Assembly: GCF_001904745.1 (NCBI RefSeq)
Contig: NZ_MRCD01000005.1
Coordinates: 62,001 to 126,000, forward strand
Length of the DNA stretch: 64,000 nt
Reading direction: 5' to 3'
From: Calothrix sp. HK-06
GTDB taxonomy: Bacteria > Cyanobacteriota > Cyanobacteriia > Cyanobacteriales > Nostocaceae
The first letter of the stretch is position 1. Each line of letters opens with the position of its first letter. Shown here piece after piece: positions 1 through 64,000 of the stretch. Both the position numbers and the translations under genes were made by a program. The notes beneath the pieces were generated by a model. The model worked only from the letters and a program-made list of their open reading frames with translations. It was not told the DNA's origin and made no database searches.

Positions 1-504
1 AGTGATTGCAATTTGAAAGTAGGGACTATTTACGATTTCGGGTTCAAATGGTATTGTTTGAAAGTGATGTTTTTCAAATATAGCGGGAATTTGATTTTTG
101 ACTGATGCTTTGACAAAATTCCAATCGCGTGTGTGAACTAGCTTGGTGTGGCGCCGTAAATGAAATGGCAAGTAGTATTTTGTGGCAATGGTGCTAGAGT
201 TTGTGAGTCTGCCTGGTACTCTGTCTATAGGATATGGCATTGGTAACGGCGCCACTCTTAGATGTTCTTGGGTGTTATAAAAATCTACAAATTTCGCGTC
301 TGGTTTTTGCAGTTTAAAAGGATTAAATAACCAAGATAGATTTAATGGGTTAGCGTTTTTATCGTGGTAAGCTAACACCGAAGAGTAACCCAAGTTTGCA
401 GCAGCATTCGCACAAAGCACATCGTGTATTTCGTGTGCTGTATCAGGTTTGAGCGAAAGTTGTCCTGTATAAAACAGGTATTTGTTTTGATTGTTAGAAG
501 ACAT
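1..504 (-). CDS. glycosyltransferase, N-terminal 168 residues (cut by window edge)
   Basis: The minus strand is open from an ATG at 504 to the window edge with no stop, so the 3' part lies outside. The product begins MSSNNQNKYLFYTGQLSLKP and continues with a segment on a catalogue of 'ANAAANLGYSSVLAY', which resembles the N-terminal Rossmann half of cyanobacterial GT4-type glycosyltransferases. The start is 8 bp after the stop of the ABC exporter upstream, so the two are probably translated from one message. Assignment to a glycosyltransferase rests on this N-terminal resemblance and on three glycosyltransferase/exporter neighbours in the same direction; the donor-binding C-terminal domain is not visible. 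Confidence 0.6.
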   Translation of the reverse strand, partial: MSSNNQNKYLFYTGQLSLKPDTAHEIHDVLCANAAANLGYSSVLAYHDKNANPLNLSWLFNPFKLQKPDAKFVDFYNTQEHLRVAPLPMPYPIDRVPGRLTNSSTIATKYYLPFHLRRHTKLVHTRDWNFVKASVKNQIPAIFEKHHFQTIPFEPEIVNSPYFQIAIT

Positions 505-511
505 CTTGCTA

Positions 512-2863
512 TTACAATCCTATTTTTATTTTAGAATTTCCATTTTGTTGATATTCGAGCTTATTACTGGAATCAGTAGAATTTAAAGATTTTGATTTCA
601 AAAAATCTTCTAATTCTTGAATTGTATCCAGTAAATGAATTGCCGCATAATAAATATTTTTAACAATTTCATTCTGCTCAGATGTTTGAACTTGACCATC
701 TACAATTAGCGGCAAAGAATGTAACATAAAATTTAAATGAGTACGTAACTTCTTAACAAGACGGTCAAGGTCATCTCGATATACTTTATACGTATCATTT
801 ACTGATGTAATAAAGGTGGTTTGCAGTTTGACAATATCCTCAAATACTTCAATAATATTCTCGATGCGCGCTGTTGATTTACGTATTTCTTCGATAAGTT
901 CTTCCCGCTCCTGCGAGTTTTCTGCTTCGTCGAGTAATAATTGCAAAAAGCCAATCGTTGGATTTAGTCGTGTCCGTAATTCGTGGGGTATACGAACTAA
1001 ATTCTGATTGTGAGTTAGTACTTCTGTATTTTGCCGATTCGTTAATTTGGCTTCTGTAAATTGTTTTTCAGAATCTTCGGCGCCAAATTGCATCGTGTAA
1101 AGTCGTCTATAATAGCCACCTTTCTGTAACAGTGAGTTGTGAGTTCCGACTTCTACAACTTTTCCTTGGTCTAAAACCGCTATTTGGTCAGCAGCTTGAA
1201 CTGTAGATAAACGGTGGGCAATAACTAAAGTTGTTCTGTCTTTACTCAAGTCATCGATAGCTGCTTGCACTACTCGTTCAGATACAGTATCAAGCGCACT
1301 AGTCGCTTCATCGAGAATTAAAATCTCTGGGTTTTGTAATAATGCACGTGCTATAGCTAATCTTTGTCGTTGTCCCCCCGATAGCATTACACCTCTATCA
1401 CCTATTAGCGTATCAAAACCTTGTGATAGCTTCGTGACAAACTCATAAGCATTCGCGCGTTTGGTAGCAGCTATTATTTCTTCTTCGGTTGCGTCAGGTT
1501 TTCCGTATGCAATGTTATATCGTACTGTGTCGTTAAATAAAAATGTATCTTGACTAACAATACCCATTGCACGACGTAATGACTGAATATCAAATTCTTT
1601 CAAATCTACGCCATCTAGTAAAATACTACCAGAAATTACATCATAAAAACGGGGTAACAAGTCTGCCATTGTTGATTTTCCGGCGCCTGAACTACCAACT
1701 AAAGCTAAAGTGGTACCCTTCGGCAAAAACAAATCGACTTCTTTTAATACTAATTTTTCGCTACCTGGGTAAGCAAAAGAAATATTATTGAAATGAATTC
1801 CTTTTTCAAGCGCGTTGTAACTTTTTGCCCCCCGACTCATAAACGGCTTATTGTCACGTCTTAAAAAATCGTTAGCAATAGATACGCTTGTTGAAGCGTT
1901 CGCGAAGCTACTGCGAATTGCGTTTAGCTGAGATATAAAAGGCAGTAAACGCAGAAGTACTAATAAATATGTAAAGATTACAGTCGAAAGTGAGGAAATT
2001 TGAGATGCAAATAAATACTTACTAAGCAGTATGATCATTACCAAGGCTGTAATTCCCATTACCTCACTAACGGGTGTAATTGCCTCAGAATTTGCTTGCG
2101 ATTTAAAATCAGCTTGTTCGCGGTTGCGAATTAATTTGACAATTTTTGTGTATTCACGGTCTTCATTAGCTGTTGCCCTGACTAAACGCATTCCGTTCAT
2201 GACTTCCAAAACGTTTATCGAATATGCTCTTGACATATCCGAAAGCAATTTACCATAATCTTTCGACCGAGCAATTGCATATTGGTTGACTAATGTTACA
2301 AGTGATAGTAAAAATGTTGCTGCTATTGTTAACTGCCACGAGATAGAGAGCAATACAGCAATAAATACTAAAATTGTAATAATTAAAATTGAGACCCGAA
2401 TCACAGTATTGACAGAACTCGCGGCTTTTCCCAACTCTCCACTCAAGCTATTAATTGCATCACCAACTTTGGTTTTAATGAAGTAATCTAAATCGACTTC
2501 TAACAAGTTTTTTAAACCTGCTTCCCGCATGTCAGTAGTCAATGTACGTGCAAGGGAACTTGATGTTAAAGTGCTTGCATAGCTGGCAAGATTTTTTAAT
2601 ATAATAGTTAATATAATTGCTATTGCCATGACCAAAGTACGATAATCTTCTGGTACTCGGTCGAAAGGTCGCATTACAATTTTTAAAATATCAGGTGCGT
2701 TATTTAGTTCAACATCTAGCCCAATAATTTTTAAAACAACTGGTACAATTAGTGTAGTACCAACTCCATTAAATAAGGCGCCAGAAAATCCTAGTAAGAA
2801 TGTCAGAAGCATCCAACCAGGATAAGGTTTAGCAAATCTAATTAAAAGTTTAAAAGTGGACAT
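512..2863 (-). CDS. ABC exporter (membrane domain + ATPase) with a HisKA-like C-terminal extension
   Basis: This is a half-size ABC exporter of the MsbA/HepA type: six membrane helices in residues 1-310, then an ATPase with Walker A GSSGAGKST near residue 392, signature LSGGQRQR and Walker B ILILDEATSALD. Such exporters work as dimers in the inner membrane and move lipids, glycans or peptides. The ATPase ends near residue 600, where a normal family member stops. About 180 further residues follow. They contain HELRTRLNPTIGFLQLL near residue 626, which matches the H-box of histidine kinases (HELRTPLNAIIGFSQLL), followed by helical, charged sequence. No kinase ATP-binding domain is present. The gene lies between glycosyltransferase genes in one direction, so a glycan or glycolipid substrate is likely but inferred. 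Confidence 0.88.
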   Translation of the reverse strand: MSTFKLLIRFAKPYPGWMLLTFLLGFSGALFNGVGTTLIVPVVLKIIGLDVELNNAPDILKIVMRPFDRVPEDYRTLVMAIAIILTIILKNLASYASTLTSSSLARTLTTDMREAGLKNLLEVDLDYFIKTKVGDAINSLSGELGKAASSVNTVIRVSILIITILVFIAVLLSISWQLTIAATFLLSLVTLVNQYAIARSKDYGKLLSDMSRAYSINVLEVMNGMRLVRATANEDREYTKIVKLIRNREQADFKSQANSEAITPVSEVMGITALVMIILLSKYLFASQISSLSTVIFTYLLVLLRLLPFISQLNAIRSSFANASTSVSIANDFLRRDNKPFMSRGAKSYNALEKGIHFNNISFAYPGSEKLVLKEVDLFLPKGTTLALVGSSGAGKSTMADLLPRFYDVISGSILLDGVDLKEFDIQSLRRAMGIVSQDTFLFNDTVRYNIAYGKPDATEEEIIAATKRANAYEFVTKLSQGFDTLIGDRGVMLSGGQRQRLAIARALLQNPEILILDEATSALDTVSERVVQAAIDDLSKDRTTLVIAHRLSTVQAADQIAVLDQGKVVEVGTHNSLLQKGGYYRRLYTMQFGAEDSEKQFTEAKLTNRQNTEVLTHNQNLVRIPHELRTRLNPTIGFLQLLLDEAENSQEREELIEEIRKSTARIENIIEVFEDIVKLQTTFITSVNDTYKVYRDDLDRLVKKLRTHLNFMLHSLPLIVDGQVQTSEQNEIVKNIYYAAIHLLDTIQELEDFLKSKSLNSTDSSNKLEYQQNGNSKIKIGL

Positions 2864-2884
2864 AGTTAATAGTTAATAGTTATA

Positions 2885-2950
2885 AAAACCGGGTTTCTTT
2901 ATCGAGATTGTCATGAAAATAGAGATCTTGCATAGAAACCGGGTTTCTTA
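2885..2950. repeat. paired AAACCGGGTTTCTT repeat (family B)
   Basis: Two copies of the near-palindromic core AAACCGGGTTTCTT flank about 36 bp between the GT4 and ABC genes. The second copy overlaps the TAA stop of the GT4 gene at 2948-2950. The same core recurs near 34382, 37427, 43438, 51113 and 54363. Confidence 0.85.
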
Positions 2951-4114
2951 TAGTTTATTGATAACACTTGCGAGCGTTGCAGCCATAGTGGAAGTACTAT
3001 ATTTTTCAATACAGCGGGTTCTAGCTTTACGTCCTTTAACGGTTGCAGTTTCAAAATCATTGAATATGACTTCGATTTGTGCTGCTATTTGTTCGGGTGC
3101 TGATGGTTCAACTAAATAACCTGTGTCAGCTAATATCTCAGGTATATCACCTACACGGGTAGAAATCACAGGTTTACCCATTGCCATTCCGTCAGTTAAC
3201 TTCAGAGGAAACTGCGCGCGTGCGACTACGGTATCGCGCTGTGGTACAACAACAACATGCGCTGCTGCCACAATTTCTGGCATCGCTTCTACTGGCGCCT
3301 TTGGTAACTTAATAATCCAACGTCCCCATTTACTAATTAATTGCTCATCGTAATTATCATACGGACTGCCACCAACAATTACTAACCGCAAATCATCACG
3401 GTTAAGCTTATCGAGTGCTATCAATACGTCTTCAACACCTTTATGCGGACGCGGGGCGCCAGGAAACATCAAAATGCGATAATCAGAAAGTCCATACTTA
3501 GAGCGACTTGCTTCAGGGTCGTATTTATCTGGGTTAAACATATCAGTATCTTTACCATTTGGTACATAAACACCCCCAAATCTATCCTGAAGAAACTCTG
3601 TATCAATAGTTATGCCATCTGCCCACTTAACCAAACTTTCCATCCAATTAATGTAAACTGGATGGTCAGGAAATCTAAGGGCGCCGTTCGATTTGAGAAT
3701 ATCACGGGCAAATTGTTTGATTCCTGGTTGATACTTCCAATCAAAACCACCATGCCAACTTAATTCCCAGTCATCCATATCAACCAACACCGGACGATGA
3801 CGACTCAATTTATCAAGCAATGCCACACCAAAGCTAGTTGGTTTTGGCTTGACTGCGTAAATTACATCACCCGATAGCTTTTGCCGTAATTGTCGCACTG
3901 GCCCAAAAAACTGTGGATAATTACTACCAGCTATAGAAATCACTGGAATTCCATCAGGGGGTATGGCATATAAATCTTTGCCGAAATTAAAACCGACAAC
4001 TTCGACGTCATAATTAAGTTGCTTAAGGACTTGAGCTAGTAAATAAGCTCGAACCGTACCTCCTCCAGAGAGGTCGCTAACAACTAATGAAAATTTTAAT
4101 TGATTATTTGCCAT
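2948..4114 (-). CDS. glycosyltransferase family 4 (GT-B fold)
   Basis: The 388-residue product has the two-lobed plan of GT4 enzymes. The N-terminal lobe opens with KFSLVVSDLSGGGTVRAYLL, a glycine-rich loop typical of acceptor domains. The C-terminal lobe carries ILMFPGAPRPHKGVEDVL near residue 215, the usual start of the donor lobe, and DGMAMGKPVISTRVGDIPE near residue 310, the position of the E-x7-E donor-binding motif (here the first Glu is Asp). It would transfer a sugar from a nucleotide sugar to a growing glycan or lipid on the cytoplasmic side. It sits 16 bp after the GT2 gene and 85 bp before the ABC exporter. The specific sugar cannot be told. Confidence 0.88.
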   Translation of the reverse strand: MANNQLKFSLVVSDLSGGGTVRAYLLAQVLKQLNYDVEVVGFNFGKDLYAIPPDGIPVISIAGSNYPQFFGPVRQLRQKLSGDVIYAVKPKPTSFGVALLDKLSRHRPVLVDMDDWELSWHGGFDWKYQPGIKQFARDILKSNGALRFPDHPVYINWMESLVKWADGITIDTEFLQDRFGGVYVPNGKDTDMFNPDKYDPEASRSKYGLSDYRILMFPGAPRPHKGVEDVLIALDKLNRDDLRLVIVGGSPYDNYDEQLISKWGRWIIKLPKAPVEAMPEIVAAAHVVVVPQRDTVVARAQFPLKLTDGMAMGKPVISTRVGDIPEILADTGYLVEPSAPEQIAAQIEVIFNDFETATVKGRKARTRCIEKYSTSTMAATLASVINKL

Positions 4115-4130
4115 TGCTCATTGTTGTGTC

Positions 4131-5165
4131 TTACTGCGATTTATCTGGACTGAGTTTACCAAGGCGCCAAATTTTAGTAGAAATAAAGTTAATTATTTTT
4201 TGGCTTCGTGACCCACGTAAGTTTTCATATAATAAAGACTGCGGTAAAACCATTCGTAGTAAGTAAGCTATAAACAAACTCAACCTACTATTTACTTTAA
4301 ACTTTCCATTAAACAGTTGAACCGGATAATTTACAATTTTGCCTAATTTAAAAAAGTTATTTTTATCTTTTTCAATCAAAGTCTGTTCCAGTAAAAATTT
4401 TATTCCCGGCTGGGAATAATTTCTTAAATCATCACTTTTACTGGCTTCAATTTCGTATAGCAAAACATAGTAGTTTTTCATGTACTCCCAATTGTTGGTT
4501 CTATTTGTTTCGTGTTTAGTGTAAAAAGTACCAACAATCGGTGTATATATATAATCTATGCCTAATGCTAATAAACTGAGTGCAAAATCTCTATCTTGTA
4601 AAGCCTTAAGACGGCTATCAAAAGATGCAGCTTGCAAAACTTCTTTTTTAATCAACATGCACTGCTGCAACACAGGGAACGGCGACTTAGCAAGAAAATC
4701 AGGTAAAAGTAAACGCTGTTTTAACTCTTCACGATTTAACGAACCGATAATATTTTGTTCACGACGAATAATATTTTGGTTGCTGTCAAGGAATACGCGC
4801 TCATAGTCACAGTAAAGTACAACGTTTTGGTTTTCTAACTTTTCTAAACAACTCAACTGAAACCGCGTTTTATCTTCATGAATCCAATCATCTGGGTCTA
4901 AACACTGAATCCATTCACCCGAAGCTTTTTCAATACCCAAATTACGCGCAGTAGATACACCACCATTTTCTTTATAAAAATATTGCACTCGCTTGTCAGT
5001 AGCGATTAAGCGTTCTGCTACTTCGCGAGTATTATCTGTTGACCCATCATCAACTAAAATACATTCTAAATTAGTGTAAGTTTGTGCTAAAACACTTTTA
5101 ACACATTTTTCTAGATAGCTAGCTCGGTTGTAGCATGGTAAAATAATTGAAACTAAAGGAGTCAT
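4131..5165 (-). CDS. glycosyltransferase family 2 (GT-A fold)
   Basis: The 344-residue product starts with VSIILPCYNRASYLEKCVKS, the classic GT2 opening, followed by the nucleotide-binding LVDDGSTD at about residues 37-44 and LDPDDW near residue 111, which is the metal-binding DXD region. The C-terminal third is not membrane-spanning, so this is a soluble or peripheral transferase and not a processive synthase. It is the first gene of the minus-strand run toward the ABC exporter and so probably opens the operon. About 280 bp of AT-rich sequence upstream (5166-5444) has no other gene and should hold the promoter; no clear motif was identified there. Confidence 0.9.
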   Translation of the reverse strand: MTPLVSIILPCYNRASYLEKCVKSVLAQTYTNLECILVDDGSTDNTREVAERLIATDKRVQYFYKENGGVSTARNLGIEKASGEWIQCLDPDDWIHEDKTRFQLSCLEKLENQNVVLYCDYERVFLDSNQNIIRREQNIIGSLNREELKQRLLLPDFLAKSPFPVLQQCMLIKKEVLQAASFDSRLKALQDRDFALSLLALGIDYIYTPIVGTFYTKHETNRTNNWEYMKNYYVLLYEIEASKSDDLRNYSQPGIKFLLEQTLIEKDKNNFFKLGKIVNYPVQLFNGKFKVNSRLSLFIAYLLRMVLPQSLLYENLRGSRSQKIINFISTKIWRLGKLSPDKSQ

Positions 5166-5444
5166 AGCTAAACCAATCCTAAATCATTAATATTACAGTG
5201 GGACTCAGAATTAAATTCATACAAATACATAAAAAATGTAACCTATTTTACCCTGAACCCCTACCGAGAATGTACCGATAAATTCATCAATATCAGTACT
5301 ACTAGCTCCTGTAACAAGTAATATCACAGATTGTAACCAGTATATTTGATTTATTTTTTGCTATCTAGTGACTCACCGTCTAGTTCTTCCCTACAGTGTA
5401 TACAGCAAGGCGCCGAACCGTCACGCGCTGGCTTATAATTGTGA

Positions 5445-5672
5445 TTACCAGCCAATAAGTTTTAATTGACCTGTCTGAAGATAGTCAAATATACGATAGA
5501 TTTGGCGACGTTCAGCGTCACTAACATCGCTATTATTTAAAATAATTTCTGTGAGTAAGCTGTGGTCATTACGACTATATACTCTAGAAAAAATAATTTT
5601 ATCTACAATTTTTTTTACAGCCACTTCTGATTGATAATCAATTGATTTCATCATTGAAACTTTATGTAGCAT
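5445..5672 (-). CDS. small conserved-type protein, function unknown
   Basis: A 75-residue product beginning MLHKVSMMKSIDYQSEVAVK is preceded by AGGAGAGCT directly before the ATG, a good ribosome site, and has no overlap with other genes. It is mixed helical and polar, with no signal peptide or membrane segment, and reads like small cyanobacterial proteins of unknown function. A second in-frame Met pair at residues 7-8 is possible but lacks as good a ribosome site. No function is proposed. Confidence 0.6.
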   Translation of the reverse strand: MLHKVSMMKSIDYQSEVAVKKIVDKIIFSRVYSRNDHSLLTEIILNNSDVSDAERRQIYRIFDYLQTGQLKLIGW

Positions 5673-6110
5673 AGCTCTCCTGATTATTAATTATTAAAAA
5701 AATAAGCAAAATTTGCCCCCCTTATAGTTAAACAGCGTGCGTATAAAAATTTCTTAAATTTAAGTCAAGGCGGTAAACAAATTTTATTGATTATAAAGTT
5801 TATGCCTTAGAATGCCTTTGTGGTATCTTTACAACATAAACCAATAAAATCAATTTTGCTTTATCTTTACATCATCACCCAGAGAATTTTTACTGATATC
5901 TAGATTTTTTTAACAAACCATATAGTCAAAAATACGTGTAAATACTATTGCTTTTACCAAAAGATTTTAAATTATAGGTGTTCCCGGTGAAGTCAATATA
6001 GATTTTCAGGAAACTCTTACAATTAATAAGCACCAGCAAAGAACTATAAAAAGATACACAGCAAGACTCACTCAGCACGTCCATACCCATAACAAACAGG
6101 AGTAAACGAG
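5673..6110. other. intergenic region between two divergent genes
   Basis: About 440 bp of AT-rich sequence between the small minus-strand gene and gloB. It should contain both promoters. A minus-strand reading frame here has low-complexity codon content and overlaps gloB, so it was not accepted. The only clear site is AGGAGT 9 bases before the gloB ATG. Confidence 0.5.
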
Positions 6111-6887
6111 ATGCAGATAATTCGTATACCAGTACTTTCTGACAATTACATTTTCTTGCTTTGGGATAGCGCACGTAAAATAGCCGCAGTAGTTGACCCT
6201 GCCGTAGCAAAACCAGTTTTAAATAAACTTAATGAATTAGAAGGCGCCGAGTTGGTAGCTATTTTCAATACACATCACCATAGCGACCATGTAGGAGGAA
6301 ACCGTGAATTAATGACCCACTACCCCAACCTAACAGTCTACGGTGGAGAGTCAGACTCAGGACGCATCCCGGGACAAAAAGTTTTTCTTCGTGAAGGAGA
6401 CTCTGTAGAATTTGGCGACCGAACTGGCGCCGTGTTTTTTGTTCCTGGACATACACGCGCTCACATCGCTTATTATTTCCCACCTGTCACCCCAGACGAA
6501 GCAGGCGAACTATTCTGTGGTGATACACTATTTGCAGGTGGATGCGGGCGCCTATTTGAAGGAACACCAGCGCAAATGGTAGATTCTCTCAGCAAAATAC
6601 GCACACTACCCGATAATACTCGTGTGTGGTGTGCCCATGAATACACTCTCAAAAATCTTCAGTTTGCCCTTAGTGTCGATAGTAACAACCAAGATTTACA
6701 ACAGAGATATACAAAAGTACAAGCTTCCCGCAATCAAGGAGAAGCCACAGTACCTTCACTATTAGGGATCGAAAAACTTACTAACCCATTTTTAAGATGG
6801 GATATACCCGCATTACAAACAGCCGTAAAAACTAGCGAGCCAGTACAAGCATTCGCACGCCTACGCGGAATGAAAGACACATTTTGA
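6111..6887 (+). CDS. gloB: hydroxyacylglutathione hydrolase (glyoxalase II)
   Basis: The 258-residue protein is a metallo-beta-lactamase-fold thioesterase that hydrolyses S-lactoylglutathione to lactate and glutathione, the second step of methylglyoxal detoxification. The metal-binding motif [10 protein letters not shown] is at residues 54-63, with further ligands in VPGHTRAH (about 112-119), the Asp of [17 protein letters not shown], and the His of CAHEYT. Length and motif order match the GloB family. AGGAGT lies upstream of the ATG. It is a single gene, convergent with the following glycosyltransferase. Confidence 0.95.
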
Positions 6888-6957
6888 TCCCCCCTCCTTG
6901 ATAAGGGGGGAACAAGAACCTCTTAGCCCCCCGAATTCCGGGGGGTTGGGGGGATAA
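6886..6957. repeat. C/G-run inverted repeat, probable two-way terminator
   Basis: Runs of CCCCCC and GGGGGG form hairpins (ATCCCCCC...GGGGGGA; CCCCCCGAATTCCGGGGGG at about 6927-6945) between two convergent genes. The repeat also codes the last residues of the minus-strand GT8 protein. Related runs occur at 16404-16425 and 35441-35478. Confidence 0.75.
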
Positions 6958-7894
6958 AAGACTTAAATTGCTTCTTAAACGACCCATACATATTCTGAAA
7001 CACACCCATTTGTTTCTGCCGTCGCTTTTTACCAGCTTGTTCTACAGACCAGTTCGACCATATCGAGTTATCGAGATATTCGTAAAATAATTTCTTTTGT
7101 GGATGATTACAATTATCGTTCCAAGGTTTCTCGCGCGTTGAGTAGTGGATGATATATGGATGGTTGAGCAGGTTATTATATTCTTGTTCACTGAATGGAC
7201 TTTCTTGCCATGAACCAAACCGGAATAAATAAGGCATTTGATTCCAACGCGCGTCAAGTTCTCCCCATTTTCCTGCTAAAACTGCGTTTAACCCGTCTTG
7301 GTCGTGCCAACGCACCTGCTGTTTATAATCGTTGAGATATTTAATTACTGCCAAACTTGTGTTGTTTTGGCGCCATTTTTTTAAATTAAATACCAGTACA
7401 CCCGAATTGAAATATTTATAATCAGCAGGAATACCGAGTTCTTGATAGTTTACTAAACCGCGCGGAGAAGAAACTAGCGGGGCGCCCATATCTTGCACTG
7501 CTAATAAATAATTGTCGCCCACATCTTGGTTCCAGAGTGCCTCAATGTCACTGCGAACTATTACATCACTATCTATATATATTGCTTTTTCGGTTTCGGT
7601 AGGTAAAAACTCTGGAATTAAAAGTCGATAATAAGCAGCAATTGTTATTGTTGATGAAATTTGCATGTTCTTGAACTGCGATGTGGGCGCTTTTATCCAA
7701 GTAACTTTGACTTGCTCTGATTTAAGATTTTCAATTATCCGCTTTTTGTTGGCGCCCAAGACACCACCATCAATTATATACAACGACAAATTATGCGGAT
7801 TTTGCATACTCGCAACAACCGAACGAGTGGTTGCTGCCAAAGGCATAGAGTAGTTATCATCCGCAGCGCATACTAAAACTATAGAGTTATCCAT
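6923..7894 (-). CDS. glycosyltransferase family 8
   Basis: The 323-residue product starts with SIVLVCAADDNYSMPLAATT, the GT8 opening, and has YIDSDVIV near residue 104, which contains the DXD metal and nucleotide-sugar site. Later motifs FNSGVLVFNLKKWR and DQDGLNAVLAGKW are GT8 hallmarks (LgtC/glycogenin-like), as is HY near the HPYIIHYS segment. It retains configuration when transferring a sugar such as galactose or glucose; the acceptor is unknown. The last nine residues, PPTPRNSGG, are coded by a C/G-run repeat that also supplies the stop, so the natural C-terminus seems to have been rewritten by the repeat. Confidence 0.9.
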   Translation of the reverse strand: MDNSIVLVCAADDNYSMPLAATTRSVVASMQNPHNLSLYIIDGGVLGANKKRIIENLKSEQVKVTWIKAPTSQFKNMQISSTITIAAYYRLLIPEFLPTETEKAIYIDSDVIVRSDIEALWNQDVGDNYLLAVQDMGAPLVSSPRGLVNYQELGIPADYKYFNSGVLVFNLKKWRQNNTSLAVIKYLNDYKQQVRWHDQDGLNAVLAGKWGELDARWNQMPYLFRFGSWQESPFSEQEYNNLLNHPYIIHYSTREKPWNDNCNHPQKKLFYEYLDNSIWSNWSVEQAGKKRRQKQMGVFQNMYGSFKKQFKSFIPPTPRNSGG

Positions 7895-8119
7895 AGATGC
7901 TTAATTTTTAAATTTCAACTGTGGCTATACTTAATTTGTTTTAAAATGTGATACTAAGTTAAATCTTAACAATTTATGCGGCTGCGAAAAAGTTTTTAAG
8001 TTTTTGTATCTACCTTTACACTATGGGTTAACATACAATTGCTTCCCAGGTAAGAGGAAAAGCTACAATTACTAAGGTAAATTACTAATGAATGAGTTGA
8101 TTAGCATTTGCGCCAAAAA

Positions 8120-8141
8120 CTACCGTAGATAGATACGGTAG
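8120..8141. promoter_or_regulatory. inverted repeat CTACCGTA-6-TACGGTAG, operator-like
   Basis: CTACCGTA and TACGGTAG are perfect inverted copies separated by GATAGA. The symmetry and spacing fit a dimeric-regulator site or a small hairpin. It lies between the divergent GT8 and PAS-CRP genes. Function is inferred only. Confidence 0.3.
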
Positions 8142-8311
8142 ATAGAGGTGTATATGATAATATAGTACTTGTACAAACTATTGGAACGCTAACTTGACTT
8201 ATTTTCTGGTGCTTTCTTAATTATTCTTGGATACCAATTATACTTCGGGGCGGTACGGAGTTAGTTTTATACTCAAGTTTACTTATAATTTTTGAATCAC
8301 GCATTGCATTA

Positions 8312-8431
8312 ATGGGCGTAAATCATGAAATCGATTTTGTCATTCGTTCGAGTCGTTATGAGGCGCCTGCCGACTTGTTACAACTTCTAACTCAACCCCA
8401 AAGACATAAAAAATACATTATTCAGGTTTAG
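8312..8431 (+). other. short coding-like frame (39 codons), possible remnant
   Basis: From ATG at 8312 the frame reads MGVNHEIDFVIRSSRYEAPA and ends KKYIIQV before TAG. It extends open upstream to a stop at 8195 without another ATG. The residue composition looks protein-like, but there is no ribosome site. It may be the end of a decayed gene. Confidence 0.25.
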
Positions 8432-8518
8432 AAAATTTTAATCAAACCAGAATTTAAAAATTAACGAAAATAATTAATAATTAAATAAAGATAATAAACG
8501 CTAATAATCAAAATTCAA

Positions 8519-9715
8519 ATGGGAAATAAAATGGACATTAATCAAACAGATATTGAAAAATTTGTTTATCGTACAGAGAGAATGTACCAGCGCTGGTCAG
8601 ACTTGCTGCATGGAAGCGTTAGTTTGTCACCAAGCAAAGCAGAAGTTTTACCCCAAGCTTTAATGGAACTTGGTTCTGCGTCACAAACGTTACAATTAGC
8701 AACTGAGGAGTTATGCCAGCAAAATCAAGAACTGGCAGAAGCACGCAATTTACTTGAGACAGAACGTCAACGCTACAAAGACCTTTTTGATTTTGCACCC
8801 GATGCTTATCTAGTGACGGACTTAGATGGCAAAATTCAAGAAGCTAATCGTGCTTGTTCTGAAGTTTTTGGCATTTCCCAGCAAAATTTAATGGGTAAAC
8901 TAATTGTTAACTTTGTTACATTAGACGACCGTCATAAACTACGGTGTCAAATTGCCAAATTATCCAAAATGGAAAAAATAGGTGAAATTATTATATTTTG
9001 TAAGAAAAGAGAGGGTGGATTTTTTAATGCAGCTTTAACTGCTACCAGTATTTGTAACCGTCAAGGTATAGTAACAGGGTTGCGCTGGCTAATACGTGAT
9101 ATCACAGAACAGCAAAGAATAGAATCAACACAACAGAGTTGTGATTTAGATTTATCAAAGAATCGTCCTTTACATAAGTACTGTAAACGCGAAGTAGTAC
9201 CTCTTGGAAATGATATAATTTGGTATGTTAAGAGTGGTATAGTTAAACTAAGTTCGCTTTGTGAAGCTGGAACAGAAATATTACTAGGGTTAGTACGTGA
9301 AGGAATGGTTTTTGGCGCCAGTCTCACAACTCAACAAATCTATCAAGTGACAGCGATTTCGGATGTTGAACTAGTGCCAGTTATGCAAACAGAAATAACT
9401 GCTTCCCCAGCTTTGAGCCATGTGATTTTACCCAAAATTAAACAGAGATTGCAACAAACCGAATACTTTTTAGCAATTGCAGGTCGATTGAAAGTAGAAG
9501 ACCGATTTTGGAATCTATTACAATATTTGAAGCAAGATTTTGGACAACATACTCCAATCGGAACTCGAATTAATATTCGTTTTACCCATGAGGAACTCGC
9601 TGGTGCTTGCTGTACTACTCGCGTTACAATTACCAGGCTAGTTCAATATTTCCAACAAAGGAAATTAATTAGCTTGGATAACAGGCGCCATATCATAATA
9701 CACGATGATTTATAA
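8519..9715 (+). CDS. PAS-domain / CRP-FNR family fusion regulator
   Basis: The 398-residue product has three parts. Residues about 78-205 form a PAS sensor domain (RYKDLFDFAPDAYLVTDLDG, ending LRWLIRDITEQQR). Residues about 215-320 resemble the cyclic-nucleotide-binding beta-barrel of the CRP/FNR family. The C-terminal part has a winged-helix motif, FTHEELAGACCTTRVTITRL, very close to the NtcA/CRP DNA-recognition region. It is therefore a likely DNA-binding transcription factor with an added sensory input. The ligand of the PAS domain is not visible. A second Met at residue 5 could be the start; neither has a strong ribosome site. Confidence 0.85.
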   Translation: MGNKMDINQTDIEKFVYRTERMYQRWSDLLHGSVSLSPSKAEVLPQALMELGSASQTLQLATEELCQQNQELAEARNLLETERQRYKDLFDFAPDAYLVTDLDGKIQEANRACSEVFGISQQNLMGKLIVNFVTLDDRHKLRCQIAKLSKMEKIGEIIIFCKKREGGFFNAALTATSICNRQGIVTGLRWLIRDITEQQRIESTQQSCDLDLSKNRPLHKYCKREVVPLGNDIIWYVKSGIVKLSSLCEAGTEILLGLVREGMVFGASLTTQQIYQVTAISDVELVPVMQTEITASPALSHVILPKIKQRLQQTEYFLAIAGRLKVEDRFWNLLQYLKQDFGQHTPIGTRINIRFTHEELAGACCTTRVTITRLVQYFQQRKLISLDNRRHIIIHDDL

Positions 9716-9716
9716 T

Positions 9717-9795
9717 TGTCATTCTGAGCGCAGCGAAGAATCTAAAGTTCCATTGCAGATTGTGGAAGAGATGCTTCACTGCGTTCAGCATGACA
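9717..9795. repeat. dispersed inverted repeat (TGTCATTCTGAGCG...CAGCATGACA)
   Basis: TGTCATTCTGAGCGCAGCGA at the left and GCGTTCAGCATGACA at the right form an imperfect long inverted repeat filling the gap between two convergent genes. Related sequences occur at 25786 and 57556. Confidence 0.75.
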
Positions 9796-12693
9796 TTAGG
9801 AAGGTTGTAAAATTAAATCGGTTAACTTAGCTTGCAAGTCCTGCCAGTGGACATTTTCGAGACTGGGTAAAACAATATCAGCTTCTCCTACCCTTTCAGA
9901 AGGTCCCAAACCAACAGCTATCATTCCTCCTGCTTTTGCTGCTTCAATACCTGCTGCTGCATCTTCAACTACAATACATTCTAAGGGCGCCAACCCAAGT
10001 TCTTTTGCGGCAAACAAAAATAAATCAGGTGCTGGTTTTGGTTGTTGGACACTGTAACCATCAGCTATAACATCTATATGTTTGGCTATTCCCAATTTTT
10101 CAACTACCGGACGCGCGTTTTTACTGGCAGAACCAAGGGCTATTTTAATACCCGCACTGCGTAATTCTTCGAGCAAATCTAGTGCTCCTGGTAATAAATC
10201 TTTGGGTGAAATATTTTCGATAGATTCCACGTAGTAACGGTTTTTACGCTCCATCATTTCTAAAATTTGGTCTTCAGAATAATGCTTATTACCAATAATT
10301 TTAAGCAATGATTCACGGCGAGATACTCCCCGCAGTTCTTCGTTGGCTTCGCGGTTAAATGGTAATCCTTCTTCGTCAGCGAGTCTTTGCCAACCTAAAT
10401 AATGGTATTCAGCAGTATCTGTTAATACACCATCTAAGTCAAAAATTACGCCTTTAATATTCGAGTTGGAATTATGTAGTGTTTCCATATTTGTTCCTTC
10501 TGCTTTCAAGTCAAATTCGTGCCAGTCACCGCGCCAATTAATTTTGAACTGTAAGCGTTTCCAACCTTGAGGTAAATGTGCTGTTGCAACGGGCCCATTT
10601 TCGGTGAGCTTAACACCGCCAAAACCAAAGACTACAGCTTGCCATATTCCACCCGCACTGGCGCCATGTATACCTTCATGTGCATTACCACGTACATCTT
10701 CGATATCAACCATTGCCGCTTGCATGAAGTATTGATAAGCTTCGTCAGGTTTTCCTAAGTCGGATGCTAATATCGCGTGAATCGCTGGGCCAAGTGAGGA
10801 ACCGTAGGTAATATCGGTACGAGGTGCGTAATAGTCCCAGTTTTTCTCTAATATTTCTAACGTGTAAGGAAACTCTTGTGATTCGCGCATTAAGTAAAGT
10901 AGCATCAAGACATCGGGTTGTTTTAATACCTGACGTTTATTGGCGCCTTCGATAGTCAAAATTGTTTGCATCGACTTAGTACGCGGTTCGTAATCAGCCA
11001 GATTGATATCTTCGAGTTTAAAAAATCCATCTTGCTGTTCGATGAGTTTTGTATTAGGGTCATAAGGAATTACTAAATTCGCGATAATATCTTGCCAACG
11101 TAGGCGCCGACTTAGTGTAAGCTGTAGTCTCGTTTCGAGTTCTTTAGCTTTATCAGGATATTTTTCGCGTAACCAGTCTTGAGTCGCGATAGCTTTTTCT
11201 AAATGCCACTGCACCATGCGGTTAGTAAAGGCATTATTATTTGCTAACTCGTGATACTCATCGGCGCCTATTACACCGCGAATTTCGTACTTTTCATTCT
11301 TAGTACTATATTCAACGCGACTTCCCCAAAATACTGCTGTGTCCAAAATAATTTCGGCGCCGTAATCACGCATCCAATCATCATCGCCCGAAACCAACCA
11401 ATAAGACCATACAGCGTAAACAACATCAGCGCTAATATGTATCTCACGGTCACGGCACCATATACGAATATCTTCTCCATATGGATCATTCGGTGGTAAC
11501 CAACGCGGTGTCACTTCGTCACCTGTATCCGCACTTTCCCACGAATACATTGCTCCTTTATACCCGTAGTGAACTGCTTTTCTTCGGGCGCCACCAATTG
11601 TATGGTAACGATACGATAGCAAGTTACGCGCTAATTCTGGTTGTGTGTAGATGAAAAACGGCAGGATAAATATTTCTGTATCCCAGAATACATGCCCGCG
11701 ATATCCAAACCCTGATAGAGTTTTAGCCGCAATGCTTACACGGTCATCGTTTGTAGGCGCCGCAATTAATAACTGAAACAAATTGTAGCGAACTGCAAGC
11801 GCTGCGCGAACATCTCCTTCAATCGCAATATCGCTTTTGTCCCATGCTTGCTCCCATGCCAAAGAATGTTCCTTTAACAACGTAGAGTATGGGGGTAAAT
11901 CGGCTAATTCCTGTTGTGCAGATTGCACTGGGTTTTCGACATCTCTAGATGTATAGAAAGTCACTAATTTTTCAACAGTAACAGCTTGCCCAGAAGTGCC
12001 TTGAAACGAAGTTATGACAGTGGGGTATCCAGGTGGATTTGTCACAAGAACCGATGCTTCGGCGCCTGAAACATTCATTCCCAGACCCATACCGAGAGTA
12101 ATACGCGAGTTACGAGTTCGCAGATTCAACCAGGCAGCTTTAGAAATACTCCCCTGGTCGATTAATTCCCAATGGTTAAACCCTTGGTTTTCAGGGTATC
12201 CACTGATACTAGCTTGCACTTCAACTAACCCATCAAAATCAACAGGTTTAATAAGAAGGCGCAACGCGGTTACATGCTCAGAAGCTAAACTAGCAAACCG
12301 TTCAAATTGTAAATCTACAGTTTTTCCACCAGTCGAACGCCATCGTATAAATCGACTTAAAACACCGCGTCGCAAATCAAGCTTTCGTTCATAGCTAATT
12401 ATCTCACCCCTATCCATCCGAAAGCGTTCGCCATCAATTGTGATAGATAGCGGCAACCAGTCAGGACAATTAGCAAGTTCAGTGTAAACAATTGGCACAT
12501 CATCAAACACACCGTGAAGTAAAGTTGCAGGTGTCGCGCGCGAATAACCTTCTTCAAACGTACCGCGCGTACCTAAATAACCATTACCAATTGTAAATAC
12601 AGTTTCACGGTGGTGAATTTTATCTGGGTCAAATCGAGTTTCGATTAATGACCAGTCAGTATAAATAAAATCAAGATTAGTATTTAAATCCAT
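9796..12693 (-). CDS. GH65 glycoside phosphorylase fused to beta-phosphoglucomutase
   Basis: The N-terminal ~735 residues are a GH65 enzyme of the maltose/trehalose/kojibiose phosphorylase group, with VFWDTEIFILPFF and GADEYHE (about residue 478), the latter holding the general-acid Glu. These enzymes invert and release beta-glucose 1-phosphate from an alpha-glucoside. From about residue 745 a HAD-family beta-phosphoglucomutase follows (GVIFDLDGVLTDT with the nucleophile Asp; IVVEDAAAGIEAA), which turns that product into glucose 6-phosphate. So one polypeptide can carry two consecutive steps. I chose the ATG at 12693, with AAGGAAA upstream; the frame is open to 12753 but that part is a repeat-like G/C stretch. 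It follows sucrose synthase in the same direction. Confidence 0.92.
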   Translation of the reverse strand: MDLNTNLDFIYTDWSLIETRFDPDKIHHRETVFTIGNGYLGTRGTFEEGYSRATPATLLHGVFDDVPIVYTELANCPDWLPLSITIDGERFRMDRGEIISYERKLDLRRGVLSRFIRWRSTGGKTVDLQFERFASLASEHVTALRLLIKPVDFDGLVEVQASISGYPENQGFNHWELIDQGSISKAAWLNLRTRNSRITLGMGLGMNVSGAEASVLVTNPPGYPTVITSFQGTSGQAVTVEKLVTFYTSRDVENPVQSAQQELADLPPYSTLLKEHSLAWEQAWDKSDIAIEGDVRAALAVRYNLFQLLIAAPTNDDRVSIAAKTLSGFGYRGHVFWDTEIFILPFFIYTQPELARNLLSYRYHTIGGARRKAVHYGYKGAMYSWESADTGDEVTPRWLPPNDPYGEDIRIWCRDREIHISADVVYAVWSYWLVSGDDDWMRDYGAEIILDTAVFWGSRVEYSTKNEKYEIRGVIGADEYHELANNNAFTNRMVQWHLEKAIATQDWLREKYPDKAKELETRLQLTLSRRLRWQDIIANLVIPYDPNTKLIEQQDGFFKLEDINLADYEPRTKSMQTILTIEGANKRQVLKQPDVLMLLYLMRESQEFPYTLEILEKNWDYYAPRTDITYGSSLGPAIHAILASDLGKPDEAYQYFMQAAMVDIEDVRGNAHEGIHGASAGGIWQAVVFGFGGVKLTENGPVATAHLPQGWKRLQFKINWRGDWHEFDLKAEGTNMETLHNSNSNIKGVIFDLDGVLTDTAEYHYLGWQRLADEEGLPFNREANEELRGVSRRESLLKIIGNKHYSEDQILEMMERKNRYYVESIENISPKDLLPGALDLLEELRSAGIKIALGSASKNARPVVEKLGIAKHIDVIADGYSVQQPKPAPDLFLFAAKELGLAPLECIVVEDAAAGIEAAKAGGMIAVGLGPSERVGEADIVLPSLENVHWQDLQAKLTDLILQPS

Positions 12694-12723
12694 CGGCAGT
12701 GCTTTCCTTATATATAGGGGCAA

Positions 12724-12752
12724 TGTGGGGTGCGGGTTGAAAATTCCCCACA
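12724..12752. repeat. intercistronic hairpin TGTGGGG...CCCCACA
   Basis: A 7-bp perfect stem with a 15-base loop lies between sucrose synthase and the GH65 fusion. It resembles the G/T-rich elements after the stops at 60721 and 62037. It may limit read-through or protect the upstream message; both are inference. Confidence 0.5.
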
Positions 12753-12767
12753 CCCTCTTTTTAGTCT

Positions 12768-15176
12768 TTACCTTTGCATGTGCTGTTCCAGAATTTTTTC
12801 GGCTCTGGGTTTAAAGACTAGGTAGTATAAAGTTTCGAGGTAACGCGCCCTGGCTTCACGGTTTTCTGGGGTGACATAATCCCAGAAACGGTATATTTTC
12901 GAGATTAGCAGTAATTGCTTTGAGTGTAGGCTCCAGTTATATTTGTTACGCACCCTGTCGATTGCCCGCGTAGAAATTTCATGCCAGTATTGGGGATTTG
13001 TATCACATTCGTCAAGAAAATGTAATACTTTCTTCGCAGTTCCTTCGTAGTCGGTTGGGTTAATTAGGAACTTATCTACATCTTCGATTATTTCAGAGGC
13101 ACCGCCGAATTGGGTGGCAAAGGTGGGTAGTCCTGAAATCATCGCTTCGAGTAAAGTTCGTCCGAAGGCTTCAAAGCGGGCAAAGTGTATAAAAATTCCT
13201 CGACAATCTGCCACTGCTCGATATGCTTCGCCTAATTCCATATTAGAAAGGCGAATACCTACCCAGCGAATATGACTATGCAATTCGTACTGGTCAATGA
13301 TGGAATGCAGTTTCTCAATTTCCGCTGCTTCTTCGGGATGGGTTGCTTGCTCTGGACTAAATTTGCTCGTGAGCAATATTAAGTTACAGCGTTCTTGCAG
13401 TTCTTTACTTTTTCCAAAGCATTCTGCTAACCCTGTAAGATTTTTAGTTGAGTTGATGGGGGCAACTGCTAGTAGAGGTGTCTTTTTGGGATTTTCCAAA
13501 TTACCTATTATGCTAGGGTCTTCGCGCAAAAACAGTAGTTCGTGAATTTTTGAGCGCGCTTCTTTATCCCGGTCTTCGCTTTGGTTGTAAGGAAAGAAGA
13601 TGTTCTCGTTTACCCCTGGTGGCACCATGTTAAATTTGGGGTTAAATAAATCTATCCCATCTACAACGTGGTACAAATTAGGCATTGTAAAACATTTGTA
13701 CGATTCGTACTGTCCCATATTATCGGGAGTACCGACGATTTCTTGGTATGACGAACTAACAATAAAGTCCGCTGCGTTCATACTAATTAAGTCGGCAGTA
13801 AACTGAGCGCTGAAATGATATCTATCTTCTAAATCTTGCCAGTACAAGTTACTAAATAGGTATTTAGGCTTTTCTAGCGAGTGGGCAATATTGCAATGTG
13901 CTGCTTTTAGGCGCCGTGACAGCAGAAACGCGACTAAATTACCATCACTGTAGTTACCAATTATTAAGTTAGGGTTGCCCCTAAATTCTGCTACTAACTC
14001 ACGTTCAGCTTCGAGAGCAAACGATTCTAAGTACGGCCAAATTTCAAACTTAGAAATCCAGTTTTGTGTAACGTTAGGATTGAAATCAGCAAATGGAACT
14101 CGTAATATCCACGCATTTTCTGTTCCTTGCAGTTTTTCCAGTCGCAAATTACAAGCGGTACCTTCGCAGTTAGGAATCAACCGAGTTAGAATTATTACCT
14201 TGGGCTGAATTCCAAGTACCTCAAGTCCAGCAAGCTTTACATCTTCGCGTAACTTAGCTTCTAAACTGCGTGCTTGTTCCAAAACATACATAACTTGACC
14301 AGCAGTTTCTGGGCGCCCAACCACACCTTCTTGACCAACCCATCCGTGAATAGATACTAAAACTACACGGAATATAGCCGGAACGCGCGTCACAAAAGCT
14401 TCTAATATTGCTGGTTCTGGGTCACTAACCAAACGGTTAAACAGTTCGAGGGTTTCTCTGACTCGACCTGCTGTATTACCCCAACCAGGTTCAAAGCCAA
14501 GCGACTGTAAATCAAAGCGAAACTTCTCAAACGGTTCTATAGGAGAAAGTTCGCTCACAAATTGCAGCGCTTTTTTGACAGCAAGAGCAAGTTCATCCCC
14601 AGAGTGGAGACGGTCGCTAATCATTAGTGGTGTACCACCATGCTGCAACTTATGCAAAGCTTGGAATAATTCTTCTAACCAACGTTTGGGGTCGTTTTCG
14701 AGTTGGTTACATAGGTAACGATTTAAAAAAGTTAACCCCTGCCCAATATTACGGGGGTCATCTATTGTTGGAGAACCTTGGTAGAAAGGTTTGAGGTCTA
14801 TTTCTAAAATTTGAGGTTGGGAGCGGTTGACCAAACGGTCGCGCACATCCAACAACGCTTTTGGTGTCAATTTTTCAAAGTGCGTCATATCCGCACCCAG
14901 GCGCCAAACTTCCTGGTTAGCTATCCAGGGACGTAACATAAACCAAGTACTTTCCTCTTCCAAAATGATTTCGTGCGTTAGGCTGATTAATGTGCCTAAA
15001 GACGAGGAATGGTAGAAATAAGCAGGTTTGTGAGAGCGCTGGCAGTAGTCGGCAAACACCTGTAAAATCTCATTTCGTAGTAGGTAGGGTTTACCGGCGG
15101 CGTTTAGGGCCGAGACAAACTGACGTAAAGCAGTTTTCTCATCGCTATTTAAAACATTTTGAACCAGGTCATGCAT
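12768..15176 (-). CDS. susA: sucrose synthase
   Basis: The 802-residue length and sequence match sucrose synthase (about 806 residues). The N-terminal half is the regulatory region (e.g. EESTWFMLRPWIANQEVWRL), and the second half is the GT-B catalytic core. ARFEAFGRTLLEAMISGLP holds the E-x7-E donor-binding motif, and YHFSAQFTADLISMNAADFI is typical. The enzyme reversibly converts sucrose and a nucleoside diphosphate into nucleotide-glucose and fructose; in filamentous cyanobacteria it mainly cleaves sucrose. It precedes the GH65/phosphoglucomutase gene by 74 bp, so sucrose cleavage and alpha-glucoside phosphorolysis are probably co-expressed. Confidence 0.95.
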   Translation of the reverse strand: MHDLVQNVLNSDEKTALRQFVSALNAAGKPYLLRNEILQVFADYCQRSHKPAYFYHSSSLGTLISLTHEIILEEESTWFMLRPWIANQEVWRLGADMTHFEKLTPKALLDVRDRLVNRSQPQILEIDLKPFYQGSPTIDDPRNIGQGLTFLNRYLCNQLENDPKRWLEELFQALHKLQHGGTPLMISDRLHSGDELALAVKKALQFVSELSPIEPFEKFRFDLQSLGFEPGWGNTAGRVRETLELFNRLVSDPEPAILEAFVTRVPAIFRVVLVSIHGWVGQEGVVGRPETAGQVMYVLEQARSLEAKLREDVKLAGLEVLGIQPKVIILTRLIPNCEGTACNLRLEKLQGTENAWILRVPFADFNPNVTQNWISKFEIWPYLESFALEAERELVAEFRGNPNLIIGNYSDGNLVAFLLSRRLKAAHCNIAHSLEKPKYLFSNLYWQDLEDRYHFSAQFTADLISMNAADFIVSSSYQEIVGTPDNMGQYESYKCFTMPNLYHVVDGIDLFNPKFNMVPPGVNENIFFPYNQSEDRDKEARSKIHELLFLREDPSIIGNLENPKKTPLLAVAPINSTKNLTGLAECFGKSKELQERCNLILLTSKFSPEQATHPEEAAEIEKLHSIIDQYELHSHIRWVGIRLSNMELGEAYRAVADCRGIFIHFARFEAFGRTLLEAMISGLPTFATQFGGASEIIEDVDKFLINPTDYEGTAKKVLHFLDECDTNPQYWHEISTRAIDRVRNKYNWSLHSKQLLLISKIYRFWDYVTPENREARARYLETLYYLVFKPRAEKILEQHMQR

Positions 15177-16098
15177 AGTAATATCCTGAACTCTAGTTCG
15201 ACAATTTATCGCTCTTCATAGTCTATAACTATCATTTAAATACTATGTTGTAGCCTAAATAGCCGAGCATTATAAAAGAACGTAAAAATTAAGTAGCTTC
15301 TAAGAACGCACCCGTTTTTTATTAACCATTTTTTTACATTCATACTACTTACGTTAGCGTAAATATTCGTTAAAGGATTGATTTTAACACCACTTTACGG
15401 AGGTTATGCCTTAATGGGTACCCCGATATTTAGGTTGATTTTATACATTGCTTATCATAGTAAGCACTGTTAACTATAGTCCAAACTCAGCTAATTGAAC
15501 AACCTAAAGTTTGAATAAATTTTAATATTATAAGGTATTTGCTTTCTAAAGCTTTTGACATAAACAAAAAACTTATTTCAGTTAAATATACTACTTTAGG
15601 TAGAGGAATTTTATAATAAATATAATTAACGTCACGAATCAAAGTTTTTGCTCCGGGTGGGCACTGCCCACCTTACCGCAAATCATTTTCCTGCATTATA
15701 ATCAAATAAAAAATAATACTTTTGATAGATGTAAAAATTTCAATTAAAAATATAATATATACTCTTGCGATAGACAAAATTCCATAGCAAAAGGATAATC
15801 CAGATAAAATAAAACTTTTATTATCAAGTTGTTTTTAACCGAAATTAGAGTTAATCTCTAGAATATCAGACTAAAACAGCCTTTACGCCAGGTGTTGCAC
15901 AATTATATCAGTACAATAAAAGTAATTATTGTTGCTATATTGCCACTTAATTTTCATTAGCCTCATCGAAAATAAAAATGAAATGTAAAGTTTTGTTAAG
16001 TGAAGCAACAATATGTCTACAAGGAAGCTCTTTACATAGAGTAATAAGGAAAACTATCCGTCGATATCACCTTATCTGGATGAATCAGGGTGTTGATT
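15177..16098. other. long AT-rich intergenic region upstream of susA
   Basis: About 920 bp without a convincing gene on either strand. It must contain the susA promoter (minus) and that of the small gene at 16099 (plus). The only clear structure is the hairpin at 15656-15672. GGCGCC is absent here. Confidence 0.6.
15656..15672. repeat. hairpin GGTGGGCACTGCCCACC (family F)
   Basis: A 17-base near-perfect palindrome followed by TTACCG. A second copy with one central change is at 23605-23621. Confidence 0.8.
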
Positions 16099-16350
16099 AT
16101 GGTATTAATTCGCGATGTAGTTGAACAAGCTCTAAATACTGGCTATTTAACACTAGCCCAAGAAAATCTTTTACGTGTTCTATTGAGAGATAAGTACGAA
16201 ATAGAAGATTTAAATGCTTTTATGAGTTTGCAGGAAGCAGCAATGGATGGTTTGGTTAAACAGGAGTCGCGAGAATTATGTATGTTTGAAAGGGGTGGAG
16301 ATATTCATCATGGTATTTCAACTGAGCTTGCGGTTCATGCTTGTGTTTAA
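16099..16350 (+). CDS. small conserved cyanobacterial-type protein, function unknown
   Basis: From the ATG at 16099 the product is 83 residues (MVLIRDVVEQALNTGYLTLA...). The sequence LRVLLRDKYEIEDLNAFMSL then LQEAAMDGLVKQESRE is helical and resembles a family of small proteins common in cyanobacteria with no assigned role. A GTG nine bases upstream is in frame but less likely. It stands alone after a 920-bp gap. No function is proposed. Confidence 0.65.
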   Translation: MVLIRDVVEQALNTGYLTLAQENLLRVLLRDKYEIEDLNAFMSLQEAAMDGLVKQESRELCMFERGGDIHHGISTELAVHACV

Positions 16351-16450
16351 CAATTCCAACCACGGTGTATTTCTCAAACCATTACGGCGCCTAAGTCCGT
16401 AAATAACCCCCCTTAATAAAGGAGGGATTTTTGAACTAAGTTAATTTGTA

Positions 16451-17095
16451 CTAAATTGGTTGCGAACGGTTGTCGTTTTTCGCAGCTTCGACCCATTGTT
16501 GCATAGCAGGAAGCTCTAACATAGCAGCTGAATAATCTTGGCATACCGAATTTAACTGTACCCCATAAGTGTTAAAGCGTAGTATTACAGGTGCATACAT
16601 CGCATCGGCAATCGTAAATTTACCAAATAGCATACTTCCTTCCTTATAAAATTGCTCTCGGAGTTGGCGCCAAATATTTGTAATACGTTCAATATCTCTT
16701 TGCACATCAGGTGTCATTCCTTTACCAGGTAACACCGCACAGCAGTTCATCGGCATATTTTGCCGTAAATATTGAAAACCAGAGTGCATTTCCGCACTAA
16801 TTGAACGTGCAACCGCACGAGCGTTTCTATCTTGAGGATAAAGGTTTAAATTCGGGAAAGTGTCAACAAGATACTCACAAATTGCGAGTGAGTCCCATAT
16901 TGTTTGTTTATCGTTAATTAAAACAGGCACTTTACCGGAAGGAGAATATTGACTAAGTTGAGATTGTGTTTCCGGTTGATAAAGTGGTATACAAATTTCA
17001 TTAAACTCTATACCAAATTGTTTCATTAGTAACCACGGACGTAGTGACCATGAAGAGTAGTTTTTGTTACCTATTACTAGTGTAAATTGTGACAT
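16451..17095 (-). CDS. glutathione S-transferase family protein
   Basis: The 214-residue product has a thioredoxin-like N-terminal domain (LVIGNKNYSSWSLRPWLLMK, with the Ser in SSWS at the usual catalytic position, and GKVPVLIN, the cis-Pro loop that binds glutathione) and an all-helical C-terminal domain (GKFTIADAMYAPVILRF). This matches bacterial GSTs, which conjugate or reduce substrates with glutathione. The physiological substrate is not known. The gene follows the DinB-family gene by 21 bp in the same direction, suggesting a two-gene stress or detoxification unit. Confidence 0.9.
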   Translation of the reverse strand: MSQFTLVIGNKNYSSWSLRPWLLMKQFGIEFNEICIPLYQPETQSQLSQYSPSGKVPVLINDKQTIWDSLAICEYLVDTFPNLNLYPQDRNARAVARSISAEMHSGFQYLRQNMPMNCCAVLPGKGMTPDVQRDIERITNIWRQLREQFYKEGSMLFGKFTIADAMYAPVILRFNTYGVQLNSVCQDYSAAMLELPAMQQWVEAAKNDNRSQPI

Positions 17096-17116
17096 AGTTT
17101 TGTATGAAGGGTGATT

Positions 17117-17617
17117 TTAAGAGATAGTATTTAACCAAGGCAAGAAAGGTAAATCAGTAACACCTGGATTGTATCCAAGCTGACTAAGAAGAGTTGTTAA
17201 TTGTCCACGGTGATGAGTTTGATGATTAAACATGTGTGTTACCAAAACCCAAGCGGGTAGTATGCGTGTTTTGCCATCTACTCCACTAATATATTTAAAG
17301 TCTTGATGTAACCACTCAGAGGAAAGGTTTTTTGACCATTCGATAATTTGCAAGTCCGTAATTTCTCGTTGAACAACCAATTCGTTAAAATCTTCGTACA
17401 ACTCATCACCGATTTTTGCAGTAAAAGGTTCGCCAATAAAACGTCCTATCCAAGCTCTATCACCAAACAGTAGATGATTTAGAGTACCGTGAATTGATTT
17501 AAAAAATGCTCCTAAATCTTCCTTACGTTTGGAATCTGGAATTTCTGCACAAATCGCATAAAATTTTTGATTCATCCAATGGTTGTACTGTGCCATTACT
17601 TCATAATTATTGAGCAT
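17117..17617 (-). CDS. DinB family protein
   Basis: The 166-residue protein is a four-helix DinB/YfiT-type domain. The metal-binding His triad is visible: one His in SIHGTLNHLLFGDRAW (about 45-60) and two in THMFNHQTHHRGQLTTLL (about 128-145). Members bind zinc or nickel and some are thiol transferases; the role of most is unknown. It is the first gene of a pair with the GST, which supports a thiol-linked function, but this is inference. Confidence 0.85.
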   Translation of the reverse strand: MLNNYEVMAQYNHWMNQKFYAICAEIPDSKRKEDLGAFFKSIHGTLNHLLFGDRAWIGRFIGEPFTAKIGDELYEDFNELVVQREITDLQIIEWSKNLSSEWLHQDFKYISGVDGKTRILPAWVLVTHMFNHQTHHRGQLTTLLSQLGYNPGVTDLPFLPWLNTIS

Positions 17618-17813
17618 TCTTTATACCTCTGATAATTTATATCAAGCCTTTGATCTGAGCTTGGCACCGTTTCCTGTTCTACCAACTCTAGCGGTATACC
17701 AATTAGCAATCAAAAAGTAACCTGAATAGTTTCTATAAACGGCATTTATATATAGATAAAACGTTGGTACAATCTTTCTGTAATAATCAAATCAGTTTTT
17801 ATCTAAAATATAT

Positions 17814-18704
17814 ATGAAAATTTTTCAGCTTCGAGCAGTTATAGCGGTTGCAGATTGCGGTAACTTTAGTGAAGCAGCATTAACACTCGATTTATCACAA
17901 CCTGCTATTAGTCATGCAATTTCAACTTTAGAAGAAGAATTAGGAGTACCTTTATTTGTGCGTGGTAGACATGGCGCCTTATTAACACCCGCAGGAGAGC
18001 GCATTTTATACCATGCACGCCAAGCATTAGAACATATAGAAATGATCGAACATGAGGCAAATATACACAAAGGTTTATGTGGTGGTCATGTGCGAATTGC
18101 CGCATTCCGGAGTGTGGCAACACATTTATTACCAAAAGCTATTTCGCAGTTTCACGCCTCATTCCCTGAAGTTGCGGTTACTATCATTGAATGTCATGCT
18201 TTTTTAGATGTAGAAGACGCTTTACGGCAAGGACGTGCTGATATTGGAATTACGTGTTTACCCACGAGCGACGAATTTGAAGTTTGGGAAGTTGTGCGTG
18301 ATGAGTATATTGCACTGCTTCCACCTAATGCTATAGATATTTCACAGCTTACATGGGATTTTTTGAATAATTACTCACCTGTAATGATTCCTTGTACTCC
18401 ATGTGGGCGCATTCTTCATAATCATCTTAAAATAGTGGCGCCGTCTTTAAGTACAACTACCGATATTCAAGAAGATTCGACAATTGTTAGTATGGTTAAC
18501 CAAGGACTGCGTGCAGCAATTTTACCTCGTTTAGCTGCTGTTCCAATTCCATCACAAGTACACTTGTACAGTTTGCCAGTACCTCTTAACCGTGTAATTG
18601 GTATTGCAGAGCATAAAAATGCGCTTCATGTACCTGCGGTTTTTACATTTTTAGAAATGCTCAAAAAATTTGATTTCTTAACTTTAGTGCAGAACACTTA
18701 TTAA
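17814..18704 (+). CDS. LysR-family transcriptional regulator
   Basis: The 296-residue protein has the LysR plan: a winged helix-turn-helix at residues 1-60 (FSEAALTLDLSQPAISHAIS, LEEELGVPLFVRGRHGALLT) and a periplasmic-binding-like effector domain in residues 90-290. It is divergent from the DinB/GST pair, with 196 bp between, the usual arrangement for a LysR regulator and its target. The downstream GNAT gene starts 8 bp after its stop, so those are probably co-transcribed. Confidence 0.93.
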   Translation: MKIFQLRAVIAVADCGNFSEAALTLDLSQPAISHAISTLEEELGVPLFVRGRHGALLTPAGERILYHARQALEHIEMIEHEANIHKGLCGGHVRIAAFRSVATHLLPKAISQFHASFPEVAVTIIECHAFLDVEDALRQGRADIGITCLPTSDEFEVWEVVRDEYIALLPPNAIDISQLTWDFLNNYSPVMIPCTPCGRILHNHLKIVAPSLSTTTDIQEDSTIVSMVNQGLRAAILPRLAAVPIPSQVHLYSLPVPLNRVIGIAEHKNALHVPAVFTFLEMLKKFDFLTLVQNTY

Positions 18705-18712
18705 TTGCTTTT

Positions 18713-19180
18713 ATGAGTCATAAAGTTGTATCGCAATTAAACGAATCCCAAATCTGTGATTTACTGGATTTGTACAAAAATGAGTTTTGGAGCAAAAAAC
18801 GTATACGCGAAGATACAGTGAAGATGCTAGCAGCGTCAGATATTGTTGTTGGGTTAGTTGATGAAAATGATAAATTAATCGGATTTGCGCGTGTTTTAAC
18901 AGACTTTGTTTATCGAGCGATTATTTTTGATGTTATCATCAAGCCAACTCATCGTAATACTGGACTCGGTAAGCAACTAATGCATACAATAATCGAGCAT
19001 CCACAGTTAAGCAATGTCGAACATTTTGCACTTTGGTGTTTACCAGAAATGGCGCCTTACTATGCAAAATGGGGTTTTACTTCTGAAATTGGTGTAACAC
19101 TAATGTTTGGCCAAAATATATCAAATCGGCGTAGAGACGTTACATGTAACGTCTCTACAACGCAGAATTTTTACGAATGA
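18713..19180 (+). CDS. GNAT-family N-acetyltransferase, C-terminus rewritten by a repeat
   Basis: The 155-residue product has the GNAT acetyl-CoA site, DVIIKPTHRNTGLGKQLMHT (R/Q-x-x-G-x-G/A type) near residues 78-95, and the following WCLPEMAPYYAKWGFTSE. It would transfer an acetyl group from acetyl-CoA to an unknown amine. The last 16 or so residues after ISNRRR are coded by a 28-bp palindromic repeat (19131-19158) and the bases following it, so the native C-terminus appears replaced. The gene lies 8 bp after the LysR gene and 10 bp before the next. Confidence 0.88.
   Translation: MSHKVVSQLNESQICDLLDLYKNEFWSKKRIREDTVKMLAASDIVVGLVDENDKLIGFARVLTDFVYRAIIFDVIIKPTHRNTGLGKQLMHTIIEHPQLSNVEHFALWCLPEMAPYYAKWGFTSEIGVTLMFGQNISNRRRDVTCNVSTTQNFYE
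19131..19158. repeat. 28-bp perfect palindrome GTAGAGACGTTACA + complement (family A)
   Basis: A perfect palindrome whose left half is GTAGAGACGTTACA. It lies inside the 3' end of the GNAT gene. Variants of the same length occur at 25950, 46637, 48515 and 53306, and longer forms at 22003 and 43080. Confidence 0.9.
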
Positions 19181-19190
19181 TTAAGGATAT

Positions 19191-19655
19191 ATGTCGAAAC
19201 AAAATCTTGAAGAGATATATAATTATTTACAAATATCTGATGCAATTGCAACTTCTGGACAACCTACAGTAGAACAATTCGATGCAATTAAACAAACTGG
19301 GTATGAAGTTGTAGTTAATTTAGCATTAGTTAATTCTCCTAATGCTTTATCAAATGAAAAAGAAATCATAGAAGCGTGCGGGATGGAGTATATACATATT
19401 CCTGTTATTTGGGATAATCCTACATTAGAGAATTTACATTCTTTTTTTGAGGTTATGAAGGCAAATCAAGATAAGAAAGTATTTGTTCATTGTGCTATGA
19501 ATAAGAGGGTATCTGTTTTTGTTTACCTTTATCGACGAATTTGTTTAGGCGCCAGTGAAGAAGAGGCAAAATTAGACTTAAATAAGCTTTGGGCGCCGTC
19601 GGAGGTTTGGGAAAAGTTGATTAAGCAAGCTTTTGATGATGTTGGGTTACGCTGA
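19191..19655 (+). CDS. protein-tyrosine-phosphatase-like protein (BLH/DSP family)
   Basis: The 154-residue product resembles the cyanobacterial phosphatase-like family related to beta-lactamase-hydrolase-like proteins: ISDAIATSGQPTVEQFDAIK at the start and KVFVHCAMNKRVSVFVYLYR at residues 96-115. The nucleophile would be Cys101 and the phosphate-binding Arg is Arg106, giving C-x4-R, one residue shorter than the classic C-x5-R loop. From memory the same spacing is common in this family, so it may be a family trait and not damage. Activity is uncertain. It is third in a tight run after LysR and GNAT. Confidence 0.8.
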   Translation: MSKQNLEEIYNYLQISDAIATSGQPTVEQFDAIKQTGYEVVVNLALVNSPNALSNEKEIIEACGMEYIHIPVIWDNPTLENLHSFFEVMKANQDKKVFVHCAMNKRVSVFVYLYRRICLGASEEEAKLDLNKLWAPSEVWEKLIKQAFDDVGLR

Positions 19656-19770
19656 CCGCTCCACCCAACCTACAATGTAAAGAAATATGTGTTTAGTCAA
19701 TAGCTTTGAATTGGAAGGCTAATATTTTTTCCTGTTGCCCCTTTGGGAAAGTAACTATTTTATTTAACTT

Positions 19771-20667
19771 ATGGCTTCACTAACAATTGAGAGTATATAC
19801 ACAGACGGCGCCTGTACAGGGAATCCCGGGCCAGGAGGTTGGGGTGTAGTGGTTTATTTTGATGATGGTTCGGTTCATGAACTTGGAGATGGATGTCGTC
19901 AAACAACGAATAACAGGATGGAAATGCAAGCTGCCATTGCAGCACTTCAATATTTGGAAGCGTCAGGGCAAAGTTACCCTATTACTTTGTACACCGATAG
20001 TGAGTATTTAATCAATTGCGTTACGAAGTGGGTAAAAAGCTGGAAAAAGAAGGGTTGGAAGAAAGCTGATGGTAAACCAGTTCAGAATCAAGATTTACTC
20101 GAAATTCTTGACGGACTTAACAGTCGTAAGGTTAGATGGGAACATGTTCGAGGTCATGCTGGTAATATAGGTAACGAAAGGTGCGATACCATTGCGCGGG
20201 CTTATGCGGCTGGAAAAGTGCCAGCATTAAAGCAAAGCCAAGATGCAGAAGTTATAGCTTTCGATGTAAAAACGAAAGTTTGTGTAGCAAATGCGTCTGA
20301 AATAAAGGCAAACTCGACCATAATTAACGAAATAACTAGTGATGTCGATATTGCCCCTGATAATACCATGATAGATGCTTCTATCTCCTCTGCGAGCAAC
20401 CATACTAATGAAGAGATACCACGCGAAATGCGGGTAACGCAACTTCGCAACCTCGTTGATACCCTCCGTATCGCCGATGAAATTGCTGAAAAAGGTTATT
20501 TAATAACCAGTTCTGAACTAGCTGATTTAATGGATGTTCATGCCAGCGCTGTTACCAGTCGTGGAGATCAGTGGCGCTGGCGAAATTGGGTTGTCTCCCG
20601 TGTTCGTAGAGAAGGTAATCAAATTCTTTGGGAACTTGAACGTGGAGATGTTACAGAAGAAGAATAA
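19771..20667 (+). CDS. rnhA: ribonuclease HI with an extra C-terminal domain
   Basis: Residues 1-150 are RNase HI, which cuts RNA in RNA-DNA hybrids. The catalytic carboxylates are visible: Asp12 (YTDGACTGNPGPGGWG), Glu51 (NNRMEMQ), Asp76 (YTDSEYL) and Asp139 (GNERCDTIA), with His129. After a polar linker (about 165-220) the last 75 residues form a compact region (TQLRNLVDTLRIADEIAEKG; SSELADLMDVHASAVTSRGD) that looks like a helix-turn-helix-type module. Standard RNase HI is about 155 residues. The extension may bind nucleic acid or a partner; this is inferred. Confidence 0.92.
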   Translation: MASLTIESIYTDGACTGNPGPGGWGVVVYFDDGSVHELGDGCRQTTNNRMEMQAAIAALQYLEASGQSYPITLYTDSEYLINCVTKWVKSWKKKGWKKADGKPVQNQDLLEILDGLNSRKVRWEHVRGHAGNIGNERCDTIARAYAAGKVPALKQSQDAEVIAFDVKTKVCVANASEIKANSTIINEITSDVDIAPDNTMIDASISSASNHTNEEIPREMRVTQLRNLVDTLRIADEIAEKGYLITSSELADLMDVHASAVTSRGDQWRWRNWVVSRVRREGNQILWELERGDVTEEE

Positions 20668-20694
20668 ATTTTTTGGGGTATTACAGCCCCTTAT

Positions 20695-21921
20695 TTAATC
20701 ATAACTTCTTCCACGCCATTTTTTTGGTTTTTGTAAAGCTGATAGAATTATGCGTAATACTGCCAAAGGGTCAGCTAAAGGTGATAACCAAAATAACCAA
20801 TTTCCTTTTGCTTGACTGCGGTCGTATGAAGGTGCTATTGCAAACAGCATTCCAAATCTAATTACTATCAATAATAAATTCAATAACAGCAAAAGTGTAA
20901 TTGGATAATTTTCAACAAGGTTATTTTGAATGTAACTGTTTAGGGAGGCGCCTCTACCAAATAAACCATTAGCGAGAAATAAAGGAAGAATCAAAATTGG
21001 TAAACCTTGTACAGAAGCAAGTAACCAAATATCACCCCAAGTTTGTGCGCGGTTTGAAGCATCTTTAAGGTCAAGACTACGACCCCATTCATTCCATGTT
21101 TCAACAGCGCCTTCGTACATTCGCACCTTCAAAACTTTGGCGCCATCCATAAAACCAACCTTAAAACCAGAAGCAGCAATATGACGTGCTAAAGTCACAT
21201 CGTCACAAAAAGAACTTCGCGAGCTAGTATAACCATCGACTGCTTCTAACACTGCTCGACGACACAAAAAACACTGCCCATTTGCCATCAAGCGCTCTGG
21301 CTGGTCTGTTGTGATTCCAGCAGGGTCAAAGCGATAAAGTAATGTCATTAATAATGCTGGTTGTAACCAACATTCACCAGGATACTTAAGAATAAATTGC
21401 GGTGAGAGTGATATTAAGTCATATTCACTTTTCACAGCAGTGTGAACTAAACTAGCAATTAAACCAGGATGGGGTTGTGTATCAGCGTCCATACCCAGAA
21501 ACCAAGTACTAGAATTAGATGTTTGCTGCCAACCGCTATGTAATGCCCACGGACGACCAACCCAACCAGTAGGTAAAGGGTCATCTGTTATAACACGAAA
21601 CCTAGGGTCTAGTTTTTGTGCTGCTTTAACTAACTCAGGAGTTCCGTCTTTGGAATTACTATCAACTACAATAACTTCTCTAAGTTCATAACTTTGCCGA
21701 CTTAAACCAGCAAGCAGTGGACTAATACGTTCAGCTTCATTAAGTGTAGGGACTACCACGCTAACGCTACCCAAAATATCTAGCGTGGGTTTTTGTGGCG
21801 CTAAAGGAGGGTTACGACGGGGACCTTTAAGTAAACGCGATAGTAGAATAGCAAACGCTGGTAATTGAATCAACAGCAATAAAAGCGCAACAGCACTTAC
21901 TATTGGTAAAAAATTGGGCAT
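20695..21921 (-). CDS. cruG: carotenoid 2-O-glycosyltransferase (CruG-type GT2)
   Basis: This 408-residue GT2 has a membrane anchor at residues 1-30, SVSVVVPTLNEAERISPLLA, MDADTQPHPG (metal-binding region) and the FCDDVTLARHIAASGFK/GAKVLKVRMYEG acceptor region, then two or three C-terminal membrane helices. This pattern fits CruG, which adds a sugar to the 2' hydroxyl of myxol-type carotenoids. The preceding gene in the same direction is the 1',2'-hydratase cruF, the known partner. The call relies on that pairing; as a lone sequence it would be only a membrane GT2. Confidence 0.8.
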   Translation of the reverse strand: MPNFLPIVSAVALLLLLIQLPAFAILLSRLLKGPRRNPPLAPQKPTLDILGSVSVVVPTLNEAERISPLLAGLSRQSYELREVIVVDSNSKDGTPELVKAAQKLDPRFRVITDDPLPTGWVGRPWALHSGWQQTSNSSTWFLGMDADTQPHPGLIASLVHTAVKSEYDLISLSPQFILKYPGECWLQPALLMTLLYRFDPAGITTDQPERLMANGQCFLCRRAVLEAVDGYTSSRSSFCDDVTLARHIAASGFKVGFMDGAKVLKVRMYEGAVETWNEWGRSLDLKDASNRAQTWGDIWLLASVQGLPILILPLFLANGLFGRGASLNSYIQNNLVENYPITLLLLLNLLLIVIRFGMLFAIAPSYDRSQAKGNWLFWLSPLADPLAVLRIILSALQKPKKWRGRSYD

Positions 21922-22002
21922 TGATTAAGGAGTGGCGGGTTTATATATATCCTGGTAAATGATGGGAGATTCAGGTGAATCCGCCCGTACAGGAGTTATG
22001 AA

Positions 22003-22053
22003 TGTAGAGACGCGTTCACGCAGTGTCCCGCAGGGAATATATCGCGTCTCTAC
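22003..22053. repeat. long-form family A repeat between cruF and cruG
   Basis: GTAGAGACGCG at the left and CGCGTCTCTAC at the right are inverted arms around a 29-bp centre containing CCGCAGGGAA. It sits between the two carotenoid genes. Confidence 0.8.
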
Positions 22054-22078
22054 AAGTGGAGTTATGCGTTCGCTATTT

Positions 22079-22981
22079 CTATTTGGCGCCGACAACGGTA
22101 GCAACTTTAGTGACTTCGGTTGCAGCAGATGGTGTTTCGTCTTGTGTAACAGCTTTCCACCACAGTAATACTGCTGGTATAACTCCTGTAATAAAACCTA
22201 ACGAGACAGGAACAACAAATCCTGCACCTAAGCTAAGTCCAGCGGCAAAAGCATAGTTACTCAAGTAAACTATCATTGGAACATTGAGTTGCTTAGGCTC
22301 TAATTTTACAGGATTATTACGCCACAACAGTGCTGCGACTGTCATAAAGACTGTACTAGTACCAAACCAACCTGCATAATTTTGGTAGGGAGTTCCATAA
22401 AATGCCCCCGCTTGGTCCCAAAACCAAAACGGTAACGATGTTTGACTCATAGCTGGTTCCAGTGCGAAGTCCCAGCTTGTAAATAGCACTGCTCCTAATA
22501 ATACGGCGCCAACTTGGCGTAGAATGGTTGGATTTTTGCCAACTCCTAAACCCGCACGGGCAACAAGATACGCTGATAATCCCACATAGAACCACGACAA
22601 AGGAATCGTAAAAGGCACAAGTTCAGCAATTTTGTAACCCAAGCCATTCAAATAATGATAGTCACCGAAAGGAAACCCAGTTCCCGTTCCCAGTAACTCA
22701 CTGCTGACTGATATCAATACTGCTGGCACCATGAACGAAAGCCAAGTTTGCCATCCCAAAGTCCTAAATGCGAAAATCGAGACAGCTACAGTACCAAAAA
22801 TAATATCAACTACGCCGCCATTAGCCATGCTTAGTTGCATAGCTGTTTGACCAACTTCGCCAAAATTCAAAATCTTCTCGGCGTGTGGTATAACCAGCAA
22901 AATGCCTGCTAGCCCAAAAGCTTTAGACAGTATATGACCCGTTAAACATACGCGCTCGGCGATAACAAGCTGTTTCATCAT
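22079..22981 (-). CDS. cruF: carotenoid 1',2'-hydratase (CruF)
   Basis: The 300-residue membrane protein has about seven hydrophobic helices and the family block GTGFPFGDYHYLNGLGYKIA followed by ELVPFTIPLSWFYVGLSAYL, which I recognise from CruF (DUF422). CruF hydrates the psi end of gamma-carotene derivatives, leading to myxoxanthophyll. The gene is followed by cruG, and together they complete the glycosylated carotenoid found in cyanobacterial membranes. The start is the first ATG of a double Met. Confidence 0.9.
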   Translation of the reverse strand: MMKQLVIAERVCLTGHILSKAFGLAGILLVIPHAEKILNFGEVGQTAMQLSMANGGVVDIIFGTVAVSIFAFRTLGWQTWLSFMVPAVLISVSSELLGTGTGFPFGDYHYLNGLGYKIAELVPFTIPLSWFYVGLSAYLVARAGLGVGKNPTILRQVGAVLLGAVLFTSWDFALEPAMSQTSLPFWFWDQAGAFYGTPYQNYAGWFGTSTVFMTVAALLWRNNPVKLEPKQLNVPMIVYLSNYAFAAGLSLGAGFVVPVSLGFITGVIPAVLLWWKAVTQDETPSAATEVTKVATVVGAK

Positions 22982-23156
22982 ATCCCTTTAAAGATGTAAC
23001 TCGCGTTACTTAGCTGCTAACAGTTTACAAATGTTTAAGAAAATATTTAACTACTTTATAAGAAATTTTTGCTATTTTACCGAATAGTGTATATTCTGAA
23101 CGCGAATTAGGGTCGATAATTGAAGAGTAGTAGCCCTAACCAGTTGGATAATTATT

Positions 23157-23588
23157 ATGATGTCAGTCATCAAAAGAATTCCGTGGGTTTCCCTGACGTT
23201 AGCGTTACTTACCTACTGTTCTCTAGGTTGGGTAATGTCACAAGAGCGTCTACCCCCCGTTGCTTGGTTTGTAATTATACCTACAATTATTTTAGTTATT
23301 GGCACCCTAGCGACTCCTTGGACGCAAATTAATTTTTACTCGAATTTTATATTTAAATCTAACACCCGTACTTTCGGCATTTCAGTTTTGGCTGCATTTG
23401 CGCTATTTTTGATGATTTCCTGGTTTAGATTATTTCTCGATTCCTTACTTGTCGCATCTGCTACCATTTTGGTGCGAATAGACTTTCAAATGTCTGGGTT
23501 TCGTTATAGAGACACGTTTGCAGCTTTATTCTTCATCGCCATGACGGGTTTAGCGATGGGAGTATTTATTAATACATTTATTCTTTAA
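23157..23588 (+). CDS. membrane protein of unknown function (four helices)
   Basis: The 143-residue product is almost entirely hydrophobic with four predicted membrane segments (about 8-28, 38-56, 70-100, 120-142) and a short polar region, DFQMSGFRYRDT. It has no motif that I recognise. It is divergent from cruF (175 bp between) and convergent with rpmA. The start is a double ATG; either is possible. Confidence 0.7.
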   Translation: MMSVIKRIPWVSLTLALLTYCSLGWVMSQERLPPVAWFVIIPTIILVIGTLATPWTQINFYSNFIFKSNTRTFGISVLAAFALFLMISWFRLFLDSLLVASATILVRIDFQMSGFRYRDTFAALFFIAMTGLAMGVFINTFIL

Positions 23589-23604
23589 AATATAGTAGTT
23601 GTAC

Positions 23605-23621
23605 GGTGGGCAGTGCCCACC
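23605..23621. terminator. hairpin GGTGGGCAGTGCCCACC between convergent genes
   Basis: A 17-base near-perfect palindrome lies between the convergent membrane-protein and rpmA genes, 17 bp from one stop and 23 bp from the other. It has no strong T-run but is well placed to end both transcripts. It is the same repeat as at 15656. Confidence 0.5.
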
Positions 23622-23643
23622 TTACTTTTCACGCACTCTACGT

Positions 23644-23919
23644 TTAAGCAGAACAGCCCTCTGCTATAGCAGGATAAATGCTGACTTTCTTGCGGGTTTT
23701 GCCTTTTCTCTCGAATGCGACAACGCCATCAATTAAGGCAAACAAAGTATCATCACTACCGATACCAACGTTGTTACCAGGGTGAAATTTTGTACCACGC
23801 TGACGAACTAAAATATTGCCTGCGCGCACAGTTTGACCACCGTAACGTTTTACACCTAGTCGCTGGGCATTAGAGTCGCGTCCGTTCCGAGTACTACCAG
23901 TACCTTTCTTACTAGCCAT
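23644..23919 (-). CDS. rpmA: 50S ribosomal protein L27
   Basis: The 91-residue protein begins [20 protein letters not shown] and has [20 protein letters not shown], the L27 signature. Its N-terminus reaches the peptidyl-transferase centre. It follows rplU by 33 bp in the same direction, the conserved rplU-rpmA order. Confidence 0.98.
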
Positions 23920-23952
23920 GATGTCCTCTTTTTCTGTATTATCTCTCTTTAA

Positions 23953-24360
23953 TTATTCTGCAACAGGTGCCTCGGTTTCAGCCACAGCATCAGTTGAAGC
24001 TTCTGAGTCAGCAGCTTGTGCTTGTGCTGCTGCTAATACCGACCCATTCATACTAATCGAATCAATCATCAGACGAGTAACTTCCTGACGGTGACCGCGT
24101 TTTTTACGGGTTTTCTTCTTAGGCTTCATTTTATAGACAAGCACTTTGCGGTCACGAAAATGCCGCATCACAGTGCCTTCGACAACGGCGCCTTCAACAG
24201 TAGGCTGTCCTACAGTCACATTACCATCGTGTTGTACTAATAAAACCGCATCAATACTAACTTTGTCATCAGGTTGAGCTGTAAGCAGTTCGATATCGTA
24301 GAAACGACCTGGCTCAACACGCACTTGCTTGCCACCTGTTTCAATAATTGCGTAAGTCAT
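23953..24360 (-). CDS. rplU: 50S ribosomal protein L21
   Basis: The 135-residue protein has the L21 start ([20 protein letters not shown]) and [20 protein letters not shown] near residues 77-96, which contacts 23S rRNA. The acidic, Ala-rich tail after residue 105 extends beyond E. coli L21 (103 residues), as in many cyanobacteria. It is preceded by a leader with a 22-codon frame and a hairpin (24370-24448) that may regulate the operon. Confidence 0.97.
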
Positions 24361-24369
24361 GAAATTGTC

Positions 24370-24438
24370 CTATGTGTTGCCGTACAGGTAGCTGGCGCCG
24401 TTAATCAAATAGACTAATTTGTCGCCAGCTTTTTTCAT
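24370..24438 (-). CDS. 22-codon frame in the rplU leader, possible leader peptide
   Basis: An ATG at 24438 opens a frame starting MKKAGDKLVYLINGASYLYG and ending at TAG (24370), 9 bp before the rplU ATG. GGAACAGG lies upstream of it. It overlaps the hairpin at 24384-24448. The closeness to rplU and the overlap with the hairpin suggest translation-coupled control, but peptide production is unproven. Confidence 0.35.
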   Translation of the reverse strand: MKKAGDKLVYLINGASYLYGNT

Positions 24439-24448
24439 GTCTACCTGT
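24384..24448 (-). promoter_or_regulatory. rplU 5' leader with two nested inverted repeats
   Basis: On the minus strand ACAGGTAG (24448-24441) pairs with CTACCTGT (24391-24384), and AGCTGGCG (24430-24423) pairs with CGCCAGCT (24397-24390). The two right arms overlap by two bases, so the two stems cannot both form fully and may be alternatives. It is a candidate autogenous control element for L21/L27. Confidence 0.45.
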
Positions 24449-24683
24449 TCCGAGCGGGAATTAGACAGACAATCTCTCATAATATTTTGTACTCAAGGCA
24501 ATGTCAATAAACTTTTTCTAAAAATATTTTAAATTATTTTTGATCAGTTGGCGTAATTGTTGTGATTAGGGGTGTATTTATATATGACACAGAACAGCAC
24601 CAAACCGTCTGAGCAGCTTTTATTTAGGCTTGCTCGGATTTTTTTTATATAATTGTTATGTGGTATAGTGTAATATTTGTAGC

Positions 24684-25778
24684 ATGAAGCGTATCGAAGT
24701 AGAAAAGCGTAGTCTATTTATTGGTTTGGCAGGGAGTCACGGTTATGGGTTAAACCGTCCTGAGTCAGATTTGGATTACCGAGGTGTATTTATTGCACCA
24801 AAAGAATATTATCTGGGATTTAGCACTGTTGAGCAAAAAGAAAACGGTTGGGACACAGAACCCGGAATATTTCCGTTTTTAGATGGAAACAAAGATACTG
24901 TTATTTACGAGTTGCGGAAAATTATTCAGTTATTGTCAGGCGCCAATCCCAATGTACTAGAGTTGCTATGGCTCAAGCAATACCCATATATAACAGAAGT
25001 AGGGCAACACTTGATCAAACACAGAAAGCTATTTTTGAGTAAAAAAGTCAAACATACTTACTCAGGATATGCATTTGCCCAAATAAAGAAAATGGAAAGT
25101 CACCGCAAATGGTTATTGAACCCACCCAAAAGCAAACCACTTCCCAGTGACTTCAAAATAGAAAGCGAAGAACCATTATCAAAAGAAGAACTTAACGCAT
25201 TTTTAGAATACTTGTATTTAATAATACGCGGTAAAATAGAATTTTTAGAAGAATCAGAGCAACTATATAAGCTTTTAACAGCCGATATAGACTTTAAAGG
25301 CGTATTAAAACAATATACTTTGCCCGATGATACATTAGAAACAACTCAAAAATTCACAAACAGCCGTAAAGACTTTATTCGACTATTACAGAGAAGCCAA
25401 AGCTATCAAGTTGCCTTACGTGAATGGAAAGCTTATTTATCTTGGCAAGAAAATCGTAACCCAGACCGTGCCGAAATGGAGCGCAAATCAGGTTTTGACC
25501 TTAAACATGGAATGCACTGTATACGTTTATTACGTAGTGGTCTAGAAATATTACGGTCAGAAGAAATTACTGTAGACAGAAGAGACGCGGGTGATAGTGA
25601 AGATTTAAGAGCAATATTACAAGGTAAATACTCTTATGAAGAAGTAATGAAAATGGCAGAAGATTTAGTAGCGGAGATGGACAAAGTTTATCAAGTATCA
25701 ACTTTGCCACACCGACCTGATGTAGAACAAATTAATCAATTATGTATCGAATTAGTAGAAATGCAAGGCTGGAATTAA
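24684..25778 (+). CDS. predicted nucleotidyltransferase (COG3541/YcgL-like)
   Basis: The 364-residue product has the polymerase-beta-like nucleotidyltransferase motif GSHGYGLNRPESDLDYRG at about residues 17-34, with the metal-binding D-x-D, and a long helical C-terminal region (AEMERKSGFDLKHGMHCIRL near 270). This matches the family of stand-alone predicted nucleotidyltransferases found in bacteria and phages; their targets are unknown. It is a single gene with no clear operon partner. A minus-strand repeat follows. The ATG is 10 bases after TTTGTAGC with no strong ribosome site. Confidence 0.85.
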   Translation: MKRIEVEKRSLFIGLAGSHGYGLNRPESDLDYRGVFIAPKEYYLGFSTVEQKENGWDTEPGIFPFLDGNKDTVIYELRKIIQLLSGANPNVLELLWLKQYPYITEVGQHLIKHRKLFLSKKVKHTYSGYAFAQIKKMESHRKWLLNPPKSKPLPSDFKIESEEPLSKEELNAFLEYLYLIIRGKIEFLEESEQLYKLLTADIDFKGVLKQYTLPDDTLETTQKFTNSRKDFIRLLQRSQSYQVALREWKAYLSWQENRNPDRAEMERKSGFDLKHGMHCIRLLRSGLEILRSEEITVDRRDAGDSEDLRAILQGKYSYEEVMKMAEDLVAEMDKVYQVSTLPHRPDVEQINQLCIELVEMQGWN

Positions 25779-25785
25779 AATCTAA

Positions 25786-25865
25786 TTGTCATGCTGAGGA
25801 ACGTAAACGTAAACGTAGTTTTCCCGCAGGGTAGTTTTCCTTTATGGTAGGATAGGGTAGCATCT
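25786..25865. repeat. dispersed repeat TGTCATGCTGAGGAACG / GTAGTTTTCCCGCAGGG
   Basis: Contains TTGTCATGCTGA, a short tandem CGTAAA, and GTTTTCCCGCAGGGTAGTTTTCC. The latter module also appears at 43100, 45655 and 57610. No reading frame. Confidence 0.65.
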
Positions 25866-25949
25866 CTAATTGTCAATGCCATGAATTTCGAGAGAATATT
25901 ACCACAAAGGCACAGAGTTCATAGAGAAAAGATTAAATAACAAAACCCG

Positions 25950-25977
25950 GTAAAGACGTTACATGTAACGTCTCTAC
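25950..25977. repeat. family A palindrome (one mismatch)
   Basis: Copy of the 28-bp element with GTAAAGACG in the left arm. It lies 8 bp beyond the stop of the adhesin gene. Confidence 0.85.
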
Positions 25978-25985
25978 ATATATTG

Positions 25986-28900
25986 TTAACTAGGACAACT
26001 AGATGCGGCACCATTTGAAGAAGGTGTAACTATAGACGCCATAGCTACAAGTTCTACACTGCCATCAGCGTTTTTCAATAATCCTTGTGCCTCAGTAATT
26101 TCTACTTTATGTTTATCTAACTCACTTTTTGATACTTGTCTCTGTTGTTTTGCACTTATCTCCAGTGCATCTAAAGTTGCTAGCGTAGTAAGACTGTGTG
26201 TACCTGGGAGTACTTGAAGAGGGTTAGGTGGTAAACTTCCGAGTCCAGTAACTATAAATTTACCCTCTTGACGTTTAGCATAGGCGCCGCGTGGACAAAT
26301 TTGACCTATTTGACTACTTGCATCAACAACTTGATTTGGCAGCTCGATAATTGCTTGAGTAGCATCAAAATTTGGTTTCGCAATGGAAATTTGTCCCTGT
26401 ACACCAAGTTGGGAACTAGCAGTAATATCGCTTTTATTCGTCGGTTCAAATTGCGGTTCAATACCAAAAATATTTCTAGCTCTAATGTTTACATTACCAC
26501 CTTTCCCCGTAAAAGCATTTGCGGCAATATCACTATTTTCATTTTTATCAGCAACAATGAAGGGAGTATTTATATTGATATTTCCACCATCACCACCTGA
26601 TTGATAATCAAAACCGCCAGTTGTAGTAATATTGCTGTTATTTCGCAATAGTAAAAAATCTGTAGCAGTTAAATTAATATTGCCACCGTTACCTGAAGTT
26701 GTTGCTGCTGCAATTATGCTTTTGTTATCAAGTCTGACTGTACCAGAATTAATAATGATATCTCCTGCGGCATTATCTCCGAAACTGCTTACGGATATTC
26801 CACCACTCTTTAAAGATACATTACGTGCTGTGACATTAATATTGCCGCTTTTCCCTTTACCAATAAATTCAGCTTCTTTTGCTACTGTAGTAAAAATACC
26901 ACTATCGAATATTTGGCCATCATTAGTTGCTCCACCAATAAATAATGTGTTGCCTGCATTAACTGTGACGTTACCTGCATCCCCTTCACCAAAAGTAGAA
27001 GCATTGATTGCAGAAGCATTTTTGATGGTAATATTACCAGTTGTATTAATACGAACACTTCCTGCATTACCTTTACTAATGGTCGTAGTATATAAATAGA
27101 CACCGTTTGCAAGTAATAAATTACTAGCGCTTATTTCGATATCTCCACCATCTCCGATAGCTAATGATGTGACTATATTATTAATATTGCTTTTATCAAC
27201 TATAGAGACATCTCCTCCAGCACGAATTACTACTTTACCCGCGTTTCCTTGTCCATTGGTAAAAGCGCCAATACTACTATCTTTAATAGTTGTGCTATCT
27301 AATGTGTTAATTATGACGCTGCCAGCATTACCTTTTCCAGCAGTAAGACTAATTAGACTTGCGCCATTATATAAAGTAAAACTACGCGCATTAATTTCAA
27401 TATCACCACCGCTACCAACACCTGTATCTAATATACCAGTAGCAATTAGACTTGCAGCTCTTTCACCACGCCCTGTAATTATCACGTCCCCAACGGTGCC
27501 AATGCTTACTTTACCTGCATCCCCTTGTCCATCTGTACCGCTGTTTATAAAGGCGCCGTTATTAATTAGTACATTACCATTAGCATTAATAGATACATTG
27601 CCAGCTCTGCCTTTGCCACTTATTGAAGTATTGAGAATATTATTATCAGTTAAAGTTAGGGTACCTGTATAAATTTCAATATTACCACCATTACCGATAC
27701 CTTCTTTTCCGACGCTACTGCCAACAAAAGCATTCTGTAAAAACACTGAGTCAGCAGCTTTGATGGAGATATTACCAGCGTTTCCTTGCCCGAACGTAGC
27801 AGCAAAAAAATCAGAGTCATTATCTAAAAACAATCTCTTTGCCTGAACATCGATATTACCACCATTACCTACAGCATTTTGCTGAACACTGGTCGAAAAT
27901 CTGCCGTTATTAGTCAAAGAAACCAAATCATCAGCTTTAACAAAGATAGTACCAGCACTGCCTTTTCCTGAAGTGAAGGTAAATAGTTGAGCATTATCTA
28001 ATGAGAGGTTGCCAGCCTTGATATTAATAGTACCCCCATTTCCTGTAGCTTTATCACTAACAAAGCTGCTAATTTGCGAAGAGTCAATATTTTTGTCGTT
28101 GCTGAGAGAAACACCTTCTGATACTTTGATAAAGATGTTGCCTGCATCACCTTGAGCAAAAGTATCAGCACTTATTTCACCAGTATTTTTCAGAAATAGT
28201 GCCCGCGCATTGATATTAATATCCCCACCTTTACCAATACCCTCAAAACTAACATCGCTACTAATGGTACTAGGTAAGTTTATTTCTCCATACTGCTCAG
28301 TAAATACTTTCCCAAAGCCATCAAGTGTTACACTATCGCGAGCATTAACTGTAATATTTCCAGAGTTTCCCCGCCCATTAGTGTCACTACTAATTTGGGC
28401 GCCATTAGTTAGCTGTAAATAACCTGTAGTAAGGTTGATATTTCCAGCATTTCCAATACCTCCACCAATTACATCACTTTGAATGGTGCTACGTGCGAAA
28501 CTCGAAATACCGTCCATTTCATAAAGCACGATACCGTCTAACTTAATACTGTCGCGCGCATTAATTGTAATATTGCCTGCATCACCTTTACCAGAAGTAG
28601 TTGTAGATAGCTCAGAACCACCCTGTAACGAAAGTGCTTCGGTGTTAACTAGGATATTTCCTGCTTTTCCTTCAGCTTCGTTATATATTGAACTAGTTAC
28701 ATAGCTTCGACTATCTAAGGCAATATTACGAGCATCGATAGTAATATTACCAGCGTTGCCTTTCCCAATACTTGAATTGCTAATAAAAGCACCGTTGGTT
28801 AATTTCAGAGTATTTGTTGTCAGTTGAATATCGCCAGTGTTACCTATAGCTTCGGGGTTGATACCGCTAATGATGCGACTAAATATTTTTTCACCCTTTC

Positions 28901-30230
28901 CATCCAAGCTAATTGCATCAAGAGCATAGATTATAATGCTACCAGCCGAACCCTGTCCATAAGTTCTGCTATTGATTTCTGCACCATCAAACAGTGAAAG
29001 TGAACGAGTTTGAATCTGGATATTACCTGCATTACCCACGGCGCCTGTTTCAACTGAACTAAAAATACCACCATCGCGAATTAAGTTGATATTATCTTTT
29101 GCTTGGATAACTACGCTTCCTGCATTTCCATTACCAAAAGTGGCAGCATCTATATAACTGTTATTTTTTAAGTTTAAAGAGCCTGTCGAAATATTAACGT
29201 TACCTGATTGACCAAAAGCATCTGCGCGTAAGGTGTTAGAAATAATACTTTGATCACTCAAAGAAATTGTCTCTGTTGCATTAACAACTATATTCCCACC
29301 TTGACTACTGGGTGTCCCCAACCCTGTATCTATGCCAGCACGGATTTTACTTTCTCCTGTTGCCTCTAAATTCCGGGCAAAAATATTGATATTACCGCCA
29401 TTACTACCCCGCACGTTTAACTCGGCACCATTCGAGAGTGATACATTAGCTCTTTCTACATCAGGTACTACCAAACCAAGATTATCACCTGCAATATTTA
29501 ATCCTATATTTCCCGGCGCTGCTAAACCCGCTAATTCAATATTCCCACCATAAGCTCTAACTGCACTGCCATCTATATTTATATTTCCACCGACAAGCAA
29601 CAAACTTTTACCATCAGGTACTCGTAACCCAGTAACGTTCTCACCTACAGGGTTAATACCTGCTGGTGCTTGTGATTGATTTGTAATACTTGCCTGCTGA
29701 TTAATTTGATTGAATAGTAAAGCTGAGGGTTGAATAGTTAACAAAGGCGCCACTTCGGGGTTTGTCGCGCTAAATATACCTTGGTTTCCAAACTTTACCG
29801 CGTTTGCAGTCGTACCTACAAAGCTTCCTTGTATATCTAAGCTGGCATTTTGACCAAATAAAATTCCGTTAGGATTAATTAAAAACAAATTTGCGGCGCC
29901 GTCTACACCCAATGTTCCCAATATATTTGAAGCATTCCCACCTGTGACGCGCGTTAATATGTTCTGCACTCCAGACGGGTTTGCAAAATAAACTCGTTGT
30001 CCATTATTTATATTAAATTCTATAAAGCTATGAAATAAATTACTGCCGCGCTGGGCGCCTCCATTTATTAAATCAGCATTTCCACCTTTGATAACAGTGT
30101 TATTGTTGACGCGCGATGCTTCTTGACCCAAAGTTCTATCAGGTGCGAGTTGTGCAGTTGCTGGAGTAGCAGCAAGTACTAAAAAGCTAGATATCAGTAG
30201 CTTTTTTAATAGATTATGCCTTTTCTTCAT
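25986..30230 (-). CDS. filamentous-haemagglutinin-type adhesin (two-partner secretion)
   Basis: The 1414-residue protein begins with a signal peptide (KKLLISSFLVLAATPATAQ) and then a TPS haemagglutination domain in residues about 30-170 (GANLFHSF-like GSNLFHSFIEFNINNGQRVY; NLFLINPNGILFGQNASLDI). The rest is a long beta-helix made of imperfect ~20-55-residue repeats rich in GNAGNI and GNGGNI. The conserved C-terminal piece (QICPRGAYAKR; EAQGLLKNADGSVEL) is common in cyanobacterial members. It would be exported through a TpsB outer-membrane pore and form a surface fibre. No TpsB gene is within this window, so the partner is elsewhere. Upstream 30231-30415 should hold its promoter. Confidence 0.92.
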   Translation of the reverse strand: MKKRHNLLKKLLISSFLVLAATPATAQLAPDRTLGQEASRVNNNTVIKGGNADLINGGAQRGSNLFHSFIEFNINNGQRVYFANPSGVQNILTRVTGGNASNILGTLGVDGAANLFLINPNGILFGQNASLDIQGSFVGTTANAVKFGNQGIFSATNPEVAPLLTIQPSALLFNQINQQASITNQSQAPAGINPVGENVTGLRVPDGKSLLLVGGNINIDGSAVRAYGGNIELAGLAAPGNIGLNIAGDNLGLVVPDVERANVSLSNGAELNVRGSNGGNINIFARNLEATGESKIRAGIDTGLGTPSSQGGNIVVNATETISLSDQSIISNTLRADAFGQSGNVNISTGSLNLKNNSYIDAATFGNGNAGSVVIQAKDNINLIRDGGIFSSVETGAVGNAGNIQIQTRSLSLFDGAEINSRTYGQGSAGSIIIYALDAISLDGKGEKIFSRIISGINPEAIGNTGDIQLTTNTLKLTNGAFISNSSIGKGNAGNITIDARNIALDSRSYVTSSIYNEAEGKAGNILVNTEALSLQGGSELSTTTSGKGDAGNITINARDSIKLDGIVLYEMDGISSFARSTIQSDVIGGGIGNAGNINLTTGYLQLTNGAQISSDTNGRGNSGNITVNARDSVTLDGFGKVFTEQYGEINLPSTISSDVSFEGIGKGGDININARALFLKNTGEISADTFAQGDAGNIFIKVSEGVSLSNDKNIDSSQISSFVSDKATGNGGTINIKAGNLSLDNAQLFTFTSGKGSAGTIFVKADDLVSLTNNGRFSTSVQQNAVGNGGNIDVQAKRLFLDNDSDFFAATFGQGNAGNISIKAADSVFLQNAFVGSSVGKEGIGNGGNIEIYTGTLTLTDNNILNTSISGKGRAGNVSINANGNVLINNGAFINSGTDGQGDAGKVSIGTVGDVIITGRGERAASLIATGILDTGVGSGGDIEINARSFTLYNGASLISLTAGKGNAGSVIINTLDSTTIKDSSIGAFTNGQGNAGKVVIRAGGDVSIVDKSNINNIVTSLAIGDGGDIEISASNLLLANGVYLYTTTISKGNAGSVRINTTGNITIKNASAINASTFGEGDAGNVTVNAGNTLFIGGATNDGQIFDSGIFTTVAKEAEFIGKGKSGNINVTARNVSLKSGGISVSSFGDNAAGDIIINSGTVRLDNKSIIAAATTSGNGGNINLTATDFLLLRNNSNITTTGGFDYQSGGDGGNININTPFIVADKNENSDIAANAFTGKGGNVNIRARNIFGIEPQFEPTNKSDITASSQLGVQGQISIAKPNFDATQAIIELPNQVVDASSQIGQICPRGAYAKRQEGKFIVTGLGSLPPNPLQVLPGTHSLTTLATLDALEISAKQQRQVSKSELDKHKVEITEAQGLLKNADGSVELVAMASIVTPSSNGAASSCPS

Positions 30231-30415
30231 CCCTAGTTACCTTTGGTTGATGCTAACTACTAAACTTCTAGTTAACAGTATTTCTGCTTAGATACAGCTT
30301 ATGCAGCAATGTTCAGATTATATTAACGTTTACTCTTAATACAAACAGGTGTGTGTTGACGTTGTATATACAGTATTGTATATTTATTGTAGAGCCATTA
30401 GAGGAACAACGATTG

Positions 30416-30709
30416 ATGCAGGTAGATTCTGGAGAGTCAAGCAACCGAAATCGTGATGTTACTATCAACATTCGGGCACATCAGCAGCAACGTGATTTAA
30501 TTGACCTAGCGGCACAAGCTCTTGGCAAGAATCGCTCTGATTTTATGATGGAAACAGCATGTCGAGAAGCAGAATCTGTTTTGCTAGACCGTCGCTTGTT
30601 TATGCTGGATGATGAGAAATTTCAGCAATTTATGGAACTTTTGGATGCTCCACCTTCTGCTTCTGTAAATCTCCGCACGTTACTAAATACGAAGGCGCCG
30701 TGGGAGTAA
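30416..30709 (+). CDS. TacA-type antitoxin (DUF1778, ribbon-helix-helix)
   Basis: From the ATG at 30416 the product is 97 residues. RDVTINIRAHQQQRDLIDLA then AQALGKNRSDFMMETACREA is the DUF1778 ribbon-helix-helix, which binds its own promoter; the C-terminal part wraps the toxin. AGAGGAA lies upstream. The frame is open 21 codons further 5' but without a better start. It stops 4 bp before the GNAT toxin gene. The arrangement is the standard type II TacA-TacT pair. Confidence 0.9.
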   Translation: MQVDSGESSNRNRDVTINIRAHQQQRDLIDLAAQALGKNRSDFMMETACREAESVLLDRRLFMLDDEKFQQFMELLDAPPSASVNLRTLLNTKAPWE

Positions 30710-30713
30710 AAGT

Positions 30714-31232
30714 TTGTCAGATAAACAAGAGCAGTCAATGCAGGCGCCTCAACCCATAAAGTCAGAACACAAAAGCGATGATTTTGATTCTGGTAATGCT
30801 GATTTAAATGAATGGTTAAAAAAGCGGGCACTCAAAAATGAAGCTAGTAGAGCATCTCGGACATATGTAGTCACAGTTGCACAAAGTATGATTGCCTATT
30901 ACTGTCTTGCTAATGGTAGTGTAATTAATACTACTGCCCCTGGTAAAGTGCGCCGCAATATGCCAGCCCAAATTCCAGTTATGGTCATTGGACGATTAGC
31001 TGTTGATATTAACTGGCAAGGCAAAGGAATTGGTTATGCTTTAGTACGTGATGCTACACTTCGCACTCTGCAAGCAGCAGAAATAGCAGGCATTAGAGCT
31101 ATTATTGTTCACGCCATCTCAGAAGAAGCAAAGAAATTTTATGAGAAATGCGGTTTTATCCCTTCTCCTGTGGCGCCGATGACTCTGATGGTAACAATTG
31201 CTGATGCAAAAGCTTCTCTTGGCATCGACTAA
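30714..31232 (+). CDS. TacT-type GNAT toxin
   Basis: The 172-residue GNAT enzyme has the acetyl-CoA loop WQGKGIGYALVRDA near residues 102-115 and the catalytic-tyrosine region KKFYEKCGF near 140. TacT-type toxins acetylate the amino group of charged tRNAs and stop translation; the partner antitoxin is directly upstream. The start may be TTG at 30714 (GGGAG upstream) or the ATG at 30738 that gives the usual length. Its last four bases overlap the end of a minus-strand gene. Confidence 0.9.
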   Translation: MSDKQEQSMQAPQPIKSEHKSDDFDSGNADLNEWLKKRALKNEASRASRTYVVTVAQSMIAYYCLANGSVINTTAPGKVRRNMPAQIPVMVIGRLAVDINWQGKGIGYALVRDATLRTLQAAEIAGIRAIIVHAISEEAKKFYEKCGFIPSPVAPMTLMVTIADAKASLGID

Positions 31233-31531
31233 TTAAAGTTGTGCAATAAATCAATAAAGCCGCATAAACCAATGATGAGTATTAGTGTGGCGCCGATTTT
31301 GAGGAAGCGCACTCTTACTGAAGGTGTAATAGCTTGGCGTACTAGAATTGACATAGCTCCACCTATTGCAAAACTTAACCCTAATGCCATACATGGCTTT
31401 TGTGCTGGAAATATCATTGATGCGATTATCATTATCATCGCAATCGCTAACATGACATTCTCGATAAATTCATGAGGATTATGTTGACTTATCAAGACAA
31501 AGGTGCTGAACCAATACCTTAAAGTTTGCAT
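31229..31531 (-). CDS. small membrane protein, function unknown
   Basis: From the ATG at 31531 the product is 100 residues with three hydrophobic segments (about 26-42, 49-66, 78-95). The frame continues upstream to 31594 but that part is a dispersed repeat, so the inner ATG is preferred. It overlaps the toxin gene by 4 bp tail to tail. I do not recognise the family. Confidence 0.5.
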   Translation of the reverse strand: MQTLRYWFSTFVLISQHNPHEFIENVMLAIAMIMIIASMIFPAQKPCMALGLSFAIGGAMSILVRQAITPSVRVRFLKIGATLILIIGLCGFIDLLHNFN

Positions 31532-31560
31532 AGAATTTAATAGTTTAGGTGTAGCTCCTT

Positions 31561-31627
31561 GGCAACGGATACAAGAGATGAAACGGATGGACACAAACTA
31601 TCCGTTACATCCGTTCCATCCGTTGCT
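31561..31627. repeat. inverted repeat GGCAACGGAT...ATCCGTTGC (family C)
   Basis: GGCAACGGATACAAGAGATG on the left and ATCCGTTCCATCCGTTGC on the right form an imperfect hairpin of about 67 bp, with further ACGGAT/ATCCGT units inside. It ends 5 bp from the chlI stop. Copies are at 41050 and 45125, both just after stop codons. Confidence 0.85.
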
Positions 31628-31631
31628 AATA

Positions 31632-32750
31632 TTATCGAACTCCTGTTTTAATACCAGTACCATTTTTAGATGCAGTATCTTCTGGTATTTCGACGCCAAA
31701 AATGCGACCGAATACTTTTTCGACTTTGTAGCCAGAGTCGATAGATTCGAGTGGGTCTTTACGTAAACGATGGCGTAGACACAGTGTAATTACGCGACGA
31801 ATGTCATCAATAGTTACTTCGGTGCGTCCTTCAAAGGCAGTAATTGCTTTTGCTGCACGGTTGCTAACGATATCACCCCGTAAACCATCTACATCAAGTT
31901 CGGCACAAACTTCAGAAATTTTTACCCGCAGGTCATAGTCCATATTCACAGAGGGTAATAAATTTTGAGCGTTGATGATGCGTTGCTGCAATTCTTCTTG
32001 CTGTGGTTGGTATTTTTGTAAGAAGGGATGGGGGTTTTGATCAAATTCTGAACGTTGTTCGACAATTTGGACTCGCAATGCTGGTTCTTTAACGGTGCGT
32101 ATTTCAGCGTGCATTCCAAAACGGTCGAGTAATTGCGGACGCAGTTCACCTTCTTCTGGGTTTCCGGAACCAACTAGTACGAAGCGTGCGGGGTGACGAA
32201 TTGAAATACCTTCACGTTCGACGGTGTTCCAACCGCTTGCTGCTGAGTCGAGGAGTACATCAACTAAGTGGTCATCTAATAAGTTGACTTCATCAACATA
32301 TAATATACCCCTGTTTGCTTTCGCTAGTAATCCTGGTTCAAACGCTTTTACACCTTCTGAAAGTGCCTTTTCAATATCAATTGTGCCGCAAACCCGGTCT
32401 TCGGTGGCGCCTAAAGGTAAATCAACCATCAGCACTTTACGCTGCACAACCGAAACATTATTTCCTTGCTGTACATTTGCGCGCACATCATCACCCATTA
32501 ATTCGGGGTCACTAGGGTGACTATTAAACGGGTCATTTTCAACAACGGGAATTTCTGGAAGCAAGTCAGCCAAAGCGCGGATGGTTGTAGACTTACCCGT
32601 TCCTCTATCTCCCATAATCATTACACCACCAATTTTGGGGTCAATGACGTTCAACAGCAAAGCCAGCTTCATTTCTTCCTGACCGACAATTGCTGTAAAT
32701 GGAAAAACTACACGACGAGTGCTTGCTTTCGCTTGAGCAGTTGAACTCAC
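31632..32750 (-). CDS. chlI: magnesium chelatase ATPase subunit I
   Basis: The 372-residue protein is an AAA+ ATPase: Walker [10 protein letters not shown] near residues 47-55, Walker [17 protein letters not shown], sensor [20 protein letters not shown] with the arginine finger, and the C-terminal helical bundle. With ChlD and ChlH it inserts Mg2+ into protoporphyrin IX, the first committed step of chlorophyll synthesis. Length matches cyanobacterial ChlI. No other chelatase subunit is nearby. Confidence 0.97.
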
Positions 32751-33169
32751 GCTTATTACCTTTTACTATATTTTTCTTATCACCGCTTTATATTGTGCCA
32801 TAACGAGGGGGGCGGGGAAAGACAAGTTACAGGAACGACAATAAAAAGTTCAGAAAGTAGAAAGTTGAAATCATGCATACGACCTGTCTTTTCATGGGAT
32901 GTGAAGAAAGAAGGCTGGGGGAGCAAATTTATGTCAACTCCATGTGTTAAAACTTGGAAATTTTTGGGAATCATTTATATTGAGTAGTATAAATTGCTTT
33001 ACAGCTATTTTGTGTTTGAACCACAGATGGCCGTAAGGGCGCAGCACAGAAAAGTTCATGGTGGATTACGATGACGCTTTGTACTCCTGCCAGCTGCCTC
33101 TTCTATTGTGTTCTGTTTACAAAAGAAACTGGTTTAACTCTCAATTGAAATAAAGCCCGTAAAAATCAG
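32751..33169. other. intergenic region upstream of chlI and of a GT2 gene
   Basis: About 420 bp between divergent genes. It should hold the light-related chlI promoter (minus). Short frames on both strands here overlap each other and look like chance. No repeat of the window's families is present. Confidence 0.5.
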
Positions 33170-34105
33170 ATGAAAAAACCACTTGTGTCAATTGTTGTCT
33201 CAACCTACAACCGCGCCTCAAGTCTAAATAAGTATTGTTTCCCCGGATTTACTCAACTCACCTATCCGAACTATGAGATTGTTGTTGTAAATGATGGTTC
33301 CATAGATGAAACGCAAACTTTTCTTGACAGTTGTGTAGATAAAATGGATAACCTAGTAGTTATCCATAACAAGAAGAACCGAGGGCTGTGCTTTTCCAGA
33401 AATCTCGGTGTTACTAATGCTAAAGGTGAGATTATAGTATTCACCGACGATGATGTAAGGCTGCATCCAGACTGCCTTGATGAGTTAGTCAAGGTATACG
33501 AAAATGACCTAGATGTAATGGCGATTTGGGGATGTATTTACGAATACGGTGGTTCTTGGGAAGAGGGAACAAAGACATTTGGCACAGGTAGTCTTATGTC
33601 ATTTCGACGATTGGTTTTTAACAACTTCCGTTTTGATACAAATCTTCGATACTTTAAGACTTATGCTTGCGATGAGCATGAATTTATGCGCCGAATTCAA
33701 AGACATGGCTCCAAAATTATTAAGGTAGAAACTGCAAAAGCAGACCATTTCCATGCTTTCTCAAAAGATAGAAGTTGGAGATGGCTTGGAGGAGATTTGA
33801 ATTTTCTTTATGAGAATTTGAAATCAGGTTCTGTTTCTGAGTATTATCTATGCCTTTTGATGGGAATTATATTGACCTTCAAAGAGTTGCTTACAAGAGA
33901 GAAAGCAGATGAAAGATGGTATAAACATATGTATAAAGAAATATTTCATACACCTAAACGGCTTTTTGTCATGTTAAAAGAACGCCAGTTTTCTATAGCA
34001 ATTAAATGGCTATTTTATACTCTGGTAGATATTCCATTGCGGGCAAAAACAAAGGGCATAATTGAGTCGGTTGCTAGACGTTTTAGCAAAACATGGCCTG
34101 CATGA
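33170..34105 (+). CDS. glycosyltransferase family 2
   Basis: The 311-residue protein opens PLVSIVVSTYNRASSLNKYC and has VVNDGSIDETQ and VFTDDDVRLHPDCLDELV near residues 90-105, the DXD region. A C-terminal half with KETWKLE-like aromatic and basic residues and no clear membrane helices follows. It acts on an unknown acceptor. The gene is alone and contains no GGCGCC, which is uncommon but not unique here. Confidence 0.88.
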   Translation: MKKPLVSIVVSTYNRASSLNKYCFPGFTQLTYPNYEIVVVNDGSIDETQTFLDSCVDKMDNLVVIHNKKNRGLCFSRNLGVTNAKGEIIVFTDDDVRLHPDCLDELVKVYENDLDVMAIWGCIYEYGGSWEEGTKTFGTGSLMSFRRLVFNNFRFDTNLRYFKTYACDEHEFMRRIQRHGSKIIKVETAKADHFHAFSKDRSWRWLGGDLNFLYENLKSGSVSEYYLCLLMGIILTFKELLTREKADERWYKHMYKEIFHTPKRLFVMLKERQFSIAIKWLFYTLVDIPLRAKTKGIIESVARRFSKTWPA

Positions 34106-34381
34106 ACGCTCGTCTGAGGGCAGAGGGCAGAGGCATCACGGTAGGATGGGGTTTCTATCCCCAACGCAAACGTTGACGCTCCAGTTGACGGCGGGGTTTT
34201 AAACCCAATTGGGCGTAGTCGCAAAGGCTTTGTATAAAATAATTCAAACCTTGCTGCCCTCTGCCTACTGCCTTCTGCCGTATGGCCAAGGGCGATAAAA
34301 GTTAGATTCCCAACTTTAAGAAGTCAGCAATCTGGATTAGACTTCGCAATTTTATGTGCTAACTCACATCTTGCACCAGTC
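34106..34381. other. gap with low-level repeats, no gene
   Basis: Contains CTGAGGGCAGAGGGCAGAGG and CTGCCCTCTGCCTACTGCC modules and GGGGTTTCTATCCCC-type motifs, common junk repeats. No reading frame is convincing. Confidence 0.5.
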
Positions 34382-34455
34382 CGAGAAACCGGGCTTCTTG
34401 AGAAATATTTTGCGCGCGTACCCCTAGTTTTTCGTAAAGAAGCCCGGTTTCTTTG
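34382..34455. repeat. family B inverted pair, overlaps the end of a gene
   Basis: GAGAAACCGGGCTTCTTGAG at the left and AAAGAAGCCCGGTTTCTTT at the right are inverted copies with about 36 bp between. The right arm codes the end of the next gene and most of the hairpin lies beyond the stop. Confidence 0.85.
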
Positions 34456-35410
34456 AGCTTGTTGACAATGGTGCAAGATATAAGCTAAGGCGTTCTTGCA
34501 CTAATAACACTGACTTGACAGGACGAATAGTAGAATTTCCTTGTTTGTCTATTTTGCCGTTATAAGTTTTCCCATTGTAGTAAAGCGAAGATGAACTGCC
34601 GCCGTCTAAGTTCATCGCTGAGTTGGCGCCTAAATTTTTCATTAACTCAGCTAATTTCGGTAAAGATATACCTGATGCGATTTCTGGTTTCTGCGCTACC
34701 ATTAATAAAATAATACTTCCATTCTCAGTAATTCCTACACCGCTTCGAGCATTAAGTTGAGTACTACCAATTGCATCTCGACCAGTAGTGTTATCTATAA
34801 AACCTTCTTGAACTAAAGTCAGTTGAGGTAATAATTGTGAACCGGCGCCAATTGCATCGATAATTTGACAGTTAGGCGCCGTTTTCTCGGTGTGTAGTGC
34901 AATTTCATATTGTATTTTAGAATTACATGATATTTTTCTAAATTCGCTGCGGTTTAAAATTTTAGGTAAATAAGATTGTAGGTTAGGATTATTTACAAGT
35001 CTCTCATTTAAATTTGGGTCAGCGACCTTGTTTCGTTGTATAGTAATGTGAGACGTTGTTTTTTGATTAACTGGGTCAAAATATCCAGCGTTAATAGCTG
35101 CAATAGCTTTGTGCTTCTGGGCAAATTCTTTAACTGTAATTAATTTATCTGATACTGCGGGAGTTACTAAATACTCGCTATTGGCTGGAATTTTAACAAT
35201 ATGAGCTATGCTGTCTGGTAAAACGCGCGTTTCGTACTGAATTTTTTGAGATGGCGTTATTGTATCTTTTTGTGTAATTGTACTCGAAGTTACAGGTACA
35301 CTCTTAAAATGCCAGGTAAATAGAAGCATTCCAAAAGTTACCACTAATAAACTATACAACCAGATTTTTTTCACTTTGTCGGTGTGGTGTTTTGATGTTA
35401 GGTTACGCAA
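34424..35410 (-). CDS. phosphodiester glycosidase (NAGPA) family protein, membrane anchored
   Basis: The 328-residue protein has one membrane anchor near residues 15-33, then an NAGPA-type domain with AAINAGYFDPVNQKTTSH near residue 102 and ARSGVGITENGSIILLMV, then MKNLGANSAMNLDGGSSSSL near 275, the conserved Asp-Gly-Gly-Ser block. In animals the fold removes GlcNAc from mannose-6-phosphate; in bacteria it is linked to cell-wall or glycan turnover. The last residues KKPGFFTKN are coded by a dispersed repeat that also supplies the stop, so the C-terminus has probably been altered. Confidence 0.85.
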   Translation of the reverse strand: MRNLTSKHHTDKVKKIWLYSLLVVTFGMLLFTWHFKSVPVTSSTITQKDTITPSQKIQYETRVLPDSIAHIVKIPANSEYLVTPAVSDKLITVKEFAQKHKAIAAINAGYFDPVNQKTTSHITIQRNKVADPNLNERLVNNPNLQSYLPKILNRSEFRKISCNSKIQYEIALHTEKTAPNCQIIDAIGAGSQLLPQLTLVQEGFIDNTTGRDAIGSTQLNARSGVGITENGSIILLMVAQKPEIASGISLPKLAELMKNLGANSAMNLDGGSSSSLYYNGKTYNGKIDKQGNSTIRPVKSVLLVQERLSLYLAPLSTSSKKPGFFTKN

Positions 35411-35440
35411 AGCGAAGCCAACCTACAAAGTATATTTTAA

Positions 35441-35478
35441 TCCCCCCTAGCCCCCCTTAATAAGGGGAGTTGGGGGGA
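35441..35478. repeat. C/G-run inverted repeat TCCCCCC...GGGGGGA
   Basis: TCCCCCCTAGCCCCCC then GGGGAGTTGGGGGGA forms a hairpin downstream of the lrtA stop (35510, minus). Probable terminator of lrtA and a relative of the 6886-6957 element. Confidence 0.6.
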
Positions 35479-35509
35479 TTCAATTACATTTTCTGGTCTA
35501 TCTTACAAT

Positions 35510-36175
35510 TTATCGGTTTACGTGGGGTTTCTCTGGCATTACTACACTAGAATGATTTGCTTTACCATTCTTACTATGCCCATTGGTGTGTCCATTCCCG
35601 TTGTTGTTTTTGCGGGGTTGGATAATACCATATCCACCGTGGTTGCGCTCGTAAATAACGTTAATTTCATCAGTTTCCACGTTATGGAACATATAAAAAT
35701 CGTGACCGACCATTTGCAGTTGCTCTAAAGCTTCTGTCATTGTCATCGGTGGCATGGCAAAATATTTAGTTCGGACAACCTCTTTGGGTAGTTCAGGGGT
35801 GCGATTACCTATTAAGTCATCAACAACTGTTGCTGTTTCAACGACGGTTTCTTCAATTGGATTGGGAGCTTTCTTATTTTGAATGCGTTCTTTATACTTT
35901 CTTAATTGACGCGCGATTTTATCCGCTACTAAATCAATACTTGCGTACAGGTTTTCGCTGCTTTCCTCGGCACGGATGACGTTTTTATTTGCATAAATCG
36001 TCACTTCCGCTGCTTGTCTAGTATTAATTCGGGGATTTTTAGCAACGCTTAAATGGACATCCACTTCGTTGGTGATATTTTGAAAGTGACTTACTGCCTT
36101 TTCAATCTTTTGATGCACATATTCACGGATAGCATCGGTAATTTCAATATTTTTGCCGTGGATGACAAGCTTCAT
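35510..36175 (-). CDS. lrtA: long-form ribosome hibernation factor (HPF/LrtA)
   Basis: The 221-residue protein has the N-terminal S30AE domain ([40 protein letters not shown]-like) in residues 1-105 and the C-terminal dimerisation domain ([36 protein letters not shown]) near 150-200. Long HPF joins 70S ribosomes into inactive 100S dimers. In cyanobacteria the gene is lrtA, named for a transcript that rises in the dark. The 5' region (36176-36430) may include the long leader that controls its stability; this is known from other species and not shown here. Confidence 0.95.
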
Positions 36176-36762
36176 GTGTAAACTCTCCCGCTCAAACTTT
36201 AACTTGAGTTGAATTACGCTTTAGAATGCGGTAAGGTCTATCTGCCGCCAAAATTAAGTTACAAATCAAAATTATAATTCCCCTATGCCTAATTGTTGCC
36301 ACATCAATTCCACTTTTAAGCTCGCGTTCCCAAATCGTCAAATATATATGTCTTAGCCACTCAGATGTACAGTACATCTCCTAAGACTTTGCTCCTCCTG
36401 AAGTATCTGGCTTTTTTGTCAATCTAATCGGGTTTTTGGTAGCGAAAGTTCAACATGGCTTTTGCATTTTTAAATTAGGCGCCGGAGAAGAGTGCATTTG
36501 TTCTTTCTTCTTGGCGTGACTTATGTGGCAGAGAATTCCCACCAGCACCATTACCATTGAGGTTATATATTCAAACTAGCACTTTGTAATTTATAAAACC
36601 GCTTATCTTGACTTTCCTTTACAATCTTTTGCACAGCTTGACATTTGCTTCGCTCCTTAACAGGGGAAAGGGGGAAATAGCCTTACAAATGTTAATTAAT
36701 TCTGTTTTTCCATGCCTGTATCTTGCAATACTCCCTTTTTTGTTAAATAGTTGAATTTCACT
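36176..36762. other. lrtA leader and lipB upstream region
   Basis: About 590 bp between divergent genes. A minus-strand frame of 61 codons at 36192-36377 has no ribosome site and is not accepted. The region probably holds a long lrtA leader and the lipB promoter. One GGCGCC at 36478. Confidence 0.5.
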
Positions 36763-37428
36763 ATGATTTTTAACAATATTTCTACTCCTTATTCTTGTTC
36801 GTTATATAACCAAACTTTGATGCCATATTTAGAAGCACTCGCATGGCAACGCACGCTGTTGCAAGAACGCATCAATAACCCAAATTTAGAAGATGTGTTA
36901 ATATTGGTCGAGCATCCGCCTGTTTATACTTTAGGACAAGGCGCCAATCCCGAATTTCTAAAATTTGACCCGTCGAGCAATCTATACGAAGTACATCGTA
37001 TCGAACGTGGTGGTGAAGTAACCTACCATTGCCCAGGTCAAATAGTCGGGTATCCAATTTTAAACTTACATCGCTATCAACCAGATTTACACTGGTATCT
37101 ACGCCAATTAGAGGAAGTGTTAATTATAGTACTTCAAGAATATGGACTTGTAGGCGCCCGTATTCCTGGGTTAACAGGAGTATGGGTAGAAGGTCGCAAA
37201 GTTGCCGCTATTGGCATAAAAGTCAAACGCTGGATAACCATGCACGGATTTTCGCTCAACGTTAACCCCGACATGACGGGATTTAACAACATAGTCCCAT
37301 GCGGCATAGTTGACAAACCCGTAGCTAGTTTAGCAGAATGGATACCTGATATAAGCTGCGATGATGTCCGTCTCAAAATCGCGGGTTGCTTTGCCGAGGT
37401 TTTTGGAGTTGATCTACAACCTCAATAA
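36763..37428 (+). CDS. lipB: octanoyltransferase
   Basis: LipB moves the octanoyl group from octanoyl-ACP to lipoyl domains, the first step of lipoic-acid assembly. The 221-residue protein has [19 protein letters not shown], the catalytic Lys in [17 protein letters not shown] and the catalytic Cys in [16 protein letters not shown]. These match LipB. I chose the ATG at 36763; a TTG 12 bases upstream is in frame. The stop TAA is the edge of a family B repeat. Confidence 0.95.
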
Positions 37429-37491
37429 ACCTGGTTTCTTCTACACTCAACATAACAATCCTCAGCTTCAATAAAAGAAACCAGGTTTCTC
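37427..37491. repeat. family B inverted pair after lipB
   Basis: AAACCTGGTTTCTT and AAAGAAACCAGGTTTCTC are inverted copies with about 33 bp between. The first base of the repeat overlaps the lipB stop codon. Confidence 0.85.
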
Positions 37492-37502
37492 ATTGATGAT
37501 AG

Positions 37503-37610
37503 ATTGGCGGTTCGATTCAAGTTGAAAATGGAATTTCTGGTAATAATACGGTATCTACAAGTAATGTAAGTGGTTCTACAACTGTTATTAGCGGTACTTG
37601 TCAATTTTAG
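37503..37610 (+). pseudogene. coding-like remnant without a start
   Basis: After a family B repeat, a 35-codon frame reads IGGSIQVENGISGNNTVSTS, then a Ser/Thr-rich piece ending SGTCQF before TAG. It has no start codon or ribosome site. The Asn/Ser/Thr-rich pattern resembles the end of a secreted protein. Probably the C-terminal remnant of a gene lost when the repeat inserted. Confidence 0.3.
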
Positions 37611-37667
37611 TTGTTGATTTGAATCGCACAGTTAAGTAATTTCTCTGATAGGATAATTGTCCGGTTC

Positions 37668-37973
37668 TTGGCATATAATTTTAGTATTAATGTAATAGAT
37701 ACTACGCTAGAATATTGCTTTTTATATGCCGTGAATAATTATTATCCGCACGAGTCAGGTCAATCATATAACAACTTCTTAGCACAAGAAGCAAATATTC
37801 ATGCAACTCCACTTACACCTCTTAAAGAACGTGACTGGAAGGAGCTTACGTCACTATTTGATAGGCATGATAGTGATGATATTGAAGCGGATGTTATTAG
37901 TAAGTTGAATATGCTTTGCCCTGAACCTTCTTGGGATGAAGACCCATACGAATTTTTAAGTGAATTTCTTTAA
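37668..37973 (+). CDS. small acidic protein, function unknown
   Basis: A 101-residue frame starts at TTG and reads MAYNFSINVIDTTLEYCFLY, ending in the acidic EPSWDEDPYEFLSEFL. Composition is protein-like with no signal peptide or membrane segment. There is no clear ribosome site and no ATG near the start, so the 5' end may be wrong or lost. I do not recognise the family. Confidence 0.45.
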   Translation: MAYNFSINVIDTTLEYCFLYAVNNYYPHESGQSYNNFLAQEANIHATPLTPLKERDWKELTSLFDRHDSDDIEADVISKLNMLCPEPSWDEDPYEFLSEFL

Positions 37974-37995
37974 ACTTATAACTCCTAACTCCTAA

Positions 37996-38742
37996 CTACA
38001 TATTCAATCTGCTCATGAAATTACGTAATCTTTCGTGTTTGGGGTTTTGAATTACTTGCTGTGGACTTCCTTGTTCTAAAATTATTCCGGAGTCCATGAA
38101 AAATACACGACTTGCAACTTCACGTGCGAATTGCATTTCGTGAGTGACTACTACCATTGTCATTCCTTCGGTTGCTAGTTGTTGCATTACTTGTAGTACT
38201 TCTCCTACTAACTCTGGATCCAGTGCGCTTGTTGGTTCGTCAAATAGCATTATTTGCGGGTTCATGCACAAACTGCGCGCGATGGCTACTCGCTGTTTTT
38301 GCCCTCCTGATAGTTGTTCGGGGTATGATTCGGCTTTATCGAATAACCCTACTTTATCTAGATATTGTTTTGCTAGTTGGGTACTTTCTGAGGATGTTTT
38401 GCCTAGTACTTGGCGTTGTGCAAGTGTTAAGTTTTGTAAAACTGTGAAATGCGGGAATAAGTTGAATTGCTGGAATACCATGCCTACTTGAGTGCGTAGT
38501 TGACGCAGTACGTTTCGATGGAGTTTTGGGTAGGATAAGTCTATATTGTTTACGCTGAGTTTGCCTGCGTTGATGCTTTCTAGACGGTTGAAGCAGCGTA
38601 GTAGGGTGCTTTTGCCGCAACCTGATGAACCTATAATTGCTATGACTTCGCCTTTATATATTTCGCCGCTGATGCCTTTGAGGACTTTGAGGGCGCCGAA
38701 GTTTTTCTCTACGTTTTCAAATGTTATAACTGCGTTGCTCAT
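37996..38742 (-). CDS. amino-acid ABC transporter ATPase (GlnQ/BgtA-like)
   Basis: The 248-residue protein is a polar-amino-acid transporter ATPase: Walker [10 protein letters not shown] near residues 36-44, signature LSGGQKQR, Walker [21 protein letters not shown]. It powers uptake through a permease on the inner face. The divergent gene 134 bp away is a fused binding-protein/permease, the other half of a Bgt-type (basic amino acid and glutamine) system. The symbol bgtA would fit, but the specificity is inferred from the partner. Confidence 0.93.
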
Positions 38743-38876
38743 TGTTGGGTTTTATAGTTTTTTATAAATTGTATTAATTATTCTTGTGGAATGGGCAGGA
38801 AAGCCCGTTCAGTAAATTAATATTAACGAACCACAATAGCCTAGGGTTTCAACCCTAGGAAAGCAAAGGTAAGAGC
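38743..38876. other. divergent promoter region with two small inverted repeats
   Basis: The 134 bp between the transporter genes has GAATGGGC...GCCCGTTC (38789-38810) and CCTAGGGTT-TC-AACCCTAGG (38840-38859). They are common cyanobacterial repeats but sit exactly where both promoters must be. Confidence 0.5.
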
Positions 38877-40361
38877 ATGAGGAAAGGAATTTTTAGTTGG
38901 GTATTGGCGGGGTTGTGTTGTTGTTTACTGATTATAAATGGGTGTGGGTCGAATGATGGGGGTGGCGCCAAGAGTTTACGGGTTGGTACGGAACCTGCTT
39001 ATCCACCTATGGAGTTTCAAGGACAAAAGGGTGAGTTACAGGGTTTTTCTATTGATTTAATGAATGCTATTGGTAGTGCAGTTGGTTTTAAGGTTGAGTT
39101 TCAATCTACTCCTTTTGATGGATTGATTTCTGCTTTACAGGCTAGGACAATCGATGCTGCTATTAGTTCGATGACTATTACTAAGCAACGCGCACAAGCT
39201 GTTTCTTTTTCTCGTCCTTATTTTAAATCGGGTTTAGCGATTGCAATTAAAAATAATAATCAAGATATTACTGGTTTTGATAAATTAAAGAATAAAAGAG
39301 TTGCTGTTCAAATTGGTACTACAGGCGCCGCAAAAGCAAAAGAAGCTCCTGGCGCCCAACTTCGCACTTTTGATTCTACACCTTTAGCGTTACAAGAGTT
39401 GGCGAATGGTAATGTCGATGCGATGGTCGGTGATGCACCTGTTATTGCTTATGCTATAAATTCAGGGAATTTACCAGGTATTAAGGTTATAGACCAGTTA
39501 TTAACAGAAGAGTATTACGGTATTCCCACACCTTTAAAATCACCAAATTTACAATTAATTAATAATGGTTTAGGGAAAATCTTAGAAAATGGGACTTATA
39601 ATAAGATTTATCAAAAATGGTTTAAAACTACACCACCAAAACTACCCGAAAAATTAGCCTTTGCTACCCAAACTGATAGTGGCCCCAACTCAATTAATAT
39701 TCTATTGCAAGCGTTTCCTTTACTTTTACAAGGCGCCTTAATAACGCTGCAACTAACTCTATTTTCAGTATTCCTAGGATTAATTGCTGGTTCTTTAATT
39801 GGTATTGCTCGACTTTCACATATTACACCATTACGTTGGGCTACCAGAGCATATATTGATTTCTTTCGCGGTACACCTTTATTAGTTCAGCTTTTGCTAA
39901 TTTACTACGGTATTCCTGCCGTAGTGCAAAATTTAGGTTTAGATTTTAGTTTTAACCGCTTTGCTGCTGCTGTCGTCGCGTTAAGTCTAAATAGTGCTGC
40001 ATATATTGCTGAAATAGTACGTGCAGGTATTCAATCTATCGAAACAGGACAATCTGAAGCAGCAGAATCACTAGGGTTAGACGCAGTACAAACAATGCGC
40101 TACATCATCTTTCCTCAAGCCTTTCGCCGCATGTTACCACCTTTAGGCAATGAATTTATCAGTATGCTTAAAGATACTAGCTTAGTCGCATTTATCAGCC
40201 TCGACGAATTAGTTCGCAGAGGACAATTAATAGTAGCGCAAAATTACCGTCCCTTTGAAATCTATGCAGGTGTCGCAATAATCTATCTATGTCTTACTCT
40301 ACTATCTTCCCAAGCTTTTAGCCGTCTCGAAACCTGGATGAACCCTGTTAAACGTAAATAA
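38877..40361 (+). CDS. bgtB: fused amino-acid binding protein and permease (BgtB-like)
   Basis: The 494-residue protein starts with a lipoprotein signal (lipobox ending INGC near residue 22) and a solute-binding domain in residues 33-255 (SLRVGTEPAYPPMEF; ISSMTITKQRAQAVSFSRPY). From about 275 it is a permease with four or five membrane helices and the EAA loop EAAESLGLDAVQTMRYIIFP that docks the ATPase. Fusion of binding protein and permease is characteristic of BgtB in cyanobacteria, which takes up basic amino acids and glutamine. It pairs with the divergent ATPase gene. Confidence 0.93.
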   Translation: MRKGIFSWVLAGLCCCLLIINGCGSNDGGGAKSLRVGTEPAYPPMEFQGQKGELQGFSIDLMNAIGSAVGFKVEFQSTPFDGLISALQARTIDAAISSMTITKQRAQAVSFSRPYFKSGLAIAIKNNNQDITGFDKLKNKRVAVQIGTTGAAKAKEAPGAQLRTFDSTPLALQELANGNVDAMVGDAPVIAYAINSGNLPGIKVIDQLLTEEYYGIPTPLKSPNLQLINNGLGKILENGTYNKIYQKWFKTTPPKLPEKLAFATQTDSGPNSINILLQAFPLLLQGALITLQLTLFSVFLGLIAGSLIGIARLSHITPLRWATRAYIDFFRGTPLLVQLLLIYYGIPAVVQNLGLDFSFNRFAAAVVALSLNSAAYIAEIVRAGIQSIETGQSEAAESLGLDAVQTMRYIIFPQAFRRMLPPLGNEFISMLKDTSLVAFISLDELVRRGQLIVAQNYRPFEIYAGVAIIYLCLTLLSSQAFSRLETWMNPVKRK

Positions 40362-40591
40362 GTATATGCTCGTTGTAAGCACTTTAATGCTTAAAATATT
40401 GCAGTATATATATTTACCACAGAGACACAGAGAAGGGAGTTTATTAAGTTTACTCTAAGGCACCAATCATAAATATACATGAGGTTAAATGCTGGCGCCA
40501 CCTATTATTAAGTTAAACCTATAATTCATCAAAATGTGAACCAATGGTTCACAAAGTAGTAATATAGAGAAGTTTGTAATTTAAGACTGGT

Positions 40592-41029
40592 GTGTCTGTG
40601 CAGAACGTGAACGCGAACGGCGCCCTAAACAATGAACAGTTGCTTGACAAACTCAAACAAGCTTCGGATGGCTTGCTGTTTATGAGCGAGTCTGAGTATC
40701 CTTTTGAAGTGCTATTTTGGGAGTGTGAAGAAAAGCAGGTAGTGGATACTAAGTTTATTTTATCTAAGTTGGACAAGGCGCCTGATACTAAAGTTGAATT
40801 TGTGGAGTTAGAATCTTTTTTTGATGTTGCAACTACTGAAGAAGATTGGCATTCTTCAGAAGATAAGGAAATAGTTCACAAGTATCAGAATTTAGTTAAG
40901 GTGATTAAGGAATGTCTTAGTGATATTAAGGTTGTGAGATTGGGTGATATTGATATTGATGTTTATATTATTGGTAAAGCTTCATCGGGTGGTTTGGCTG
41001 GACTTTGTACTAAGGTTGTTGAGACTTAA
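40592..41029 (+). CDS. nuiA: nuclease inhibitor of the NuiA type
   Basis: The 145-residue protein matches NuiA, which inhibits the nuclease NucA: LLDKLKQASDGLLFMSESEY then PFEVLFWECEE at residues 17-47, LGDIDIDVYIIGKASSGGLA near 122-140, and a C-terminal Thr. In the known NucA-NuiA complex the C-terminal threonine of the inhibitor helps bridge to the active-site metal; this protein also ends in Thr. The start is GTG. It is convergent with nucA, the likely target. Confidence 0.9.
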   Translation: MSVQNVNANGALNNEQLLDKLKQASDGLLFMSESEYPFEVLFWECEEKQVVDTKFILSKLDKAPDTKVEFVELESFFDVATTEEDWHSSEDKEIVHKYQNLVKVIKECLSDIKVVRLGDIDIDVYIIGKASSGGLAGLCTKVVET

Positions 41030-41049
41030 ATTTGGGAGTAGGCAAATCT

Positions 41050-41141
41050 GGCAACGGATGATGAACGGATGTAACGGATAGTTGATTTTAGATAACAAAT
41101 TGTGTTTTTAACCAATAACTCATCCGTTGTATCCGTTGCAA
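41050..41141. repeat. family C inverted repeat between nuiA and nucA
   Basis: GGCAACGGATGATGAACGGA at the left and CATCCGTTGTATCCGTTGC at the right, with about 50 bp between. It starts 20 bp after the nuiA stop and ends 40 bp before that of nucA, so it probably separates the convergent transcripts. Confidence 0.85.
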
Positions 41142-41180
41142 ACCAGCCCATTTAAATTAATGACATGAAGCAGTAGTCGA

Positions 41181-42005
41181 TTATCTTCTTTGTTTGATTT
41201 TTGGTATTACTCCGTTATCGGGTTTTGTTTCTATTGCTTGTTGTATTGATTTGTTAATGTTGGCTATGAAGTCATAACCCGTTTTCTTCTCTAATGCCTC
41301 AACAGTAGTTAAATACTGTGTCCAGCTACTTTCCTTATTGCCGTTCGCGTTAGGAGTATCTACCGCAATTACTCTTGTTGCAGAGTTTATTCCCTTTCCT
41401 GGTTCGGTGACAACAATTATTTTAAATACTCTTTCTGGTACTGCGACTTTTCCTTGGGCTATCGTCTCTTTCTGACCATAACCACCTGATATTATATATA
41501 GTTCTTTTCCTTCTGCTGCTAATTTTCTACCATAATTTTCTAAGTCAGCCCAGTAACCCTGATTATTATCCGGCGCCTGTGGAATAATATTGGTCATCAA
41601 AAAAGTTGCGGCATTATCTTCTGGGTTATTACTACGGTCTGCCGAAGGTGTCATATGTCCTTTATCGTAACCACTGCGAGTATAATCATTTGGCGTAACA
41701 CGATACCATCCTTCTGGTAATGTATCATCTGGTCGAAATTTGTTTGACCTTGGCGCCTCACCTAACCAAGATTTATTCAATTCCCAACTTACCCAATTTG
41801 GTATACCCTTATCACGGTTGTAAGAAAGTGCATATTGTTTCTTAATAATTAAGTAGTTATTAGGGTCTGATGTACTCGCATTGCTGGGATTACCTAATGT
41901 TAGATGTACGCTTACAGGCTTAGAAGGCAAAAGTAATGCACATCCTGTAGTGAGAATAAGTAACACCACGATAACGGTAATCAAAAACCCTTTAGGTTTG
42001 AACAT
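41181..42005 (-). CDS. nucA: DNA/RNA non-specific endonuclease (NucA type), exported lipoprotein
   Basis: The 274-residue protein has a lipoprotein signal (lipobox LTTGC, Cys22) and the beta-beta-alpha-metal nuclease core: DKGHMTPSADR at 114-124 (catalytic His117; the family motif is DRGH) and TNIIPQAPDNNQGYW near 138-152 with the metal-binding Asn. It cuts DNA and RNA outside the cytoplasm. The inhibitor gene nuiA is convergent with it. A perfect 11-bp hairpin lies in its leader. Confidence 0.94.
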   Translation of the reverse strand: MFKPKGFLITVIVVLLILTTGCALLLPSKPVSVHLTLGNPSNASTSDPNNYLIIKKQYALSYNRDKGIPNWVSWELNKSWLGEAPRSNKFRPDDTLPEGWYRVTPNDYTRSGYDKGHMTPSADRSNNPEDNAATFLMTNIIPQAPDNNQGYWADLENYGRKLAAEGKELYIISGGYGQKETIAQGKVAVPERVFKIIVVTEPGKGINSATRVIAVDTPNANGNKESSWTQYLTTVEALEKKTGYDFIANINKSIQQAIETKPDNGVIPKIKQRR

Positions 42006-42040
42006 AGATATAAATGTTTATATTATTCCCATAATAAAAT

Positions 42041-42070
42041 ACCTCGAATCATACGCTCCTGATTCGAGGT
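42041..42070 (-). promoter_or_regulatory. hairpin in the nucA leader
   Basis: ACCTCGAATCA and TGATTCGAGGT form a perfect 11-bp stem with an 8-base loop, 36 bp before the nucA ATG. On the transcribed strand it is followed by ATTTTATT. It could be an attenuator or an RNA-stability element. Confidence 0.4.
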
Positions 42071-42305
42071 CATAGCATTGTTTTAGTTAAATTTAGAGGA
42101 CAGATGCACTTATAGTGATTCTTGGTAAGAATGTCTGTTGCAAATAGTTAAGCAATGTTAAGATGTATTAACAGGTCTCAACAGTTACCTAATATAGTCA
42201 CAGTGCAAAAGTTTTTCAAGTAAATTAACGGTTAAGTCCATTGAAAAAATTAACAGTTAGTATAGTAAAAGTGTTTGTATATAAAATAAAAGCGCGTTAA
42301 TAGAG

Positions 42306-43067
42306 ATGAATTTCCTCACATATCTCATGCATTTAGCGGGTTCAGGCGCCGTTGCATACTATTCAGCGTTGCAGATTCGCGATATTAAGACTCGTCCTAA
42401 TGTACTAGCTGGGTTTCAGCTTGCTGAGTCAGGGTCAGTACCATTCTTGACAAAATTATCAGAACGCGCAGCCGCAGAAGGCGATACATGGCTGGCAGAA
42501 AGATTAGTAAAACATGCTGCTGACGAAACTCGGCACGGTCAAATCTTTGCTCATGCTCTTAAGCAACTCGATAAACAAGTAATTGATTTTAAGAATCAAC
42601 CAAAAGCTGTTGAAAAAGAAGACAGCGACAAGAAAGCATCCCAAGAAAAACGCAGTCCTTTCTTTGGCGCCTTTTTTACAGGATATTCTCAAGAACAACT
42701 CAAACCAGAAGTAATAGACTGGGATGTGTTTATGGGTAGCACTTATATTCTAGAACTGGATGCGAGTAGAGACTTTGCGCGCATGGCAAAAGTTTTACCC
42801 GAAGATGATGCGACAGCACGCAACCTCAAACTAGGGATGTTAAGCATCGCGCAAGATGAAACTGAACATGCTGCATATCTTTATGAAGCCATGACTCGAA
42901 GAATGTCTCTTATCCAAGTTCAAAAACTAGTTGATGAATGGAGACAGCGCAAAACTAATGCAATGTTAGCTTTCGCTGGTAATATTCTACAAGGTAAAGG
43001 TGAAAACCGTTCCCTTGTTCAAGATGGGGCGCCTGTTCAAAAAGAATCAGAATTAATCGCCGCATAA
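42306..43067 (+). CDS. ferritin-like diiron protein, function unknown
   Basis: The 253-residue protein is all-helical with paired ExxH motifs: ADETRHGQ near residues 73-80 and AQDETEHAAYLYEAM near 182-196, plus Glu in AESGSVP and YILELDASRDFA. This is the ligand set of a diiron ferritin-like fold, related to the MiaE-type hydroxylases. The substrate is unknown. A Lys/Glu-rich insert lies near 98-117. No operon partner is visible. Confidence 0.8.
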   Translation: MNFLTYLMHLAGSGAVAYYSALQIRDIKTRPNVLAGFQLAESGSVPFLTKLSERAAAEGDTWLAERLVKHAADETRHGQIFAHALKQLDKQVIDFKNQPKAVEKEDSDKKASQEKRSPFFGAFFTGYSQEQLKPEVIDWDVFMGSTYILELDASRDFARMAKVLPEDDATARNLKLGMLSIAQDETEHAAYLYEAMTRRMSLIQVQKLVDEWRQRKTNAMLAFAGNILQGKGENRSLVQDGAPVQKESELIAA

Positions 43068-43079
43068 CAGAATATATTT

Positions 43080-43156
43080 GTAGAGACGTGATTAATGCGT
43101 ACCCTGCGGGAAAACCTCCGCTTTATGGGAAATACGAGCGGATTACACGTCTCTAC
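43080..43156. repeat. long-form family A repeat
   Basis: GTAGAGACGTG at the left and CACGTCTCTAC at the right around about 55 bp that include CCCTGCGGGAAAACCTCCGC. Fills the gap after the ferritin-like gene and before a minus-strand small gene. Confidence 0.85.
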
Positions 43157-43165
43157 GACCGCGCA

Positions 43166-43297
43166 TTAATTAGAAAAACTTGCGATAATCGATACTAGTA
43201 CAATTAATCCACCAATCCAAAGTGCTAAAGACCCCCAGCTTACGGAATCTTTTTGCATTGACTGCCGCATGTTGCTAACTAAATTGTTGCGAGCCAT
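43166..43297 (-). CDS. 43-residue single-span membrane protein
   Basis: A short frame begins MARNNLVSNMRQSMQKDSVS and has one hydrophobic helix (WGSLALWIGGLIVLVSIIA). GAGGGG lies 6 bases before the ATG, which is a strong ribosome site. It is convergent with the ferritin-like gene. The pattern of a polar N-terminus and one helix fits small thylakoid or membrane-associated proteins, but I do not recognise the family. Confidence 0.65.
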   Translation of the reverse strand: MARNNLVSNMRQSMQKDSVSWGSLALWIGGLIVLVSIIASFSN

Positions 43298-43695
43298 GAT
43301 ATTCCCCTCAAGTCTGTTTATTTTTTAAATTGATTTTTCTTGCAATCAAAATTAGACATCACTTGCGCGCGAGTAATGCCAAGGTAAAACAACCAATAGG
43401 CACGAATAAGGTTTAGAAGATATAATTGTGTAACTTAGAAACCGGGTTTCTTCGTTGAGATATTGTAATAACAACGACGATTTGTCTGTGACAATGAATG
43501 CGTAGAAACCCGGTTTCTTTGTAAATTACACAAGTACATTTTCTTAACTATTTTTGAACTATTTTTTGAAATGTATTTATATTTTCCCTAATTTGAGTTA
43601 GATATATATTGAAACTCTTATTTTTGACATCAATCTTAACTTAATCTTAATATTACTTAATCAAAATAACTGTGTAGTCTGTGATAACGCTAAAG
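43298..43695. other. intergenic region with a family B repeat
   Basis: About 400 bp with the inverted pair at 43438-43520 and otherwise AT-rich sequence. No gene seen. Confidence 0.5.
43438..43520. repeat. family B inverted pair
   Basis: GAAACCGGGTTTCTTCGTTG and GTAGAAACCCGGTTTCTTT with about 49 bp between. It stands in the middle of an intergenic region. Confidence 0.85.
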
Positions 43696-44097
43696 ATGGA
43701 AAAATTTCAAACGCTGTTACGAGTTCGTCATTATGAAATGGATGCTCTTGGACATGTAAATAATGCTGTGTATCAAAATTATCTTGAGCAAGCTGCGATT
43801 GAGCATTCAGAATCACTAGGATTCAATTTTGAACTTTACCAAGAACTCGGTGGTGTGTTTGTAATGCGACGGGTTGAAATTGATTACTTACGTCCAGCAG
43901 TTGCAAGCGATACATTAGAAATTACAACTTGGCTCGAAGAAATTCGCGGTACTCGTGCCCGTAGACGTTATGAAATCCGTAAACAAAACCAAAATGATTT
44001 ATTCGTAACTGCTGAAGCTTTATGGGTATGGGTTGATACTAAAACAATGCGTCCACGTCCAATCCCCGATGTACTACTAAGTAAGTTTTTATTATGA
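43696..44097 (+). CDS. acyl-CoA thioesterase (4HBT hot-dog family)
   Basis: The 133-residue protein has YEMDALGHVNNAVYQNYLEQ near residues 13-32, the 4HBT motif with the catalytic Asp, and DYLRPAVASDTLEITTWLEE later. It hydrolyses acyl-CoA or acyl-ACP thioesters; YbgC- and FadM-type proteins are the nearest. I chose the ATG at 43696; a GTG 15 bases upstream is in frame. Its last 4 bases overlap the lysozyme gene (ATGA), so the two are translationally coupled. Confidence 0.88.
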   Translation: MEKFQTLLRVRHYEMDALGHVNNAVYQNYLEQAAIEHSESLGFNFELYQELGGVFVMRRVEIDYLRPAVASDTLEITTWLEEIRGTRARRRYEIRKQNQNDLFVTAEALWVWVDTKTMRPRPIPDVLLSKFLL

Positions 44098-44735
44098 ATA
44101 ATTCTTACAAAATTCAAGCAGGTGATACGCTGAGTGCTATAGCGTTACGTGAGTTAGGGAATGCTAACCGTTGGCAAGAAATTACCAATGAAAATGGACA
44201 ATTCTTTACTGAGGCAGAAGCGCGTAAGTTGAGAATTGGGCAAATTATATATTTACCAGTTAAAGAAGGCGCTTATAAAATAAGCGACCGTGGTTTGGAG
44301 TTAATAGTTCAATTTGAAGGTATATTTTTAAATTTATACAACTGCCCAGCAAACCACGCCACAATCGGAGTAGGACACCTCGTACATTACGGTCCCATCA
44401 ATGGTAGTGAACCAGAAGAATTTAAGTGTGGAATTACACGTCAACGCGCGATGGAAATTCTACGCACGGATGTTAACGGCGCCGAAGTTGTGGTAAATAA
44501 GCTTGTAAAAGTACCTCTAAATCAAAATCAGTTTGATGCACTTGTAAGCTTTGTGTTTAATTTAGGTGAAACTAACTTCGCTAACTCTACATTACTCGCG
44601 CGCATTAACGCTTCTGACTATGATGCTGTACCCTCGGAGTTGAATAGATGGGTATATGCTCAAGGAAAAATTCTGCCTGGTTTGGTCAAAAGGCGCCTTA
44701 GAGAAGGTAAATTGTTTAAAGGCAATGCATTTTGA
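44094..44735 (+). CDS. LysM peptidoglycan-binding + GH24 lysozyme
   Basis: Residues 4-56 are a LysM domain (YKIQAGDTLSAIALRELG; LRIGQIIYLPV), which binds GlcNAc-containing glycans. Residues 62-213 are a GH24 (phage-type) lysozyme. The catalytic pattern E-x8-D/C-x5-T is intact: Glu75, Cys84, Thr90 in QFEGIFLNLYNCPANHATIG. The Cys at the second position is normal for P1/lambdoid-type enzymes. There is no signal peptide, so its exit from the cytoplasm is unclear. It overlaps the thioesterase by 4 bp. Confidence 0.93.
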   Translation: MNNSYKIQAGDTLSAIALRELGNANRWQEITNENGQFFTEAEARKLRIGQIIYLPVKEGAYKISDRGLELIVQFEGIFLNLYNCPANHATIGVGHLVHYGPINGSEPEEFKCGITRQRAMEILRTDVNGAEVVVNKLVKVPLNQNQFDALVSFVFNLGETNFANSTLLARINASDYDAVPSELNRWVYAQGKILPGLVKRRLREGKLFKGNAF

Positions 44736-44805
44736 TGCAATAGGTCGAAATTAAAGCATTTGAATTAATATTGATATCAAACCATAATAAACAGGCATGT
44801 ATCTT

Positions 44806-45123
44806 ATGTCTACAAAAAAGCAATTCAATAGCTTTGAGGAAATGCTATCTAGTTCTGATGTACCTGTATTAGTAGATTTTTATGCAGATTGGTGTGGCCC
44901 ATGCAAGCTAATGAGTCAGATTTTGGAACAAGTGAATGCTCAACTCCAAGGTCGGATGCGTGTAGCGAAAATTGACACCGAAAAGTACACACAACTAGCT
45001 ACTCAGTACCAAATTCAAGCTTTACCTACACTTATTTTGTTCAAACAGGGAAAACCTGTAGACAAAATCGAAGGTGTTTTACAAGCACAAGACTTGGTAC
45101 GGCGCCTCGAAACAATGATATAA
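44806..45123 (+). CDS. thioredoxin
   Basis: The 105-residue protein has the active site WCGPC in VDFYADWCGPCKLMSQ near residues 27-42 and the cis-Pro TPLIL-like ALPTLILFKQGKPVDKIEG. It reduces disulfides in the cytoplasm. I prefer the ATG at 44806, which gives the usual N-terminus MSTKKQFNSFEEM; another ATG 9 bases upstream is in frame. A family C repeat follows the stop immediately. Confidence 0.95.
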   Translation: MSTKKQFNSFEEMLSSSDVPVLVDFYADWCGPCKLMSQILEQVNAQLQGRMRVAKIDTEKYTQLATQYQIQALPTLILFKQGKPVDKIEGVLQAQDLVRRLETMI

Positions 45124-45124
45124 C

Positions 45125-45193
45125 TGGCAACGGATGTAACGGATAAGCAATTATAAAAAACCAACCGTTACATCCGTTCATTATCCGTTGCTA
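45125..45193. repeat. family C inverted repeat after thioredoxin
   Basis: GGCAACGGATGTAACGGATA and CATCCGTTCATTATCCGTTGC are inverted arms. It begins 2 bases after the stop codon, in the position of a terminator. Confidence 0.85.
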
Positions 45194-45281
45194 ATGGTAT
45201 CAAATATGACTAGTAATGAACCAAAAAAGATTGTAAAAAAGAACTAAGTGGTCTGCTTGGTTAAACTAGGTCTTACTCGTT

Positions 45282-45497
45282 ATGCGCGAAAGCTTGATAG
45301 GAATTGTCATACCTCTGTTAGTTACATTTGGTTTGGGTGCTGGTAGTATTTGGTGGGCATATCAATTTGGTTTTGGTACTAATTCTAACAATGTGCAATC
45401 TTTAACAGATTCTACACCTAGTACAACGGCGCCATCTGAAGCTCAGTCACCTGTAGTACAAATACCAACACCTACCGCAACTCCTACTTTAACCTGA
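45282..45497 (+). CDS. small membrane-anchored protein with a Ser/Thr/Pro tail
   Basis: The 71-residue product has one membrane helix (LIGIVIPLLVTFGLGAGSIW) and a tail rich in Thr, Ser and Pro (TDSTPSTTAPSEAQSPVV). It is probably exposed outside the membrane. Coding-like sequence in another frame follows directly, so this may be the front part of a frameshifted longer gene. Confidence 0.5.
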   Translation: MRESLIGIVIPLLVTFGLGAGSIWWAYQFGFGTNSNNVQSLTDSTPSTTAPSEAQSPVVQIPTPTATPTLT

Positions 45498-45636
45498 AAA
45501 CAGAGGACAAGAGATTGCTGGTATTTTGAGAGATAAGGGATTTGCTAAAAAAATCATCATTTCTAAAAGAAGTAACGGTAACTATACCAAAGCGACACGC
45601 AACAAACCTATAGAAGTGAGCTTAATCAATAATTAA
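45493..45636 (+). pseudogene. coding-like remnant, possible frameshifted 3' part of the previous gene
   Basis: A 47-codon frame overlapping the previous stop reads PENRGQEIAGILRDKGFAKK, then IIISKRSNGNYTKATRNKPI and ends SLINN before TAA. It has no start codon. The frame is offset from that of the small membrane protein. One frameshift would join them into about 120 residues. Confidence 0.4.
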
Positions 45637-45696
45637 ATCAATATATTCATGTTCCGTAAACGTAGTTTTCCCGTAGGGTAGGAAAAATTTAATATT

Positions 45697-46617
45697 TTAA
45701 CACCGTCGCACATTCAAACAGCACCATTCTTTGCGTTTCCATAGTGCAGCAACTATCCAGCCATGCTTTTCTAATACGTCAGCGACGGCTTTTGATTGTT
45801 CTACAAGAATACCACTGAAGATGCCCCAAGTTGTAGGTTTTGTAATAGCGGTTATTTGTGGCACAAGCTTTATAATAACGTCGGCTAATATGTTGCAAAC
45901 TATCCCATCTACGGGTTTTTCAAGTATTTTTGCCAGAGTTTCTGCACTACCTTCTGCCGAAAATAAACGGTCTGCCTCAATACCATTAAGAATTCTATTT
46001 TCCATTGTTGCTTTTACTGCTAATGGGTCGGTATCAACTCCATAAGCTTTTTTGGCGCCGAGTAAAATTGCACCAACACAAAGTATACCAGAACCACATC
46101 CTATATCCGCAATTACCACATCATCCACTTTAGTATTCTCACCTGTAAAAGATGTGCCATAGTCACTAAATCGCATTTCTAAGGCTTCTAAACAAAGCTG
46201 AGTGGTGGCATGATTTCCTGTACCAAAAGCGACACCTGGGTCAAGCTTTATAACTAGTCGGTCGGAGTCTGTAGGCATGGGTAGCCATGCTGGGTTAATC
46301 AGGAATCTATCACCAATTTCTTGAGGATGCCAGTATTGCTTCCAACTACTTGCCCAGTCTTGCTCATCAATTAAATGCCACTGTAAAGTGGGGGGTGGTA
46401 ATTCAATGCATAATGCATCTTGACGCAATAATAATGATAATGCCGCCAAATCGATTAAATGTACTTTTAGTTGCGGCAAATATGCCCGAACTAAATTCAC
46501 GTCCCCTTTTCGTTCGCTTGCAGTTCCACGACACCCAAAATCTTCTAAGCGCCAAAAAATCGAATCTTCAAGTTCAGGTTCGCAAGTTATTTGTATTTCC
46601 CACCAAGTGTTTGCCAT
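45697..46617 (-). CDS. prmA: ribosomal protein L11 methyltransferase
   Basis: PrmA trimethylates L11 using S-adenosylmethionine. The 306-residue protein has a N-terminal substrate domain ([20 protein letters not shown]) and a C-terminal methyltransferase fold with [20 protein letters not shown] and [20 protein letters not shown], plus [14 protein letters not shown]. It precedes nothing else in the operon but follows serA in the same direction. Confidence 0.95.
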
Positions 46618-46636
46618 AAGAGTGCGCTAGTGCTGA

Positions 46637-46664
46637 GTAGAGACGCGATTTATCGCGTCTCCAC
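46637..46664. repeat. family A repeat between serA and prmA
   Basis: GTAGAGACGCGATT and its near-complement (one mismatch). It ends 4 bases before the serA stop. Confidence 0.85.
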
Positions 46665-46667
46665 TGG

Positions 46668-48248
46668 TTATAAATTTACTGTATACGCATCGCGGATTCC
46701 AGGTACTTTGGTAATCTCGCTTAAGATGCCATCGGGTAGAGGGTCATCAAGACTGAGTGCCATAACCGCATCACCGCGAACGATTTTGCGACCTACCTGC
46801 ATACTGGCAATATTGACATTAAAGCTACCCAAAAGGGAACCTAATTTACCAATAATTCCTGGCATGTCACGGTGGAGGGTGAATAGCATGTGCTGACTTG
46901 GAGGAACGTTTATTGGGAAACCATCCATGTTGGTGAGACGAATTTCTCCGTCACCTAATAAGGCGCCTGTCACCGAGTGGGTACCCAAGTTACCTGTTGC
47001 TTCGAGGTGAAGTGAACCTGCATAATCACGAACAGCAGCATCACGAGTTTCAATTACTCGTATTCCTCGTTCTTTGGCTTCAATGCTAGCGTTTACGTAG
47101 TTAACTCGTTCGCGCAAAGCTTGATGCAGTAACCCTTTCAACGCTGCAATTACTAAAGGCTGACTCTTATTTGTTGCTATTTCCCCTTGCAATCGAATGT
47201 TGAGTAATTCAACTCTTCCACCCGCTAGCTGCCCAACTAGTCTACCAAGTGTTTCTGCTAGTTGCATATAGGGTTTAAGTTCCTCTAGTACATCAGGTCC
47301 CAATCCTGGTATATTTACTGCCGACCGTGCTGGCAGTCCAAGCAATACGTCGCGTATTTGTTCGGCAACGTCTATTGCTACGTTGACTTGTGCTTCAGTT
47401 GTAGAGGCACCTAAGTGCGGTGTCAAAATTATATCTTTGCCGACTTCGCGCAAAGTTGATTCAGCTAAAGGCTCCGACTCGAATACATCTAACGCGGCGC
47501 CTGCTATTTTACCTTCTTTAACTGCACTTGCAAGCGCGGCTTCATCAATAATGCCACCACGCGCGCAATTTATAATCCGAGTGGTTGGCTTCATCTTCGC
47601 CAATAATTCGGCATTAATTAAATGCGTGGTTTCAGGAGTTTTGGGAATATGTAGAGTAATATAATCGGCTTGTTGTGCGAGTACATCCATATCTACTAGC
47701 TGACAGCCAATTTGCTCCGCGCGTTCGGTGGAAATAAATGGGTCATAAGCAAGCAACTTCATTCCCATTGCTCTAGCAACAGCAGCAACGTGGGAACCTA
47801 TTTTGCCCAAACCCACAATACCCAAAGTTTTTTTATAAACTTCGGCACCAACAAAAGTTTTGCGATCCCACTCACCACGTTTAACCGACGCATTCGCATC
47901 TGGAATGTGACGTGACAAGGAAAGCATCATTGCTAGTGCGTGTTCCGCAGCAGCAATAGTATTGCCTTCAGGGGAATTAACTACTACAATACCTTGGCGT
48001 GTTGCTGCTGGCACATCAACATTATCTACACCGACACCCGCGCGACCGATGATTTTCAAGTTTGTACCAGCTTCAATAATTTCTTTTGTAACACGGGTAC
48101 CTGAGCGAATCATCAACGCATCGTATTCACCGATGATGTTTACTAGTTCATCTGGTTTTAATGTCGTTTTGACATCGACAGTAGCGACTTGAGATAGTAT
48201 ATCTATCCCAGCTTGGTCAATTGGATCGGAAACGAGAACTTTAGACAT
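46668..48248 (-). CDS. serA: D-3-phosphoglycerate dehydrogenase
   Basis: SerA oxidises 3-phosphoglycerate to 3-phosphohydroxypyruvate, the first step of serine synthesis. The 526-residue protein has a substrate lobe, the NAD-binding [20 protein letters not shown] near residues 143-162, catalytic Arg in [13 protein letters not shown] and the His of LTPHLGAST. Residues 320-440 form the intervening allosteric-type domain and 450-526 an ACT domain ([20 protein letters not shown]), typical of the long form and of serine feedback. Confidence 0.96.
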
Positions 48249-48754
48249 GATGGCTGAATTCTTGCATTTGAGGTAATTCTGGGCAGGATTTTAAAGTTTT
48301 GACTTAAATGCTTCCACTTAATCAACTTACAATATTCAAGCAGTTGGCACCCATACACCCACTCGGTAAATATAAACCATTGAATGGGCTAATCGCTTAT
48401 TATTTATCAAAAATTCTTACATTTTCACTAGCCATAGCATATAACGTCTGTATATAGGTATCTAATTTTACCCAACTTCTTGTATAATTTTTTCTAGTAA
48501 AAAATGTCCTTCCGGTAGAGACGTGACATGTCACGTCTGTACAATTATCAATTTTACAAATTATTTAAAACCACCATATTTACACCAGTATTAGTAATGA
48601 TATTTAAATTAGCTTGGTTTTACATTTTACTTATGATAAATTAATATATCTGTTTTATTAAATGAATTTAATTTCATCTCTGCACTACAAAAATATAGTA
48701 TCAAATAGCATCTACTTTGATTCAATAAATATAAACTACTAGGATTACACAATA
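48249..48754. other. intergenic region upstream of serA and of an orphan antitoxin
   Basis: About 500 bp, AT-rich, with one family A repeat (48515-48542). No BrnT-like toxin gene or remnant was seen on either strand. Should hold the serA promoter. Confidence 0.5.
48515..48542. repeat. family A repeat (one mismatch)
   Basis: GTAGAGACGTGACATGTCACGTCTGTAC-type element (28 bp; left half GTAGAGACGTGACA). Alone in the intergenic region. Confidence 0.85.
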
Positions 48755-49030
48755 ATGAAAGAACCAAATACTTCCAACAAATCGCAAACTGATTGGGAAC
48801 GAATTGATGCAATGAGCGATGAGGACATTGATTTTTCAGATTGTCCAGAAATTACACCAGAGATGTTTGCTAATTCTGTTGTGCGTCGTGGTTTAAAACC
48901 TGTTACCAGGAAAGTACAAATTACACTACGTGTTGATAGCGATGTTTTAGATTGGTTTAAAGCCAAAGGACAGGGATATCAAACACAAATCAACGCATTA
49001 CTTAGAGCATATATGGAAGCACATGAATAA
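48755..49030 (+). CDS. BrnA-family antitoxin, no toxin partner beside it
   Basis: The 91-residue protein has DIDFSDCPEITPEMFANSVV in the middle and RKVQITLRVDSDVLDWFKAK then GYQTQINALLRAYMEAH at the end, which is the BrnA ribbon-helix-helix. BrnA neutralises the RNase toxin BrnT, usually coded just upstream. No brnT is present on either side (serA upstream, panB downstream). It may act on a toxin elsewhere or have become a stand-alone regulator. Confidence 0.85.
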   Translation: MKEPNTSNKSQTDWERIDAMSDEDIDFSDCPEITPEMFANSVVRRGLKPVTRKVQITLRVDSDVLDWFKAKGQGYQTQINALLRAYMEAHE

Positions 49031-49053
49031 TTATACTAACATTATTTGTGATA

Positions 49054-49827
49054 TTACGTAGGAAATTTTCGATCTTTGACTTCTGTGCTGTATTTTAATA
49101 TGGCGCCACTAATGATTTCGCGTAGGTTTGTGTAAACTTTGGCGAATGGTGGTTGTTTTTCGGAGAGTCCTAATACATCGGAAGTTACTAGTACTTGACC
49201 ATCACAGTGAACGCTGGCGCCGATTCCGATTGTAGGAATACTAAGTTTTTCTGTAATTTCTAATGCTAAGTTACTGGGGATATGTTCTAAGACTATTGAA
49301 AAGGCGCCTGCTTGTTCGAGGGCTATTGCTTCATTTAATATATGTTGGGCAGAGTCTTCGGTTTTGCCTTGTTGTTTTAAACCAAGTTGATGTACTGACT
49401 GTGGTGTTAAGCCAACATGTGCCATGACAGGTATACCAGCTTGTACTAATCGCTCTACAGTTTCTATCATGGCTGGATACCCACCCTCAACTTTAACTGC
49501 CTGGGCGCCTGTTTCTTTCAAAACTCTTCCAGCAGAGTGTATTGCTTGTTGAATACTTTCTTGATATGTCAAAAATGGTAAGTCTACAACCATAAGCGCA
49601 CGCTTAACTCCACGACGCACAGCTTTGGCATGGTATATCATTTCGTCTAATGTAATTGGCAGTGTTGTTTCGTACCCAAGCATTACTGCCATTGAATCAC
49701 CAACTAATACTATATCTATACCAGCAGCATCAATCAGCTGTGCCGTGATATAATCCCAAGCCGTTAACGCCACAATTGTACGACCTAGCTGTTTCCACTG
49801 AATAATTTGTTGAATAGTAACAGGCAT
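49054..49827 (-). CDS. panB: 3-methyl-2-oxobutanoate hydroxymethyltransferase
   Basis: PanB transfers a one-carbon unit to ketoisovalerate to give ketopantoate in pantothenate and CoA synthesis. The 257-residue protein has [20 protein letters not shown] near residues 34-53, the metal-binding Asp in [21 protein letters not shown], and [20 protein letters not shown], all family signatures. It follows no other pan gene here. Confidence 0.95.
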
Positions 49828-49953
49828 TTTTAAAGTTAGGAGTTAGGTAGATGTAGAGGCGGGTTTATTTAAATTTTCCATCACCAAGTAGGATATTGGT
49901 AAACCCACCCGTACAGGAGTTATGAGTTATGAGTTAACTCCTAGCTCCTAAAT

Positions 49954-51015
49954 TTATTTTACCTGTCTACCAAAAGCTAAGTGTTCTTTTGCCTTTGGCA
50001 TATTGGGCATTAACCACGCTAAACCTTCGCTGGTTCCTATCCATAGTTTATTACCTGTGTCAGGCGCCAGTGCCAAAACGCGACTCGATGGCAACCCGGC
50101 AACTTGGTCTAATAATTTTCCAGTGTTTGGGTTGAGTCGCATTAAACCGTTGTTAGTGCCAACCCAGACGCTACCATCTCTGGCAAAGCGAACTGATGTA
50201 ACGTTTTTGCCACGTAGAGGAGTTACTGAACGCAACACCATTCCATTTTTGGGGTTAATTACAAGTAGATTATTTGGCATACCTGCCCATATTAACCCTT
50301 GTGGACTAATTGCTAATGCTTGTACTGTTCCCCCTGGCAAGTTGTTTATTGTCTTTAAAATAAAAGCATTTTTTGTGTTGACTCGCACCAAACCGTCAAG
50401 CGTTCCCACCCAAAGTTGACCATCTGCATCTAAGGTCATGGCATTTGCGCTTACACCTGGTAAGTTTTTCAGGGTGGTCATAATTAAACCTTGGTCTGGA
50501 CTAACTAGTGCCAAACCGTTATCGGTACCTGCCCATATATAACCACGCTTATCTGTTAATAATGATAAAACTCGCTTAGATGGTAAAAATAAGTTTTGCG
50601 CTGTAATTTCACTTGTACGTAAGTCTACTCGCTTTAATCCTTCGTATGTTCCTACCCACAGGCGCCCGACTTTATCTTGTGTTAAGGCACCAATGGCAAT
50701 GTTAGGTAAACTGACGCGCGCCAATATTTTACCAGTATTCGGGTCAATTCGCGATAAACCTCGCCATGAACCCACCCAAAGATTACCTGTAAAATCAGGC
50801 TGTAGTGCGTGAACCCGGTAGTCTACTTCTTCTATTCTTCCATCTGGTAACTCGGATGCACCAGTTGGAGGCGCCGCAGCAGGATAAGCTGGGGTTAACT
50901 CGGATGGGTTAACTTGTAAGGTTTCTTGAGCTACTGCGACTTTCACCCAAGGTAGAGCTACTATTCCAAAAAGGATAGAACTAATTAATAAACTAGCGCG
51001 TTTCATCAATACCAC
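49954..51015 (-). CDS. secreted or periplasmic beta-propeller protein
   Basis: The 353-residue protein has a signal peptide (LLISSILFGIVALPWVKVAVA) and then about seven repeats of the form LWVGTYEGLKRVDLRT, GYIWAGTDNGLALVSPDQG and SVWVGTNNGLMRLNPNTGK. They match the two-component-regulator propeller unit, but no kinase or DNA-binding domain is attached. It probably binds a ligand or partner outside the membrane. A Met at residue 4 could be the true start. A family B repeat lies upstream. Confidence 0.85.
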   Translation of the reverse strand: MVLMKRASLLISSILFGIVALPWVKVAVAQETLQVNPSELTPAYPAAAPPTGASELPDGRIEEVDYRVHALQPDFTGNLWVGSWRGLSRIDPNTGKILARVSLPNIAIGALTQDKVGRLWVGTYEGLKRVDLRTSEITAQNLFLPSKRVLSLLTDKRGYIWAGTDNGLALVSPDQGLIMTTLKNLPGVSANAMTLDADGQLWVGTLDGLVRVNTKNAFILKTINNLPGGTVQALAISPQGLIWAGMPNNLLVINPKNGMVLRSVTPLRGKNVTSVRFARDGSVWVGTNNGLMRLNPNTGKLLDQVAGLPSSRVLALAPDTGNKLWIGTSEGLAWLMPNMPKAKEHLAFGRQVK

Positions 51016-51841
51016 TGTGAGTTACCTTGTTTAGACATTCCCCAGAGCCGTTTATGTTATAGAAGCTTCGGGTTATCCTCAGTATTCCCAAAATTTCATC
51101 ATTTCTATAACTAGAAACCGGGCTTCTTTACGAGATTTAGGTTACAACCACAAAATTTTCTTGAGAAACCCGGTTTCTTTGACTCATACATAATGCACTT
51201 TGTAAAGTCTTTGTAACGGAAAATTTACAAAATACTTAAATCTTTATTTAATAAAAAATTTAAATATAAAAGTTAAGAATATTCAAAGGATAACTTATTA
51301 ATTTCTTGGTATATTTGTGTAACAGGTAGCAATTCACGCTCCGGTGTGATTTTTATCTCTTGCTTGTTACTCCCCTAAATCTCCGTATATTGGAATTTTT
51401 GTTTGTGTCTGAATTAAATGGGCGAATCGGGTTGAGTCGCGCCTTCGGTCTTATAGGCTTTTGGCGAGGTGGTAATCTGGAGTTATTCAGTGCGTGGCAA
51501 GTCGCGAGGATTTAGCGCGAGGATAAGAAAAAGATAAAAAGCTTTTTTTCTGGTACGAAGAAGAGAGACATTATCTGCTTAAATAGATGGTTATAGTGTT
51601 AACGAGTAAACAAGCCTTTGGTTACTAAAAGCTAGTTGAGGGTAATCCGTCTTGGTAGTCTTTATCAAGGCAGTTTTCACCTGAAAGCTAAGTGAAAAAA
51701 CGCTGAACTAACAATTTATAACGGGTAAACCCTGAATGTCACCAAAACATGCTTTAACGCAAAAGCATGTATGTAGGTGCGTGGGAAATTGCATCGTGCG
51801 TGAATTGCAAATAACAAAGAGTGACTTCTTGGAAGGGAAAT
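51016..51841. other. rbcL upstream and long leader region
   Basis: About 825 bp. The first part has a family B repeat (51113-51180). From about 51400 the sequence is less AT-rich and includes short direct motifs such as GTCGCG and AGCGCGAGG, consistent with a long transcribed leader known for rbcL in other filamentous species. A possible small AAAAAGCTTTTT stem is at about 51537-51548. No gene is seen. Confidence 0.5.
51113..51180. repeat. family B inverted pair
   Basis: AGAAACCGGGCTTCTTTACG and TTGAGAAACCCGGTTTCTTT with about 30 bp between. Confidence 0.85.
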
Positions 51842-53272
51842 ATGTCTTACGCTCAAACTCGGACCCAGAGCAAATCAGGGTATCAGGCAGGGGTTAAAGA
51901 TTACAGATTAACTTATTACACCCCAGACTACACACCTAAAGATACAGATATTCTTGCTGCATTCCGGATGACTCCACAACCTGGAGTTCCCCCCGAAGAA
52001 GCAGGTGCGGCAGTTGCTGCTGAGTCATCAACAGGTACTTGGACAACAGTTTGGACTGACTTGCTCACCGACCTAGACCGCTACAAAGGTCGTTGCTACG
52101 ACATCGAAGCAGTTCCTGGCGAAGACAATCAATATATTGCTTACGTTGCTTATCCTTTAGACTTGTTTGAGGAAGGTTCCGTAACAAACATGTTGACTTC
52201 TATTGTAGGTAACGTGTTTGGTTTCAAAGCATTACGCGCATTGCGTTTGGAAGACTTACGAATTCCTGTTGCTTACCTCAAGACTTTCCAAGGTCCTCCA
52301 CACGGTATTCAAGTAGAACGCGATAAGTTAAACAAGTATGGTCGTCCTTTGTTGGGCTGTACCATTAAACCAAAACTTGGTTTATCTGCTAAAAACTACG
52401 GTCGTGCGGTTTATGAGTGTCTACGTGGTGGTTTGGACTTTACCAAAGACGACGAAAACATCAACTCGCAACCTTTCCAACGTTGGAGAGACCGTTTCTT
52501 GTTCGTAGCTGATGCTATTCACAAGTCTCAAGCAGAAACCGGTGAAATTAAAGGTCACTACCTCAACGTAACCGCTCCTACTTGCGAAGAAATGATGAAG
52601 CGCGCTGAGTTTGCGAAAGAACTCAAAATGCCCATCATTATGCATGACTATTTGACCGCAGGTTTTACCGCTAACACCACTTTGGCTAAATGGTGTCGCG
52701 ATAACGGTCTATTGCTCCACATTCACCGCGCAATGCACGCGGTAATTGACCGTCAAAAGAACCACGGTATTCACTTCCGCGTTTTAGCTAAAACTCTCCG
52801 GATGTCTGGTGGTGACCACATTCACACTGGTACCGTTGTAGGTAAGCTCGAAGGTGAACGTGGTATTACAATGGGCTTCGTTGACTTATTACGTGAAAAC
52901 TACGTAGAACAAGACAAGTCTCGTGGTATTTACTTTACACAAGACTGGGCTTCTATGCCTGGAGTAATGGCTGTTGCTTCTGGTGGTATCCACGTATGGC
53001 ACATGCCTGCGCTCGTTGAAATCTTCGGCGATGACTCCGTACTTCAGTTCGGTGGTGGTACTCTAGGACACCCTTGGGGTAACGCACCTGGCGCCACAGC
53101 AAACCGTGTTGCACTTGAAGCTTGTATTCAAGCACGTAACGAAGGTCGCAACTTGGCTCGCGAAGGTAACGACGTTATTCGTGAAGCTTGTAAGTGGTCT
53201 CCTGAATTGGCTGCTGCTTGCGAACTTTGGAAAGAAATCAAGTTCGAGTTCGAGGCAATGGATACCGTTTAA
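51842..53272 (+). CDS. rbcL: RuBisCO large subunit (form IB)
   Basis: The 476-residue protein fixes CO2 onto ribulose bisphosphate in carboxysomes. Catalytic motifs are intact: [40 protein letters not shown] (with the carbamylated Lys), HIHRAMHAV and [19 protein letters not shown]. The C-terminus carries EIKFEFE, the segment bound by RbcX. I start at the ATG at 51842, preceded by GGAAGGGA; an upstream in-frame GTG at 51821 is less likely. It has only one GGCGCC in 1.4 kb, much lower than other genes. Confidence 0.98.
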
Positions 53273-53305
53273 TAGTTATGAGTGGAAAGTGCTGAGTGCT
53301 GAGAT

Positions 53306-53333
53306 GTAGAGACGCGACATGTCGCGTCTGTAC
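53306..53333. repeat. family A repeat between rbcL and rbcX
   Basis: GTAGAGACGCGACA and its near-complement (28 bp, one mismatch), 34 bp after the rbcL stop. It is in the transcribed spacer of the RuBisCO operon, where a stable hairpin could shape the ratio of downstream products. Confidence 0.88.
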
Positions 53334-53465
53334 AATGTAGTAACTATTTTGGGCGTGCGTAATATGCTAGACAGAAATTTTGCTCAAAATCTAAGACCCT
53401 TAGTTAGCTGTTCACTCAGCACTCAAAACTTTATACTCAGAACTAATTATGGGCTGGGGTCAGGC

Positions 53466-53861
53466 ATGAACATAAAACAAATTGCGAAAGACACGGCTAA
53501 AACGTTACAAAGTTATTTGACGTATCAGGCATTGCGAACGGTGTTGTTACAACTTGATGAAACAAATCCTCCCTTGGCTTATTGGCTGCATAACTTTTCG
53601 GCCGACAAAGTACAAAATGGGGAAAAGTTTTTGGAAAGTTTGTTTAGCGAAAAGCCTGAGTTGGCATTGCGAATAATGACTGTTCGTGAACACATTGCTG
53701 AAGAAGTTAGCGAATTTCTTCCAGAAATGGTTCGTTCAGGAATTCAGCAAGCTAATATGGAGCATCGCAAGCTACATCTTGAACGCATTACGCAAATTAG
53801 TTTATCTACCCCAGGCGCCACTGACTTAGAACCCGAACAGCAATCAAATGATGATGGGTAA
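53466..53861 (+). CDS. rbcX: RuBisCO assembly chaperone
   Basis: The 131-residue protein (from MNIKQIAKDTAKTLQSYLTY) is RbcX, a helical dimer that holds the RbcL C-terminus during assembly. The open frame extends 49 codons upstream, but that part contains a palindromic repeat and no homology, so the ATG at 53466 is the start. It lies between rbcL and rbcS, the usual position in filamentous cyanobacteria. Confidence 0.95.
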   Translation: MNIKQIAKDTAKTLQSYLTYQALRTVLLQLDETNPPLAYWLHNFSADKVQNGEKFLESLFSEKPELALRIMTVREHIAEEVSEFLPEMVRSGIQQANMEHRKLHLERITQISLSTPGATDLEPEQQSNDDG

Positions 53862-53925
53862 TTATACCCCCAATTATCAATTTGCGCCCCATTAAAGTAT
53901 TTATACCCATTCGCACCAAAAAAAT

Positions 53926-54276
53926 ATGCAAACTTTACCAAAAGAGCGTCGTTTCGAGACTCTTTCTTACCTTCCCCCTTTGACTGACGTGCAAATTACC
54001 AAGCAAGTTCAGTACATTCTTAACCAAGGTTATATTCCAGCAGTTGAGTTTAACGAACAGTCAGAGCCAACTGAATTTTACTGGACACTGTGGAAGTTAC
54101 CTTTGTTCAACGCACGTAGCACCCAAGAAGTATTAGGTGAAGTACAACAGTGTCGTTCACAATACGGCAACTGCTACATTCGTGTAGTTGGTTTTGACAA
54201 CATTAAGCAGTGTCAAGTACTTAGCTTCATTGTTCACAAACCTAACCAACAAAGTGGTGGCGGTTACAGATATTAA
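53926..54276 (+). CDS. rbcS: RuBisCO small subunit
   Basis: The 116-residue protein has the family start [20 protein letters not shown] and [20 protein letters not shown], and ends in the Gly/Tyr-rich GGGYRY. It caps the L8S8 holoenzyme. It is the last gene of the rbcLXS operon and is followed by a terminator hairpin. Confidence 0.98.
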
Positions 54277-54317
54277 TCTGAGTCTAGTTAAGCAATCGGC
54301 AATTTGATAACTCAAAT

Positions 54318-54354
54318 GTGGCACAGGCGTTCCGTCTGTGCTACAAATTTTTTT
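54318..54354 (+). terminator. rbcLXS operon terminator
   Basis: GTGGCACAGGCG and CGTCTGTGCTAC form a 10-12-bp imperfect stem with a 3-base loop, followed by AAATTTTTTT. This is a standard intrinsic terminator, 42 bp after the rbcS stop. Confidence 0.8.
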
Positions 54355-54362
54355 ATAATCCT

Positions 54363-54378
54363 AGAAACCGGGTTTCTT
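54363..54378. repeat. single family B core
   Basis: One copy of AGAAACCGGGTTTCTTTG beyond the terminator. Confidence 0.75.
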
Positions 54379-54522
54379 TGAGACCTATAGACAATTTATT
54401 AAAATTTGTCCATATAATCATCTATAAATATTATTTAAATCAGATAATTTAATTATTCCAAAAAAGCCCGACTACAAATCGAGGTGCCATAATACAAATT
54501 TAGAAAATTATATTTAGTAAAA

Positions 54523-55143
54523 GTGAAATCAGAACATCTACCCGAAGTTAGAATTTGCTTTGTTGGTGAGTCATTTGTCAACGGAACCGGAGACCCAGAG
54601 TGTTTGGGTTGGACTGGTCGAGTTTGTGTAGGCGCCAATCAAAAAGGTTACGATATTACTTACTACAACTTGGGAGTGCGACGCGAAACAAGCGAAGAGT
54701 TAAAACAACGATGGCTACCAGAAGTTACTTACCGTTTGCAACCAGAATATAATGGTAGAGTTGTATTTTCGTTTGGTGTCAACGATACAGTGCTTCAAGG
54801 TGGAAAAACACGAGTTTCTTTTTTGAATTCTATTTTAAATGCTAGACAAATTTTGAGCGAAGCAAAACAGCTATATCCAGTATTGATGGTCGGGCCCCCA
54901 CCAATGTTAGATAACGGCCAAAATGTTCGCATCGCGGAATTATCTGAGTATTATGCACGCACTTGCAACTCACTCGACATACCTTATCTAAATATATTCC
55001 CCTTGCTCAAACAATCTACAGTGTGGTTTGATGAAGTAGGTGCCTATGACAAAGCGCATCCACGCGCTAAGGGATACCAAGTTTTAGCTGACCTTGTACA
55101 AAATTGGGATGCATGGTCAAAGTGGTTTCCAGCAATTCGTTAA
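54523..55143 (+). CDS. SGNH/GDSL-family hydrolase
   Basis: The 206-residue protein begins with GTG and has the SGNH blocks: ICFVGESFVNGTGDPE (GES in place of GDS; Ser nucleophile), FSFGVNDT (block III), and DKAHPRAKGYQVLA (Asp and His of the triad). It is an esterase or lipase-type enzyme acting on an unknown ester. There is no signal peptide. The hairpin at 55164-55199 is just downstream. Confidence 0.88.
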   Translation: MKSEHLPEVRICFVGESFVNGTGDPECLGWTGRVCVGANQKGYDITYYNLGVRRETSEELKQRWLPEVTYRLQPEYNGRVVFSFGVNDTVLQGGKTRVSFLNSILNARQILSEAKQLYPVLMVGPPPMLDNGQNVRIAELSEYYARTCNSLDIPYLNIFPLLKQSTVWFDEVGAYDKAHPRAKGYQVLADLVQNWDAWSKWFPAIR

Positions 55144-55154
55144 AATGAGGTATC

Positions 55155-55199
55155 GAATAAAAATCTCCCGTCCTTGTTTACAACTATTATGACGGGAGA
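55155..55199 (-). terminator. hairpin with T-run on the minus strand
   Basis: TCTCCCGTC and GACGGGAGA form a perfect 9-bp stem with an 18-base loop. On the minus strand it is followed by TTTTTATT, so it looks like a terminator for transcripts from the right; the AAA-ATPase gene stops 225 bp away. On the plus strand it also follows the SGNH gene. Confidence 0.6.
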
Positions 55200-55259
55200 A
55201 TTCTGATTAACATCTACCATTTTTAATAAAGATACAGCAAAAAGTGAAAACTGACTATG

Positions 55260-55388
55260 TTACTTGATATTGACCACAGTTTTTGCTTCTGCTTGCTTAA
55301 GCGCTGCTTGTAGCACAAAATCACTATTCGCAGATATATAGTTAAAAACAAGATAATAACGTGTACTCTGCGTTATTGACCACCCATC
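55260..55388 (-). pseudogene. coding-like remnant before the terminator
   Basis: A 42-codon frame, opened by a TGA and not a start, reads DGWSITQSTRYYLVFNYISA then NSDFVLQAALKQAEAKTVVN and ends IK. The composition is clearly protein-like. It lies between the AAA-ATPase gene and its terminator, so it may be the 3' end of a gene lost from this operon. Confidence 0.4.
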
Positions 55389-55423
55389 TCAAGGGGCACC
55401 TCTTAATATAATAGTTGACTTCC

Positions 55424-56974
55424 TTAAGCACGAATAATAGTAACTTGTTGTCCGTTTTTTGTAGTGGTAATTTCTGTTTTTAATCGTTCTTCAATAGGTG
55501 GCGCCTTTGTGCGTCGGTCAAAAATCAATAACCAACCTTCAAGCGCTTCGATACGCGCTAAATAAGAGTCTAATTGTTTAAGACCTTCCTCAAATGGGTC
55601 TTTTATTTTATTGCGCCAAACTTTAACTTCGATTCCTAACACTACTGAACCATACCTTAAGCACAAGTCCATTCGCCCACTTCCAATTGCATACTCACGT
55701 TCTAAAGTTCCACCACCATTGACAACACGATGTAAAAAAGCCATTAGGACTAAATGCGGTGCAATTTCATGATAGACTGTGCTACCTAATAATGGTTCTC
55801 CATGTTGAAGCCAGAATTTTAAAAACGCATCTCTCAAAGCATCAGTATCTAACTCACCACTTTGTGTTAGCCAAGTCGGTGCAATTACAGGTAGTGAAGC
55901 AGAAGGTGTAATTGTTAATACTCTTGGTAAAATCTCACGGTAAATTGGATTTGCAATTGTTAATCCTCCTTGTGGGTTCATTTTACATAAACCTAAGTCG
56001 ATAACAAACTGAATATCATCAGATGGTACATTCCCTAGTTGCGAACCTGCTAACATTGGTTCAATAATTGCCTGTACCCTTTGTTCTCTCAGTTCGTTCG
56101 CAAGCGAATCAAGGTGAGTATCTTTACGTGCAATCAGTATTTCTTTGGCTTTGAAAACATGTTCAGTAGTAATTGCGATAGTTCTATCTTTTACCATCTT
56201 AGAGACTATTTCTCTCGCAAGCGCATTCACTAACCAAGGTTGACCCTGAGTTAAATCAAATGCCATAGATATTGCTTCTGCTGTAAAGACTTGTCCCGTG
56301 TCGTCGGTATGTTGCTGATATAATTCTGCGACTTCAGCGGCATTAAAATCTCTTAATGTTATCGAACTAACTTTAATATTAAATGGACTCGAAGTATTTA
56401 ATCTTTCACTTCCACCAGAAGCTACTTTATAATCACGCACGTCCCGCAAACCAATTAATCCCAATGACAACGGAAAGTGATTTGGGCGGTTAGGATACCC
56501 ATCGCGTAGCTGCCGCAAAAATGAAATTAAGGCTTCATTTTGCAAGGAGTCAATTTCATCTATAAACAGTACTAATGGTCGCTCGGATGCTTGTGCCCAA
56601 GCTTGTAAAGCAGCTTGAATCCTTTGTCCTGGTTCTCCATAAACCCAAGTTGGAGGTTGTAAATCTTTAGGTAAACGGACTGAAATAGCATTGCGCCAAG
56701 CACTAAGAACTGCTAATTCTGCGGCGCCTGGGTCATGTTTATAAGGCGCCCCCACTTCTGCCGACACCATAACCGCTGTATACCGTCCACTTTTTGTGAG
56801 TTGTTCCGCAAGTGCCAGCATTGCCGTGGTTTTACCCGTTTGACGTGGCGCATGAATTACAAAATAGCTACGTTCCTCAATCAGTTCCTCCAAATCAGGC
56901 AACCGACTTGTAGGCGGTAGCATATAGTGAATATCTGCTTGGCAAGGACCAGCAATATTGAACGAACGAGGCAT
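55424..56974 (-). CDS. AAA-like ATPase with a PD-(D/E)XK nuclease-type C-terminus
   Basis: The 516-residue protein has Walker A APRQTGKTTAMLALAEQL near residues 41-58 and Walker B LVLFIDEIDSLQNEALISFL near 138, then a winged-helix-like region (LTQGQPWLVNALAREIV). Residues 430-516 contain GRMDLCLRYGSVVLGIEVKV: Asp436, Glu449, Lys451 fit the D-(x)n-E-x-K metal site, and Gln467 follows. This combination is common and multi-copy in cyanobacteria; the role (DNA repair, mobile-element or defence related) is unresolved. It is the only gene of its unit apart from the remnant. Confidence 0.85.
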   Translation of the reverse strand: MPRSFNIAGPCQADIHYMLPPTSRLPDLEELIEERSYFVIHAPRQTGKTTAMLALAEQLTKSGRYTAVMVSAEVGAPYKHDPGAAELAVLSAWRNAISVRLPKDLQPPTWVYGEPGQRIQAALQAWAQASERPLVLFIDEIDSLQNEALISFLRQLRDGYPNRPNHFPLSLGLIGLRDVRDYKVASGGSERLNTSSPFNIKVSSITLRDFNAAEVAELYQQHTDDTGQVFTAEAISMAFDLTQGQPWLVNALAREIVSKMVKDRTIAITTEHVFKAKEILIARKDTHLDSLANELREQRVQAIIEPMLAGSQLGNVPSDDIQFVIDLGLCKMNPQGGLTIANPIYREILPRVLTITPSASLPVIAPTWLTQSGELDTDALRDAFLKFWLQHGEPLLGSTVYHEIAPHLVLMAFLHRVVNGGGTLEREYAIGSGRMDLCLRYGSVVLGIEVKVWRNKIKDPFEEGLKQLDSYLARIEALEGWLLIFDRRTKAPPIEERLKTEITTTKNGQQVTIIRA

Positions 56975-57299
56975 GGATAATTCTTATTGAGTGGGTGGGC
57001 TGCGTTTAACGATGCTCTCAGTCTAGCTCATAAATAGCAAACTATACGTATAGCACGGCGCCGTGCTATTGAATGCGTGTAGAAAATAAATAAATGCCCA
57101 AAGCTATACTTTAGTACTAAAAAACTATATAATTTGCTATAGAAGATTATTTTAGGTTGTGAAAATTATGAGGCAAGTTATTAAACATGTTAAGTAGTCT
57201 TCAAAGCAGTCAGAGCGACATTTTTAATATAATTCTCATTTTGGAACGGGCAAGGATGCCCATTCCACAATACAAAAGAATGAAATTTTTACAAATTAT
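56975..57299. other. intergenic region with a 20-bp palindrome
   Basis: About 325 bp, AT-rich. It holds the palindrome at 57050-57069 and a GGAACGGGC...GCCCATTCC repeat at 57243-57266. No gene. Confidence 0.5.
57050..57069. repeat. perfect palindrome ATAGCACGGCGCCGTGCTAT
   Basis: A 20-bp perfect palindrome with GGCGCC at its centre, 75 bp upstream of the AAA-ATPase start. It could be an operator or a site preferred by the process that maintains GGCGCC. Confidence 0.5.
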
Positions 57300-57491
57300 T
57301 TAGCCTTTTAAGGCTTTTCTAAAGTTGCGACGATAAGATTTATTTGCAATTAACAATACTGGCCATAGTGATGATAAGATTAGGCGGTTTGGTAATGACC
57401 TTTGAAAGTTTGTTTTTTCAAACCCATTCCAGAATTTCCAAATACCGCTGACGTAAACAACTACAAATAGAACACCAATTAAAGTAGACAT
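57300..57491 (-). CDS. 63-residue membrane protein, conserved type
   Basis: The product begins MSTLIGVLFVVVYVSGIWKF (one helix), then NGFEKTNFQRSLPNRLILSS and a second hydrophobic stretch SSLWPVLLIANKSY with a basic end. It looks like a small conserved cyanobacterial membrane protein. GGAG lies upstream of the ATG. No function is proposed. Confidence 0.65.
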   Translation of the reverse strand: MSTLIGVLFVVVYVSGIWKFWNGFEKTNFQRSLPNRLILSSLWPVLLIANKSYRRNFRKALKG

Positions 57492-58192
57492 TCCTATTTA
57501 CTCCAAACACAAGTGGTAATAATGTTAGCTCAGTATTTCTAGAGGATGTTTTAAAAGTGTCTTTAATTGTCATGCTGAATGTAATGTAATCCGAAGGATT
57601 TACTGTTATCCGTTGACGAAGTTTTCCCGTAGGGTAGGATATCCCGTAAACGGAGTTTTCCTTTATGGTAGGGTAGGGTAGCATCTTGGTATATAAGGAA
57701 ACTTTAGATTCTAGCCTCCGGCAAATGCTCCGCATTACGCTACGCTCAGAATGAAAAATAACACAATGACAAGTAATTGTACACTTCGGTAGTTTTTCTT
57801 ATCACGCAGATAGTTTATACATATTTATACATATTAGTGTAGTCTAATCTGGGTGCGAACAGCCAGTATCTTGTTATATGGGCTAACTACAACTCAACAG
57901 GCGCCCATTCCAGATACATCCAGATACATTATGTGATATATTCTAAAACTGCATAAAATTTCAATTGCTAAAAATTGTTAAGCTTTCATTTCGTGCCTTC
58001 TTGATTTTCTCTTCAAAAACAAGCTAGTGTTTCGATTAGCGGGAGATCAATCCTTCGACTAAATGCTTCTCAAAGGAAAGTTCCTAAAACATGAACTTTC
58101 GCTCGTAGACTATAGACAGTAGGTAAAAAACCTTAAACTATCTACCTCGTCTATTTACAGCACTCAGTCGAAAAGATAATTAAGGAGGATTT
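57492..58192. other. repeat-rich intergenic region
   Basis: About 700 bp. The part 57556-57761 is made of dispersed repeat modules. A minus-strand frame of 105 codons here consists of repeat sequence and is rejected. The right part holds the promoter and AGGAGG ribosome site of the next gene. Confidence 0.5.
57556..57761. repeat. compound repeat (CATGCTGAATG / GTTTTCCCGTAGGG / TACGCTCAGAATGA)
   Basis: Includes TTGTCATGCTGAATG at the left, the GTTTTCCCGTAGGGTAGG module shared with 25820 and 45665, and GCTACGCTCAGAATGA at the right as a rough complement to the left end. It looks like nested small repeats. Confidence 0.65.
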
Positions 58193-60721
58193 ATGCGTGC
58201 AGTATTAATGGCAGGGGGTTCAGGGACGCGGCTTCGTCCCCTTACTTGTGACCTGCCTAAGCCAATGGTGCCAATTCTAAATCGTCCCATTGCCGAACAC
58301 ATCATCAATCTTCTTAAACGGCATAATGTTAACGAAGTTATTGCGACTTTGCATTATCTTCCCGATGCATTGCGCGATTACTTCCAAGACGGCGCCGATT
58401 TTGGTGTACAAATGACCTATGCCGTCGAAGAAGACCAGCCTTTAGGTACAGCGGGCTGCGTTAAAAACATTGCCGAGCTTCTTGATGAAACTTTTTTAGT
58501 AATTAGTGGCGATAGTATAACAGATTTTGATTTAACCTCAGCAATAGAATTCCACAAGCAGCAAAAGTCAAAGGCTACTTTGATATTAACGCGCGTCCCA
58601 AATCCGATTGAGTTTGGAGTTGTTATTACCGACAAACACGGTCGAATCAACCGATTTTTAGAAAAACCTTCGACGAGCGAAATTTTTTCCGATACTGTTA
58701 ATACTGGTACCTATATTCTAGAGCCAGAAGTTTTAGATTATTTGCCAGAGAATACCGAATCTGATTTCTCTTCATTTTTATTTCCTTTACTTCTAGCGAA
58801 GGGTGAACCGATGTATGGCTACATTGCCCAAGGGTATTGGTGCGATGTTGGGCACTTGGATGCTTATCGTGAGTCACAGTATGATGCTCTTGACCGTAAA
58901 GTCAAGTTAGATGTTGCCTATAACGAAGTCTCACCTGGGTTATGGGTTGGTCAAAATACTTACATTGACCAATCTGCTAAAATTGAGCCTCCTGTAGTTA
59001 TTGGTGATAACTGTCGGATTGGCGCCCGCGTTCAAATCGAAGCTGGTTCGGTTATTGGTGATAATGTCACAATAGGTGCCGATGCTAATCTCAAGCGACC
59101 AATTGTCTGGAATGGTGCAATACTTGGTGATGAAGCTCACTTAAGCGCCTGTGTAATCGCACGAGGAACACGAGTAGACCGTCGCGCGCATGTACTTGAA
59201 GGGGCAGTGGTGGGTTCTCTATCGACTGTTGGAGAAGAGGCACAAATTAGCCCGTTTATAAGAGTATGGCCCAGTAAGAAAATTGAATCAGGCGCCACGT
59301 TAAACATCAACTTAATTTGGGGTAACACTGCACAGCGCAATTTATTCGGACAGCGTGGAGTTCAAGGGTTAGCTAATATTGATATAACTCCCGAATTTGC
59401 CGTCAAGTTAGGTGCCGCATACGGTTCTACACTCAAACCTGGTTCAAAAGTCACAGTATCGCGTGACCAACGTAACATTTCGCGCATGGTAACACGGTCA
59501 TTAATTGCGGGCTTAATGTCAGTAGGTATTGATATTCAAAACCTTGATGCCACCGCTATTCCAATCACACGCACTGTTATTCCTACAATGGGTGTAGCTG
59601 GTGGAATTCATGTGCGCGTACACCCCGACCGTGCGGACTACATCCTAATTGAATTTATGGATGATAAAGGTATCAACCTTTCTAAACCCAAAGAAAAGAA
59701 AATTGAAGGGGCATTTTTTAAGGAAGATATGCGACGCGCCCTAATTCACGAAGTTGGGGATGTGGCATACCCTAGCCAGGTTGCTGACATTTATTGCATG
59801 GCTTTTGAAAAATTTCTACATATTGACACAATTCGTAATAGTCGCGCCAAAGTTGTAATTGACTATGTTTACGCAGTGTCTGGTGCAGTATTACCCCAAA
59901 TGCTCGACCAATTTGGCGCCGATGCAGTAGTACTGAATGCGAGTTTGAATAAAAGCGCAATGTCATTAACAAACCGCGAAGGATTGTTAACGCAGTTAGG
60001 ACATGTGGTCGAAGCTTTAAAAGCTAACTTTGGTATTCAGGTATCAGCAAACGGTGAACAGCTAATTTTAGTTGATGAGTCTGGAATGCCTATCCGTGGT
60101 GAGATATTAACCGCGTTAATGGTTGATATGGTGTTAACCTCACATCCACGCGGCGCCGTTGTTGTTCCTGTTCATGCTTCGAGTGCTGTTGAACAAATCG
60201 CTCGGCGCCATGACGGTAAAGTTATTCGCACCAAAGCTAACCCAACCGCGTTGATGGAAGCATGTAACAAAAATCCAAATGTTATGCTCGGTGGCAGTGG
60301 CGATACAGGCTTTATTTTCCCTGAACTACATCCTGGTTTCGATGCCATGTTTTGCATTGCCAAAATTATCGAAATGCTGACAATTCAAGAACGTTCGTTA
60401 GCATCAGTACGTTCTGAATTACCTCGTGTTATCCACAAAACTTATACGGTTCGCTGTCCTTGGACTGTCAAAGGCGCCTTAATGCGGTATTTAGTAGAAA
60501 CTCACCCAGCACAAAACCTAGAACTTATTGACGGTGTAAAAATCTGTCAACCTTATGATGATAGCTGGATATTAGTACTACCTGATGCATCAGAACCTCT
60601 AGTACATCTTTATATTAATAGCAATGACCGCGACTGGGTAGATAGTACTCTTAGAGATTATCGCGCGCGCGTACAAATGTTCATTGACAGAGAAGAAGAA
60701 GCAGTAGTAGCTGAAGTGTAA
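58193..60721 (+). CDS. mannose-1-phosphate guanylyltransferase with a degenerate phosphomannomutase domain
   Basis: Residues 1-235 are a sugar-phosphate nucleotidyltransferase (MRAVLMAGGSGTRLRPLTCD; LPKPMVPILNRP; GDVGHLDAYRE-type end), making GDP-mannose or a related nucleotide sugar. Residues about 250-370 are left-handed beta-helix hexapeptides (VIGDNCRIGARVQIEAGSVI). From about 380 to 842 the sequence has the phosphomannomutase fold, but the key loops are gone: no TASHNP (GGIHVRVHPDRADY instead), no DGDGDR (VLNASLNKSAM) and an altered GGSGDTGF. The third domain is therefore probably structural or regulatory. A strong AGGAGG precedes the ATG. Confidence 0.9.
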   Translation: MRAVLMAGGSGTRLRPLTCDLPKPMVPILNRPIAEHIINLLKRHNVNEVIATLHYLPDALRDYFQDGADFGVQMTYAVEEDQPLGTAGCVKNIAELLDETFLVISGDSITDFDLTSAIEFHKQQKSKATLILTRVPNPIEFGVVITDKHGRINRFLEKPSTSEIFSDTVNTGTYILEPEVLDYLPENTESDFSSFLFPLLLAKGEPMYGYIAQGYWCDVGHLDAYRESQYDALDRKVKLDVAYNEVSPGLWVGQNTYIDQSAKIEPPVVIGDNCRIGARVQIEAGSVIGDNVTIGADANLKRPIVWNGAILGDEAHLSACVIARGTRVDRRAHVLEGAVVGSLSTVGEEAQISPFIRVWPSKKIESGATLNINLIWGNTAQRNLFGQRGVQGLANIDITPEFAVKLGAAYGSTLKPGSKVTVSRDQRNISRMVTRSLIAGLMSVGIDIQNLDATAIPITRTVIPTMGVAGGIHVRVHPDRADYILIEFMDDKGINLSKPKEKKIEGAFFKEDMRRALIHEVGDVAYPSQVADIYCMAFEKFLHIDTIRNSRAKVVIDYVYAVSGAVLPQMLDQFGADAVVLNASLNKSAMSLTNREGLLTQLGHVVEALKANFGIQVSANGEQLILVDESGMPIRGEILTALMVDMVLTSHPRGAVVVPVHASSAVEQIARRHDGKVIRTKANPTALMEACNKNPNVMLGGSGDTGFIFPELHPGFDAMFCIAKIIEMLTIQERSLASVRSELPRVIHKTYTVRCPWTVKGALMRYLVETHPAQNLELIDGVKICQPYDDSWILVLPDASEPLVHLYINSNDRDWVDSTLRDYRARVQMFIDREEEAVVAEV

Positions 60722-60778
60722 AGGGGAGTGTGGGAGTGTGGGGTCTATATTTCTCCCCCTCCCACCCTCTCTAATATT
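60722..60778. repeat. G/T-rich hairpin after a stop (family H)
   Basis: GGGGAGTGTGGGAGTGTGGGG and, after 12 bases, CTCCCCCTCCCACCCTCTC pair imperfectly, followed by TTTTTCTC. Terminator-like. A relative follows the sat stop. Confidence 0.6.
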
Positions 60779-60858
60779 TTTCTCTCTTGGGCAGGCTAAA
60801 TGATAAGTTAATAAATAGTTTGACATTCATAGCATTACACAGCAAAGAAGGAATCAAG

Positions 60859-62037
60859 TTGAGCTACCAGAAACAAGCCATTGCCCCCCACGGTGGAGAG
60901 TTGGTTAACCGCATCGCCACTCCAGCACAGAAAGAAGAATTTCTTTCAAAGGCTGATTATCTACCACGAGTCCAACTCGACGAGCGTGCGGTGTCTGACT
61001 TGGAAATGATAGCCATTGGCGCTTTTAGTCCGCTAACAGGATTTTTAAACCAAGCAGACTATAACAGTGTTGTTGAGAACATGCGCCTTGAATCGGGCGC
61101 CGCTTGGTCAATTCCAGTTACATTTTCAGTATCAGAAGAAGTTGCTGCACCCCTAACTGAGGGCAGCTATATCCGTTTGGATAACCGCGAAGGTAAGTAT
61201 ATTGGTGTATTGCTACTAACCGAAAAGTATACTTATAACAAAGAACGCGAAGCTATTAAAGTTTACCGTACTGATGATGAAAAGCACCCAGGTGTAAAAG
61301 TTCTGTACAGCCAAGACCCAGTACATTTAGCTGGAGATGTATGGCTTTTAGAACGTAATGCTCACCCATTATTTCCAAAATATCAAATAGACCCAGCAGC
61401 ATCACGCCAAATGTTTTTAGAAAAAGGTTGGCGAACTATTGTTGGTTTTCAAACTCGTAACCCTATCCACCGCGCACACGAATACATTCAAAAGTGTGCA
61501 ATGGAAACTGTAGATGGTTTGTTTCTGCATCCTCTAGTAGGAGCAACGAAAGAAGATGATATCCCCGCTGACGTGCGGATGCGTTGCTACGAAATTTTGC
61601 TCGAAAATTACTACCCCAAAGACAGAGTGATTTTAGCAATTAACCCAGCAGCAATGCGCTATGCAGGCCCAAGAGAAGCAATATTTCATGCTTTAATTCG
61701 TAAAAACTATGGTTGTACCCACTTTATCGTTGGACGCGACCATGCAGGAGTTGGTGACTATTACGGTACCTACGATGCACAGTATATTTTTGACGAGTTC
61801 AAACCTAAAGAACTGGGCATTACCCCAATGATGTTTGAACATGCTTTTTACTGTTTGCGTACAAAACAAATGGCGACAACCAAAACAAGTCCCAGTACTC
61901 CCAGCGAACGAGTTCACCTGTCAGGTACAAAAGTCAGAGAAATGTTACGTCGTGGAGAGTTGCCACCACCTGAGTTTTCGCGTCCAGAAGTTGCTGCGGA
62001 GCTAGCTAGAGCAATGCAAGTCCCGGTGAATGTTTAA
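60859..62037 (+). CDS. sat: sulfate adenylyltransferase (ATP sulfurylase)
   Basis: The enzyme makes adenylyl sulfate, the first step of sulfate assimilation. The 392-residue protein from the TTG start ([20 protein letters not shown]) has [18 protein letters not shown] near 200 and [17 protein letters not shown] near 290, with [20 protein letters not shown] at the end. TTG at 60859 has AAGGAA 7 bases upstream; the frame is open 24 codons further but that part is not family-like. It follows the previous gene by 137 bp. Confidence 0.95.
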
Positions 62038-62096
62038 GGAGGAGTGTGGGAGTGTAGGAGTGTATTTCTCACTCTCTCACTCTCTCACCCTGCCTT
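62038..62096. repeat. G/T-rich repeat after sat (family H)
   Basis: GGAGGAGTGTGGGAGTGTAG at the left and CTCTCACTCTCTCACCCTGCC at the right pair loosely. It begins right after the stop, like the element at 60722. Confidence 0.6.
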
Positions 62097-62212
62097 TACC
62101 CCTTCCCCGTATACAGTATTTATTTTTAAAAAACAGTATTTGCTGAAGCTTTACAATCAGGATTTTAGCCCTTTAATCTGTTATCTGATATAAAATGGGG
62201 CTGAGGTATCGA

Positions 62213-64000
62213 ATGATGAAACGGCGAACTTTTTTGCAGCGTATTGGCTCAATACTCGCAGTATTGGAAATAACTGAAGCTTTCGGGCTAAGTTTGGGAA
62301 ATAATTACTATCAAGCTTTGGCTCAAACAAGTTCGCGTAAGTTGGCTTTGCTTGTAGGCATTAATAACTACTCTCAGTTTCCCACTTTGAATGGCTGCTT
62401 GACAGATGTCGAATTACAAAAGCAACTCTTAATTCATCGCTTTGGTTTTCAACTGTCTGATATTATATGTTTAACTAATGAGCAAGCTAGTAAGAGTTTA
62501 ATTCAGAAAGCTTTTAATGATTTGAACACTCAAGTTAAACCTGGTGATGTAGTTTATTTTCACTTCAGTGGTTACTCTAGTTATGTTAAGTCACAAAAAG
62601 CACTAGTATTGTTTGACGATAGTCTTGAAAAGAAAGGTGAAGCTAATTACTTATTAGAAGAAACTCTGCAACTAATTTTACACGCACTCAAAACAGAAAA
62701 TGTAATTGCTGTACTTGATACTGGTTATAATATTAATCACAGCAAAAATTGTGGTTTAAAAGTTCGCGCGGTTCAAATACCTGATAATATTAATATCGCT
62801 GACGATGAATTAGAGTATCAAAAACAACTTAAAAATCGAGCAATTACCACACCTCCTGCTTTAATATTATCTGCAACCTCAAACCCTAATCAGTCAGCTA
62901 GGGAATTACAAATGTCAGGATTTAGTACTGGTTTATTTACTTATGCTTTGACGCAATACCTTTGGGAAAATAGCCTAACAACTACAGTGCAATTCGGTTT
63001 GCAAAAAGTTAATTCAACCGTACAGCAACTAGGCAGCAATCAACAGTCAACTTTAATAAACAGTAAAAAAATTCAGCAGTTAGGGACATTTGCGAGTAAT
63101 TTCGGTATAGGTGCCGATATTAATATTCAATCTCAAATTCAAGCTCAACATTCAGGTGGCGCCGAAGGTGCTATTACTACCGTAGAAGAAGATGGTAAAA
63201 CAGTACAACTTTGGTTGGGAGGTGTACCAGCGCATGTACTAGAATATATCGGTGTCAACTCTAGGTTTGCTGTTATCTCAAATTCAGCTTCATCAAATTT
63301 GGTATTGCGTGTACGCTCTGGGTTAACGGCAAAAGCTTCACTTCGTACTGACTCTAGTACAGAAACTCCAATTACTTTACAAGTTGGACAATTAATTCAA
63401 GAAGTTGTGCGCGTTATTCCAAAAAACATCCATCTTAATATAGGACTAGATAAATTAGAACGTATCGAACGTGTTGACGCAACTAGTGCTTTTGCAACAT
63501 TCAATCATATTTCGAGTACAGTCGCAGAACAACCCACAGATTATATATTTGGTAAATTGCTAGATAAACCTCAAGAAACTGGTGCAATGGTATCATCTAG
63601 TCGTTATGGTTTATTTAGCCTTAGTGGAGAATTAATTGCCAACACATCAGGTGAAGTTGGAGAAGCGGTAAAAGTTGCAGCGCAAAGACTGGCGCCAAAA
63701 TTACAAACTTTACTTGCTGCAAAATTATGGCGCATCACTGAAAACGAAGCTTCATCGCTACTAAATGTCAAAGTTACACTCGAAACAGTAGTAGCATCTC
63801 ATGATGGTGCCAGTTCGCAACCAATAATGATAAGGGAAACTCTTAGAAGTCAAGCGTTTAGCACTAAAGTGCTTACAACTATAGAATTAAACAAACTTTC
63901 TATAGGGAATCGTATTCAATATCAAGTTGAAAATAAATCGAATCAAATTCTTTATTTAATGCTGCTAGGGTTAGATAGTAGTAAAAATGCCTTTGCATTA
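62213..64000 (+). CDS. caspase-fold protein without catalytic residues (pseudo-orthocaspase), cut by window edge
   Basis: The frame is open from ATG 62213 to the window end (596 residues visible). The start MMKRRTFLQRIGSILAVLEI has a twin-arginine signal. Residues 42-260 are the caspase p20-type fold (RKLALLVGINNYSQFPTLNG), but the catalytic His block reads VVYFHFSGYSS (Tyr121 for His) and the Cys block VIAVLDTGYN (Gly171 for Cys). Both catalytic residues are absent. Later sequence (LNKLSIGNRIQYQVENKSNQ) resembles a DUF4384-type domain seen in cyanobacterial orthocaspase partners. It probably binds without cutting. The C-terminus is outside the window. Confidence 0.85.
   Translation, partial: MMKRRTFLQRIGSILAVLEITEAFGLSLGNNYYQALAQTSSRKLALLVGINNYSQFPTLNGCLTDVELQKQLLIHRFGFQLSDIICLTNEQASKSLIQKAFNDLNTQVKPGDVVYFHFSGYSSYVKSQKALVLFDDSLEKKGEANYLLEETLQLILHALKTENVIAVLDTGYNINHSKNCGLKVRAVQIPDNINIADDELEYQKQLKNRAITTPPALILSATSNPNQSARELQMSGFSTGLFTYALTQYLWENSLTTTVQFGLQKVNSTVQQLGSNQQSTLINSKKIQQLGTFASNFGIGADINIQSQIQAQHSGGAEGAITTVEEDGKTVQLWLGGVPAHVLEYIGVNSRFAVISNSASSNLVLRVRSGLTAKASLRTDSSTETPITLQVGQLIQEVVRVIPKNIHLNIGLDKLERIERVDATSAFATFNHISSTVAEQPTDYIFGKLLDKPQETGAMVSSSRYGLFSLSGELIANTSGEVGEAVKVAAQRLAPKLQTLLAAKLWRITENEASSLLNVKVTLETVVASHDGASSQPIMIRETLRSQAFSTKVLTTIELNKLSIGNRIQYQVENKSNQILYLMLLGLDSSKNAFAL

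Follow-up and report, generated by a model that had tools for sequence, protein, structure and literature searches.

What accounts for a GC-rich hexamer that recurs more than a hundred times in 64 kb of AT-leaning cyanobacterial DNA? The window, the 64,000-nucleotide stretch analyzed here, contains a dispersed array of exactly 109 GGCGCC sites (positions 1..64000), as the initial annotation had estimated. Its chance level of about 3 to 5 sites agrees with the expectation from base composition (3.7), but dinucleotide-based estimates are higher, at 6.3 from dinucleotide frequencies and 6.5 ± 2.95 in 100 shuffles, none of which reached 109. The annotation also held in its GC content (about 39%; measured, 39.4%) and in its report that both HIP1 (GCGATCGC) and CGATCG are missing: each has a count of 0, so the array is not HIP1, and GATC occurs 18 times. 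Among eight example coordinates, 248 and 1079 were exact and five were one base off (149, 6244, 20946, 39350, and 57058 should read 150, 6243, 20947, 39351, and 57057), but no site lies at 11341, the true neighbors being 11263 and 11356. With ORFs called mechanically (longest nonoverlapping, ATG start), 87 of the 109 sites fall within 40 listed ORFs, 60 of them as Gly-Ala (GGC GCC). As claimed, codons outside the sites favor other choices (Gly: GGT 513, GGA 281, GGC 124, GGG 120; Ala: GCA 460, GCT 379, GCG 188, GCC 125), and the rbcL ORF (51821-53272) has a single site, at 53090..53095 in the window's site list. The original observation is thus confirmed. To our knowledge, the purpose of HIP1 itself has been open for decades.

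Highly iterated palindromes (HIPs) are described as palindromic, hugely over-represented, GC-rich words at ∼1,000 to 2,000 per million, with alternate HIPs only where HIP1 is low and a methyltransferase recognizing the word is present (Elhai 2015, PMC4390886). The suggestion that GGCGCC is a replacement HIP is supported on several of these counts. It is a 100% G+C palindrome in a 39% G+C window, and its over-representation extends from the window to the genome, where it occurs 15,449 times in 9.99 Mb (about 1.5 per kb) compared with 6 occurrences of the reversed word, which served as the whole-genome control. In 1.54 Mb pooled from seven genus genomes, on which the Markov excess was computed, it stands 42-fold over an order-2 model with sites masked. 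All seven genus members carry 7,475 to 20,380 copies, versus 0 to 1,053 in the remaining 210 genomes of the 217 in the family; taken as site counts over rounded genome sizes, this gives 1,150 to 1,711 per million (1.15 to 1.71 per kb), within the HIP range. HIP1, which the annotation had asked to be counted outside the window, occurs only 88 times in the whole 9.99-Mb genome and is nearly lost in all seven genus genomes (31 to 163 copies, versus 535 to 8,803 in 35 chosen other family genomes), the low-HIP1 state in which alternate HIPs are found. On these counts, which include the Markov model for the pooled 1.54 Mb, neither of the two refuting outcomes named in the annotation appeared.

For orthologue comparison and a one-protein tree we used the ORF at 9796..12753 (minus strand, 985 aa, nine GGCGCC), whose product we take to be glycoside-hydrolase-65-like. 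The seven genus genomes form one clade in this tree (support 100/99), with Calothrix elsteri plus CSU_2_0 as sister. At the C. elsteri locus (L064), 16 of the 21 positions open to HIP1 carry it, compared with 0 of 48 for GGCGCC. GGCGCC abundance marks this clade, the genus, which is new here. Independent origins elsewhere in the class were considered in a survey of 388 genomes, among which that of the window (G000) is the sole genus member, and largely rejected. By hand tally, 15 other genomes exceed 1 GGCGCC per kb (G435 plus 14 of family f16), but the reversed word is also common there, GGCGCC outnumbering it by a factor of only 1.7 to 3.9, a sign of GC-rich genomes rather than of independent origin. 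G435, the one genome of the 15 for which GC was measured, has a GC of 0.557 with 43 GGCGCC and 15 CCGCGG in one 20-kb stretch; its genus mates have only ∼300 GGCGCC, and the GC-rich reading does not settle this genome. Enrichment at lower density was seen in G561 (3,074 GGCGCC versus 165 reversed) and G448 (1,169 versus 25).

Comparison of site conservation among relatives, as the annotation had proposed, revealed that GGCGCC is kept more than the average hexamer (0.74 versus 0.47 in G003; 0.66 versus 0.31 in G004). At conserved Gly-Ala pairs between G006 and G003, GGCGCC was kept in 45 of 52 cases and other codon pairs in 9 of 20. Individual sites illustrate this. Kept in all six other genus genomes are 10660..10665 (both outgroups, AGCACC), 11103..11108 (outgroups AACGCC, ACCTCC), 11587..11592 (CGCACC, CGCTCC), 11756..11761 (GGTGCA, GGACCA), and 12061..12066 (GGCATC, CGCTCC). 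The same holds, with GGCGCC in neither outgroup, for three sites of the ORF at 12768..15176 (minus strand, 802 aa; presumably sucrose-synthase-like): 13910..13915 (both outgroups, GACGAC), 14312..14317 (GTCTTC, GTCGTC), and 14900..14905 (AACGCC, AGCGCA). Other sites have changed: that at 9314..9319 is GGTGCC in two genus genomes (G001 and G002), while the window has GGCACC at 13098..13103 and GGTGCC at 23966..23971, decayed sites that are GGCGCC in the six other genus genomes. The GGCGCC at 40777..40782 is found in the window only and involves a several-base change (ACCATC in three relatives, GCCACC in G003).

In alignments covering 20 to 89 kb of a 165-kb reference, depending on the genome, 136 sites were polarisable: 60 are fixed within the ingroup and also occur in an outgroup, losses account for 33 and clear gains for 4, and 16 are ambiguous. 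Window-scale parsimony on 100 sites, which overlaps this set and is not independent of it, gave 39 fixed, 23 losses, and 3 clear gains, with GGCACC as 14 of 26 loss states. Among 39 inferred loss states in the larger set, 19 were GGCACC/GGTGCC and 5 AGCGCC/GGCGCT, and relative to codon expectation the one-step neighbor GGTGCC occurs 2.62 times as often and GGCGCT 0.97 times. The one-step product that accumulates is thus GGTGCC/GGCACC, as would be expected if the inner C were methylated. The inner C>T rate (12/182) is not faster than that of other third-position Cs (CpG, 140/1759; CpH, 246/3894), exceeding only that of the outer C of GGCGCC (5/181). Vsr-like short-patch repair as the maker of GGCGCC was not supported, its expected substrate GGTGCC being in excess.

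The annotation placed the matching methyltransferase outside the window, and within the C5 family this was correct: the window's contig (C189) has no C5 match (PF00145, E ≤ 0.001). A C5 enzyme of GRCGYC type is encoded in all seven genus genomes, and its predicted target, GRCGYC, is wider than GGCGCC. This specificity is predicted from membership in a C5 family that in outgroups adjoins a PF09519 protein, which we take to be a restriction endonuclease of GRCGYC specificity. In G001 the enzyme lies at C4:441733-442668. In G000 two contig ends interrupt the core enzyme copy, and an intact paralogue takes its place; G001 and G004 each show one family member, family scoring having covered only ten first-look candidates in most genomes. 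The seven genomes have 89 PF00145 matches, six of which, all short or broken frames, lie outside the fetched stretches. Only GGCGCC is abundant among GRCGYC words (GACGTC, 0.09 and GACGCC, 0.38 of expectation). By tally, a relative of the enzyme also turns up, with no PF09519 match, in 16 family genomes that do not belong to the genus (in three as a fragment or broken frame), and these have only 2 to 277 GGCGCC; thus, possession of the enzyme is not enough to produce the palindrome. A 370-aa C5 methyltransferase (cluster 2, P0002) was rejected as the GGCGCC enzyme, being present in 168 of 217 family genomes; judging from Elhai 2015, it is probably the RCCGGY enzyme DmtD.

Could the array reflect composition or codon choice? 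Most coding sites in the window do encode Gly-Ala, but across the genus data GGCGCC encodes 1,560 of the 2,857 Gly-Ala pairs, against a codon-usage prediction of 38, occupancy is similar whichever reading phase is taken (1485/2743, 549/1093, and 705/1223), and sites also occur outside ORFs (0.74 to 1.65 per kb). These counts refute such an artefact, to which we give practically no credence. It is also very improbable that the sites are the relic of a restriction–modification system, tolerated because they are methylated. The enzyme family adjoins PF09519 in all 20 outgroup loci retrieved, but a PF09519 match, found in 43 of the 217 family genomes, was found in none of the seven genus genomes, which thus show no recognizable cognate endonuclease of a GRCGYC system. 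By tally, the 43 genomes with a match have 0 to 166 GGCGCC (≤27 in 38 of them), and tolerance would give sites at expectation, not at a 42-fold excess, which rules out this relic as a full explanation.

The spacing of the sites bears on the two remaining alternatives. By permutation among protein-allowed positions, with ranges and P values that overstate independence since the genomes share ancestry and the same orthologous stretches come up repeatedly, GGCGCC is used less often where another site lies within 60 bp (76 of 300 allowed positions used at 6 to 30 bp, versus 0.413 permuted). Observed/permuted occupancy is 1.01 at 60 to 250 bp and 1.10 at 500 to 1000 bp, and for allowed positions with no GGCGCC within 250 to 1000 bp the ratios, 1.07 and 1.10, are just outside the permutation ranges. 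A binding site for a nucleoid or chromosome-domain protein, with methylation incidental, would fit the presence of sites inside and outside ORFs alike and also on smaller contigs, and avoidance below 30 bp beyond protein constraint is what a bulky bound protein might require; Xu, Lawrence and Durand reportedly proposed such a role for HIP1 in 2018 on the ground of its periodicity. However, spacing beyond 60 bp is near random (observed/expected 0.98 to 1.16 up to 400 bp), and a single protein would have had to exchange GCGATCGC for GGCGCC as its target along one branch, and we consider this role improbable. Somewhat less so, though still unlikely, is a repair by-product, the model proposed for GGCGCC itself in Elhai 2015 (PMC4390886), whereby G-5mC–dependent mismatch repair keeps mutations that create G-5mC near a methyltransferase target, leaving GGCGCC functionless. 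The GRCGYC-type enzyme in every genus genome is consistent with this model, and lower use near another site with slightly higher use in isolation is the direction of a saturating process, but saturation over ∼1 kb is weak by the ratios above. Turnover is low and loss-dominated, and GGCGCC persists across the genus, contrary to Elhai's statement of persistence for HIP1 only. The second enzyme copy, possibly critical according to that paper, appears dispensable for upkeep, because G001 and G004 show one family member.

We lean toward GGCGCC as a selected, methylated, HIP1-equivalent mark, the genus's functional substitute for HIP1, whose methylation, and whose maintenance by selection rather than by repair bias, we infer. 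The genus-wide GRCGYC-type enzyme, lacking a restriction partner, would methylate the inner cytosine (GG-5mC-GCC), and the methylated palindrome would mark the DNA at dispersed points for some DNA process that all replicons of the cell go through, with repair or recombination the likeliest and strand discrimination a possibility. Selection would keep sites wherever the protein sequence permits, on the chromosome, smaller contigs, and prophage alike, and a single exchange of HIP1 for GGCGCC would have taken place on the genus stem. GGCGCC fills 0.445 to 0.617 (44 to 62%) of protein-allowed positions per genus genome; the figure for outgroup loci is 10 of 2,931. A prophage in the genome of another member of the genus carries it at 128 of 161 allowed positions (79.5%), compared with 212 of 401 (53%) in the host. 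Against this preferred reading we count that GGCGCC is alone abundant although the predicted target is GRCGYC, that the 16 family genomes with a relative of the enzyme noted above have few sites, that the core enzyme copy of G000 is incomplete, and that inner C>T is no faster than at other third-position Cs.

HIP1 is carried by four of five sampled cyanophages, at 52 to 72% of allowed positions. The fifth, MaMV-DC of Microcystis, has it at 0 of 14 although a Microcystis genome has 312 HIP1 per million (Elhai 2015, PMC4390886), which also counts against a selected mark. Tentatively, HIPs may be cis-acting self marks that benefit any DNA replicating in a cyanobacterium, the genus having switched once and its phages having followed; if so, a HIP would be a selected site under host–phage co-adaptation and not a by-product of repair. 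The phage enrichment rests on one prophage, and it could also come from a repair bias of the host that operates on the DNA of its phages. Nevertheless, genus-wide spread and higher prophage occupancy suggest that GGCGCC does a job in the cell, and clade-wide persistence with high prophage occupancy speaks against the view of functionless replacement HIPs put forward in Elhai 2015. The wholesale exchange of HIP1 in a genus is a natural experiment that separates sequence from function and points to the methyltransferase as determinant, in a genus that includes named strains open to study (Dulcicalothrix desertica PCC 7102 and Calothrix NIES-4105).

Replacement HIPs are, as the annotation stated, a published concept and not a new idea: for Calothrix PCC 7103, Elhai 2015 (PMC4390886) describes GGCGCC itself as the alternate HIP, alongside methyltransferases of the GRCGYC type, and reports it from a Calothrix D253 fragment of 19 kb as well. 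The word, the enzyme type, and the disappearance of HIP1 and CGATCG are the same as in the present case, and the density is similar. The published case is one genome and a fragment, called sporadic by Elhai, and has two enzyme copies; here all seven genus genomes, PCC 7103 possibly among them, carry the word, and two show one copy. New beyond that report are clade-wide marking, occupancy, orthologue conservation, decay products, the enzyme without PF09519 in seven genomes, and prophage occupancy. GCSGC (Cyanothece PCC 7822), RCCGGY (Oscillatoria PCC 10802), and GGGATCCC (Synechococcus OS types) are replacement HIPs of other sequence, likewise with low HIP1 (Elhai 2015). HIP1 resembles GGCGCC as a GC-rich palindrome carried by phages, with similar occupancy (1117 of 1733 allowed positions in 73 outgroup loci, L066-L138, all surrounding the same gene; L063-L065 were excluded from the pool, and L064 and L065 reported separately), but differs in sequence and putative enzyme and in that GGCGCC avoids neighbors within 60 bp whereas HIP1 does not (ratios 0.92 and 1.08 on the small counts of 16/35 and 20/30 positions). 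Raw HIP1 gaps of 8 to 30 bp are rare (8 observed, 26.9 expected), yet shared short-range avoidance was rejected as it disappears under permutation; at 60 to 120 bp HIP1 is slightly low (0.639 versus 0.658 to 0.731). Chi sites and DNA uptake sequences are likewise short words over-represented genome-wide, but they are nonpalindromic and have known readers, whereas GGCGCC is palindromic and its reader hypothetical.

GGCGCC enrichment is a real and striking feature of this DNA. The window (64,000 bases, 39.4% GC) contains 109 GGCGCC sites, exactly the tally in the initial annotation, vs. an expectation of 6.5 ± 2.95 (maximum of 20) from 100 dinucleotide-preserving shuffles. The absence of the usual cyanobacterial palindrome HIP1, GCGATCGC, and of CGATCG was also borne out, with 0 of each over the 64,000 bases; seven of the eight quoted GGCGCC coordinates were correct to one base, but 11341 is not a site. 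Over-representation of GGCGCC and scarcity of HIP1 held genome-wide: the 9.99-Mb assembly (243 contigs; window at C189:62001-126000) contains 15,449 GGCGCC sites vs. 6 of the reversed word, and just 88 of HIP1.

Among the 217 family genomes examined, all seven of the genus, which includes Dulcicalothrix desertica PCC 7102 (G001), Calothrix NIES-4105 (G003), Calothrix C42_A2020_038 (G004), and Calothrix FI2-JRJ7 (G005), harbor 7,475 to 20,380 GGCGCC sites each, vs. 0 to 1,053 in the remaining 210. HIP1 numbers 31 to 163 in these seven genomes vs. 535 to 8,803 in 35 further genomes of the family, which we picked from the list. In a tree of one 985-residue protein (26 rows), the seven GGCGCC taxa form one clade (support 100/99) beside Calothrix elsteri and CSU_2_0, whose sampled loci contain HIP1 (18 in 23 kb of L064, 3 in 4.5 kb of L063) and no GGCGCC. 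The simplest reading is a single switch from HIP1 to GGCGCC on the stem of the genus. A scan of 388 genomes from the class confirmed no further clear case (candidates G435, family f16, G561, and G448). G435 has 9,489 GGCGCC in 3.8 Mb, with ∼300 in its three listed genus mates; it is GC-rich (0.557 in 20 kb, with no HIP1 in those 20 kb) and is possibly an independent case. In one locus (L065) of Scytonematopsis contorta, the nearest taxon in the tree beyond the Calothrix rows, HIP1 was lost without GGCGCC replacement (in 23 kb, 2 HIP1, only 2 GATC, and 0 GGCGCC).

Occupancy was scored over all coding positions where synonymous codons allow the word. In sampled stretches of the seven genomes, GGCGCC fills 44.5 to 61.7% of allowed positions vs. 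10/2,931 in 73 outgroup loci, while HIP1 fills 0 to 3.5% vs. 1,117/1,733. The three reading phases are alike (1485/2743, 549/1093, and 705/1223), and GGCGCC encodes 1,560 of 2,857 Gly-Ala pairs, vs. 38 predicted from codon usage elsewhere. Outside ORFs of at least 150 codons, its density is 0.74 to 1.65 per kb vs. 2 sites in 370 kb of outgroup loci, and seven stretches on non-main contigs (94 kb to 1.56 Mb) of G002, G003, and G006, all genus members, contain 1.17 to 3.50 per kb. Density thus has its limit largely in protein constraint.

Aligned to the window, the four nearer genomes keep most sites (G001, 49/54; G002, 70/82; G005, 86/97; G006, 78/88), the more distant G003 and G004 keep 61/82 and 21/33, and two outgroups each keep 0/12. 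In conservation rankings of hexamers covering G002 to G006, GGCGCC was 3rd of 720 in G003 and 1st of 94 in G004, and 78th of 888, 18th of 765, and 19th of 677 in the nearer G005, G006, and G002. Synonymous conservation was also evident at conserved Gly-Ala pairs (reference, G006), where each of six comparisons showed better retention of GGCGCC than of other codon pairs (45/52 vs. 9/20 in G003 and 57/70 vs. 20/30 in the window's genome, for example). With G006 as the anchor, a 165-kb alignment, in which 20 to 89 kb align per genome, allowed 136 sites to be polarized: 60 were fixed across the ingroup and also seen in an outgroup, 33 showed loss and 4 clear gain, 16 were ambiguous, 14 were fixed in the ingroup only, and 9 occurred in the outgroup only.

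The lost sites leave a signature. Among 39 loss states, 19 were GGCACC/GGTGCC and 5 AGCGCC/GGCGCT (P = 0.007, states taken as independent). GGCACC/GGTGCC was also the sole clear excess among nine one-off word classes, at 3.0 to 3.8 times the outgroup pool under three Markov orders (others, 0.40 to 1.18). Observed/expected ratios for Gly-Ala pairs other than GGCGCC were 2.62 for GGTGCC, 0.97 for GGCGCT, and 0.53 for GGCGCA; GGGGCG, GGAGCA, and GGGGCA, not one step off, also exceeded 1 (1.43 to 1.86). The GGTGCC/GGCACC excess is what deamination of a predicted inner-C 5-methylcytosine would leave. Counting against the deamination reading, inner C>T change in GGCGCC (12/182) is no faster than at other third-position Cs (140/1759 before G, 246/3894 otherwise) and exceeds only that of the same word's outer C (5/181).

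The initial annotation had envisaged a GGCGCC-specific methyltransferase; C5 methyltransferases (PF00145) are indeed encoded in all seven genomes (89 matches), but the predicted target of the candidate enzyme among them is GRCGYC. Clustering of ORFs in fetched stretches covered 83 of the 89 matches. One cluster has members in all seven genomes and takes in the proteins adjoining PF09519 (RE_HindVP, whose specificity we take to be GRCGYC) in 20/20 fetched outgroup loci. The stretch presumed to recognize the target closely resembles its counterpart in these restriction-linked relatives, and the genus enzyme is therefore predicted to target GRCGYC. P0001 and its relatives represent one gene, in one clade, common to six genomes (81 to 100% identical, no internal stop). 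In the window's genome, this core gene is split across two contig ends, leaving a gap of ∼370 bp relative to the homologue, and one contig ends in 49 nonmatching bases; interruption by an insertion is therefore possible. The same genome carries two adjacent GRCGYC-type genes at G000:C60:8058-10039, one intact (330-aa frame, 83%) and one partial. PF09519 was not found in the seven genomes, and eight scanned neighbors of the G001 gene gave no Pfam match to a restriction enzyme (two lacked any match). G001 and G004 show a single cluster member, so a second copy is dispensable for GGCGCC upkeep. Nor is the enzyme alone sufficient, since 16 family genomes outside the genus that encode a relative (three fragments or broken) but show no PF09519 match contain only 2 to 277 GGCGCC by hand tally. 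A second GRCGYC-type gene of G003 adjoins a CRISPR-like array of nine repeats (L175:7490-8148, on a 366-kb contig); GGCGCC density in that stretch is 3.5 per kb.

GGCGCC sites also avoid one another at short range, with 53 pairs less than 30 bp apart vs. 148 by chance. This avoidance survives when, gene by gene, occupied positions are permuted over the allowed positions that share their phase: the observed fraction was 76/300 (0.253) vs. 0.413 permuted (0.364 to 0.463) at 6 to 30 bp and 0.432 vs. 0.488 (0.447 to 0.528) at 30 to 60 bp, with observed/permuted ratios of 1.01 at 60 to 250 bp and 1.07 to 1.10 at 250 to 1000 bp. Below 60 bp, the control words AAGCTT, GGTGCA, and CGCGCG and HIP1 (16/35, 20/30) stayed within the permutation range; HIP1 was slightly low at 60 to 120 bp (0.639 vs. 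0.658 to 0.731).

A prophage in G002 (G002:C7:2430000-2467000; stretches L306 and L168; UViG_2507262048_000001 in IMG/VR) surrounds a divergent C5 methyltransferase of its own and encodes tail fibre J, tape measure, endolysin, sigma factor, Rha regulator, helicase, and primase. Its 160 GGCGCC in 37 kb (>4 per kb) make it the densest stretch compared, with an occupancy of 128/161 vs. 212/401 in 165 kb of host (P = 2e-9). The 37 kb contain no GATC, and 4 CGCGCG (0.11 per kb), about a third of the host's 0.32 per kb. In the parts scored of five cyanophage records, HIP1 occupancy was 29/40 (N1), 18/34 (A1), 15/27 (2AV2), 13/25 (PaV-LD), and 0/14 (MaMV-DC), and GGCGCC occupancy was 0/74, 0/60, 0/90, 0/70, and 3/126, respectively. 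Thus, four of five cyanophages carry HIP1, the mark widespread in cyanobacteria, and the prophage carries GGCGCC as does its host; host state was measured for the prophage, and the five cyanophages were judged from phage sequence alone. The exception, MaMV-DC, is a Microcystis phage, although Elhai 2015 (PMC4390886) lists a Microcystis genome at 312 HIP1 per million bases. In mostly non-subscription literature, we found no published account of HIP1 in cyanophages or of a host's GGCGCC in a prophage, including in the relevant passages of PMC9239245 and PMC8093824.

Other palindromes are also skewed. CGCGCG, and likewise GCGCGC, is enriched in the genus: the window has 30 CGCGCG, and all seven genomes have 3,257 to 8,759 vs. 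at most 552 in 209 of 210 other family genomes, the remaining one (G084) having 4,254, perhaps from contamination. The genus level is ∼5 times expectation vs. 0.29 in the outgroup pool. Neither CCGCGG (155 expected) nor GTCGAC (234 expected, both strands counted) occurs in the 1.54 Mb pooled from the genus, suggesting that restriction is strongly avoided; both words are scarce in the outgroup pool too (0.22 and 0.08).

Selection for HIP1 has reportedly been described by Xu et al. 2018. On these sequence comparisons, GGCGCC is best read as a putatively methylated, selected mark. In the repair-bias model of Elhai 2015 (PMC4390886), a replacement HIP does not have to serve any function and is not kept over the long term, and the methylated base is required to be the inner C. 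Our data agree with the latter requirement, and the genus-wide data weigh against replacement HIPs lacking function and persistence. No later paper on GGCGCC with Calothrix, or with cyanobacteria and palindromes, was found in the literature searched. The kind of HIP and the exact word were thus already known from one relative; we extend that case to a whole genus and a clade-wide switch, and add occupancy, the decay signature, short-range avoidance, and high prophage occupancy. That relative, Calothrix PCC 7103, has GGCGCC with two GRCGYC enzymes according to Elhai 2015 (PMC4390886), whereas G001 and G004 here show a single member.
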